Shown: positions 1 to 64,000 of the stretch, piece by piece
Position numbering within the stretch: position 1 is the first letter of the stretch
Layout of the letters: each line of letters starts with the position of its first letter
Source: Chaetoderma sp. LZ-2023a
Lineage: Eukaryota; Mollusca; Caudofoveata; Chaetodermatida; Chaetodermatidae
DNA length: 64,000 nucleotides
NCBI GenBank assembly: GCA_034401795.1
Contig: CM067372.1
Span: forward strand, 21,814,795-21,878,794
Reading direction: 5' to 3'
Notes under the pieces: model-generated
Database searches by the model: none
What the model was told of the DNA's origin: nothing
What the model saw: the letters and a program-made list of their open reading frames with translations, nothing else
Made by a program: the position numbers and the translations under genes

Positions 1-24
1 GAAAGAATTTAAATTTTCTCATAG

Positions 25-162
25 GAAATGACAATTTGCAGACCAAGAGAAGAATATTTTTTGCAAATTTACCAGTGAAATGACTGGCTCGGTTATCGAG
101 TCAGTCATTCCAGTGGTAAACTTTCAAAAATAGTCCTCTGTTGGTCTGCAAATGGACATTTC
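25..162. mobile_element. foldback / MITE-like hairpin element
   Basis: A near-perfect palindrome centred at about 93.5. ATTTGCAGACC at 34-44 pairs with GGTCTGCAAAT at 143-153, and the centre TGACTGGCTCGGTTATCGAG (81-100) folds back on itself into the following GTCAGTCA. Outer bases GAAATG (25-30) pair with CATTTC (157-162). Arms are about 68 bp with small mismatches and almost no loop. Such structures are typical of non-autonomous foldback or MITE elements. No transposase is present. The full element may extend outside the window on the left or to the TTAA at 211-214. Confidence 0.65.
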
Positions 163-206
163 TCAAGACCACTGCAGAAGCCACTTTTGGCTGGTATGAG
201 TGTTAA

Positions 207-342
207 AGGGTTAAATACACATATTTTATTATTTTGTTATTTGTATGTATAACCACACAATCACTGACATATAGAATGAAATAGATTGGTCAGGTTGGAA
301 GGGATTGCACATACGATTAAAATGTCTATTCTAATTAACCCT
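207..342. repeat. facing AGGGTTAA / TTAACCCT motifs, possible TTAA-target transposon ends
   Basis: AGGGTTAA at 207-214 and TTAACCCT at 335-342 are inverted copies pointing away from each other. piggyBac-type elements insert at TTAA and start with CCC, so 211-214 could be the right end of an element that contains the hairpin at 25-162, and 335 the left end of another. Eight bases are weak evidence. No longer terminal repeat could be followed between them. The matching distal ends were not found. Confidence 0.25.
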
Positions 343-348
343 TAAAGA

Positions 349-1340
349 TGGGCCGAGCTACACATATGTTTAGCTATAGAGCATCAGCACGCAAATCTCG
401 CACTACAGGTAACATATACACTTCCAACAATGAACGATACTAGCTCTACCCAGCGTACCGTAACATTATTTTCACGCATTTCCATTTTGGGGTGATTTCC
501 TGTGTCGCCAGCGCTAGTTATGGCAACCATGTATGCCTAGTAGGCCTACGATCTGGGCTAGGACAATACACGTCTAACCATTTTCAACCTTGATATCTCA
601 GTATCTCAGTTTTCTGGTAACAAGTGAACTATTTTAAATTCATTTCTACTATAAGTTCTTGCTTTCACTGTAATCGGCAACTTAAAACAAAATTAGAATA
701 CCAATATTCAGCATCTAAATTCCTACATTGTAAATAATGTAAAGTATGGTATTTGCGGGAGAAAAGGGTTAGTTCTCATCTTTTCTTTTCCATTCAAGCA
801 TGCCTACTAAGAATCATCCATTTTCTGACCCGGGAAGACATTTTCGGTATTAGCTAACTTATATTACGAAATCACTGATCAGGTCAGATGTAAAGGCACT
901 AACAGTTACCCTATTCACACCCTCCACACCTCTTAATGATGTAGATAGCAGGCGCCTCGTATTACGTATACGGTAGAAACGGTTTATAATGGATCCATTT
1001 TAGAGGGCCACACGACGGTAGCGCTTTAAGATAGGTGGTCATAAGACCACGTATCTTAAGAAATACGCGATCTTGTGGACACCAAAACATTCACGGCGAA
1101 ATGCAATTATTTATTATGTCCCACGGTGTCCTTCGCTTTTATGTTCCTGTTACGGTTATAGACAGGCAAACTTAGGCATTGATTTTCACCACGTCCAAAC
1201 TCATTGATAAACGGTTTTGTTTTATCAGCAAATTTGTAATGTCGGACACTAAACTATGATATTACGTCAATATCACTTACCCTTTTATCAATCCATTCGT
1301 CTGCGCGGCTTCCTTCCTATCCAGCTGCCCCTTCATTCGT
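349..1340. other. unannotated non-coding stretch
   Basis: About 1 kb of AT-leaning sequence with stop codons in all frames. There is no recognisable gene, RNA or repeat, apart from short A/T-rich patches. Confidence 0.6.
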
Positions 1341-1349
1341 CTGTCGGCA

Positions 1350-1497
1350 CGTTCGTTCGTTCGTTTATTCATTCATCCATCCATCCATCCACCCACCCAC
1401 CCACCCACCCACCCACTCACCCATCCATCCATCCATCCATCCATTCATTCATTCATTCATTCATTCATTCATTCATTCTTTCATTCATTTATTCATT
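1350..1497. repeat. CATC/CACC/CATT tetranucleotide microsatellite
   Basis: Degenerate GTTC, then runs of CATC, CACC, CATC again and CATT up to about 1,497. The open frame over it (an SIHPSTHPPTHP-type translation) is a by-product of the tetranucleotide and not a gene. Confidence 0.9.
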
Positions 1498-1499
1498 TG

Positions 1500-2275
1500 C
1501 TGATTTATGTATTTATTTCCACCACTCCACCAAACAACTTCATCGATTCCCAATCCAAACACTGGTGTGTCGGTGAGTCGTAAGGCATGTGCATCAGTAG
1601 CGACTTTAATTGTCGGTGTGGTAAAGAAAAGCCCTTTCGCACCTGCATACCAGATTGCTGTTTTCAACAAATATCTTTGATTTGACTATGATTTCAAACA
1701 TTCAAATGCAAAAGGAAGTAACACAGAATTATCACAAACATATAATCTTTACAGATTCGTAATCTTGGTTATCCATTCTTTCTGACACATAGTGTTATAA
1801 TGTGTAGCGCTTTTGTTAACGGTTGTAAATTCATGTTCAAAGTAGAAAGATGCTCACATTTTCCTAGAATATTAGTGGATTTCCCATATATTCCTTTTGG
1901 AGGGAATATCAGCTGTATATAATATAAAAAGGAAGTAACTTCTTACCTATGTACATTATTTTAATGTACATCAATAGATAGCTAATAAAATTTACCTTCC
2001 GGCCATATGTGTTATTTTACAAACAACATATAAATAGAATAGGAAAATAAGGATTCTATGAACATTTCCTCTTTGTTATGTAGAAACCTTCTGACCGAAA
2101 TAGCCATGAAATCCTGCGCATGCCTACTTGATTTCCGTCATCAGTGTTGGTCATTGCAAATTCCATCCTGGTTATCCGGGTTTGTAGATGCCCATGAAGG
2201 CACAGCTCTAGACGACACAGCTCCAGCCGACTGACCACACACTGGAGATGATAGTAACGAAGGACCTTGACCACT
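1500..2275. other. unannotated sequence 3' of the minus-strand gene
   Basis: AT-rich sequence without a convincing open frame. Because it lies downstream of the minus-strand stop at 2,276, it would hold the 3' UTR and polyadenylation site of that gene. AATAAA-like signals on the minus strand cannot be singled out with confidence. Confidence 0.4.
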
Positions 2276-2611
2276 CTACATTTGACCTTCATCATATGGT
2301 GAATAAATCCTGCCCATAGCAAATGATGGCATTGAATGTGATTGTCCAGCCTGTCGGTGGTCTATAGCTCTAATAATCATCTCCACCATGTTGAATTGGT
2401 GGTCTGTTTCCTCTCGTTTCTGGCTTTCTACTGTCTCCATTTCTGCCTTATTCAGGTCAAATCTCTGTTTATTCAAATCCAGTTTTCGTCTTTCAAGATC
2501 AACAATCTTGTCTTCAGCCTTCTCATCTGCTTCACTGAATCCATCCATGGCTGATTTGAGTGCTACTTCTAACCTTGTCCTCAGCCTTCTCATCTGCTTC
2601 ACTGAATCCAC
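2276..2611 (-). pseudogene. C-terminal exon part of a Myb/SANT-like family gene (coiled-coil tail)
   Basis: An open frame on the minus strand ends at the stop at 2,276. The unique part, 2,276-2,505 (about 76 residues), follows directly from one copy of the 67-bp unit: AMDGFSEADEKAEDK runs without a break into IVDLERRKLDLNKQRF, then KAEMETVESQKREETDHQF and NMVEMIIRAIDHRQ. This is a charged, heptad-rich coiled coil. Myb/SANT-like DNA-binding proteins (Myb_DNA-bind_4 / MSANTD type) commonly end in such a helix after a basic and acidic linker, and the upstream half of such a protein lies at 46,517-46,905. The ATG at 2,611 is inside the repeat and is not a credible start. The frame upstream is broken by the array, so I label it a pseudogene. 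It would be a normal exon if the array is spliced out. Confidence 0.55.
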
Positions 2612-5600
2612 CCATGGCTGATTTGAGTGCTACTTCTAACCTTGTCTTCAGCCTTCTCATCTGCTTCACTGAATCCACCCATGGCTGATTTGAGTGCTAC
2701 TTCTAACCTTGTCTTCAGCCTTCTCATCTGCTTCACTGAATCCACCCATGGCTGATTTGAGTGCTACTTCTAACCTTGTCTTCAGCCTTCTCATTTGCTT
2801 CACTGAATCCACCCATGGCTGATTTGAGTGCTACTTCTAACCTTGTCTTCAGCCTTCTCATCTGCTTCACTGAATCCACCCATGGCTGATTTGAGTGCTA
2901 CTTCTAACCTTGTCTTCAGCCTTCTCATCTGCTTCACTGAATCCATCCATGGCTGATTTGAGTGCTACTTCTAACCTTGTCTTCAGCCTTCTCATTTGCT
3001 TCACTGAATCCATCCATGGCTGATTTGAGTGCTACTTCTAACCTTGTCTTCAGCCTTCTCATTTGCTTCACTGAATCCATCCATGGCTGATTTGAGTGCT
3101 ACTTCTAACCTTGTCTTCAGCCTTCTCATCTGCTTCACTGAATCCACCCATGGCTGATTTGAGTGCTACTTCTAACCTTGTCTTCAGCCTTCTCATCTGC
3201 TTCACTGAATCCATCCCATGGCTGATTTGAGTGCTACTTCTAACCTTGTCTTCAGCCTTCTCATCTGCTTCACTGAATCCACCCATGGCTGATTTGAGTG
3301 CTACTTCTAACCTTGTCTTCAGCCTTCTCATCTGCTTCACTGAATCCATCCATGGCTGATTTGAGTGCTACTTCTAACCTTGTCTTCAGCCTTCTCATCT
3401 GCTTCAGTGAATCCACCCATGGCTGATTTGAGTGCTACTTCTAACCTTGTCTTCAGCCTTCTCATCTGCTTCACTGAATCCATCCATGGCTGATTTGAGT
3501 GCTACTTCTAACCTTGTCTTATGCTATCTCATCTGCTTCACTGAATCCATCCATGGCTGATTTGAGTGCTACTTCTAACCTTGTCTTCAGCCTTCTCATC
3601 TGCTTCACTGAATCCACCCATGGCTGATTTGAGTGCTACTTCTAACCTTGTCTTCAGCCTTCTCATCTGCTTCACTGAATCCATCCATGGCTGATTTGAG
3701 TGCTACTTCTAACCTTGTCTTCAGCCTTCTCATCTGCTTCACTGAATCCACCCATGGCTGATTTGAGTGCTACTTCTAACCTTGTCTTCAGCCTTCTCAT
3801 CTGCTTCACTGAATCCATCCATGGCTGATTTGAGTGCTACTTCTAACCTTGTCTTCAGCCTTCTCATCTGCTTCACTGAATGCATCCATGGCTGATTTGA
3901 GTGCTACTTCTAACCTTGTCTTATGCCTTCTCATCTGCTTCACTGAATCCATCCATGGCTGATTTGAGTTCTACTTCTAATCTTGTCTTCAGCCTTCTCA
4001 TTTGCTTCACTGAATCCATCCATGGCTGATTTGAGTGCTACTTCTAACCTTGTCTTCAGCCTTCTCATCTGCTTCACTGAATCCATCCATGGCTGATTTG
4101 AGTGCTACTTCTAACCTTGTCTTCAGCCTTCTCATCTGCTTCACTGAATCCATCCATGGCTGATTTGAGTGCTACTTCTAACCTTGTCTTCAGTCTTCTC
4201 ATCTGCTTCACTGAATCCATCCATGGCTGATTTGAGTGCTACTTCTAACCTTGTCTTCAGCCTTCTCATTTGCTTCACTGAATCCATCCATGGCTGATTT
4301 GAGTGCTACTTCTAACCTTGTCTTCAGTCTTCTCATCTGCTTCACTGAATCCACCCATGGCTGATTTGAGTGCTACTTCTAACCTTGTCTTCAGCCTTCT
4401 CATCTGCTTCACTGAATCCACCCATGGCTGATTTGAGTGCTACTTCTAACCTTGTCTTCAGTCTTCTCATCTGCTTCACTGAATCCACCCATGGCTGATT
4501 AGAGTGCTACTTCTAACCTTGTCTTCAGCCTTCTCATCTGCTTCACTGAATCCACCCATGGCTGATTTGAGTGCTACTTCTAACCTTGTCTTCAGTCTTC
4601 TCATCTGCTTCACTGAATCCACCCATGGCTGATTTGAGTGCTACTTCTAACCTTGTCTTCAGCCTTCTCATCTGCTTCACTGAATCCATCCATGGCTGAT
4701 TTGAGTGCTACTTCTAACCTTGTCTTCAGTCTTCTCATCTGCTTCACTGAATCCACCCATGGCTGATTTGAGTGCTACTTCTAACCTTGTCTTCAGCCTT
4801 CTCATCTGCTTCACTGAATCCATCCATGGCTGATTTGAGTGCTACTTCTAACCTTGTCTTCAGCCTTCTCATCTGCTTCACTGAATCCACCCATGGCTGA
4901 TTTGAGTGCTACTTCTAACCTTGTCTTCAGCCTTCTCATCTGCTTCACTGAATCCACCCATGGCTGATTTGAGTGCTACTTCTAACCTTGTCTTCAGCCT
5001 TCTCATCTGCTTCACTGAATCCATCCATGGCTGATTTGAGTGCTACTTCTAACCTTGTCTTCAGTCTTCTCATCTGCTTCACTGAATCCACCCATGGCTG
5101 ATTTGAGTGCTACTTCTAACCTTGTCTTCAGCCTTCTCATCTGCTTCACTGAATCCATCCATGGCTGATTTGAGTGCTACTTCTAACCTTGTCTTCAGTC
5201 TTCTCATCTGCTTCAGTGAATCCACCCATGGCTGATTTGAGTGCTACTTCTAACCTTGTCTTCAGCCTTCTCATCTGCTTCACTGAATCCACCCATGGCT
5301 GATTTGAGTGCTACTTCTAACCTTGTCTTCAGCCTTCTCATCTGCTTCACTGAATCCACCCATGGCTGATTTGAGTGCTACTTCTAACCTTGTCTTCAGC
5401 CTTCTCATCTGCTTCACTGAATCCACCCATGGCTGATTTGAGTGCTACTTCTAACCTTGTCTTCAGCCTTCTCATCTGCTTCACTGAATCCATCCATGGC
5501 TGATTTGAGTGCTACTTCTAACCTTGTCTTCAGTCTTCTCATCTGCTTCACTGAATCCACCCATGGCTGATTTGAGTGCTACTTCTAACCTTGTCTTCAG

Positions 5601-8600
5601 CCTTCTCATCTGCTTCACTGAATCCATCCATGGCTGATTTGAGTGCTACTTCTAACCTTGTCTTCAGTCTTCTCATCTGCTTCACTGAATCCATCCATGG
5701 CTTATTTGAGTGCTACTTCTAACCTTGTCTTATGCCTTCTCATCTGCTTCACTGAATCCATCCATGGCTGATTTGAGTGCTACTTCTAACCTTGTCTTCA
5801 GCCTTCTCATCTGCTTCACTGAATCCACCCATGGCTGATTTGAGTGCTACTTCTAACCTTGTCTTCAGCCTTCTCATCTGCTTCACTGAATCCATCCATG
5901 GCTGATTTGAGTGCTACTTCTAACCTTGTCTTATGCTATCTCATCTGCTTCACTGAATCCATCCATGGCTGATTTGAGTGCTACTTCTAACCTTGTCTTC
6001 AGCCTTCTCATCTGCTTCACTGAATCCACCCATGGCTGATTTGAGTGCTACTTCTAACCTTGTCTTCAGCGTTCTCATCTGCTTCACTGAATCCATCCAT
6101 GGCTGATTTGAGTGCTACTTCTAATCTTGTCTTCAGCCTTCTCATTTGCTTCACTGAATCCATCCATGGCTGATTTGAGTGCTACTTCTAACCTTGTCTT
6201 CAGCCTTCTCATCTGCTTCACTGAATCCATCCATGGCTGATTTGAGTGCTACTTCTAACCTTGTCTTCAGCCTTCTCATCTGCTTCACTGAATCCATCCA
6301 TGGCTGATTTGAGTGCTACTTCTAACCTTGTCTTCAGTCTTCTCATCTGCTTCACTGAATCCATCCATGGCTGATTTGAGTGCTACTTCTAACCTTGTCT
6401 TCAGCCTTCTCATCTGCTTCACTGAATCCATCCATGGCTGATTTGAGTGCTACTTCTAACCTTGTCTTCAGCCTTCTCATCTGCTTCACTGAATCCACCC
6501 ATGGCTGATTTGAGTGCTACACTGAATCCACCCATGGCTGATTTGAGTGCTACTTCTAACCTTGTCTTCAGCCTTCTCATCTGCTTCACTGAATCCATCC
6601 ATGGCTGATTTGAGTGCTACTTCTAACCTTGTCTTCAGCCTTCTCATCTGCTTCACTGAATCCACCCATGGCTGATTTGAGTGCTACTTCTAACCTTGTC
6701 TTCAGCCTTCTCATCTGCTTCACTGAATCCATCCATGGCTGATTTGAGTGCTACTTCTAACCTTGTCTTCAGTCTTCTCATCTGCTTCACTGAATCCACC
6801 CATGGCTGATTTGAGTGCTACTTCTAACCTTGTCTTCAGTCTTCTCATCTGCTTCACTGAATCCACCCATGGCTGATTTGAGTGCTACTTCTAACCTTGT
6901 CTTCAGCCTTCTCATCTGCTTCACTGAATCCACCCATGGCTGATTTGAGTGCTACTTCTAACCTTGTCTTCAGCCTTCTCATCTGCTTCACTGAATCCAC
7001 CCATGGCTGATTTGAGTGCTACTTCTAACCTTGTCTTCAGCCTTCTCATTTGCTTCACTGAATCCACCCATGGCTGATTTGAGTGCTACTTCTAACCTTG
7101 TCTTCAGCCTTCTCATCTGCTTCACTGAATCCACCCATGGCTGATTTGAGTGCTACTTCTAACCTTGTCTTCAGCCTTCTCATCTGCTTCACTGAATCCA
7201 TCCATGGCTGATTTGAGTGCTACTTCTAACCTTGTCTTCAGTCTTCTCATCTGCTTCACTGAATCCACCCATGGCTGATTTGAGTGCTACTTCTAACCTT
7301 GTCTTCAGCCTTCTCATCTGCTTCACTGAATCCATCCATGGCTGATTTGAGTGCTACTTCTAACCTTGTCTTCAGCCTTCTCATCTGCTTCACTGAATCC
7401 ATCCATGGCTTATTTGAGTGCTACTTCTAACCTTGTCTTATGCCTTCTCATCTGCTTCACTGAATCCATCCATGGCTGATTTGAGTGCTACTTCTAACCT
7501 TGTCTTCAGCCTTCTCATCTGCTTCACTGAATCCACCCATGGCTGATTTGAGTGCTACTTCTAACCTTGTCTTCAGCCTTCTCATCTGCTTCACTGAATC
7601 CATCCATGGCTGATTTGAGTGCTACTTCTAACCTTGTCTTCAGCCTTCTCATCTGCTTCACTGAATCCATCCATGGCTGATTTGAGTGCTACTTCTAACC
7701 TTGTCTTCAGCCTTCTCATCTGCTTCACTGAATCCACCCATGGCTGATTTGAGTGCTACTTCTAACCTTGTCTTCAGCGTTCTCATCTGCTTCACTGAAT
7801 CCATCCATGGCTGATTTGAGTGCTACTTCTAACCTTGTCTTCAGCCTTCTCATCTGCTTCACTGAATGCATCCATGGCTGATTTGAGTGCTACTTCTAAC
7901 CTTGTCTTATGCCTTCTCATCTGCTTCACTGAATCCATCCATGGCTGATTTGAGTGCTACTTCTAACCTTGTCTTCAGCCTTCTCATCTGCTTCACTGAA
8001 TCCATCCATGGCTGATTTGAGTGCTACTTCTAACCTTGTCTTCAGCCTTCTCATCTGCTTCACTGAATCCATCCATGGCTGATTTGAGTGCTACTTCTAA
8101 CCTTGTCTTCAGCCTTCTCATCTGCTTCACTGAATCCATCCATGGCTGATTTGAGTGCTACTTCTAACCTTGTCTTCAGTCTTCTCATCTGCTTCACTGA
8201 ATCCATCCATGGCTGATTTGAGTGCTACTTCTAACCTTGTCTTCAGCCTTCTCATCTGCTTCACTGAATCCATCCATGGCTGATTTGAGTGCTACTTCTA
8301 ACCTTGTCTTCAGCCTTCTCATCTGCTTCACTGAATCCACCCATGGCTGATTTGAGTGCTACTTCTAACCTTGTCTTCAGCTTTCTCATCTGCTTCACTG
8401 AATCCACCCATGGCTGATTTGAGTGCTACTTCTAACCTTGTCTTCAGCCTTCTCATCTGCTTCACTGAATCCACCCATGGCTGATTTGAGTGCTACTTCT
8501 AACCTTGTCTTCAGCCTTCTCATCTGCTTCACTGAATCCACCCATGGCTGATTTGAGTGCTACTTCTAACCTTGTCTTCAGCCTTCTCATCTGCTTCACT

Positions 8601-11600
8601 GAATCCATCCATGGCTGATTTGAGTGCTACTTCTAACCTTGTCTTCAGCCTTCTCATCTGCTTCACTGAATCCACCCATGGCTGATTTGAGTGCTACTTC
8701 TAACCTTGTCTTCAGCCTTCTCATCTGCTTCACTGAATCCACCCATGGCTGATTTGAGTGCTACTTCTAACCTTGTCTTCAGCCTTCTCATCTGCTTCAC
8801 TGAATCCATCCATGGCTGATTTGAGTGCTACTTCTAACCTTGTCTTCAGCCTTCTCATCTGCTTCACTGAATCCATCCATGACTGATTTGAGTGCTACTT
8901 CTAACCTTGTCTTCAGCCTTCTCATCTGCTTCACTGAATCCACCCATGGCTGATTTGAGTGCTACTTCTAACCTTGTCTTCAGCCTTCTCATCTGCTTCA
9001 CTGAATCCACCCATGGCTGATTTGAGTGCTACTTCTAACCTTGTCTTCAGCCTTCTCATCTGCTTCACTAAATCCACCCATGGCTGATTTGAGTGCTACT
9101 TCTAACCTTGTCTTCAGCCTTCTCATTTGCTTCACTGAATCCATCCATGGCTGATTTGAGTGCTACTTCTGACCTTGTCTTCAGCCTTCTCATTTGCTTC
9201 ACTGAATCCATCCATGGCTGATTTGAGTACTACTTCTAACCTTGTCTTCAGCCTTCTCATCTGCTTCACTGAATCCATCCATGGCTGATTTGAGTGCTAC
9301 TTCTAACCTTGTCTTATGCTATCTCATCTGCTTCACTGAATCCATCCATGGCTGATTTGAGTGCTACTTCTAACCTTGTCTTCAGCCTTCTCATCTGCTT
9401 CACTGAATCCACCCATGGCTGATTTGAGTGCTACTTCTAACCTAGTCTTCAGCCTTCTCATCTGCTTCACTGAATCCATCCATGGCTGATTTGATTTGCG
9501 TGCTACTTCTAACCTTGTCTTCAGCTTCTCATCTGCTTCACTGAATCCATCCATGGCTGATTTGAGTGCTACTTCTATCCTTGTCTTCAGCCTTCTCATC
9601 TGCTTCACTGAATGCATCCATGGCTGATTTGAGTGCTACTTCTAACCTTGTCTTATGCCTTCTCATCTGCTTCACTGAATCCATCCATGGCTGATTTGAG
9701 TGCTACTTCTAATCTTGTCTTCAGCCTTCTCATTTGCTTCACTGAATCCATCCATGGCTGATTTGAGTGCTACTTCTAACCTTGTCTTCAGCCTTCTCAT
9801 CTGCTTCACTGAATCCATCCATGGCTGATTTGAGTGCTACTTCTAACCTTGTCTTCAGCCTTCTCATCTGCTTCACTGAATCCATCCATGGCTGATTTGA
9901 GTGCTACTTCTAACCTTGTCTTCAGTCTTCTCATCTGCTTCACTGAATCCATCCATGGCTGATTTGAGTGCTACTTCTAACCTTGTCTTCAGCCTTCTCA
10001 TCTGCTTCACTGAATCCATCCATGGCTGATTTGAGTGCTACTTCTAACCTTGTCTTCAGTCTTCTCATCTGCTTCACTGAATCCACCCATGGCTGATTTG
10101 AGTGCTACTTCTAACCTTGTCTTCAGCCTTCTCATCTGCTTCACTGAATCCACCCATGGCTGATTTGAGTGCTACTTCTAACCTTGTCTTCAGTCTTCTC
10201 ATCTGCTTCACTGAATCCACCCATGGCTGATTTGAGTGCTACTTCTAACCTTGTCTTCAGTCTTCTCATCTGCTTCACTGAATCCACCCATGGCTGATTT
10301 GAGTGCTACTTCTAACCTTGTCTTCAGCCTTCTCATCTGCTTCACTGAATCCACCCATGGCTGATTTGAGTGCTACTTCTAACCTTGTCTTCAGCCTTCT
10401 CATCTGCTTCACTGAATCCACCCATGGCTGATTTGAGTGCTACTTCTAACCTTGTCTTCAGCCTTCTCATCTGCTTCACTGAATCCATCCATGGCTGATT
10501 TGAGTGCTACTTCTAACCTTGTCTTCAGCCTTCTCATCTGCTTCACTGAATCCATCCATGGCTGATTTGAGTGCTACTTCTAACCTTGTCTTCAGCCTTC
10601 TCATCTGCTTCACTGAATCCACCCATGGCTGATTTGAGTGCTACTTCTAACCTAGTCTTCAGCCTTCTCATCTGCTTCACTGAATCCATCCATGGCTGAT
10701 TTGAGTGCTACACCTAACCTTGTCTTATGCTATCTCATCTGCTTCACTGAATCCATCCATGGCTGATTTGAGTGCTACTTCTAACCTTGTCTTCAGCCTT
10801 CTCATCTGCTTCACTGAATCCACCCATGGCTGATTTGAGTGCTACTTCTAACCTTGTCTTCAGCGTTCTCATCTGCTTCACTGAATCCATCCATGGCTGA
10901 TTTGAGTGCTACTTCTATCCTTGTCTTCAGCCTTCTCATCTGCTTCACTGAATGCATCCATGGCTGATTTGAGTGCTACTTCTAACCTTGTCTTATGCCT
11001 TCTCATCTGCTTCACTGAATCCATCCATGGCTGATTTGAGTTCTACTTCTAATCTTGTCTTCAGCCTTCTCATTTGCTTCACTGAATCCATCCATGGCTG
11101 ATTTGAGTGCTACTTCTAACCTTGTCTTCAGCCTTCTCATCTGCTTCACTGAATCCATCCATGGCTGATTTGAGTGCTACTTCTAACCTTGTCTTCAGCC
11201 TTCTCATCTGCTTCACTGAATCCATCCATGGCTGATTTGAGTGCTACTTCTAACCTTGTCTTCAGCCTTCTCATCTGCTTCACTGAATCCATCCATGGCT
11301 GATTTGAGTGCTACTTCTAACCTTGTCTTCAGTCTTCTCATCTGCTTCACTGAATCCATCCATGGCTGATTTGAGTGCTACTTCTAACCTTGTCTTCAGC
11401 CTTCTCATCTGCTTCACTGAATCCACCCATGGCTGATTTGAGTGCTACTTCTAACCTTGTCTTCAGCCTTCTCATCTGCTTCACTGAATCCACCCATGGC
11501 TGATTTGAGTGCTACTTCTAACCTTGTCTTCAGCCTTCTCATTTGCTTCACTGAATCCATCCATGGCTGATTTGAGTGCTACTTCTAACCTTGTCTTCAG

Positions 11601-14600
11601 CCTTCTCATCTGCTTCACTGAATCCACCCATGGCTGATTTGAGCGCTACTTCTAACCTTGTCTTCAGCCTTCTCATCTGCTTCACTGAATCCACCCATGG
11701 CTGATTTGAGTGCTACTTCTAACCTTGTCTTCAGCCTTCTCATCTGCTTCACTGAATCCATCCATGGCTGATTTGAGTGCTACTTCTAACCTTGTCTTCA
11801 GCCTTCTCATTTGCTTCACTGAATCCATCCATGACTGATTTGAGTGCTACTTCTAACCTTGTCTTCAGCCTTCTCATCTGCTTCACTGAATCCACCCATG
11901 GCTGATTTGAGTGCTACTTCTAACCTTGTCTTCAGCCTTCTCATCTGCTTCACTGAATCCACCCATGGCTGATTTGAGTGCTACTTCTAACCTTGTCTTC
12001 AGCCTTCTCATCTGCTTCACTAAATCCACCCATGGCTGATTTGAGTGCTACTTCTAACCTTGTCTTCAGCCTTCTCATCTGCTTCACTGAATCCATCCAT
12101 GGCTGATTTGAGTGCTACTTCTAACCTTGTCTTCAGCCTTCTCATCTGCTTCACTGAATCCACCCATGGCTGATTTGAGTGCTACTTCTAACCTTGTCTT
12201 CAGTCTTCTCATCTGCTTCACTGAATCCATCCATGGCTGATTTGAGTGCTACTTCTAACCTTGTCTTCAGCCTTCTCATTTGCTTCACTGAATCCATCCA
12301 TGGCTGATTTGAGTGCTACTTCTAACCTTGTCTTCAGCCTTCTCATCTGCTTCACTGAATCCACCCATGGCTGATTTGAGTGCTACTTCTAACCTTGTCT
12401 TCAGCTTTCTCATCTGCTTCACTGAATCCACCGATGGCTGATTTGAGTGCTACTTCTAATCTTGTCTTCAGCATTCTCATCTGCGTCACTGAATCCACCC
12501 ATGGCTGATTTGAGTGCTACTTCTAACCTTGTCTTCAGCCTTCTCATCTGCTTCACTGAATCCACCCATGGCTGATTTGAGTGCTACTTCTAACCTTGTC
12601 TTCAGCCTTCTCATCTGCTTCACTGAATCCATCCATGGCTGATTTGAGTGCTACTTCTAACCTTGTCTTCAGCCTTCTCATCTGCTTCACTGAATTCACC
12701 CATGGCTGATTTGAGTGCTACTTCTAACCTTGTCTTCAGCCTTCTCATCTGCTTCACTGAATCCACCCATGACTGATTTGAGTGCTACTTCTAACCTTGT
12801 CTTCAGCCTTCTCATTTGCTTCACTGAATCCATCCATGGCTGATTTGAGTGCTACTTCTAACCTTGTCTTCAGCCTTCTCATTTGCTTCACTGAATCCAT
12901 CCATGACTGATTTGAGTGCTACTTCTAACCTTGTCTTCAGCCTTCTCATCTGCTTCACTGAATCCACCCATGGCTGATCTGAGCGCTACTTCTAACCTTG
13001 TCTTCAGCCTTCTCATCTGCTTCACTGAATGCACCCATGACTGATTTGAGCGCTACTTCTAACCTTGTCTTCAGCCTTCTCATCTGCTTCACTAAATCCA
13101 CCCATGGCTGATTTGAGTGCTACTTCTAACCTTGTCTTCAGCCTTCTCATTTGCTTCACTGAATCCATCCATGGCTGATTTGAGTGCTACTTCTGACCTT
13201 GTCTTCAGCCTTCTCATTTGCTTCACTGAATCCATCCATGGCTGATTTGAGTACTACTTCTAACCTTGTCTTCAGCCTTCTCATCTGCTTCACTGAATCC
13301 ATCCATGGCTGATTTGAGTGCTACTTCTAACCTTGTCTTATGCTATCTCATCTGCTTCACTGAATCCATCCATGGCTGATTTGAGTGCTACTTCTAACCT
13401 TGTCTTCAGCCTTCTCATCTGCTTCACTGAATCCACCCATGGCTGATTTGAGTGCTACTTCTAACCTAGTCTTCAGCCTTCTCATCTGCTTCACTGAATC
13501 CATCCATGGCTGATTTGAGTGCTACACCTAACCTTGTCTTATGCTATCTCATCTGCTTCACTGAATCCATCCATGGCTGATTTGAGTGCTACTTCTAACC
13601 TTGTCTTCAGCCTTCTCATCTGCTTCACTGAATCCACCCATGGCTGATTTGAGTGCTACTTCTAACCTTGTCTTCAGCGTTCTCATCTGCTTCACTGAAT
13701 CCATCCATGGCTGATTTGAGTGCTACTTCTATCCTTGTCTTCAGCCTTCTCATCTGCTTCACTGAATGCATCCATGGCTGATTTGAGTGCTACTTCTAAC
13801 CTTGTCTTATGCCTTCTCATCTGCTTCACTGAATCCATCCATGGCTGATTTGAGTTCTACTTCTAATCTTGTCTTCAGCCTTCTCATTTGCTTCACTGAA
13901 TCCATCCATGGCTGATTTGAGTGCTACTTCTAACCTTGTCTTCAGCCTTCTCATCTGCTTCACTGAATCCATCCATGGCTGATTTGAGTGCTACTTCTAA
14001 CCTTGTCTTCAGCCTTCTCATCTGCTTCACTGAATCCATCCATGGCTGATTTGAGTGCTACTTCTAACCTTGTCTTCAGTCTTCTCATCTGCTTCACTGA
14101 ATCCATCCATGGCTGATTTGAGTGCTACTTCTAACCTTGTCTTCAGCCTTCTCATTTGCTTCACTGAATCCATCCATGGCTGATTTGAGTGCTACTTCTA
14201 ACCTTGTCTTCAGTCTTCTCATCTGCTTCACTGAATCCACCCATGGCTGATTTGAGTGCTACTTCTAACCTTGTCTTCAGCCTTCTCATTTGCTTCACTG
14301 AATCCACCCATGGCTGATTTGAGTGCTACTTCTAACCTTGTCTTCAGTCTTCTCATCTGCTTCACTGAATCCACCCATGGCTGATTAGAGTGCTACTTCT
14401 AACCTTGTCTTCAGTCTTCTCATCTGCTTCACTGAATCCACCCATGGCTGATTTGAGTGCTACTTCTAATCTTGTCTTCAGCATTCTCATCTGCGTCACT
14501 GAATCCACCCATGGCTGATTTGAGTGCTACTTCTAACCTTGTCTTCAGCCTTCTCATCTGCTTCACTGAATCCACCCATGGCTGATTTGAGTGCTACTTC

Positions 14601-17600
14601 TAACCGTGTCTTCAGCCTTCTCATCTGCTTCACTGAATCCACCCATGACTGATTTGAGTGCTACTTCTAACCTTGTCTTCAGCCTTCTCATTTGCTTCAC
14701 TGAATCCATCCATGGCTGATTTGAGTGCTACTTCTAACCTTGTCTTCAACCTTCTCATCTGCTTCACTGAATCCATCCATGGCTGATTTGAGTGCTACTT
14801 CTAACCTTGTCTTCAGCCTTCTCATCTGCTTCACTGAATCCATCCATGGCTGATTTGAGTGCTACTTCTAACCTTGTCTTCAGTCTTCTCATCTGCTTCA
14901 CTGAATCCATCCATGGCTGATTTGAGTGCTACTTCTAACCTTGTCTTCAGCCTTCTCATTTGCTTCACTGAATCCATCCATGACTGATTTGAGTGCTACT
15001 TCTAACCTTGTCTTCAGCCTTCTCATCTGCTTCACTGAATCCACCCATGGCTGATCTGAGCGCTACTTCTAACCTTGTCTTCAGCCTTCTCATCTGCTTC
15101 ACTGAATCCACCCATGACTGATTTGAGCGCTACTTCTAACCTTGTCTTCAGCCTTCTCATCTGCTTCACTAAACCCACCCATGGCTGATTTGAGTGCTAC
15201 TTCTAACCTTGTCTTCAGCCTTCTCATTTGCTTCACTGAATCCATCCATGGCTGATTTGAGTGCTACTTCTGACCTTGTCTTCAGCCTTCTCATTTGCTT
15301 CACTGAATCCATCCATGGCTGATTTGAGTACTACTTCTAACCTTGTCTTCAGCCTTCTCATCTGCTTCACTGAATCCATCCATGGCTGATTTGAGTGCTA
15401 CTTCTAACCTTGTCTTATGCTATCTCATCTGCTTCACTGAATCCATCCATGGCTGATTTGAGTGCTACTTCTAACCTTGTCTTCAGCCTTCTCATCTGCT
15501 TCACTGAATCCACCCATGGCTGATTTGAGTGCTACTTCTAACCTAGTCTTCAGCCTTCTCATCTGCTTCACTGAATCCATCCATGGCTGATTTGAGTGCT
15601 ACTTCTAACCTTGTCTTATGCTATCTCATCTGCTTCACTGAATCCATCCATGGCTGATTTGAGTGCTACTTCTAACCTTGTCTTCAGCCTTCTCATCTGC
15701 TTCACTGAATGCATCCATGGCTGATTTGAGTGCTACTTCTAACCTTGTCTTATGCCTTCTCATCTGCTTCACTGAATCCATCCATGGCTGATTTGAGTTC
15801 TACTTCTAATCTTGTCTTCAGCCTTCTCATTTGCTTCACTGAATCCATCCATGGCTGATTTGAGTGCTACTTCTAACCTTGTCTTCAGCCTTCTCATCTG
15901 CTTCACTGAATCCATCCATGGCTGATTTGAGTGCTACTTCTAACCTTGTCTTCAGCCTTCTCATCTGCTTCACTGAATCCATCCATGGCTGATTTGAGTG
16001 CTACTTCTAACCTTGTCTTCAGTCTTCTCATCTGCTTCACTGAATCCATCCATGGCTGATTTGAGTGCTACTTCTAACCTTGTCTTCAGCCTTCTCATTT
16101 GCTTCACTGAATCCACCCATGGCTGATTTGAGTGCTACTTCTAACCTTGTCTTCAGCCTTCTCATCTGCTTCACTGAATCCATCCATGGCTTATTTGAGT
16201 GCTACTTCTAACCTTGTCTTCAGCCTTCTCATCTGCTTCACTGAATCCACCCATGGCTGATTTGAGTGCTACTTCTAACCTTGTCTTCAGCCTTCTCATC
16301 TGCTTCACTGAATCCATCCATGGCTTATTTGAGTGCTACTTCTAACCTTGTCTACAGTCTTCTCATCTGCTTCACTGAATCCACCCATGGCTGATTTGAG
16401 TGCTACTTCTAACCTTGTCTTCAGCCTTCTCATCTGCTTCACTGAATCCATCCATGGCTGATTTGAGTGCTACTTCTAACCTTGTCTTCAGTCTTCTCAT
16501 CTGCTTCACTGAATCCACCCATGGCTGATTTGAGTGCTACTTCTAACCTTGTCTTATGCCTTCTCATCTGCTTCACTGAATCCACCCATGGCTGATTTGA
16601 GTGCTACTTCTAACCTTGTCTTCAGCCTTCTCATCTGCTTCACTGAATCCATCCATGGCTGATTTGAGTGCTACTTCTAACCTTGTCTTCAGTCTTCTCA
16701 TCTGCTTCACTGAATCCACCCATGGCTGATTTGAGTGCTACTTCTAACCTTGTCTTCAGCCTTCTCATCTGCTTCACTGAATCCATCCATGGCTGATTTG
16801 AGTGCTACTTCTAACATTGTCTACAGTCTTCTCATCTGCTTCACTGAATACATCCATGGCTTATTTGAGTGCTACTTCTAACCTTGTCTTATGCCTTCTC
16901 ATCTGCTTCACTGAATCCATCCATGGCTGATTTGAGTGCTACTTCTAACCTTGTCTTCAGCCTTCTCATCTGCTTCACTGAATCCACCCATGGCTGATTT
17001 GAGTGCTACTTCTAACCTAGTCTTCAGCCTTCTCATCTGCTTCACTGAATCCATCCATGGCTGATTTGAGTGCTACTTCTAACCTTGTCTTATGCTATCT
17101 CATCTGCTTCACTGAATCCATCCATGGCTGATTTGAGTGCTACTTCTAACCTTGTCTTCAGCCTTCTCATCTGCTTCACTGAATCCATCCATGGCTGATT
17201 TGAGTGCTACTTCTAACCTTGTCTTCAGCGTTCTCATCTGCTTCACTGAATCCATCCATGGCTGATTTGAGTGCTACTTCTATCCTTGTCTTCAGCCTTC
17301 TCATCTGCTTCACTGAATGCATCCATGGCTGATTTGAGTGCTACTTCTAACCTTGTCTTATGCCTTCTCATCTGCTTCACTGAATCCATCCATGGCTGAT
17401 TTGAGTTCTACTTCTAATCTTGTCTTCAGCCTTCTCATTTGCTTCACTGAGTCCATCCATGGCTGATTTGAGTGCTACTTCTAACCTTGTCTTCAGCCTT
17501 CTCATCTGCTTCACTGAATCCATCCATGGCTGATTTGAGTGCTACTTCTAACCTTGTCTTCAGCCTTCTCATCTGCTTCACTGAATCCATCCATGGCTGA

Positions 17601-19151
17601 TTTGAGTGCTACTTCTAACCTTGTCTTCAGTCTTCTCATCTGCTTCACTGAATCCATCCATGGCTGATTTGAGTGCTACTTCTAACCTTGTCTTCAGCCT
17701 TCTCATTTGCTTCACTGAATCCATCCATGGCTGATTTGAGTGCTACTTCTAACCTTGTCTTATGCCTTCTCATCTGCTTCACTGAATCCATCCATGGCTG
17801 ATTTGAGTTCTACTTCTAATCTTGTCTTCAGCCTTCTCATTTGCTTCACTGAATCCATCCATGGCTGATTTGAGTGCTACTTCTAACCTTGTCTTCAGCC
17901 TTCTCATCTGCTTCACTGAATCCATCCATGGCTGATTTGAGTGCTACTTCTAACCTTGTCTTCAGCCTTCTCATCTGCTTCACTGAATCCATCCATGGCT
18001 GATTTGAGTGCTACTTCTAACCTTGTCTTCAGTCTTCTCATCTGCTTCACTGAATCCATCCATGGCTGATTTGAGTGCTACTTCTAACCTTGTCTTCAGC
18101 CTTCTCATTTGCTTCACTGAATCCATCCATGGCTGATTTGAGTGCTACTTCTAACCTTGTCTTCAGTCTTCTCATCTGCTTCACTGAATCCACCCATGGC
18201 TGATTTGAGTGCTACTTCTAACCTTGTCTTCAGCCTTCTCATTTGCTTCACTGAATCCACCCATGGCTGATTTGAGTGCTACTTCTAACCTTGTCTTCAG
18301 TCTTCTCATCTGCTTCACTGAATCCACCCATGGCTGATTAGAGTGCTACTTCTAACCTTGTCTTCAGTCTTCTCATCTGCTTCACTGAATCCACCCATGG
18401 CTGATTTGAGTGCTACTTCTAATCTTGTCTTCAGTCTTCTCATCTGCTTCACTGAATCCACCCATGGCTGATTTGAGTGCTACTTCTAACGTTGTCTTCA
18501 GCCTTCTCATCTGCTTCACTGAATCCATCCATGGCTTATTTGAGTGCTACTTCTAACCTTGTCTTCAGCCTTCTCATCTGCTTCACTGAATCCATCCATG
18601 GCTGATTTGAGTGCTACTTCTAACCTTGTCTTCAGCCTTCTCATCTGCTTCACTGAATCCATCCATGGCTGATTTGAGTGCTACTTCTAACCTTGTCTTC
18701 AGCCTTCTCATTTGCTTCACTGAATCCACCCATGGCTGATTTGAGTGCTACTTCTAACCTTGTCTTCAGCCTTCTCATCTGCTTCACTGAATCCATCCAT
18801 GGCTTATTTGAGTGCTACTTCTAACCTTGTCTTCAGCCTTCTCATCTGCTTCACTGAATCCACCCATGGCTGATTTGAGTGCTACTTCTAACCTTGTCTT
18901 CAGCCATCTCATCTGCTTCACTGAATCCATCCATGGCTTATTTGAGTGCTACTTCTAACCTTGTCTACAGTCTTCTCATCTGCTTCACTGAATCCACCCA
19001 TGGCTGATTTGAGTGCTACTTCTAACCTTGTCTTCAGCCTTCTCATCTGCTTCACTGAATCCATCCATGGCTTATTTGAGTGCTACTTCTAACCTTGTCT
19101 TCAGTCTTCTCATCTGCTTCACTGAATCCACCCATGGCTGATTTGAGTGCT

Positions 19152-19683
19152 AACACACGTGTCATGCNNNNNNNNNNNNNNNNNNNNNNNNNNNNNNNNN
19201 NNNNNNNNNNNNNNNNNNNNNNNNNNNNNNNNNNNNNNNNNNNNNNNNNNNNNNNNNNNNNNNNNNNNNNNNNNNNNNNNNNNNNNNNNNNNNNNNNNNN
19301 NNNNNNNNNNNNNNNNNNNNNNNNNNNNNNNNNNNNNNNNNNNNNNNNNNNNNNNNNNNNNNNNNNNNNNNNNNNNNNNNNNNNNNNNNNNNNNNNNNNN
19401 NNNNNNNNNNNNNNNNNNNNNNNNNNNNNNNNNNNNNNNNNNNNNNNNNNNNNNNNNNNNNNNNNNNNNNNNNNNNNNNNNNNNNNNNNNNNNNNNNNNN
19501 NNNNNNNNNNNNNNNNNNNNNNNNNNNNNNNNNNNNNNNNNNNNNNNNNNNNNNNNNNNNNNNNNNNNNNNNNNNNNNNNNNNNNNNNNNNNNNNNNNNN
19601 NNNNNNNNNNNNNNNNNNNNNNNNNNNNNNNNNNNNNNNNNNNNNNNNNNNNNNNNNNNNNNNNNNNGCATGACACGTGTGTT
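19152..19683. other. 500-N assembly gap bounded by a perfect 16-bp inverted repeat
   Basis: N runs from 19,168 to 19,667, exactly 500, which is a conventional placeholder length. The left edge is aacacacgtgtcatgc (19,152-19,167) and the right edge is its exact reverse complement (19,668-19,683). Neither belongs to the 67-bp unit, which stops after GAGTGCTA and resumes at CACCCATGG with an extra G. The array continues in the same orientation on both sides. The true gap size and copy number are unknown. Confidence 0.95.
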
Positions 19684-20012
19684 TCACCCATGGGCTGATT
19701 TGAGTGCTACTTCTAACCTTGTCTTCAGCCTTCTCATCTGCTTCACTGAATCCATCCATGGCTTATTTGAGTGCTACTTCTAACCTTGTCTACAGTCTTC
19801 TCATCTGCTTCACTGAATCCACCCATGGCTGATTTGAGTGCTACTTCTAACCTTGTCTTCAGCCTTCTCATCTGCTTCACTGAATCCATCCATGGCTTAT
19901 TTGAGTGCCACTTCTAACCTTGTCTTCAGTCTTCTCATCTGCTTCACTGAATCCACCCATGGCTGATTTGAGTGCTACTTCTAACCTTGTCTTATGCCTT
20001 CTCATCTGCTTC

Positions 20013-22290
20013 GCTGAATCCACCCATGGCTGATTTGAGTGCTACTTCTAACCTTGTCTTCAGCCTTCTCATCTGCTTCACTGAATCCATCCATGGCTGA
20101 TTTGAGTGCTACTTCTAACCTTGTCTTCAATCTTCTCATCTGCTTCACTGAATCCACCCATGGATGATTTGAGTGCTACTTCTAACCTTGTCTTCAGCCT
20201 TCTCATCTGCTTCACTGAATCCATCCATGGCTGATTTGAGTGCTACTTCTAACATTGTCTTCAGTCTTCTCATCTGCTTCACTGAATACATCCATGGCTT
20301 ATTTGAGTGCTACTTCTAACCTTGTCTTATGCCTTCTCATCTGCTTCACTGAATCCATCCATGGCTGATTTGAGTGCTACTTCTAACCTTGTCTTCAGCC
20401 TTCTCATCTGCTTCACTGAATCCACCCATGGCTGATTTGAGTGCTAATTCTAACCTAGTCTTCAGCCTTCTCATCTGCTTCACTGAATCCATCCATGGCT
20501 GATTTGAGTGCTACTTCTAACCTTGTCTTATGCTATCTCATCTGCTTCACTGAATCCATCCATGGCTGATTTGAGTGCTACTTCTAACCTTGTCTTCAGC
20601 CTTCTCATCTGCTTCACTGAATCCACCCATGGCTAATTTGAGTGCTACTTCTAACCTTGTCTTCAGCGTTCTCATCTGCTTCACTGAATCCATCCATGGC
20701 TGATTTGAGTGCTACTTCTATCCTTGTCTTCAGCCTTCTCATCTGCTTCACTGAATGCATCCATGGCTGATTTGAGTGCTACTTCTAACCTTGTCTTATG
20801 CCTTCTCATCTGCTTCACTGAATCCATCCATGGCTGATTTGAGTTCTACTTCTAATCTTGTCTTCAGCCTTCTCATTTGCTTCACTGAATCCATCCATGG
20901 CTGATTTGAGTGCTACTTCTATCCTTGTCTTCAGCCTTCTCATCTGCTTCACTGAATCCATCCATGGCTGACTTGAGTGCTACTTCTAACCTTGTCTTCA
21001 GCCTTCTCATCTGCTTCACTGCATCCATCCATGGCTGATTTGAGTGCTACTTCTAACCTTGTCTTCAGTCTTCTCATCTGCTTCACTGAATCCATCCATG
21101 GCTGATTTGAGTACTACTTCTAACCTTGTCTTCAGCCTTCTCATCTGCTTCACTGAATCCACCCATGGCTGATTTGAGTGCTACTTCTAACCTTGTCTTC
21201 AGCCTTCTCATCTGCTTCACTGAATCCATCCATGGCTGATTTGAGTGCTACTTCTAACCTTGTCTTCAGTCTTCTCATCTGCTTCACGGAATCCACCCAT
21301 GGATGATTTGAGTGCTACTTCTAACCTTGTCTTCAGCCTTCTCATCTGCTTCACTGAATCCATCCATGGCTGATTTGAGTGCTACTTCTAACATTGTCTT
21401 CAGTCTTCTCATCTGCTTCACTGAATACATCCATGGCTTATTTGAGTGCTACTTCTAACCTTGTCTTATGCCTTCTCATCTGCTTCACTGAATCCATCCA
21501 TGGCTGATTTGAGTGCTACTTCTAACCTTGTCTTCAGCCTTCTCATCTGCTTCACTGAATCCACCCATGGCTGATTTGAGTGCTACTTCTAACCTAGTCT
21601 TCAGCCTTCTCATCTGCTTCACTGAATCCATCCATGGCTGATTTGAGTGCTACTTCTAACCTTGTCTTATGCTATCTCATCTGCTTCACTGAATCCATCC
21701 ATGGCTGATTTGAGTGCTACTTCTAACCTTGTCTTCAGCCTTCTCATCTGCTTCACTGAATCCACCCATGGCTAATTTGAGTGCTACTTCTAACCTTGTC
21801 TTCAGCGTTCTCATCTGCTTCACTGAATCCATCCATGGCTGATTTGAGTGCTACTTCTATCCTTGTCTTCAGCCTTCTCATCTGCTTCACTGAATGCATC
21901 CATGGCTGATTTGAGTGCTACTTCTAACCTTGTCTTATGCCTTCTCATATGCTTTACTGAATCCATCCATGGCTGATTTGAGTTCTACTTCTAATCTTGT
22001 CTTCAGCCTTCTCATTTGCTTCACTGAATCCATCCATGGCTGATTTGAGTGCTACTTCTATCCTTGTCTTCAGCCTTCTCATCTGCTTCACTGAATCCAT
22101 CCATGGCTGATTTGAGTGCTACTTCTAACCTTGTCTTCAGCCTTCTCATCTGCTTCACTGAATCCATCCATGGCTGATTTGAGTGCTACTTCTAACCTTG
22201 TCTTCAGTCTTCCCATCTGCTTCACTGAATCCATCCATGGCTGATTTGAGTGCTACTTCTAACCTTGTCTTCAGCCTTCTCATTTGCTTC
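20013..22290. repeat. 1,139-bp (17-unit) higher-order repeat pair
   Basis: The rare GGATGATTT at 20,162 and 21,301, and TGCTATC at 20,531 and 21,670, are both spaced 1,139 bp, exactly 17 x 67. The two copies (about 20,013-21,151 and 21,152-22,290) differ at scattered sites, for example TCAATCTT versus TCAGTCTT and CACTG versus CACGG. Edges are approximate. Confidence 0.8.
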
Positions 22291-25200
22291 ACTGAATCCA
22301 TCCATGGCTGATTTGAGTGCTACTTCTAACCTTGTCTTCAGTCTTCTCATCTGCTTCACTGAATCCACCCATGGCTGATTTGAGTGCTACTTCTAACCTT
22401 GTCTTCAGCCTTCTCATTTGCTTCACTGAATCCACCCATGGCTGATTTGAGTGCTACTTCTAACCTTGTCTTCAGTCTTCTCATCTGCTTCACTGAATCC
22501 ACCCATGGCTGATTAGAGTGCTACTTCTAACCTTGTCTTCAGTCTTCTCATCTGCTTCACTGAATCCACCCATGGCTGATTTGAGTGCTACTTCTAATCT
22601 TGTCTTCAGTCTTCTCATCTGCTTCACTGAATCCACCCATGGCTGATTTGAGTGCTACTTCTAACCTTGTCTTCAGCCTTCTCATCTGCTTCACTGAATC
22701 CATCCATGGCTCATTTGAGTGCTACTTCTAACCTTGTCTTCAGCATTCTCATCTGCTTCACTGAATCCACCCATGGCTGATTTGAGTGCTACTTCTAACC
22801 TTGTCTTCAGCCTTCTCATCTGCTTCACTGAATCCATCCATGGCTTATTTGAGTGCTACCTCTAACCTTGTCTTCAGCCTTCTCATCTGCTTCACTGAAT
22901 CCACCCATGGCTGATTTGAGTGCTACCTCTAACCTTGTCTTCAGCCTTCTCATCTGCTTCACTGAATCCATCCATGGCTGATTTGAGTGCTACTTCTAAC
23001 CTTGTCTTCAGTCTTCTCATCTGCTTCACTGAATACATCCATGGCTTATTTGAGTGCTACTTCTAACCTTGTCTTATGCCTTCTCATCTGCTTCACTGAA
23101 TCCATCCATGGCTGATTTGAGTGCTACTTCTAACCTTGTCTTCAGCCTTCTCATCTGCTTCACTGAATCCACCCATGGCTGATTTGAGTGCTACTTCTAA
23201 CCTAGTCTTCAGCCTTCTCATCTGCTTCACTGAATCCATCCATGGCTGATTTGAGTGCTACTTCTAACCTTGTCTTATGTTATCTCATCTGCTTCACTGA
23301 ATCCATCCATGGCTGATTTGAGTGCTACTTCTAACCTTGTCTTCAGCCTTCTCATCTGCTTCACTGAATCCACCCATGGCTGATTTGAGTGCTACTTCTA
23401 ACCTTGTCTTCAGCGTTCTCATCTGCTTCACTGAATCCATCCATGGCTGATTTGAGTGCTACTTCTATCCTTGTCTTCAGCCTTCTCATCTGCTTCACTG
23501 AATGCATCCATGGCTGATTTGAGTGCTACTTCTAACCTTGTCTTATGCCTTCTCATCTGATTCACTGAATCCATCCATGGCTGATTTGAGTTCTACTTCT
23601 AATCTTGTCTTCAGCCTTCTCATTTGCTTCACTGAATCCATCCATGGCTGATTTGAGTGCTACTTCTAACCTTGTCTTCAGCCTTCTCATCTGCTTCACT
23701 GAATCCATCCATGGCTGATTTGAGTGCTACTTCTATCCTTGTCTTCAGCCTTCTCATCTGCTTCACTGAATCCATCCATGGATGATTTGAGTGCTACTTC
23801 TAACCTTGTCTTCAGTCTTCTCATCTGCTTCACTGAATCCATCAATGGCTGATTTGAGTGCTACTTCTAACCTTGTCTTCAGCTTTCTCATTTGCTTCAC
23901 TGAATCCATCCATGGCTGATTTGAGTGCTACTTCTAACCTTGTCTTCAGTCTTCTCATCTGCTTCACTGAATCCACCCATGGCTGATTTGAGTGCTACTT
24001 CTAACCTTGTCTTCAGCCTTCTCATCTGCTTAACTGAATCCACCCATGGCCGATTTGAGTGCTACTTCTAACCTTGTCTTCAGCCTTCTCATCTGCTTCA
24101 CTGAATCCATCCATGGCTTATTTGAGTGCTACTTCTAACCTTGTCTTCAGCCTTCTCATCTGCTTCACTGAATCCACCCATGGCTGATTTGAGTGCTACT
24201 TCTAACCTTGTCTTCAGCCTTCTCATCTGCTTCACTGAATCCATCCATGGCTGATTTGAGTGCTACTTCTAACCTTGTCTTCAGTCTTCTCATCTGCTTC
24301 ACTGAATACATCCATGGCTTATTTGAGTGCTACTTCTAACCTTGTCTTATGCCTTCTCATCTGCTTCACTGAATCCATCCATGGCTGATTTGAGTGCTAC
24401 TTCTAACCTTGTCTTCAGCCTTCTCATCTGCTTCACTGAATCCATCCATGGCTGATTTGAGTGCTACTTCTAACCTTGTCTTCAGTCTTCTCATCTGCTT
24501 CACTGAATCCACCCATGGCTGATTTGAGTGCTACTTCTGACCTTGTCTTCAGCCTTCTCATTTGCTTCACTGAATCCACCCATGGCTGATTTGAGTGCTA
24601 CTTCTAACCTTGTCTTCAGTCTTCTCATCTGCTTCACTGAATCCACCCATGGCTGATTAGAGTGCTACTTCTAACCTTGTCTTCAGTCTTCTCATCTGCT
24701 TCACTGAATCCACCCATGGCTGATTTGAGTGCTACTTCTAATCTTGTCTTCAGTCTTCTCATCTGCTTCACTGAATCCACCCATGGCTGATTTGAGTGCT
24801 ACTTCTAACGTTGTCTTCAGCCTTCTCATCTGCTTCACTGAATCCATCCATGGCTTATTTGAGTGCTACTTCTAACCTTGTCTTCAGCCTTCTCATCTGC
24901 TTCACTGAATCCACCCATGGCTGATTTGAGTGCTATTTCTAACCTTGTCTTCAGCCTTCTCATCTGCTTCACTGAATCCATCCATGGCTTATTTGAGTGC
25001 TACTTCTAACCTTGTCTTCAGCCTTCTCATCTGCTTCACTGAATCCACCCATGGCTGATTTGAGTGCTACTTCTAACCTTGTCTTCAGCCTTCTCATCTG
25101 CTTCACTGAATCCATCCATGGCTTATTTGAGTGCTACTTCTAACCTTGTCTTCAGTCTTCTCATCTGCTTCACTGAATCCACCCATGGCTGATTTGAGTG

Positions 25201-28200
25201 CTACTTCTAACCTTGTCTTATGCCTTCTCATCTGCTTCACTGAATCCACCCATGGCTGATTTGAGTGCTACTTCTAACCTTGTCTTCAGCCTTCTCATCT
25301 GCTTCACTGAATCCATACATGGCTGATTTGAGTGCTACTTCTATCCTTGTCTTCAGTCTTCTCATCTGCTTCACTGAATCCACCCATGGCTGATTTGAGT
25401 GCTACTTCTAACCTTGACTTCAGCCTTCTCATCTGCTTCACTGAATCCATCCATGGCTGATTTGAGTGCAACTTCTAACCTTGTCTTCAGTCTTCTCATC
25501 TGCTTCACTGAATACATCCATGGCTTATTTGAGTGCTACTTCTAACCTTGTCTTATGCCTTCTCATCTGCTTCACTGAATCCATCCATGGCTGATTTGAG
25601 TGCTACTTCTAACCTTGTCTTCAGCCTTCTCATCTGCTTCACTGAATCCATCCATGGCTTATTTGAGTGCTACTTCTAACCTTGTCTTATGCCTTCTCAT
25701 CTGCTTCACTGAATCCATCCATGGCTGATTTGAGTGCTACTTCTAACCTTGTCCTCAGCCTTCTCATCTGCTTCACTGAATCCACCCATGGCTGATTTGA
25801 GTGCTACTTCTAACCTTGTCTTCAGCCTTCTCATCTGCTTCACTGAATCCATCCATGGCTTATTTGAGTGCTACTTCTAACCTTGTCTTCAGTCTTCTCA
25901 TCTGCTTCACTGAATCCACCCATGGCTGATTTTAGTGCTACTTCTATCCTTGTCTTCAGTCTTCTCATCTGCCTCACTGAATCCACCCATGGCTGATTTG
26001 AGTGCTACTTCTAACCTTGTCTTCAGCCTTCTCATCTGCTTCACTGAATCCATCCATGGCTGATTTGAGTGCAACTTCTAACCTTGTCTTCAGTCTTCTC
26101 ATCTGCTTCACTGAATACATCCATGGCTGATTTGAGTGCTACTTCTAACCTTGTCTTCAGCCTTCTCATCCGCTTCACTGAATCCACCCATGGCTGATTT
26201 GAGGGCTACTTCTAACCTTGTCTTCAGCCTTCTCATCTACTTCACTGAATCCACCCATGGCTGATTTGAGTGCTACTTCTAACCTTGTCTTCAGGCTTCT
26301 CATCTGCTTCACTGAATCCATCCATGGCTTATTTGAGTGCTACTTCTAACCTTGTCTTCAGTCTTCTCATCTGCTTCACTGAATCCACCCATGGCTGATT
26401 TGAGTGCTACTTCTAACCTTGTCTTATGCCTTCTCATCTGCTTCACTGAATCCACCCATGGCTGATTTGAGTGCCACTTCTAACCTTGTCTTCAGCCTTC
26501 TCATCTGCTTCACTGAATCCATCCATGGCTGATTTGAGTGCTACTTCTAACCTTGTCTTCAGTCTTCTCATCTGCTTCACTGAATCCACCCATGGCTGAT
26601 TTGAGTGCTACTTCTAACCTTGTCTTCAGCCTTCTCATCTGCTTCACTGAATCCACCCATGGCTGATTTGAGTGCTACTTCTAACCGTGTCTTCAGCCTT
26701 CTCATCTGCTTCACTGAATCCACCCATGACTGATTTGAGTGCTACTTCTAACCTTGTCTTCAGCCTTCTCATTTGCTTCACTGAATCCATCCATGGCGGA
26801 TTTGAGTGCTACTTCTAACCTTGTCTTCAGCCTTCTCATCTGCTTCACTGAATCCACCCATGGCTGATTTGAGCGCTACTTCTAACCTTGTCTTCAGCCT
26901 TCTCATCTGCTTCACTGAATCCACCCATGGCTGATTAGAGTGCTACTTCTAACCTTGTCTTCAGTCTTCTCATCTGCTTCACTGAATCCATCCATGGCTG
27001 ATTTGAGTGCTACTTCTAATCTTGTCTTCAGTCTTCTCATCTGCTTCACTGAATCCACCCATGGCTGATTTGAGTGCTACTTCTAACGTTGTCTTCAGCC
27101 TTCTCATCTGCTTCACTGAATCTATCCATGGCTTATTTGAGTGCTACTTCTAACCTTGTCTTCAGCCTTCTCATCTGCTTCACTGAATCCATCCATGGCT
27201 TATTTGAGTGCTACTTCTAACCTTGTCTTCAGTCTTCCCATCTGCTTCACTGAATCCATCCATGGCTGATTTGAGTGCTACTTCTAACCTTGTCTTCAGC
27301 CTTCTCATTTGCTTCACTGAATCCATCCATGGCTGATTTGAGTGCTACTTCTAACCTTGTCTTCAGTCTTCTCATCTGCTTCACTGAATCCACCCATGGC
27401 TGATTTGAGTGCTACTTCTAACCTTGTCTTCAGCCTTCTCATTTGCTTCACTGAATCCACCCATGGCTGATTTGAGTGCTACTTCTAACCTTGTCTTCAG
27501 TCTTCTCATCTGCTTCACTGAATCCACCCATGGCTGATTAGAGTGCTACTTCTAACCTTGTCTTCAGTCTTCTCATCTGCTTCACTGAGTCCACCCATGG
27601 CTGATTTGAGTGCTACTTCTAATCTTGTCTTCAGTCTTCTCATCTGCTTCACTGAATCCACCCATGGCTGATTTGAGTGCTACTTCTAACCTTGTCTTCA
27701 GCCTTCTCATCTGCTTCACTGAATCCATCCATGGCTCATTTGAGTGCTACTTCTAACCTTGTCTTCAGCATTCTCATCTGCTTCACTGAATCCACCCATG
27801 GCTGATTTGAGTGCTACTTCTAACCTTGTCTTCAGCCTTCTCATCTGCTTCACTGAATCCATCCATGGCTTATTTGAGTGCTACCTCTAACCTTGTCTTC
27901 AGCCTTCTCATCTGCTTCACTGAATCCACCCATGGCTGATTTGAGTGCTACCTCTAACCTTGTCTTCAGCCTTCTCATCTGCTTCACTGAATCCATCCAT
28001 GGCTGATTTGAGTGCTACTTCTAACCTTGTCTTCAGTCTTCTCATCTGCTTCACTGAATACATCCATGGCTTATTTGAGTGCTACTTCTAACCTTGTCTT
28101 ATGCCTTCTCATCTGCTTCACTGAATCCATCCATGGCTGATTTGAGTGCTACTTCTAACCTTGTCTTCAGCCTTCTCATCTGCTTCACTGAATCCACCCA

Positions 28201-31200
28201 TGGCTGATTTGAGTGCTACTTCTAACCTAGTCTTCAGCCTTCTCATCTGCTTCACTGAATCCATCCATGGCTGATTTGAGTGCTACTTCTAACCTTGTCT
28301 TATGTTATCTCATCTGCTTCACTGAATCCATCCATGGCTGATTTGAGTGCTACTTCTAACCTTGTCTTCAGCCTTCTCATCTGCTTCACTGAATCCACCC
28401 ATGGCTGATTTGAGTGCTACTTCTAACCTTGTCTTCAGCGTTCTCATCTGCTTCACTGAATCCATCCATGGCTGATTTGAGTGCTACTTCTATCCTTGTC
28501 TTCAGCCTTCTCATCTGCTTCACTGAATGCATCCATGGCTGATTTGAGTGCTACTTCTAACCTTGTCTTATGCCTTCTCATCTGATTCACTGAATCCATC
28601 CATGGCTGATTTGAGTTCTACTTCTAATCTTGTCTTCAGCCTTCTCATTTGCTTCACTGAATCCATCCATGGCTGATTTGAGTGCTACTTCTAACCTTGT
28701 CTTCAGCCTTCTCATCTGCTTCACTGAATCCATCCATGGCTGATTTGAGTGCTACTTCTATCCTTGTCTTCAGCCTTCTCATCTGCTTCACTGAATCCAT
28801 CCATGGATGATTTGAGTGCTACTTCTAACCTTGTCTTCAGTCTTCTCATCTGCTTCACTGAATCCATCAATGGCTGATTTGAGTGCTACTTCTAACCTTG
28901 TCTTCAGCTTTCTCATTTGCTTCACTGAATCCATCCATGGCTGATTTGAGTGCTACTTCTAACCTTGTCTTCAGTCTTCTCATCTGCTTCACTGAATCCA
29001 CCCATGGCTGATTTGAGTGCTACTTCTAACCTTGTCTTCAGCCTTCTCATCTGCTTAACTGAATCCACCCATGGCCGATTTGAGTGCTACTTCTAACCTT
29101 GTCTTCAGCCTTCTCATCTGCTTCACTGAATCCATCCATGGCTTATTTGAGTGCTACTTCTAACCTTGTCTTCAGCCTTCTCATCTGCTTCACTGAATCC
29201 ACCCATGGCTGATTTGAGTGCTACTTCTAACCTTGTCTTCAGCCTTCTCATCTGCTTCACTGAATCCATCCATGGCTGATTTGAGTGCTACTTCTAACCT
29301 TGTCTTCAGTCTTCTCATCTGCTTCACTGAATACATCCATGGCTTATTTGAGTGCTACTTCTAACCTTGTCTTATGCCTTCTCATCTGCTTCACTGAATC
29401 CATCCATGGCTGATTTGAGTGCTACTTCTAACCTTGTCTTCAGCCTTCTCATCTGCTTCACTGAATCCATCCATGGCTGATTTGAGTGCTACTTCTAACC
29501 TTGTCTTCAGTCTTCTCATCTGCTTCACTGAATCCACCCATGGCTGATTTGAGTGCTACTTCTGACCTTGTCTTCAGCCTTCTCATTTGCTTCACTGAAT
29601 CCACCCATGGCTGATTTGAGTGCTACTTCTAACCTTGTCTTCAGTCTTCTCATCTGCTTCACTGAATCCACCCATGGCTGATTAGAGTGCTACTTCTAAC
29701 CTTGTCTTCAGTCTTCTCATCTGCTTCACTGAATCCACCCATGGCTGATTTGAGTGCTACTTCTAATCTTGTCTTCAGTCTTCTCATCTGCTTCACTGAA
29801 TCCACCCATGGCTGATTTGAGTGCTACTTCTAACGTTGTCTTCAGCCTTCTCATCTGCTTCACTGAATCCATCCATGGCTTATTTGAGTGCTACTTCTAA
29901 CCTTGTCTTCAGCCTTCTCATCTGCTTCACTGAATCCACCCATGGCTGATTTGAGTGCTATTTCTAACCTTGTCTTCAGCCTTCTCATCTGCTTCACTGA
30001 ATCCATCCATGGCTTATTTGAGTGCTACTTCTAACCTTGTCTTCAGCCTTCTCATCTGCTTCACTGAATCCACCCATGGCTGATTTGAGTGCTACTTCTA
30101 ACCTTGTCTTCAGCCTTCTCATCTGCTTCACTGAATCCATCCATGGCTTATTTGAGTGCTACTTCTAACCTTGTCTTCAGTCTTCTCATCTGCTTCACTG
30201 AATCCACCCATGGCTGATTTGAGTGCTACTTCTAACCTTGTCTTATGCCTTCTCATCTGCTTCACTGAATCCACCCATGGCTGATTTGAGTGCTACTTCT
30301 AACCTTGTCTTCAGCCTTCTCATCTGCTTCACTGAATCCATACATGGCTGATTTGAGTGCTACTTCTATCCTTGTCTTCAGTCTTCTCATCTGCTTCACT
30401 GAATCCACCCATGGCTGATTTGAGTGCTACTTCTAACCTTGTCTTCAGCCTTCTCATCTGCTTCACTGAATCCATCCATGGCTGATTTGAGTGCAACTTC
30501 TAACCTTGTCTTCAGTCTTCTCATCTGCTTCACTGAATACATCCATGGCTTATTTGAGTGCTACTTCTAACCTTGTCTTATGCCTTCTCATCTGCTTCAC
30601 TGAATCCATCCATGGCTGATTTGAGTGCTACTTCTAACCTTGTCTTCAGCCTTCTCATCTGCTTCACTGAATCCATCCATGGCTTATTTGAGTGCTACTT
30701 CTAACCTTGTCTTATGCCTTCTCATCTGCTTCACTGAATCCATCCATGGCTGATTTGAGTGCTACTTCTAACCTTGTCCTCAGCCTTCTCATCTGCTTCA
30801 CTGAATCCACCCATGGCTGATTTGAGTGCTACTTCTAACCTTGTCTTCAGCCTTCTCATCTGCTTCACTGAATCCATCCATGGCTTATTTGAGTGCTACT
30901 TCTAACCTTGTCTTCAGTCTTCTCATCTGCTTCACTGAATCCACCCATGGCTGATTTTAGTGCTACTTCTATCCTTGTCTTCAGTCTTCTCATCTGCCTC
31001 ACTGAATCCACCCATGGCTGATTTGAGTGCTACTTCTAACCTTGTCTTCAGCCTTCTCATCTGCTTCACTGAATCCATCCATGGCTGATTTGAGTGCAAC
31101 TTCTAACCTTGTCTTCAGTCTTCTCATCTGCTTCACTGAATACATCCATGGCTGATTTGAGTGCTACTTCTAACCTTGTCTTCAGCCTTCTCATCCGCTT

Positions 31201-32250
31201 CACTGAATCCACCCATGGCTGATTTGAGGGCTACTTCTAACCTTGTCTTCAGCCTTCTCATCTACTTCACTGAATCCACCCATGGCTGATTTGAGTGCTA
31301 CTTCTAACCTTGTCTTCAGGCTTCTCATCTGCTTCACTGAATCCATCCATGGCTTATTTGAGTGCTACTTCTAACCTTGTCTTCAGTCTTCTCATCTGCT
31401 TCACTGAATCCACCCATGGCTGATTTGAGTGCTACTTCTAACCTTGTCTTATGCCTTCTCATCTGCTTCACTGAATCCACCCATGGCTGATTTGAGTGCC
31501 ACTTCTAACCTTGTCTTCAGCCTTCTCATCTGCTTCACTGAATCCATCCATGGCTGATTTGAGTGCTACTTCTAACCTTGTCTTCAGTCTTCTCATCTGC
31601 TTCACTGAATCCACCCATGGCTGATTTGAGTGCTACTTCTAACCTTGTCTTCAGCCTTCTCATCTGCTTCACTGAATCCACCCATGGCTGATTTGAGTGC
31701 TACTTCTAACCGTGTCTTCAGCCTTCTCATCTGCTTCACTGAATCCACCCATGACTGATTTGAGTGCTACTTCTAACCTTGTCTTCAGCCTTCTCATTTG
31801 CTTCACTGAATCCATCCATGGCGGATTTGAGTGCTACTTCTAACCTTGTCTTCAGCCTTCTCATCTGCTTCACTGAATCCACCCATGGCTGATTTGAGCG
31901 CTACTTCTAACCTTGTCTTCAGCCTTCTCATCTGCTTCACTGAATCCACCCATGGCTGATTAGAGTGCTACTTCTAACCTTGTCTTCAGTCTTCTGATCT
32001 GCTTCACTGAATCCATCCATGGCTGATTTGAGTGCTACTTCTAATCTTGTCTTCAGTCTTCTCATCTGCTTCACTGAATCCACCCATGGCTGATTTGAGT
32101 GCTACTTCTAACGTTGTCTTCAGCCTTCTCATCTGCTTCACTGAATCTATCCATGGCTTATTTGAGTGCTACTTCTAACCTTGTCTTCAGCCTTCTCATC
32201 TGCTTCACTGAATCCATCCATGGCTTATTTGAGTGCTACTTCTAACCTTG
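22180..32250. repeat. 5,025-bp (75-unit) tandem higher-order repeat, two near-identical copies
   Basis: The rare TTATGTTATC (23,276 / 28,301), TTCCCATCT (T at 22,211 / 27,236), GAATCTATCC (27,118 / 32,143) and the GATTAGAG units all recur at 5,025 bp, exactly 75 x 67. Copy 1 is about 22,180-27,205 and copy 2 about 27,205-32,230. By eye I found only a few differences: 22,564 A versus 27,589 G, 25,417 A versus 30,442 T, and 26,971 C versus 31,996 G. Edges are uncertain by about 30 bp. Confidence 0.9.
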
Positions 32251-34615
32251 TCTTCAGTCTTCTCATCTGCTTCACTGAATCCACCCATGGCTGATTTGAG
32301 TGCTACTTCTAACCTTGTCTTCAGCCTTCTCATCTGCTTCACTGAATCCATCCATGGCTTATTTGAGTGCTACTTCTAACCTTGTCTTCAGTCTTCTCAT
32401 CTGCTTCACTGAATCCACCCATGGCTGATTTGAGTGCTACTTCTAACCTTGTCTTATGCCTTCTCATGTGCTTCACTGAATCCACCCATGGCTGATTTGA
32501 GTGCTACTTCTAACCTTGTCTTCAGCCTTCTCATCTGCTTCACTGAATCCATCCATGGCTGATTTGAGTGCTACTTCTAACCTTGTCTTCAGTCTTCTCA
32601 TCTGCTTCACAGAATCCACCCATGGATGATTTGAGTGCTACTTCTAACCTTGTCTTCAGCCTTCTCATCTGCTTCACTGAATCCATCCATGGCTGATTTG
32701 AGTGCTACTTCTAACCTTGTCTTCAGTCTTCTCATCTGCTTCACTGAATACATCCATGGCTTATTTGAGTGCTACTTCTAACCTTGTCTTATGCCTTCTC
32801 ATCTGCTTCACTGAATCCATCCATGGCTGATTTGAGTGCTACTTCTAACCTTGTCTTATGCCTTCTCATCTGTTTCACTGAATCCATCCATGGCTGATTT
32901 GAGTGCTACTTCTAACCTTGTCTTATGCCTTCTCATCTGCTTCACTGAATCCATCCATGGCTTATTTGAGTGCTACTTCTAACCTTGTCTTCAGTCTTCT
33001 CATCTGCTTCACTGAATCCACCCATGGCTGATTTGAGTGCTCCTTCTAACCTTGTCTTCAGCCTTCTCATCTGCTTCACTGAATCCATCCATGGCTGATT
33101 TGAGTGCTACTTCTAACCTTGTCTTCAGTCTTCTCATCTGCTTCACTGAATCCACCCATGGCTGATTTGAGTGCTACTTCTAACCTTGTCTTCAGCCTTC
33201 TCATCTGCTTCACTGAATCCACCCATGGCTGATTTGAGTGCTACTTCTAACCGTGTCTTCAGCCTTCTCATCTGCTTCACTGAATCCACCCATGACTGAT
33301 TTGAGTGCTACTTCTAACCTTGTCTTCAGCCTTCTCATTTGCTTCACTGAATCCATCCATGGCGGATTTGAGTGCTACTTCTAACCTTGTCTTCAGCCTT
33401 CTCATCTGCTTCACTGAATCCACCCATGGCTGATTTGAGCGCTACTTCTAACCTTGTCTTCAGCCTTCTCATCTGCTTCACTGAATCCACCCATGGCTGA
33501 TTAGAGTGCTACTTCTAACCTTGTCTTCAGTCTTCTGATCTGCTTCACTGAATCCATCCATGGCTGATTTGAGTGCTACTTCTAATCTTGTCTTCAGTCT
33601 TCTCATCTGCTTCACTGAATCCACCCATGGCTGATTTGAGTGCTACTTCTAACGTTGTCTTCAGCCTTCTCATCTGCTTCACTGAATCTATCCATGGCTT
33701 ATTTGAGTGCTACTTCTAACCTTGTCTTCAGCCTTCTCATCTGCTTCACTGAATCCATCCATGGCTTATTTGAGTGCTACTTCTAACCTTGTCTTCAGTC
33801 TTCTCATCTGCTTCACTGAATCCACCCATGGCTGATTTGAGTGCTACTTCTAACCTTGTCTTCAGCCTTCTCATCTGCTTCACTGAATCCATCCATGGCT
33901 TATTTGAGTGCTACTTCTAACCTTGTCTTCAGTCTTCTCATCTGCTTCACTGAATCCACCCATGGCTGATTTGAGTGCTACTTCTAACCTTGTCTTATGC
34001 CTTCTCATGTGCTTCACTGAATCCACCCATGGCTGATTTGAGTGCTACTTCTAACCTTGTCTTCAGCCTTCTCATCTGCTTCACTGAATCCATCCATGGC
34101 TGATTTGAGTGCTACTTCTAACCTTGTCTTCAGTCTTCTCATCTGCTTCACAGAATCCACCCATGGATGATTTGAGTGCTACTTCTAACCTTGTCTTCAG
34201 CCTTCTCATCTGCTTCACTGAATCCATCCATGGCTGATTTGAGTGCTACTTCTAACCTTGTCTTCAGTCTTCTCATCTGCTTCACTGAATACATCCATGG
34301 CTTATTTGAGTGCTACTTCTAACCTTGTCTTATGCCTTCTCATCTGCTTCACTGAATCCATCCATGGCTGATTTGAGTGCTACTTCTAACCTTGTCTTAT
34401 GCCTTCTCATCTGTTTCACTGAATCCATCCATCCATGGCTGATTTGAGTGCTACTTCTAACCTTGTCTTATGCCTTCTCATCTGCTTCACTGAATCCATC
34501 CATGGCTTATTTGAGTGCTACTTCTAACCTTGTCTTCAGTCTTCTCATCTGCTTCACTGAATCCACCCATGGCTGATTTGAGTGCTCCTTCTAACCTTGT
34601 CTTCAGCCTTCTCAT
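31530..34615. repeat. 1,541-bp (23-unit) higher-order repeat pair with further partial copies
   Basis: CTTCTGATC at 31,991 and 33,532, CCGTGTC at 31,710 and 33,251, CATGTGC at 32,465 and 34,006, and CACAGAATCC at 32,608 and 34,149 are all spaced 1,541 bp (23 x 67). The second copy holds an extra ATCC near 34,430. The CATGTGC marker occurs again at 35,082 (1,076 bp on, 16 units plus the 4-bp insertion) and 35,819 (737 bp, 11 units), so shorter exchanges followed. Confidence 0.85.
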
Positions 34616-37149
34616 CTGCTTCACTGAATCCATCCATGGCTTATTTGAGTGCTACTTCTATCCTTGTCTTCAGTCTTCTCATCTGCTTCACTGAATCCAT
34701 CCATGGCTGATTTGAGTGCTACTTCTAATCTTGTCTTCAGTCTTCTCATCTGCTTCACTGAATCCACCCATGGCTGATTTGAGTGCTACTTCTAACGTTG
34801 TCTTCAGCCTTCTCATCTGCTTCACTGAATCCATCCATGGCTTATTTGAGTGCTACTTCTAACCTTGTCTTCAGCCTTCTCATCTGCTTCACTGAATCCA
34901 CCCATGGCTGATTTGAGTGCTACTTCTAACCTTGTCTTCAGCCTTCTCATCTGCTTCACTGAATCCATCCATGGCTTATTTGAGTGCTACTTCTAACCTT
35001 GTCTTCAGTCTTCTCATCTGCTTCACTGAATCCACCCATGGCTGATTTGAGTGCTACTTCTAACCTTGTCTTATGCCTTCTCATGTGCTTCACTGAATCC
35101 ACCCATGGCTGATTTGAGTGCTACTTCTAACCTTGTCTTCAGCCTTCTCATCTGCTTCACTGAATCCATCCATGGCTGATTTGAGTGCTACTTCTAACCT
35201 TGTCTTCAGTCTTCTCATCTGCTTCACAGAATCCACCCATGGATGATTTGAGTGCTACTTCTAACCTTGTCTTCAGCCTTCTCATCTGCTTCACTGAATC
35301 CATCCATGGCTGATTTGAGTGCTACTTCTAACCTTGTCTTCAGTATTCTCATCTGCTTCACTGAATACATCCATGGCTTATTTGAGTGCTACTTCTAACC
35401 TTGTCTTATGCCTTCTCATCTGCTTCACTGAATCCATCCATGGCTGATTTGAGTGCTACTTCTAACCTTGTCTTATGCCTTCTCATCTGTTTCACTGAAT
35501 CCATCCATGGCTGATTTGAGTGCTACTTCTAACCTTGTCTTATGCCTTCTCATCTGCTTCACTGAATCCATCCATGGCTTATTTGAGTGCTACTTCTAAC
35601 ATTGTCTTCAGTCTTCTCATCTGCTTCACTGAATCCACCCATGGCTGATTTGAGTGCTACTTCTAACCTTGTCTTCAGCCTTCTCATCTGCTTCACTGAA
35701 TCCATCCATGGCTTATTTGAGTGCTACTTCTAACCTTGTCTTCAGTCTTCTCATCTGCTTCACTGAATCCACCCATGGCTGATTTGAGTGCTAATTCTAA
35801 CCTTGTCTTATGCCTTCTCATGTGCTTCACTGAATCCACCCATGGCTGATTTGAGTGCTACTTCTAACCTTGTCTTCAGCCTTCTCATCTGCTTCACTGA
35901 ACCCATCCATGGCTGATTTGAGTGCTACTTCTAACCTTGTCTTCAGTCTTCTCATCTGCTTCAAAGAATCCACCCATGGATGATTTGAGTGCTACTTCTA
36001 ACCTTGTCTTCAGCCTTCTCATCTGCTTCACTGAATCCATCCATGGCTGATTTGAGTGCTACTTCTAACCTTGTCTTCAGTCTTCTCATCTGCTTCACTG
36101 AATACATCCATGGCTTATTTGAGGGATACTTCTAACCTTGTCTTATGCCTTCTCATCTGCTTCACTGAATCCATCCATGGCTGATTTGAGTGCTACTTCT
36201 AACCTTGTCTTATGCCTTCTCATCTGTTTCACTGAATCCATCCATGGCTGATTTGAGTGCTACTTCTAACCTTGTCTTCAGCCTTCTCATCTGCTTCACT
36301 GAATCCATCCATGGCTTATTTGAGTGCTACTTCTAACCTTGTCTTATGCCTTCTCATCTGCTTCACTGAATCCATCCATGGCTGATTTGAGTGCTACTTC
36401 TAACCTTGTCTTCAGCCTTCTCATCTGCTTCACTGAATCCACCCATGGCTGATTTGAGCGCCACTTCTAACCTTGTCTTCAGCCTTCTCATCTGCTTCAC
36501 TGAATCCACCCATGACTGATTTGAGTGCTACTTCTAACCTTGTCTTCAGCCTTCTCATATGCTTCACTGAATCCATCCATTGCTGATTTGAGTGCTACTT
36601 CTAACCTTGTCTTCAGCCTTCTCATTTGCTTCACTGAATCCATCCATGACTGATTTGAGTGCTACTTCTAACCTTGTCTTCAGCCTTCTCATCTGCTTCA
36701 CTGAATCCACCCATGGCTGATTTGAGCGCTACTTATAACCTTGTCTTCAGCCTTCTCATCTGCTTCACTGAATCCACCCATGGCTGATTTGAGTGCTACT
36801 TCTAACCTTGTCTTCAGCCTTCTCATTTGCTTCACTGAATCCATCCATGGCTGATTTGAGTGCTACTTCTAACCTTGTCTTCAGCCTTCTCATCTGCTTC
36901 ACTGAATCCACCCATGGCTGATTTGAGTGCTACTTCTAACCTTGTCTTCATCATTCTCATTTGCTTCACTGAATCCATCCATGGCTGATTTGAGTGCTAC
37001 TTCTAACCTTGTCTTCAGCCTTCTCATCTGCTTCACTTAATCCACCCATGGCTGATTTGAGTGCTACTTCTAACCTTGTCTTCAGCCTTCTCATCTGCTT
37101 CACTGAATCCATCCATGCCTGATTTGAGTGCTACTTCTAACCTTGTCTT

Positions 37150-40100
37150 ATGCCTTCTCATCAGCTTCACTGAATCCATCCATGGCTGATTTGAGTGCTA
37201 CTTCTAACCTTGTCTTCAGCCTTCTCATCTGCTTCACTGAATCCATCCATGGCTGATTTGAGTGCTACTTCTAACCTTGTCTTCAGCGTTCTCATCTGCT
37301 TCACTGAATCCATCCATGGCTGATTTGAGTGCTACTTCTAACCTTGTCTTCAGCCTTCTCATCTGCTTCACTGAATCCATCCATGGCTGATTTGAGTGCT
37401 ACTTCTAACCTTGTCTTATGCCTTCTCATCTGCTTCACTGAATCCATCCATGGCTGATTTGAGTTCTACTTCTAATCTTGTCTTCAGCCTTCTCATTTGC
37501 TTCACTGAATCCATCCATGGCTGATTTGAGTGCTACTTCTATCCTTGTCTTCAGCCTTCTCATCTGCTTCACTGAATCCATCCATGGCTGATTTGAGTGC
37601 TACTTCTAACCTTGTCTTCAACCTTCTCATCTGCTTCACTGAATCCATCCATGGCTGATTTGAGTGCTACTTCTAACCTTGTCTTCAGCCTTCTCATTTG
37701 CTTCACTGAATCCATCCATGGCTGATTTGAGTGCTACTTCTAACCTTGTCTTCAGCCTTCTCATCTGCTTCACTGAATCCACCCATGGCTGATTTGAGTG
37801 CTACTTCTAACCTTGTCTTCAGCCTTCTCAACTGCTTCACTGAATCCACCCATGGCTGATTTGAGTGCTACTTCTAACCTTGTCTTCAGCCTTCTCATCT
37901 GCTTCACTGAATCCATCCATGGCTGATTTGAGTGCTACTTCTAACCTTGTCTTCAGCCTTCTCATTTGCTTCACTGAATCCATCCATGGCTGATTTGAGT
38001 GCTACTTCTAACCTTGTCTTCATCCTTCTCATCTGCTTCACTGAATCCATCCATGGCTGATTTGAGTGCTACTTCTAACCTTGTCTTCAGCCTTCTCATC
38101 TGCTTCACTGAATCCATCCATGACTGATTTGAGTGCTACGTCTAACCTTGTCTTCAGCCTTCTCATTTGCTTCACTGAATCCACCCATGGCTGATTTGAG
38201 TGCTACTTCTAATCTTGTCTTCAGTCTTCTCATCTGCTTCACTGAATCCACCCATGGCTGATTTGAGTGCTACTTCTAATCTTGTCTTCAGCCTTCTCAT
38301 CTGCTTCACTGAATCCATCCATGGCTTATTTGAGTGCTACTTCTAACCTTGTCTTCAGCCTTCTCATTTGCTTTACTGAATCCATCCATGGCTGATTTGA
38401 GTGCTACTTCTAACCTTGTCTTCAGCCTTCTCATCTGCTTCACTGAATCCACCCATGGCTGATTTGAGTGCTACTTCTAACCTTGTCTTCAGTCTTCTCA
38501 TCTGCTTCACTGAATCCATCCATGGCTGATTTGAGTGCTACTTCTAACCTTGTCTTATGCCTTCTCATCAGCTTCACTGAATCCATCCATGGCTGATTTG
38601 AGTGTTACTTCTAACCTTGTCTTCAGCCTTCTCATCTGCTTCACTGAATCCATCCATGGCTGATTTGAGTGCTACTTCTAACCTTGTCTTCAGCGTTCTC
38701 ATCTGCTTCACTGAATCCATTCATGGCTGATTTGAGTGCTACTTCTAACCTTGTCTTCAGCCTTCTCATCTGCTTCACTGAATCCATCCATGGCTGATTT
38801 GAGTGCTACTTCTAACCTTGTCTTATGCCTTCTCATCTGCTTCACTGAATCCATCCATGGCTGATTTGAGTTCTACTTCTAATCTTGTCTTCAGCCTTCT
38901 CATTTGCTTCACTGAATCCATCCATGGCTGATTTGAGTGCTACTTCTATCCTTGTCTTCAGCCTTCTCATCTGCTTCACTGAATCCATCCATGGCTGATT
39001 TGAGTGCTACTTCTAACCTTGTCTTCAACCTTCTCATCTGCTTCACTGAATCCATCCATGGCTGATTTGAGTGCTACTTCTAACCTTGTCTTCAGCCTTC
39101 TCATTTGCTTCACTGAATCCATCCATGGCTGATTTGAGTGCTACTTCTAACCTTGTCTTCAGCCTTCTCATCTGCTTCACTGAATCCACCCATGGCTGAT
39201 TTGAGTGCTACTTCTAACCTTGTCTTCAGCCTTCTCAACTGCTTCACTGAATCCACCCATGGCTGATTTGAGTGCTACTTCTAACCTTGTCTTCAGTCTT
39301 CTCATCTGCTTCACTGAATCCATCCATGGCTGATTTGAGTGCTACTTCTAACCTTGTCTTATGCCTTCTCATCAGCTTCACTGAATCCATCCATGGCTGA
39401 TTTGAGTGCTACTTCTAACCTTGTCTTCAGCCTTCTCATCTGCTTCACTGAATCCATCCATGGCTGATTTGAGTGCTACTTCTAACCTTGTCTTCAGCGT
39501 TCTCATCTGCTTCACTGAATCCATCCATGGCTGATTTGAGTGCTACTTCTAACCTTGTCTTCAGCCTTCTCATCTGCTTCACTGAATCCATCCATGGCTG
39601 ATTTGAGTGCTACTTCTAACCTTGTCTTATGCCTTCTCATCTGCTTCACTGAATCCATCCATGGCTGATTTGAGTTCTACTTCTAATCTTGTCTTCAGCC
39701 TTCTCATTTGCTTCACTGAATCCATCCATGGCTGATTTGAGTGCTACTTCTATCCTTGTCTTCAGCCTTCTCATCTGCTTCACTGAATCCATCCATGGCT
39801 GATTTGAGTGCTACTTCTAACCTTGTCTTCAACCTTCTCATCTGCTTCACTGAATCCATCCATGGCTGATTTGAGTGCTACTTCTAACCTTGTCTTCAGC
39901 CTTCTCATTTGCTTCACTGAATCCATCCATGGCTGATTTGAGTGCTACTTCTAACCTTGTCTTCAGCCTTCTCATCTGCTTCACTGAATCCACCCATGGC
40001 TGATTTGAGTGCTACTTCTAACCTTGTCTTCAGCCTTCTCAACTGCTTCACTGAATCCACCCATGGCTGATTTGAGTGCTACTTCTAACCTTGTCTTCAG

Positions 40101-41900
40101 CCTTCTCATCTGCTTCACTGAATCCATCCATGGCTGATTTGAGTGCTACTTCTAACCTTGTCTTCAGCCTTCTCATTTGCTTCACTGAATCCATCCATGG
40201 CTGATTTGAGTGCTACTTCTAACCTTGTCTTCATCCTTCTCATCTGCTTCACTGAATCCATCCATGGCTGATTTGAGTGCTACTTCTAACCTTGTCTTCA
40301 GCCTTCTCATCTGCTTCACTGAATCCATCCATGACTGATTTGAGTGCTACTTCTAACCTTGTCTTCAGCCTTCTCATTTGCTTCGCTGAATCCATCCATG
40401 GCTGATTTGAGTGCTACTTCTAACCTTGTCTTCAGCCTTCTCATCTGCTTCACTGAATCCACCCATGGCTGATTTGAGTGCTACTTCTAACCTTGTCTTC
40501 AGCCTTCTCATCTGCTTCACTGAATCCATCCATGGCTGATTTGAGTGCTACTTCTAACCTTGTCTTATGCCTTCTCATCTGCTTCACTGAATCCATCCAT
40601 GGCTGATTTGAGTGCTACTTCTAACCTTGTCTTCAGCCTTCTCATCTGCTTCACTGAATCCACCCATGGCTGATTTGAGTGCTACTTCTAACCTTGTCTT
40701 CAGCGTTCTCATCTGCTTCACTGAATCCATCCATGGCTGATTTGAGTGCTACTTCTAACCTTGTCTTCAGCCTTCTCATCTGCTTCACTGAATCCATCCA
40801 TGGCTGATTTGAGTGCTACTTCTAACCTTGTCTTATGCCTTCTCATCTGCTTCACTGAATCCATCCATGGCTGATTTGAGTTCTACTTCTAATCTTGTCT
40901 TCAGCCTTCTCATTTGCTTCACTGAATCCATCCATGGCTGATTTGAGTGCTACTTCTATCCTTGTCTTCAGCCTTCTCATCTGCTTCACTGAATCCATCC
41001 ATGGCTGATTTGAGTGCTACTTCTAACCTTGTCTTCAACCTTCTCATCTGCTTCACTGAATCCATCCATGGCTGATTTGAGTGCTACTTCTAATCTTGTC
41101 TTCAGCCTTCTCATCTGCTTCACTGAATCCACCCATGGCTGATTTGAGTGCTACTTCTAACCTTGTCTTCAGCCTTCTCATCTGCTTCACTGAATCCATC
41201 CATGGCTGATTTGAGTGCTACTTCTAACCTTGTCTTATGCCTTCTCATCTGCTTCACTGAATCCATCCATGGCTGATTTGAGTTCTACTTCTAATCTTGT
41301 CTTCAGCCTTCTCATTTGCTTCACTGAATCCATCCATGGCTGATTTGAGTGCTACTTCTATCCTTGTCTTCAGCCTTCTCATCTGCTTCACTGAATCCAT
41401 CCATGGCTGATTTGAGTGCTACTTCTAACCTTGTCTTCAACCTTCTCATCTGCTTCACTGAATCCATCCATGGCTGATTTGAGTGCTACTTCTAACCTTG
41501 TCTTCAGTCTTCTCATCTGCTTCACTGAATCCATCCATGGCTGATTTGAGTGCTACTTCTAACCTTGTCTTCAGCGTTCTCATCTGCTTCACTGAATCCA
41601 TCCATGGCTGATTTGAGTGCTACTTCTAACCTTGTCTTCAGCCTTCTCATCTGCTTCACTGAATCCATCCATGGCTGATTTGAGTGCTACTTCTAACCTT
41701 GTCTTATGCCTTCTCATCTGCTTCACTGAATCCATCCATGGCTGATTTGAGTTCTACTTCTAATCTTGTCTTCAGCCTTCTCATTTGCTTCACTGAATCC
41801 ATCCATGGCTGATTTGAGTGCTACTTCTATCCTTGTCTTCAGCCTTCTCATCTGCTTCACTGAATCCATCCATGGCTGATTTGAGTGCTACTTCTAACCT
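37150..41900. repeat. mixed 1,407 / 804 / 1,206 / 402-bp higher-order repeats
   Basis: CATCAGCTTC occurs at 37,159, 38,566 and 39,370 (spacings 1,407 = 21 units and 804 = 12 units). TCAACCTTCTC occurs near 37,621, 39,028, 39,832, 41,038 and 41,439 (spacings 1,407, 804, 1,206 and about 402 bp). All are whole unit numbers, so this block grew by successive duplications of different lengths. Confidence 0.8.
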
Positions 41901-44900
41901 TGTCTTCAGCCTTCTCATCTGCTTCACTGAATCCATCCATGGCTGTTTTGAGTGCTACTTCTAACCTTGTCTTCAGTCTTCTCATCTGCTTCACTGAATC
42001 CATCCATGGCTGATTTGAGTGCTACTTCTAACCTTGTCTTCAGCCTTCTCATTTGCTTCACTGAATCCACCCATGGCTGATTTGAGTGCTACTTCTAATC
42101 TTGTCCTCAGTCTTCTCATCTGCTTCACTGAATCCACCCATGGCTGATTTGAGTGCTACTTCTAATCTTGTCTTCAGCCTTCTCATCTTCTTCACTGAAT
42201 CCATCCATGGCTTATTTGAGTGCTACTTCTAACCTTGTCTTCAGCCTTCTCATCTGCTTCACTGAATCCACCCATGGCTGATTTGAGTGCTACTTCTAAC
42301 CTTGTCTTCAGCCTTCTCATCTGCTTCACTGAATCCATCCATGGCTTATTTGAGTGCTACTTCTAACCTTGTCTTCAGTCTTCTCATCTGCTTCACTGAA
42401 TCCACCCATGGCTGATTTGAGTGCTACTTCTAACCTTGTCTTATGCCTTCTCATCTGCTCCACTGAATCCACCCATGGCTGATTTGAGTGCTACTTCTAA
42501 CCTTGTCTTATGCCTTCTCATCTGCTTCACTGAATCCATCCATGGCTGATTTGAGTGCTACTTCTAACCTTGTCTTATGCCTTCTCATCTGTTTCACTGA
42601 ATCCATCCATGGCTGATTTGAGTGCTACTTCTAACCTTGTCTTCAGACTTCTCATCTGCTTCACTGAATCCATCCATGGCTTATTTGAGTGCTACTTCTA
42701 ACCTTGTCTTATGCCTTCTCATCTGCTTCACTGAATCCATCCATGGCTAATTTGAGTGCTACTTCTAACCTTGTCTTCAGCCTTCTCATCTGCTTCACTG
42801 AATCCACCCAGGGCTGATTTGAGTGCTACTTCTAACCTTGTCTTCAGCCTTCTCATCTGCTTCACTGAATCCATCCATGGCTGATTTGAGTGCTACTTCT
42901 AACCTTGTCTTCAGCCTTCTCATCTGCTTCACTGAATCCACCCATGGCTGATTTGAGTGCTACTTCTAACCTTGTCTTCAGCCTTCTCATCTGCTTCACT
43001 GAATCCATCCATGGCTGATTTGAGTGCTACTTCTAACCTTGTCTTATGCCTTCTCATCTGTTTCACTGAATCCATCCATGGATGATTTGAGTGCTACTTC
43101 TAACCTTGTCTTCAGCCTTCTCATATGCTTCACTGAATCCATCCATGGCTTATTTGAGTGCTACATCTAACCTTGTCTTATGCCTTCTCATCTGCTTCAC
43201 TGAATCCATCCATGGCTGATTTGAGTGCTACTTCTAACCTTGTCTTCAGCCTTCTCATCTGCTTCACTGAATCCACCCATGGCTGATTTGAGTGCTACTT
43301 CTAACCTTGTCTTCAGCCTTCTCATCTGCTTCACTGAATCCACCCATGGCTGATTTGAGTGCTAATTCTAACCTTGTCTTCAGCCTTCTCATCTGCTTCA
43401 CTGAATCCATCCATGGCTGATTTGAGTGCTACATCTAACCTTGTCTTCAGCCTTCTCATTTGCTTCACTGAATCCATCCATGGCTGATTTGAGTGCTACT
43501 TCTAACCTTGTCTTCAGCCTTCTCATCTGCTTCACTGAATCCACCCATGGCTGATTTGAGTGCTACTTCTAACCTTGTCTTCAGCCTTCTCATCTGCTTC
43601 ACTGAATCCATCCATGGCTTATTTGAGTGCTACTTCTAACCTTGTCTTCAGTCTTCTCATCTGCATCACTGAATCCACCCATGGCTGATTTGAGTGCTAC
43701 TTCTAACCTTGTCTTCAGCCTTCTCATCTGCTTCACTGAATCCATCCATGGCTTATTTGAGTGCTACTTCAAACCTTGTCTTCAGTCTTCTCATCTGCTT
43801 CACTGAATCCACCCATGGCTGATTTGAGTGCTACTTCTAACCTTGTCTTCAGCCTTCTCATCTGCTTCACTGAATCCATCCATGGCTGATGTGAGTGCTA
43901 CTTCTAACCTTGTCTTCAGCCTTCTCATCTGCTTCACTGAATCCATCCATGGCTGATGTGAGTGCTACTTCTAACCTTGTCTTCAGTCTTCTCATCTGCT
44001 TCACTGAATCCATCCATGGCTGATTTGAGTGCTACTTCTAACCTTGTCTTCAGTCTTCTCATCTGCTTCACTGAATACATCCATGGCTTATTTGAGTGCC
44101 ACTTCCAACCTTGTCTTATGCCTTCTCATCTGCTTCACTGAATCCATCCATGGCTTATTTGAGTGCCACTTCCAACCTTGTCTTATGCCTTCTCATCTGC
44201 TTCACTGAATCCATCCATGGCTGATTTGAGTGCTACTTCTAACCTTGTCTTATGCCTTCTCATCTGTTTCACTGAATCCATCCATGGCTTATTTGAGTAC
44301 TACTCCTAACCTTGTCTTATGCCTTCTCATCTGCTTCACTGAATCCATCCATGGCTGATTTGAGTGCTACTTCTAACCTTGTCTTCAGCCTTCTCATCTG
44401 CTTCACTGAATCCACCCATGGCTGATTTGAGTGCTACTTCTAACCTTGTCTTCAGCCTTCTCATCTGCTTCACTGAATCCATCCATGGCTGATTTGAGTG
44501 CTACTTCTATCCTTGTCTTCAGCCTTCTCATTTGCTTCACTGAATCCACCCATGGCTGATTTGAGTGCTACTTCTAACCTTGTCTTCAGCCTTCTTATCT
44601 GCTTCACTGAATCCACCCATGGCTGATTTGAGTGCTACTTCTAACCTTGTCTTCAGCCATCTCATTTGCTTCACTGAATCCACCCATGGCTGATTTGAGT
44701 GCTACTTCTAACCTTGTCTTCAACCTTCTCATCTGCTTCACTGAATCCATCCATGGCTGATTTGAGTGCTACTTCTGACCTTGTCTTATGCCTTCTCATC
44801 TGCTTCACTGAATCCATCCATGGCTGATTTGAGTGCTACTTCTAACCTTGTCTTCAGCCTTCTCATCTGCTTCACTGAATCCACCCATGGCTGATTTGAG

Positions 44901-46516
44901 TGCTACTTCTAACCTTGTCTTCAGCCTTCTCATTTGCTTCACTGAATCCACCCATGGCTGATTTGAGTGCTACTTCTAACCTTGTCTTCAGCCTTCTCAT
45001 CTGCTTCACTGAATCCATCCATGGCTTATTTGAGTGCTACTTCAAACCTTGTCTTCAGTCTTCTCATCTGCTTCACTGAATCCATCCATGGCTGATTTGA
45101 GTGCTACTCCTAACCTTGTCTTCAGCCTTCTCATTTGATTTACTGAATCCATCCATGGCTGATTTGAGTGCTACTTCTAACCTTGTCTTCAGCCTTCTCA
45201 TTTGCTTCACTGAATCCATCCATGGCTGATTTGAGTGCTACTTCTAACCTTGTCTTCAGCCTTCTCATTTGCTTCACTGAATCCATCCATGGCTGATTTG
45301 AGTGCTACTTCTAACCTTGTCTTCAGCCTTCTCATCTGCTTCACTGAATCCACCCATGGCCTATTTGAGTGCTACTTCTAACTTTGTCTTCCACTTTCTC
45401 ATTTGCTTCACTGAATCCATCCATGGCTGATTTGAGTGCTACTTCTAACCTTGTCTTCAGCCTTCTCATCTGCTTCACTGAATCCACCCATGGCTGATTT
45501 GAGTGCTACTTCTAACCTTGTCTTCAGCCTTCTCATTTGCTTCACTGAATCCATCCATGGCTGATTTGAGTACTACTTCTAACCTTGTCTTCAGCCTTCT
45601 CGTTTGCTTCACTGAATCCATCCATGGCTGATTTGAGTGCTACTTCTAACCTTGTCTTCAGCCTTCTCATTTGCTTCACTGAATCCATCCATGTCTGATT
45701 TGAGTGCTACTTCTAACCTTGTCTTCAGCCTTCTCATTTGCTTCACTGAATCCATCCATGGCTGATTTGAGTGCTACTTCTAACCTTGTCTTCAGCCTTC
45801 TCATTTGCTTCACTGAATCCATCCATGGCTGATTTGAGTGCTACTTCTAACCTTGTCTTCAGCCTTCTCATTTGCTTCACTGAATCCACCCATGGCTGAT
45901 TTGAGTGCTACTTCTAACCTTGTCTTCAGCCTTCTCATTTGCTTCACTGAATCCATCCATGGCTGATTTGAGTGCTACTTCTAACCTTGTCTTCAGCCTT
46001 CTCATTTGCTTCACTGAATCCATCCATGGCTGATTTGAGTGCTACTTCTAACCTTGTCTTCAGCCTTCTCATTTGCTTCACTGAATCCATCCATGGCTGA
46101 TTTGAGTGCTACTTCTAACCTTGTCTTCAGCCTTCTCATTTGCTTCACTGAATCCATCCATGGCTGATTTGAGTACTACTTCTAACCTTGTCTTCAGCCT
46201 TCTCATCTGCTTCACTGAATCCATCCATGGCTTATTTGAGTGCTACTTCTAACCTTGTCTTCAGCCTTCTCATCTGCTTCACTGAATCCACCCATGGCTG
46301 ATTTGAGTGCTACTTCTAACCTTGTCTTCAGCCTTCTCATCTGCTTCACTGAATCCATCCATGGCTGATTTGAGTGCTACTTCTAATCTTGTCTTATGCC
46401 TTCTCATCTGCTTCACTTAATCCATCCATGGCTGATTTGAGTGCTACTTCTAATCTTGTCTTATGCCTTCTCATCTGCCTCACTGAATCCATCCATGGCT
46501 GATTTGAGTGCTACTT

Positions 46517-46905
46517 CTAATCTGGTCTTATGCACCATTTTCTTTTTCTCTTTACTTTGCCTTTGTCGTCAACTGATTCTTTCTTCTTCTTTTGTTCTAC
46601 AGAACTTTCGTCAATTTGTCCTTCTGTGTCTAATGACTCTTTCTCATTTCTGCGAACATCTTCCTTCTCAAGAGGTGGGATGGCACTGACATCAACATTG
46701 ATAGATTGTCGGTTGCCTATTGACTCGTTATCATCATCATTTTCACTTTCATCATTTTCACTTCCATCAGCTACTTCTTTTAAAGCGTTCTTACTTACTA
46801 TCACCTTCAAGGGCGATACAGCGGGTCTACTCCCGAGAATGGAATCTAACACGTCAAAGAATTTGCAGGTTTTTCTACCCTTTCCACTCTTTTTCCTTTT
46901 TCTCA
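46517..46905 (-). pseudogene. upstream exon part of a Myb/SANT-like (MSANTD-type) family gene, cut off by the array
   Basis: The minus-strand open frame reads RKRKKSGKGRKTCKFFD, VLDSILGSRPAVSP, then a polar acidic linker (ENDESENDDDNE), a Lys/Glu-rich stretch and KRKRKWCIRPD before a TAG at 46,517-46,519. The GRKTC-(F/Y)-(D/E)-LD-ILG-RPA pattern is what follows the DNA-binding trihelix in animal Myb/SANT-like (Myb_DNA-bind_4) proteins, many of them derived from Harbinger-associated factors. The open frame extends to an ATG at 46,969, but TTTACATACAG (last base 46,906) is a plausible 3' splice site and the residues before it look non-coding, so I start the exon at 46,905. The DNA-binding domain exon itself was not found up to 49 kb. 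The stop lies at the first base of array-type sequence, and insertion of one base there would run into LEVALKSAM. It is either truncated by frameshift or rescued by splicing. Confidence 0.55.
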
Positions 46906-46969
46906 CTGTATGTAAATTCGCTATACGTCCAAACGACCAAATGTGCACACCATAGCCCAAAATACACAC

Positions 46970-47930
46970 CTGAAATGCATTTACTCACAGGTTGTAGCAA
47001 ATTAGCACCTCGTCCCGACCAGGTGTAAATGTGCATACAGGAGTAAAATCTGCACATGAGTAAATGCATCCATGCGGTCAAATTTACTCATTTTAGCAAA
47101 TTTACACATATGCAAAAAATACATATGTGTGCAAATGTCGCCGTACAAAACAAAGCGTTGTAATGGCACTTACAGTATTCTGATTGTGTAGCAATGCCAG
47201 TAGTGAGTTGAGCGTCACGACAAACACTTATTACTATTAACGTACAAGCGCCACGACATAGCGCTTGGCATGGCCGATGCTCGCTCTTTTCATAATGTTT
47301 GTTTTATGAATACATTTCAAAGCAGACCTTTAACGCGCTGCAAACTACGTGACTTAAGATCGGTTTGAAGGACTGGGCAGGGTTTGCAAAGTGAACGTCG
47401 ACATTTATTTAACTGTAAACTGTATAACGTTTCAAAGTGAACCCAGAGAATCGTTAGCTTCAATAAAATTAACACAATAAACGTACAATGCAAATTAATG
47501 TATAGAATCAGCTGATGGATTGTGACGTTATTCTATGACCGAATATTAATGAGAGAGCAAAATAACCTTTCTCAGATCTTAAGTAAATATGAGCTTGCAG
47601 CTGATAGCTAAATTGTGTTTAAGCAAGATGGACAGATTGAACACCATCCACAGAGTCCGCTATATAAATCAACCAATCGTCACTAGCGACTTATAAAACG
47701 GGCCTTAGTCATAAACGGCTTATTTCTGTAAGCGTTTATGCCGGTGTTCAGATGTGAAATATGAGCAGCCATTTTCTCTCTCATTTACATAATAAGCATC
47801 TGAATCGCTTATGTCCAGCAACTCGATTGGTTTTGTCTGATTAAATAATGCCCTCCAATACAGGCCCATTATCTCGCCAGCCCCATGCCTATCGACGCAC
47901 TATATCTATATACACGGTTGCTAGCGTGGT
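46970..47930. other. non-coding stretch upstream of the exon, probably intron
   Basis: No open frame resembling the missing Myb/SANT domain. Small structures only: an imperfect hairpin around ACACATATG/CATATGTGT at about 47,103-47,130, and a hairpin with arms CATAAACGGCTTA / TAAGCGTTTATG at 47,710-47,740. TATATAAA (47,661-47,668) and TTATAAAA (47,691-47,698) occur but no associated gene is visible. Confidence 0.45.
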
Positions 47931-47934
47931 GTAT

Positions 47935-48006
47935 GCTCGTCCGTGTGTGCGTGTGCGCGTACGTGCGTACGTGCGAGGGTGCGTGCGTACGTGCGTGCGT
48001 GTGTGC
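47935..48006. repeat. CGTG/CGTA-rich microsatellite
   Basis: Alternating purine-pyrimidine GTGCGTGTGCGCGTACGTGC-type sequence. It is prone to Z-DNA. The open frames across it are repeat artefacts. Confidence 0.85.
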
Positions 48007-48392
48007 CCGAGTACCATAATCCTAAATATATCACCCATAATATTTAAATGCGATAGTATGGAGAATGTGCCGCAATTAGAGATACACCTGCATACATTTA
48101 CTGGTGCGTGTGCGTCAGTGTCAGGCAGTAGCAACGTACACGCGTTGCAACAATTAACAGCAACGATAAAAATGAAAGTGGCGTTTAAAGTGTCATTGTC
48201 TTATATGTTATAAGCGCATCTCCAATGTAGCAGATTGTTTAAACAGAACATCGGATGAGCTGACATTTTACAATGCCCTGCTTTATACGACCGGTTAGGT
48301 GACTAACTATAGACCACCGCTATATATAGCGTCGTGGTACAAAGTCAAACACCTAATTCTATCAGTTATGATCTATGTACTATGCTATACAC

Positions 48393-48500
48393 ACAGTACA
48401 CACGCACGCACGCATACCCACACACGTACGCACGCACACACACACACGCGCGCACGCACGCGCGCGCGCGCACGCACGCACGCACGCACGCACGCACATA
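48393..48500. repeat. CACG/CA/CG microsatellite
   Basis: Runs of ACGC, CACA and CGCGCGCG ending in about seven ACGC units before ACATACATTC. The bases are alternating purine-pyrimidine throughout. The reading frames (ARTHARTH-type) are artefacts. Confidence 0.9.
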
Positions 48501-49028
48501 CATTCAGGATAAGGGCAATAGAAATAGATAAATACAATGCATAATTTAAAATCACCAAGAGAAAATACATTGATGTTTTAAACATATTCATATTTGTATA
48601 AGATGCTGTCTCAATCTTAAGGGACATAAGATGTTAACTTTTTCCTTCCTTTCGCCAGACACTCATGGACCAGTACTATCTTGTTTTCTCAAGTTTCCAG
48701 GAAAGTGTCTGCCACATTTAATCTCTCCCGTATTTTTCAAATTCACTGCACTAGCGGATACAGCATTTCTGTTGAAATATGTTGCTATAAACAAATGTAG
48801 TCACACCCTCGTATGATAGACTAGCCACCAAACTATCTTTCACTTTGTCTTGAGTGTCGATGTGGCTTTATGTTGGTGCCATTATTGCGACCGGTTGACT
48901 ATGCAAAACGTTAGCACTATTTGTTTATTATCAGCATGCTAATATGAAGGTAAAATGCCACGTTAATTATCAACACCTACTCAAGATTCAGATATATTTG
49001 GAAAGTCGCTGGACGTTACATCCGTATT
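48501..49028. other. unannotated stretch
   Basis: No repeat or recognisable coding sequence. A 61-codon open frame (48,631-48,816, plus) has no features that support it as a gene. Confidence 0.5.
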
Positions 49029-51650
49029 GTAACTTGGTAGCCGTATGTAGAAGAGTTAATGTAACTTGGTAGCTGTATGTAGAAGAGTTAATGTAACTTG
49101 GTAGCTGTATGTAGAAGAGTTAATGTAAGTTGGTAGCTGTATGTAGAAGAGTTAATGTAACTTGGTAGCTGTATGTAGAAGGGTTAATGTAAGTTGGTAG
49201 CTGTATGTGGAAGAGTTAATGTAACTTGATAGCCGTATGTGAAAGAGTTAATGTAACTTGGTAGACGTATGTGAAAGAGTTAATGTAACTTGGTACCCGT
49301 ATGTGGAAGAGTTAATGTAACTTGGTACCCGTATGTGGAAGTGTTAATGTAACTTGGTAGCCGTATGTGGAAGAGTTAATGTAACTTGGTAGCTGTATGT
49401 AGAAGAGTTAATGTAACTTGGTACCCGTATGTGGAAGAGTTAATGTAACTTGCTAGCCGTATGTGGAAGAGTTAATGTAACTTGATAGCCGTATGTGAAG
49501 GAGTTAATGTAACTTGCTAGCCGTATGTGGAAGAGTTAATGTAACTTGATAGCCGTATGTGAAAGAGTTACTGTAACTTGATAGCCGTATGTGGAAGAGT
49601 TAATGTAACTTGATAGCCGTATGTGAAGGAGTTAATGTAACTTGGTACCCGTACGTGCAAGAGTTAATGTAACTTGGTCGCCGTATGTGGAAGAGTTAAA
49701 GTAACTTGGTACCCGTATGTGGAAGAGTTAAGGTAACTTGGTAGCCGTATGTGGAAGAGTTAATGTCACTTGCTAGCCGTATGTGGAAGAGTTAATGTCA
49801 CTTGCTAGCCGTATGTGGAAGAGTTAATGTAAGTTGGTAGCCGTATGTGGAAGAGTTAGAGTAACTTGGTACCCGTATGTGGAAGAGTTAATGTAACTTG
49901 GTAGCCGTATGTGGAAGAGTTAATGTAACTTGGTAGCCGTATGTGGAAGAGTTAATGTCACTTGCTAGCCGTATGTGGAAGAGTTAATGTAAGTTGGTAG
50001 CCGTATGTCGAAGAGTTAATGTACCTTGCTCGCCGTATGGGGAAGAGTTAATGTAACTTGGTAGCCGTATGTGGAAGAGTTAATGTAACTTGGTAGCCGT
50101 ATGTGAAAGAGTTAATGTAACTTGATAGCCGTATGTGAAAGAGTTAATGTTACTTGGTAGCCGTATGTGGAAGAGTTAGTGTAACTTGCTTGCCGTATGT
50201 GGAAGAGTTAATGTAACTTGATAGCCGTATGTGAAAGAGTTAATGTAACTTGCTAGCCGTATGTGGAAGAGTTAATGTAACTTGATAGCCGTATGTGAAA
50301 GAGTTACTGTAACTTGATAGCCGTATGTGGAACAGTTAAAGTAACTTGATAGCCGTATGTGAACGAGTTAATGTAACTTGGTACCCGTATGTGGAAGAGT
50401 TAATGTAACTTGGTCGCCGTATGTGGAAGAGTTAATGTAACTTGGTACCCGTATGTGGAAGAGTTAATGTAACTTGGTAGCCGTATGTGGAAGAGTTAAT
50501 GTAACTTGCTAGCCGTATGTGGAAGAGTTAATGTAAGTTGGTAGCCGTATGTGGAACAGTTAATGTACCTTGCTCGCCGTATGGGGAAGAATTAATGTAA
50601 CTTGGTAGCCGTATGTGGAAGAGTTAATGTAACTTGGTAGCCGTATGTGGAAGAGTTAATGAAACTTGATAGCCGTATGTGAAAGAGTTAATGTTACTTG
50701 GTAGCCGTCAGTGGAAGAGTTAATGTAACTTAGTAGTCGTATATGGAAGCGTTAATGTAACTTAGTAGCTGTATGTAGAAGAGTTACTGTAACTTGGTAC
50801 CCGTATGTGGAAGAGTTAATGTAACTTGGTAGCTGTATGTGAAAGAGTTAATGTAACTTGGTAGCTCTATGTGGAAGAGTTAATGTAACTTGATAGCCGT
50901 ATGTGAAAGAGTTAATGTAACTTGGTACACGTATGTGGAAGAGTTAATGTAACTTGCTAGCCGTATGTGGAAGAGTTAATGTAACTTGATAGCCGTATGT
51001 GAAAGAGTTAATGTAACTTGGTACCCGTATGTGGAAGAGTTAATGTAACTTGATAGCTGTATGTAGAAGAGTTACTGTAACTTGATAGCTGTATGTAGAA
51101 GAGTTAATGTAACTTGGTAGCTGTATGTGGAAGAGTTAATGTAGCTAGGTAGCCGTATGTGGAAGCGTTAATGTAATTGGTAGCTGTATGTGGAAGAGTT
51201 AATGTAACTTGATAGCCGTATGTGAAAGAGTTAATGTAACTTGGTACCCGTATGTGGAAGAGTTAATGTAACTTGGTAGCTGTATGTGGGAGCGTTAATG
51301 TAACTTGGTAGTCGTATGTGGAAGCGTTAATGTAACTTGGTAGCCGTATGTGGAAGAGTTAATGTAACTTGGTAGCCGTATGTGGAAGCGTTAATGTAAC
51401 TTGGTAGACGTATGTGGAAGCGTTAATATAACTTGGTAGCCGTATGTGGAAGAGTTAATGTAACTTGCTAGCCGTATGTGGAAGCGTTACTGTAACTTAC
51501 TAGCCGTATGTGGAAGAGTTAAGGTAACTTGGTAGCCGTATGTGGAAGAGTTAATGTAACTTGGTAGACGTATGTGGAAGAGTTAATGGGACTTGGTAGC
51601 CGTATGTAGAAGAGTTAATGTAACTTGGTATCCGTATGTGGAAGAGTTAA
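49029..51650. repeat. 32-bp minisatellite, about 82 copies
   Basis: The unit contains GTAACTTGGTAGCCGTATGT followed by GGAAGAGTTAAT; the first starts are 49,029 and 49,061. Variants are AGCTGT versus AGCCGT, TACCCG, CTAGCCG and GATAGCC, and GTGAAAG versus GTGGAAG. A few 31-bp units occur (GTAATTGG near 51,174). All frames contain stops, so it is non-coding. Each unit junction carries GTTAATGTAAC, a short inverted repeat. It shares no sequence with the 67-bp array 2.5 kb away. Confidence 0.97.
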
Positions 51651-52335
51651 CCTTAGAGAACAACCATCAAAGGTTGCCTTTCTAGAATTGCAGCTTTGAA
51701 CAAAATGTTGGTGATGCTCATCTAACCATTGAAAGTTATGACACGCTAGTGCACTGTATCACACATGTATGCATTATTACATGAGGGTTTACAGGAACTG
51801 TCCAAACAAAGTTACTACAACAGAAACAAGCATTGCTACTCTCAAATACAATAACATATGCACATTGAAATAGCAGGCACATCAGCAGTATGTTCACATG
51901 TGTTCTACATCAGTTTACTTCCCAAATGTGCATTATTACGTGAATAGCGAATAGTGAGTACATATTAAATACACGCAGATGTGAACGCTGCAACATATTT
52001 CCTCTTGATCAAGGAATAGTAAGGCAATTGCCACACTGCTCATGCTATTAGTGGGCGGTTTCATCATGTTTATTGCTAGGTAACGCATGACAATACGTAT
52101 GTCGGCGATTTTGGTTAGCTGTTTAGTTAGATCAAGCCAACTAAACCATATCTTTAATATATAGATTATTTACTGAATTATTTAGCATTATTAAAAGCAA
52201 TTGGATAGAATGCCGTCTACACGTACCATGGTACACACGAATTTCGATCTTGGATTATCTCATTAACAGGGTGTATGAGCTCAATCAATCATCGTATATG
52301 AAATGGGTAATAAATAGGCAATATATCTATAACAG
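51651..52335. other. unannotated stretch
   Basis: AT-rich unique-looking sequence with no coding or repeat signal that I can support. Confidence 0.5.
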
Positions 52336-52695
52336 CCATTTCATCCCGCAATTTTCCAGTTTTAGGTATGCCCCGTCCATCTCTAGCTAAGCTCCACCCT
52401 CACTACGCTCGTGTTGGGATTGACTATCAATTTCCATTATACAGTAAGCTGTTGAATATTTTGAAACTGCTTTGACTGGATTCTGTTGCTGTCTATGGCA
52501 AACTATTCAACAGCATCTATATTAAATAGTAAAGATGTACAATGCATACAGAAATGCGTAGCCCCTCACCAGTTATGCGTTCGGAACGTACTTATCTACG
52601 TCATCCATGACGTCATTGATTTTAACGTTATTCTACACGTCACATAGTTGATTATGATGTCATTATGATGGATGGATAAACTGGAAAGGCCCATT
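52336..52695 (+). mobile_element. MITE-like element, copy A
   Basis: This stretch matches the reverse complement of about 59,266-59,811. Shared blocks include ATGCCCCGTCCATCTCTAGC, TAAGCTCCACC, CTCGTGTTGGGAT, GTTGAATATTTTGAAACT, TTGACTGGA, TATTAAATAGTA and a TGACGTCA-containing right part ending CTGGAAAGGCCCATT. It contains a shortened hairpin (GCTGTTGAATA at 52,448 against TATTCAACAGC at about 52,504-52,514). Terminal motifs of the family look like AATGG-CCTTTCCA. There is no coding capacity. Confidence 0.65.
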
Positions 52696-52699
52696 ATCA

Positions 52700-53465
52700 G
52701 CAACCAGTGATCATCTATGACATCATAGGTTACACACGTGACTCTATGTGGTTCAGACCATATGCGTACAATGCTATGCGTGTTCGGAATGTGATAACAT
52801 GGAATTGTAAGTAATCTGCTCAAAGCTGGGAAGTTAAATACCAACTAACATGCATACTGCCGCCGCTACATTGAACTGTTACAGTAATGTCGGTGTGTCT
52901 GGTCAAACGAATGCTGGCCATTTGAACAATGATTCTCATGCACTTACGTTCAGCAGTGAACAATGAAACACTGCATAAATGGAACGAGTCAGCGCGTCTG
53001 TAGCAATATGAGAGGAGGCAAGAGCGGTGGGTATCTGAATAATTGATCGGCGTAATTGATTTTTGTGACGAATGGAAAGAAAATGGGTTCAAAAAATGCC
53101 AGAGAGCATGTCCATCTGGTGCATAGATACAACAATTTCTAAATTGGCACGTTTTGTTTTCTGCGCAATCATCGAGTAGACCTACTATGCTATTTGTTCA
53201 TCTGCTTCGAGCTGTTCTATTATACGTGCACTACTGCGTGTTGTTTCTTCAATAATTGTCGCAAATAGAAATGATATTGAATCGTCCTTCCGAGTCAGTA
53301 TCGTCTTCTATCTAGGACAACCGTAATGAAACTTTTAATCCTGATGCGATTTATTTTGCAAACAAGACTAGGCAATAAATATACATAAACCTTACATACA
53401 CCTACGAAATGCGTTAAATACATGACAATAAGCTTACGTTTTACCAGGAGTGTAGTGCTTTTTCA
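52700..53465. other. unannotated stretch
   Basis: No supported feature. The two minus-strand open frames of 82-90 codons show no motif and no coding-like composition. Confidence 0.45.
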
Positions 53466-53468
53466 AAT

Positions 53469-53502
53469 TATTATTAATAATAATAATAATAATAATAATA
53501 AT
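53469..53502. repeat. AAT trinucleotide microsatellite
   Basis: Eleven or so tandem AAT/ATT-type triplets. Confidence 0.9.
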
Positions 53503-53749
53503 TTGATGCGTTTGGAGTTACACCCATTCTACTCTCTGATAAGCCAGATCCATGGGGCTGTGGATCGGAACAGTGATTATTTATTCAGGGGATCGCATGC
53601 ATGTCGATTGATGAGACATTATTGAGTAATCTTTCTTTCTATGCGTTTGTAGAGACCAACCAATGGTTTTTCAAAGGACGTTTATTCAATTAGAATATAA
53701 CATATTTATTTACATGTTCATTCATTTGTTGATGCACAATATTATTCCT

Positions 53750-53882
53750 TCATTCCTTTGTTCATTCGCTCGTTCGTCCTTCCATCTGCCCATTCGATCG
53801 TCCGTCCGCGCACCCGTCTGTCCATCCATATCATCCATCCATCCATCCATACACCCGCCCGTCTGCCAATCCATCTGTCCAT
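53750..53882. repeat. degenerate CATT/CGTC/CATC microsatellite
   Basis: Runs of TTCATTCG, CGTCCGTC and CATCCATC. The SIHPSIHPP-type frame is an artefact of the tetranucleotide. Confidence 0.85.
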
Positions 53883-53962
53883 GACGGCATGAGAGAAACA
53901 TATAAGATTCTTCATATCACATATGACAAGTATTAATTCCAGACCATCCCCCCCACACCCCA

Positions 53963-54121
53963 AGAGCCTTAGCAATAAGAGGGCACATCCAAGTGAACTT
54001 CAACAAAAGAGCTAAGATGAGACCGCGAGAAAAACGCTTTACAATTAGAGTAGATGAACGATGGAACAGTCTGTCAGGAGACGTGATCAATGCGTCAAAG
54101 AAGCGGCTAGTCAAGCACTGA
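53963..54121 (+). pseudogene. C-terminal fragment of a LINE (non-LTR) reverse transcriptase
   Basis: A 52-residue frame ends at TGA 54,119-54,121: RALAIRGHIQVNFNKRAKM, then RPREKRFTIRVDERWNSL, then SGDVINASKKRLVKH. This is the conserved tail found after the thumb of CR1/L2/Jockey-type LINE polymerases (RGH...K.R, then RxFF/FTxRVxxxWNSLPxxVVxA...FKxxLD). The catalytic part is absent: upstream is a C-rich low-complexity stretch and the CATC microsatellite. Downstream sequence to about 54,230 may be the element's 3' end. It is a 5'-truncated relic, as expected for aborted target-primed reverse transcription. Confidence 0.7.
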
Positions 54122-55600
54122 CCGCGCCAAGATATTCTCCACGTCTATGAGGCCAAGATTGACACTTCGAGGCGCACCATACAATCAGTTGTGGATACGG
54201 GTGAAGAGTGTGATGATCTGGACATATAGGAGAATCATATGTCCATAAAACAACGTATGGCTACTTATGGAATGGATTTATCATTTTCATGTCAATACAA
54301 ATAATAATCAAGCTGCTAAAGAATACATCTGTTACATTTGTATGAATAACGTATGACTTGGAAAATACATAAACACCAAGCTTCCTACATTTAAATGCAA
54401 AGTATACAGCGTTAAGATATGTTTAGTCTCGCTATCAGAATATATCGATGCCATGTTTGAAGTTTAAACATTAAAGCGACAGTGCTTTGATATGTTGGTG
54501 GCCGCGAGATGTCATGCGCGATACGGCTAAGTCCATGCAGGTTTAAACACCATTCGACAGCCACGAATATGTATGAGAAAAGGTAATGCGGTAGTGTGAC
54601 GAATTATGCCACCAGTGTGATGTAAGCTAACCGCGTGTTGAGCATATCTAGAATTTATTGGCAAGCATTCATGCACCTTATTCGTCGTACGGATCATGAT
54701 TACGTCACTTTCATCCGATGCCAATGGTGCCAGTCTGGCGCGTGTGCCTAAATCCATTACATCTGTCTGCTAGGTTAATGATCAAACAAGCTTTTGACAA
54801 CGCTATAAATAAATGTATAAATAGGATTCCAGAGAGAAACGTCTGGAGACATGACCGGTCATGTTGAAATCACCGATGAAAAGTTATCCTGGCTGATAAA
54901 TGTATGCTTGATAGAATGACAAACATACCACTCATTCAGCAGTAGAGTTCAAAGACACAAGGAGCACGGTGTATGTAAAGCGATAAATGCCATTGCTATT
55001 CCGCCAGTATACAACGCAACTTACCGCAAAGAGAAAACAGTCAAAGGACGCCAATTCATGCCTTTGTATAAATTAGATAAATTTAAATATATTATTTGCA
55101 TATGTTCTAATTCCTAACTAGTAGATTTTTCCCCTGAATGGGAAGTGCGGAGTGACGTCATTGCGTGAATGATTCCTACGATATGACTTCATCGTGTGAA
55201 TGCTATTTTACTGTTGCTTATTGATAGCTCACAGCAGATCATTCATACATTTTAATGAGATGCAAGACAAACAATAGTGGTTGATAAACGAGAGCTTAAC
55301 TTAGAGCTGATGTCCAGCTGTGTAACTAGACGCCAGATTCGTCCATCATGATAAAATGCAATTGATAGACGAGCACGCGCACGTGGTTAGTAATAAAACA
55401 CATATTCATTTCCAGCTAGTCTCCGCCAATTACCAACTAAGCTCTTATGGTAACAAAAGCTGCCAGTTAAATTAAATAGCAAATTTTCAAAAGACTGTGT
55501 ATATAATTGTAGATACACCCAAGACATACCACTCGGTCGTTTGCTGTCAGACCTTTGCCATTTTCGCGTCGGGCCTGCCTCATTTGATTGTGGCGTCAGC
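54122..55600. other. unannotated stretch
   Basis: AT-rich, no supported genes. A single TGACGTCA lies at 55,153-55,160. Confidence 0.45.
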
Positions 55601-55617
55601 TTAACTTAGTTTCATTC

Positions 55618-55660
55618 TGACGTCAGCCAATTGAGTGACTGAACGGCCCCTTCTTTATAA
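55618..55660 (+). promoter_or_regulatory. CRE - CCAAT - TATA-like motif cluster
   Basis: TGACGTCA (55,618-55,625) is followed at once by CCAAT (55,627-55,631) and TTTATAA (55,654-55,660). The order and spacing resemble a compact polymerase II core promoter with CREB/ATF and NF-Y sites. No credible open frame follows; the ATG at about 55,708 is stopped after three codons. It may be chance or the promoter of a spliced or non-coding transcript. Confidence 0.25.
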
Positions 55661-55990
55661 CAACACACTCATCCTAGCATGGTTATTGCGTCACACACAC
55701 CATCTTGATGGGTACATAGCGTCCATTGCAACGCAATTCATGACACTAGTTCCATCGATTTCATTGACATCTTTGCCTCTTTTCTGTGTTTGCTAATAGC
55801 GGGTATAACAAGTCCATTAGGCCTATATAGTAACGTAGTCCAGGGAACTACAGTTCGTCCTGGGAGCCACATGTCGGCAGCTGACATATTTTCTGAAACA
55901 AGGGTAATATAAGTGCCATTACCAATGTCTGCCAGTTCAATGTTGTTAGCATAACGCGGGAAATGGATTTAGCGCTTTACAGCTTCTACT

Positions 55991-56025
55991 GGGGCGGGGG
56001 GGGGGGGGGGGTGGGGTGGGTGGGG
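55991..56025 (+). repeat. G-rich, quadruplex-prone tract
   Basis: GGGGC, sixteen consecutive G (55,996-56,011), then TGGGG, TGGG and TGGGG. At least four G-runs of three or more with one-base loops satisfy the usual G-quadruplex pattern. Long homopolymers are also error-prone in sequencing. Confidence 0.85.
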
Positions 56026-56029
56026 TCTT

Positions 56030-58620
56030 AATTTATAAATATATTCCAAAGCTGAATTCTGTGAATACCCAGAGAACTGCTCATGCCGGTTGTTCTAGTC
56101 TGTATGTTGTTAATACAATATGTACGTTTATTCAATGGATGAGTCCATTATCTTTGTCTAATGTTGGTAACATGCCACTAATTAAGCTAACGTGTTTCTG
56201 GCTATCGGCCATGCTCCCTGAGACTAATGTCTATGTTTCGTGATGATTACCACGCGGCAGTCTCCGAACTCAGCGCTCAGATTTGCGGAGTGTCAGTATT
56301 CTGTATTTGCAATGATAACGTTTGCCGTGCTAAGTCAATCTAACGTGGAGACACATGAATCGATTACGCCGTTGGGTGGTCAGATTCCAAATTTTTATGT
56401 TCATAGGCCTGCCAATCGAAAAGAGCACGACTGTAATATATAACTATGTGTTTATTATTTAGATGAACGTGTTTCAATTTATCTACGGCAATCCACAAAA
56501 CTGGTCCGACATCACATCTCTATATGGCCTAATATTCCGCGTCAGCGTACCATCGATCAAACTAATAGTAAATCAATATGTGAATAACTCACTGGTTTAA
56601 CGAAGATCCAAATCCAATACAGCAAAACCTGGCTGTGACCACCCGATCTTAATGAACTGCCATCTTACAGTACCATGAACAACTTACTACGGTAAATGAC
56701 CTGCGCACGCAGTCACTCGACTTGAGCGACTACTCTGTGATGGCCAAACACGTTACACGTTAGAGACAGCATTGATGTCAGGTATACACGCGTGCTAGAT
56801 ATGAAGAACAGGTGGACGGTTAGAGGGAGACAATAAAATAATTAAACAACATCTATGTCCTTGCATAACTTCAGATAAAGTGCCTATGTGGTGTTACAGA
56901 TAACATACGCACCTAGGTTCCGGTGCGTGTAGTACGTATTACTACAGCATATCATTGTTGATATCATTGTTACTACAATGTACATTAGGTATAAAGAATA
57001 GACCCATCGGATTTAACTTATTTAGAAATAAGCACTGTTGATAATTCGTCTTATCTGTATTCCCACATTGGTTTATGCAAATCAGAGGTCAATTGCTTCC
57101 AATATTAGTATACTATCACCGCCTAAACTTTGACACCCTGTCAGATGTACTGGTAGACACTCAACCCAGCCCTCCGAAAGTGTCCAACGGGTTGTGTATT
57201 CCTTCATATACAACGTATAGATTAGGGACGCCGACATAATTGCAGATACTTGCTAAATATAATATCAGTCACACGATTAGAGACAATCTTTACAAAGATG
57301 CGTTGCCACTTTCCAATTACTTAACCACACACCACCTTGCAAAAGGTATTGACGCGTCCTATATACCATAGAGCAATGTAACGGTGAACTGTAAAGGCAA
57401 TTGGCATGAAATTAATGTTACCCACTTTTGGAAATGGCAGTCCTACCAATACTCTGTCAGCACTCAGAACAATTCCAACAGGCTGTTCACACAGTTCACA
57501 ATCTGTACGGTCATACAAACGTAGCAACATCATTTTAACACAGGAATGCCTTTCTTCACACAGCAAATATTACTTTCAAACTCAGCCTTTGAAGACTTAA
57601 GTTGTCGTCTTGGAGATGATCTGGAACAGAAACTTGGAACTGGGCACATCACCCAGAGATAAAACCTGCTTACCTAAAATAGGTGTATACACGTGGACAT
57701 ATGGACGTAGGACGTATGGACGTAGCTAGACCATTGCTGTGACCTTCTTGAGATCACTTCTGACATACATATTCATCAAGGGATGTCGTCATAATTTACA
57801 TGTTCAGCCATCTTTATCAATGGTATACGTGAGATGGGCGTCTGGGCGGATTATTATTTCAAATAATAGAAAATAAATCGAAATGGATTAATGAATGGAG
57901 GGATAATTTATCATCCCTGCTCGAAATCAGTCATAGCATTGCGCATTGGCCGTGTGGAAATAACTACATTTGCGCAGTGCAGTTTGAGAGCTTTGAAACG
58001 GTCTACAGCGTGTTCACCTCTGCCGCAAGATACGAATCCAAAAGTTCTATATTCGATCTAGCATTCGTGAATGTAGGTGCATAGAACTGCGCAGTCCCCG
58101 TCTTTTGGACGGGCCTTTAGAAGCCGCTCCTGTCTCACATGGTGTCGGCGCCATAGAGGACGTAAAATAACCCTGGTAGAGCGTGTTAATTCGGCTGGCA
58201 GTAGTGAATACAATATCTGCTCTGATAAGAATAGATGTCAGATGTCAGCTCAGCAGTCAGTTTCTCCATGGCGCCATATGTGATACATAAATACACGTAT
58301 AGTAAATGCACAGGGGCAGACGGCCTAACCTGCGCGTAACGTAATAGGGGTACAGGTGGCCTGGCATAACTAGATTTGCCATCACTCACTGAGAGCGAAT
58401 AGCTGGTAGCCAGCTCACATCATTCCAATATTGACGGATCACCTGACTGTTTGAGAACCGAGAAACGGTAAATGCAATACCAGACCATAACAGTAAGAGG
58501 TTTGTCCTCCTTTCGGCTGCTAACTGATTGGTGTACAAGTACAGTTTCCGTGGAAATACTCTTGTTCAGCAACGGGCCTTCATAATGCCACCAACAATTC
58601 GACAATAAATTTATTTTATT
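56030..58620. other. unannotated stretch
   Basis: Several 60-80 codon open frames on both strands (for example 57,321-57,566 minus and 57,406-57,600 plus overlap each other) carry no motif I recognise. A short imperfect repeat of GGACGTA occurs at about 57,695-57,728. No RNA gene seen. Confidence 0.4.
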
Positions 58621-58679
58621 TTTAATCGACACGCACACATGTACGCCTACACGATGGACGTGGTTAGGGTGGGGTGCTG

Positions 58680-58775
58680 TAGTAAATGTGTGTGCATGTG
58701 CGTGCGTGTGTGCATGCGTACGTACGTGGATACGTACGCACGTGGATGCGTGCGTGTGCGCGCGCGTGTGTATGG
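58680..58775. repeat. GTGC/CGTG/TACG microsatellite
   Basis: Alternating purine-pyrimidine tract with TGTGCATGTG, CGTACGTACG and GTGCGCGCGCG. It is Z-DNA-prone, and the open frames over it on both strands are artefacts. Confidence 0.85.
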
Positions 58776-59265
58776 TGCGCGCATCCCGACATCCGTTCCA
58801 CATTCATCTTGCCATTTGCGCATCAATCCTTCCGTGCCCTTAAAGCAACAACTCCATTTGTACGGACACGGATATGTGTACGCATACGACCGAAATTAAA
58901 ATACCACAGAAGAATACGGGCACGATTGTATCTACAGGTTCGAGTACGTAAACAAAAACCGGACCATGCAGCAATCTCAGAAATTTCGCATACGGAAATG
59001 TATACGGAACGGTTTGAATCGTATATATGAAAACACTTAATACGTTTTCAGTAAGGGAATTAATAGCAATTACCTCACTATTGCGTCACACACTTTATTG
59101 TTTGAATGGGATATCCTCGAAAAGAGACATATTTCTTTTAACGTAGTGTGATTGTTCAAATCCCTTTATGTATGGAGATGCAAATAACGTACACGTATCC
59201 GTATGCGCATCCTTATCCGCGTTGTACCCGTTTTTGAACCCGTTCAAGTGGAATTGTAGCCTAAT

Positions 59266-59811
59266 TCACCTTTTTAGAGTATCCCTCTATCATCTGACGT
59301 CATACTACGACATAATCAGCTAAGCGGCGTGTAAGATGACGTCAAAATCATTACGGCATAAGTGATTCCATTTGGCCCGTCTTTAACTCTTAATAGTCCG
59401 ACACGTTGAACGAATCCAACTTTCCAGAGTATCCATCAAGAATCTGACGTCATATGACGTCATTATCAGCTAAGCGGCGTGTAGGTTGACGTCATACTCA
59501 CTACGTCATAAATGATTCTACATGGCACTTCTTTAACTATTAGTCCGACACGGTTTACGAATTGTTTGTCTCTACTATTTAATAAACATGCTGTTGAATA
59601 TTTTGAAACTAATTTGACTGGACGCTGTTGCTGCCATAGGCAGCGACATCGCCCAGTCAAATTAGTTCCAAAATATTCAATAGATTACTTGTATTGTTTT
59701 CTGGAAATGGATAATCAGGGAGTACAGAGATCGATCGATCCCAACACGAGCGAGGTGTTGGTGGAGCTTAGCTAGAGATGGGCGGGGCATAGATAAAATG
59801 GAAAGGTCCAT
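59266..59811 (-). mobile_element. MITE-like element, copy B (inverted relative to copy A, with internal duplication)
   Basis: The reverse complement of this stretch aligns with 52,336-52,695 over its length. The right end AATGGAAAGGTCCATT (about 59,797-59,812) gives the terminal motif. The left part is duplicated: 59,276-59,416 and 59,426-59,560 are direct repeats spaced about 150 bp, sharing AGAGTATCC, CAGCTAAGCGGCGTGTA and TAGTCCGACACG. It holds five TGACGTCA sites and a hairpin with 45-bp arms (59,591-59,683). No protein is encoded. Confidence 0.65.
59591..59683. repeat. 45-bp-arm hairpin inside MITE copy B
   Basis: TTGAATATTTTG / AACTAATTTGACTGG on the left pairs with CCAGTCAAATTAGTT / CAAAATATTCAA on the right. 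The axis is near 59,637, and only about five mismatches per arm are visible. Length and pairing resemble a small-RNA precursor, but its presence in a dispersed repeat makes a transposon palindrome the simpler reading. Confidence 0.8.
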
Positions 59812-59819
59812 TGTATGTC

Positions 59820-61870
59820 TCTAGACGATGTTATTTTATCAATATGGGGAGACACGATGAAATGGGTCAATGACCAATATCATTTGATAGAGCCGGTGCT
59901 GTGCCGTTAGGTGCAGGGATATTGAATACCGGAATACTTGGCATGCTAATGTGACCGATGGATGTGCCTTGGTTGCTCTTAGCTGAATAAAACGTTCCTG
60001 AAATGAGTCGAAAAAGGATGACTTGATAGCGACATACAGAATGGAATCACAAGCCATTCCCAGTCTGTCACCAGAATTCACCAGAATTCTCAGAGCGACA
60101 TTTCCTTTTTCTGCTTATATATGTAGAGGAGGCAATTACGAACTTAAACGCTAGACTGCCACAATTTCGACGGCGACAGTTCTGTACGACCCACTCAACA
60201 CTTCACTTTAACAATAATCCCGTTCTTATCACATACATTTGAGCGACAGGCGAACTACTGTTTGGAATGGAAGATAGTGCACAGATAACGCTGGACGTCG
60301 GAAGAAAGGGATCAAATGCTCACCATAACGTGATTGCCATAGACATAGCGTACAGTATTCAGGATACTAACTCGACTATACATACTTATACTCGATTACG
60401 GCCATTCAATGACATGGTCATGAGATAAACAATTCGACTTCTGCCATGTGATCCTCAAGTGTGTTGTTTGGTCATGCTTGACGAACAGATCGTGTGTGTT
60501 TGTTCGTGGATAAACCATAGGATACCAGTCCTGCATCATTATTCAATTACTCTAATTCTATCACGTGCTATCGCAGATGGATGGCCTTCCTACTGTTTCT
60601 GAGAAGAGTTTAATGTGTTTAATGTAATATTCAATTGATAAAACGATTTCCGTACTATCTAGTCTATTTTCGCTCTCTTTATAACAGTAGTTGGAAGGCA
60701 GTTCCCACTTATTGTGCGTATTGCAATCTGAATTCAACACATACGGAACCTGTGTGAGAATTCAACGTAATAGCCAGGGAAAATTGAAATTAATAATTCC
60801 AACGATTACCTTACCTTTTAAAATCAACAATAACAAAGACATTATAATGCACATATGATGCATTAGAGACTTATATGAGGACAGCTCCGTATGGCTACTG
60901 CTAGGTGTGGCTTATTTACATCATTTCTGAGCAAAATGGAAAGGCACCTTCACTCTCCCAGCACGTACCCGATATTGTTATGATGGGATCATGGCACAGA
61001 GCAATCCATCTTTGTTCGCTTATCGCGATGGGTGATATCGATTTACCACTAATACCGGATAACCTTCTACGGCATATTTGCGTCACGCAAAGCTAATACA
61101 GAATAGATTGGATTCCTCGGTATTCAAACGTAGCTGGTTTATGCTACATATATAATTTCTTGATCGATCATAGACTGGGATTATCAATGATATCGACATG
61201 CCACGTGCATTTCTGGGTATTTTCTTAGATCACAGTCTTCAATTAATGATGATATTTTGTTATAATAATATACATGCATATATAGCAGAAGCTATTATCA
61301 AAGGGCACGTTTTATCAGATGGCTGATAGGACCAGTACCAGAAAGTAGACGTAGGCTTTCTCATAACCAGATAAGGACTAAATATCAGTAAACCGCCAGG
61401 AGCGCCCTAGCGCAGTAGCTGTATCAGAAGTAGTGTCTCGATGCCAATAATAACAGGACACATAAATTGCGCTATTTATATTGCTACCACACTGCTGCCT
61501 CTACTGTTCGCTATGCTTTGGAAGTAGTTGCAATGAGACAATCGCTATAGGGTTGAATCATTGCAATCAGTGAGAATCGCCAAATGGATTACCCCATTTG
61601 CCGCATCTGATAGTTTGTCTCTATTCGCTGTCCATGTAGTGATGGCAACTCGAGATTAAATATGTGTCATCATGTTTGTGGCACTTGTCTAATGTCTTGA
61701 TAAAATATTTATGCATATGCATATAAGATGAATTGTGTTTTTCTAATGTGGCCAGACTGTTATTGAGTACGGACTGGTCCTACTTTATACCGGACTATGT
61801 AGAAATATACAGAAATATGCAGGTATATACCGGAATATATCAGAATATAGCTTCGGAATATATCGGATTA
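59820..61870. other. unannotated stretch
   Basis: No supported genes or repeats over about 2 kb. AAAATGGAAAGGC at about 60,943 resembles the terminal motif of the MITE family at 59,797 but no further match was followed. Confidence 0.4.
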
Positions 61871-61879
61871 TACGCCCTC

Positions 61880-62170
61880 ATTCATCCGTTGAATCGTTCG
61901 TTCATTCGTTCGTTCATCTGTTCGCTCATTCGTTCATCCATCTGTTCGTTCGTTCGTTCGTTCGTTCGTTCGTTCGTTCGTTCGTTCGTTCGTTCGTTCG
62001 TTCGTTCGTTCGTTCGTTCGTTCGTCCATTCATTCAGTCATTCATTCATTTATTCATACGTTGATTCGTTCATTCATTTCTTTCTTAGTTTGTTTGTTTC
62101 TTTTTTCGTTTATTTGGCCATTTGCGCGTTCATTCATTTCTGAATTCGTTCGTTCATTAATTCGTCCATT
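61880..62170. repeat. TTCG microsatellite with perfect 20-unit core
   Basis: A perfect run of 20 TTCG units occupies 61,945-62,024. It is flanked by degenerate TTCATTCG and CATT repeats. The overlapping SFVRSFVR-type frame (61,733-62,143) is produced by the tetranucleotide and is not a gene. Confidence 0.95.
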
Positions 62171-62777
62171 CATTCGTTCATCCATACATATATTCGTGCG
62201 TTCATTTATCCGTGAGTTCAATTAGTTTTGCCTCCATTCATTCCTCTAGCAACGGCATATTACTACGCAGTAAACACATGCCAGATAGCGCGAGTGAGCA
62301 AGATTCCGTAATTTGTGTGCATTTAGCCATCAATAATGCAATTCCCAAAACATAATAGTGCATGCGTCAAGATAGCGCGATAATCATGTTCTGGTGCGTT
62401 TATTCAAGCAAGCACATGTCGACAATGCATGTACAACGAAGCTTTAATATGCTATGTGAAAAGCTGATTATATATAAGTTTGTACTCCTCTCTCAGGTAT
62501 TGATTTATCACTTATCAGTCTGATAGTCGTCCATATTGTTGGTGGAAATTATGTCTTCAGTTTTTGATGTTCAGCTTATGGCCATCACAGACACTGACTG
62601 ACAGAAAATGTATTGTCAGCATGGCTGAACGCGTCATTGAATCCCACTGTTTTCGTCAATGTAAATGTTACAGGTCATGCCATTTATAGAGGCCAGTGAG
62701 ATAGCATTGTGCTCACCATGTTCGTTCTTTGTCCGTTTATCTAGTTTTCCTCGGGGCACTCGTTCAGTCTCCGCGGT

Positions 62778-62880
62778 TGCCGCCGCCGCCGCTGCCGCCT
62801 CCGACAGCAACGACGACGACAACGGCTGCGGCGGCAACGACGTAGACGAAGACGCCGATGGCGACGAAGACTCATTATGT
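62778..62880. repeat. GCC / GAC trinucleotide repeat
   Basis: Degenerate GCC triplets (about 62,778-62,800) pass into GAC/GCG/GAA triplets. Both strands are open here: Ala then Asp-rich on plus; Ser/Ala-rich on minus, 62,634-62,966 (110 codons). The minus frame has a non-repetitive flank (YVEGAIALTFQYVFRSDLRK) and could be an exon, but I recognise no domain and no splice evidence settles it. Confidence 0.7.
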
Positions 62881-62989
62881 TTTCTGAGGTCTGATCGAAA
62901 CACATATTGAAATGTTAGTGCTATGGCACCCTCTACGTACCTGGGCCGAACAGATACCAAGTTCACATTCGGGTGATCAGTGCTATCAT

Positions 62990-63990
62990 TAAGCCACCAG
63001 GGTCGGCTGAGGTGGAGTGGGTGGGTTATGCTTGGTAGTGCAGGATCTTCTGGCAGCGCACTTGGTTAGCTTGTGACTTTGTGGTGCAAGTCTTTGTAGT
63101 ATAGGTGACGAATCTAGCAGGACTGGCGGTGAAACATGTTGAGGGGATTGCAAGGATATATTGGAATTGTATCTAGCTGGTCATATAGCGGTGCATGCAC
63201 AACACTTTCTGGTAGAGCATGTGTGTCAGCGGTGCATACTATTTTGGCGTGCAACGTATGTGTTGAGTGATTGGGGCATCATTGTTGGCATGCATATATA
63301 TTTTGCGGCGTTGGACATATTTCCTGGTCGAATGCCATAGGAAACGTATGTGAAACGTATGTGAGACTAATCCTTGTTCGTCGTTATTGGGAAAGTATGG
63401 TTACAAGTGGTTGGGTCTGTGGTTCAGTCTGTGTCTGTCGTTGATTAAACGAGGTCGCTTGGGGTGATTGCTTTAATTTTCTCTGTGCCTCTGTATTGCA
63501 GAGCCGGAGATTTGGAACTTAAGAGTTATGGGACATGAAGAGATGGCACATTCTGTGCAGATTACATGAACAGGAAATGAATGCTTATTGCGACTGAGAG
63601 ATGGTGGATGGGGTGATATTGTCAGTCAGAGGCGACGGCGTGTGCGTTATGTAGCCGATGGGCATGTTTGTAAAGGTAGGGTAATATTTATTCGACAAAG
63701 CTTTCCTGTATCTGTTAATGGGTTCCAGGATAAGCCAATATTTGGTTATGATTTTCTTGAGTGTAATTGCAATTCTGGAGAATTCGGCTCGTGCTATGTT
63801 TCTTGGTCGCTGGAGTAGGTTGTGATATAGCATGTTCCAAGCGTTATGTGGCATAGCTATGATGTCAGAATGGTAGTAACTGGCGTTCATATCTATCTGC
63901 ATGTTAGGTATACATATCAGCGCAGATTTCGCACTCCTGACTGCTAAACAATGATGAGCACGAAAGAGGCACATTTGCTGTGTGTTGTCA
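62990..63990 (-). other. strand-asymmetric segment, possible decayed retroelement in antisense
   Basis: The plus strand is G/T-rich and C-poor; for example 63,361-63,420 has 19 G and 7 C. The minus strand is thus A/C-rich, as in the sense strand of many retroelement open frames. A 129-codon minus frame (63,585-63,974) contains LKKIITKYWLILEPINRYRK, which resembles the LxxIIxKHWxIL block of Penelope-like and related polymerases, but the expected following motif and the cysteine cluster are not clear. Stops interrupt the rest. Confidence 0.25.
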
Positions 63991-64000
63991 TAAGGAATGG

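Follow-up and report, generated by a model that had tools for sequence, protein, structure and literature searches.

How does a 67-bp repeat, whose period is no multiple of three, come to fill some 44 kb between two stretches that appear to encode the halves of one protein? In the window (the whole 64,000-nucleotide stretch of the Chaetoderma sp. LZ-2023a assembly analyzed here), the original prediction had seen a minisatellite grown from the coding exon of a Myb/SANT-like host gene. The evidence set out below makes it very probable that what lies here is a Harbinger-type DNA transposon copy, truncated and inactive, in whose Myb-like ORF a 67-bp segment became an array of about 650 units (Table 1).

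Table 1. Positions of the array, its scaffold gap, and the transposon remnants on either side, in window coordinates
Feature	Position	Strand	Basis
3′ part of Myb-like ORF (IVDLERRKLDLNKQ...)	2161..2506	-	
67-bp tandem array, 649 unit starts	2507..46529	-	TRF and unit segmentation
16-mer oligonucleotide remnant, contig end	19152..19167	-	
Scaffold gap in array, 500 N	19168..19667	.	
Inverted partner of the 16-mer, other contig end	19668..19683	+	
5′ part of Myb-like ORF (end of Myb region, acidic linker, basic stretch)	46535..46901	-	
Transposon 5′ end, terminal repeat from near 47156	46898..47160	-	

The predicted minisatellite of roughly 650 copies was recovered by both TRF, which reported 656 copies, and segmentation at a fixed anchor, where 642 of the 648 spacings between consecutive unit starts were exactly 67 bp. 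The remaining spacings were 33, 66, 68, 71, 72, and 624 bp, the last of these spanning the gap with its 500 N. The unit corresponds to the segment encoding LEVALKSAMDGFSEADEKAEDK in the Myb-like ORF of the Harbinger family described below. Individual units differ from the consensus by a mean of 2.5 percent and from one another by approximately 4.4 percent, a value almost independent of the distance between the units compared. The non-triplet period was likewise upheld, and all three minus-strand frames through the array are closed (1110, 1120, and 1111 stops), with a longest open stretch of 100 aa when the gap is left out. At an offset of 75 units, the array exhibits runs of 42 and 22 identical units, and smaller block repeats occur at offsets of 23, 33, and others, so whole blocks of the array were duplicated; the largest of these duplications (75 units, 5 kb) appears to be recent, judging from its identity. 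No function of the array is evident, and neither RNA families (at the gathering score) nor tRNAs were found in the 64-kb window.

The tandem array is real, as predicted, but its 44 kb are not contiguous sequence: two pieces were scaffolded together across the gap, the 5′ one carrying 400 units and the 3′ one 248, and the length and unit number of the array are for this reason estimates of the assembly. The gap is flanked by the 16-mer GCATGACACGTGTGTT, which is paired with its own inverse 516 bp away. This 16-mer has 2644 exact copies in the 2.44-Gb assembly as compared to none for a control pattern (the same letters read backwards). Among 100 listed places, 30 form 15 minus/plus pairs spaced 516 to 518 bp apart and 70 are single, and two of these pairs that were fetched (L081 and L082) each enclose exactly 500 N. 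Given the copy number, the empty control, and the pairs around 500 N, the 16-mer is an oligonucleotide left at contig ends. It is probably a sequencing or library barcode, presumably PacBio bc1015, and a literature search with it as a 16-mer or a 17-mer returned no match. The gap and the oligonucleotide remnants at both contig ends are what could be cited for false joining or false duplication as the source of the array length, an explanation we consider very improbable. Hundreds of units join their own flank on either side of the gap, and the gap edges match neither each other nor other places unusually well: their best matches differ by 0.9 and 2.0 percent over 15 units, as compared to a 5th to 95th percentile range of 0 to 3.5 percent for 40 other blocks. 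Overlapping contig ends at the gap were also considered, and the edge comparison found none.

Whether the sequences on either side of the array belong together was examined in the remainder of the genome. Searches of the flank proteins against their own assembly (E up to 10) yielded 98 matches for the right flank and at least 201 for the left flank, array units included (150 of 797 candidates scored). Eighteen loci were aligned together with the window, many distant matches being left out and locus L013 on contig C2 being set aside as it holds an array of its own. In 17 of these 18 copies, the flanks are adjacent, with the 67-bp segment present once, carrying small indels in three. The remaining copy (L011, on contig C9) continues into other DNA after the 5′ tract, its alignment ending at the seed repeat discussed below; a third array at this place was considered and rejected on account of that other DNA and the lack of any TRF array in 1.5 kb. 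Two proteins with the source names Saccostrea cucullata and Haliotis asinina (P0001 and P0002), the only two hits of that protein search, have the same flank order and the segment once. One ORF across the flanks, with the segment single in genomic copies and in both homologues, supports expansion of a coding segment in situ. The flanks were parts of one frame, as originally predicted, and the possibility that they are not one gene in related sequences was looked into and did not hold. The upstream flank encodes the expected GRKTC..LD.ILG..RPA motif, acidic linker, and basic stretch, and the downstream flank encodes DKIVDLERRK.... Two details of the original prediction failed. KRKRKWCIRPD, proposed as the frame joining the flanks, is an out-of-frame reading caused by a 1-bp gap relative to other copies just upstream of the array, where those copies encode KVKSEKKRVRKTRLEVALKSVMDGF / KSEKKRVRKTRLEVAL. 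The expected trihelix is absent from the window; only the last 16 of the first 110 residues of the related copy L010 were found there by tblastn.

On several lines of sequence evidence, the ORF shared by these copies is the Myb-like one of a Harbinger-type DNA transposon present in multiple copies, and not part of a host gene. Four 7-kb stretches align mutually from one sharp 5′ boundary onward, and this boundary carries GCTCTGTTTATAC.... Fourteen copies were tested for the 5′ terminal repeat: 13 have it (incompletely in one), and L040 was the one in which it was not found. The repeat is also present in the window. Of nine stretches searched for an inverted 3′ end, two have it, namely L072 and L077 (which lies downstream of L015). 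It was not found in the other seven (L069, L070, L071, L074, L075, L076, and L078), which may reflect truncation or a mistaken guess of its place. Of the two copies with both ends, L015/L077 has TAA on both sides if one extra base is assigned to the terminal repeat, and the 3-bp flanks of L072 do not match. A second ORF lies on the opposite strand in L070 and L072, and Pfam detected DDE_Tnp_4 in two pieces of L070 (E 5e-12 and 4e-12) and in L040 (E 3e-8). Myb_DNA-bind_4 was detected in L010 (4e-20) and in L037 (2e-21), a relative with an open frame of 341 aa. The multicopy family, the terminal repeats, DDE_Tnp_4 on the opposite strand, and Myb_DNA-bind_4 together argue for a transposon ORF. 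This plan of a DDE transposase and a Myb-like protein is described for Harbinger elements in PMC9179366, as are inverted terminal repeats and a 3-bp target duplication, of which one copy here may be a case. The terminal-repeat similarity extends over 59 aligned bases in L072, slightly above the usual 25 to 50 bp. In contrast to the elements described in that source, what remains of the window copy is truncated and carries an array inside it. L037, L038, and other matches to the right flank form a more distant subfamily whose Myb-like ORFs are open, with 341-aa frames at 8 of the 98 matches; this subfamily is perhaps recently active.

The window copy itself is a dead element. The 5′ part of its ORF is 88 percent identical to L010 and 87 percent identical to the C2 copy, and relative to these two copies, a stretch of approximately 370 bp has been lost at ∼46,898 to 46,901 (about 200–225 bp relative to L069–L072), and with it the start of the ORF and the greater part of the Myb domain. 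No Myb domain was detected by Pfam in the two window ORF pieces scanned. On the other side, a TAG at 2276 to 2278 stops the left flank where other copies read on, transposon homology in the window ends at 2161, and no transposase piece was found in the window copy beyond that position. The two window flanks differ from the single-unit majority sequence by 9.1 percent, which ranks second from the top among 19, and by 7.6 percent, which falls within the top five. With the Myb domain mostly gone, the transposase absent, and the frames closed, the window copy is, as judged from its sequence, a truncated, frame-broken, and inactive remnant, and a non-triplet period is what would be expected in a copy under no coding constraint. 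We therefore see hardly any room for reading the array as a minisatellite in an exon of an MSANTD-type host gene that is functional now or was so until lately. That reading can draw on flanks and unit forming one ORF in other copies and in the two mollusc-named proteins, but the family is multicopy, with terminal repeats and a transposase; the window copy has the 1-bp gap, an early stop, and a mostly lost Myb domain; and the array has neither an open frame through it nor a conserved coding context. What stands of the proposed expansion of a gene's own exon is that a coding segment grew in situ; the ORF concerned is that of a multicopy transposon, and this copy of it is dead.

The limits of the amplified segment coincide with a short repeat already present in the single-unit state. 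In the majority sequence of the copies, the imperfect 11-bp repeats AAGACCAGGTT / AAGACAAGATT lie 67 bp apart, within longer tracts at the 5′ edge (GCGTAAGACCAGGTT) and the 3′ edge (GCTGAAGACAAGATT) of the segment, which agree at 9 of 11 bases in the core and at 11 of 15 overall. Pairs of 11-mers as good as this, 20 to 200 bp apart, number 95 of 125,614 in the same majority sequence, a proportion that overstates the rarity of the repeat since the breakpoint had been inspected before it was picked. Eleven of the 18 copies have a spacing of exactly 67 bp, and three with small indels have 61, 62, and 70 bp; in the other four, the motif was not found twice. The junctions between units of both arrays are mixtures of the two tracts, the pattern that repeated exchange within the tract would give. 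The pair AAGACCAGGTT / AAGACAAGATT is the likely seed of the first duplication. The single-unit copy L040 (on C17) has the 5′ tract AAGACAAGGTT, which is like the 3′ tract at 10 of 11 bases.

To count arrays throughout the 2.44-Gb assembly, two unit-junction patterns were used, one allowing up to three mismatches in 30 bases and the other up to two in 33. The former gave 4 forward and 706 reverse matches (710), of which 644 lie in the window, 56 belong to the C2 array, and 10 (4 forward and 6 reverse) are single copies. The latter gave 3 and 668 (671), comprising 606 in the window, 56 on C2, and 9 single. Since these junction counts close, there are two arrays in the assembly and no others at the stringency of the patterns, which more diverged arrays would escape. 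The second array (L013) consists of 56 units and lies within a different copy of this transposon, the 5′ terminal repeat of which gives a full match to the probe. Occurrence of the unit elsewhere, as an independent dispersed satellite, had been named as evidence against growth in place. One further array does exist, but it sits within a copy of the same transposon, and a free dispersed satellite is unsupported, as both arrays are embedded in transposon copies and the counts close. At the edge of the C2 array, the units are graded, the last being of the family type (G36 A45 A54) and the next two intermediate, leading through A36 A45 to A36 G45, as in-place growth would give.

Two accounts of how the window array (on contig C14) and the C2 array are related can be weighed against one another. 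In one, which we give an even chance, both descend from a single transposon copy that was already duplicated when it moved, with expansion following at each site. A36 and G45 occur in most units of both arrays and together in none of the 17 single-unit copies, which favors such descent and counts against separate origins, although A36 sits at a CpG and is present in 5 of the 17 single copies, and G45 in 1 of 17. The array-adjacent 5′ flanks of C14 and C2 also have in common a few states seldom seen in other copies, C2 ranks second (5′ flank) and third (3′ flank) of 18 in nearness to C14, and in the 5′ tree C2 falls, with weak support, together with C14 and L028. The flank trees are near-stars with low support, however, and the 3′ tree does not pair C2 with C14. 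The distances between C2 and C14 (10.7 and 10.9 percent) resemble those separating C14 from the closest single-unit copies (10.6 and 10.3 percent), C2 lies near the family majority, and it has neither C14's large deletion nor its 3′ truncation. The graded C2 edge likewise counts against an inherited duplication. The alternative, to which we assign a little under an even chance, is that each array had its own origin at one and the same short repeat, which would be a predisposed site of the transposon family. The same edge gradient speaks for this account, as do the mere 3 unit types common to C14 (143 types) and C2 (12 types) and the state of position 22, which is C in most C14 units and T in all 56 C2 units. 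L040 is nearest to both C14 (0.106) and C2 (0.053) in the 5′ flank and to neither in the 3′ flank.

Two steps, one at the seed and one after it, would account for the array. The first tandem duplication may have arisen by slippage or by microhomology-mediated repair between the two tracts, and the resulting shift by a 67-bp unit would have closed the frame, unless the copy was already dead. From two units on, unequal exchange and block duplication could have enlarged the array free of coding constraint, and the 75-unit (5-kb) and smaller block repeats would be traces of this enlargement stage. A more general, tentative proposal, which we hold to be possible though rather less than an even bet, is that the 11- to 15-bp repeat in the Myb-like ORF is a predisposed satellite seed from which the segment was amplified independently in at least two copies. 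If so, births of new minisatellites would be predictable from transposon sequence.

Origin of satellites from transposons, including their coding parts, and involvement of microhomology are described in PMC9659126 and PMC12628747, where arrays are seeded inside transposons, as here, and microhomology and unequal exchange are among the mechanisms proposed. As compared to such satellites generally, one assembly suffices here to read the single-unit state, the seed repeat, and the number of arrays genome-wide. A related case outlined in PMC7320549 is the Chenopodium satellite CficCl-61-40, derived from the tnp2 region of the CACTA-like element Jozin, in which a short transposon fragment was likewise the starting monomer of tandem arrays. 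CficCl-61-40 differs in belonging to a plant, a CACTA element, and a transposase region and in being the most abundant satellite of its genome, whereas the present unit derives from the Myb-like ORF of a Harbinger-type element and forms two arrays, both inside transposon copies. A search of one library with the exact words minisatellite, Harbinger, and Myb-like together found no paper. Transposon-derived satellites are thus known, and what is unusual here is the size, the readable seed, and the second array at the same seed. The birth of satellites is usually inferred from finished arrays; this one assembly holds single-unit copies, a probable seed, a 56-unit array graded at its edge, and one of ∼650 units in which blocks were duplicated, so that sister species could be used to test the order in which the steps occurred. 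The locus also cautions that transposon ORFs can be miscalled as host genes.

Additional features of the assembly and the window were recorded along the way. A COX1 search of the assembly gave just two matches (L079 and L080), whose open frames are 690 and 708 aa long, and found no mitochondrial contig; both matches lie on C18, a contig of at least 4.65 Mb that is probably a bacterial genome in the assembly, from a symbiont or a contaminant. Tetranucleotide-rich simple arrays (CATC, CATT, CGTG, CACG, and TCGT) surround the locus at 1370 to 1497, 47,938 to 48,006, 48,390 to 48,497, and 61,878 to 62,206. Another tandem array in the window, at 49,028 to 51,650, comprises 82 copies of a 32-bp unit (TRF), and all 61 places in the assembly that match the consensus of this unit with up to two mismatches fall within the window.
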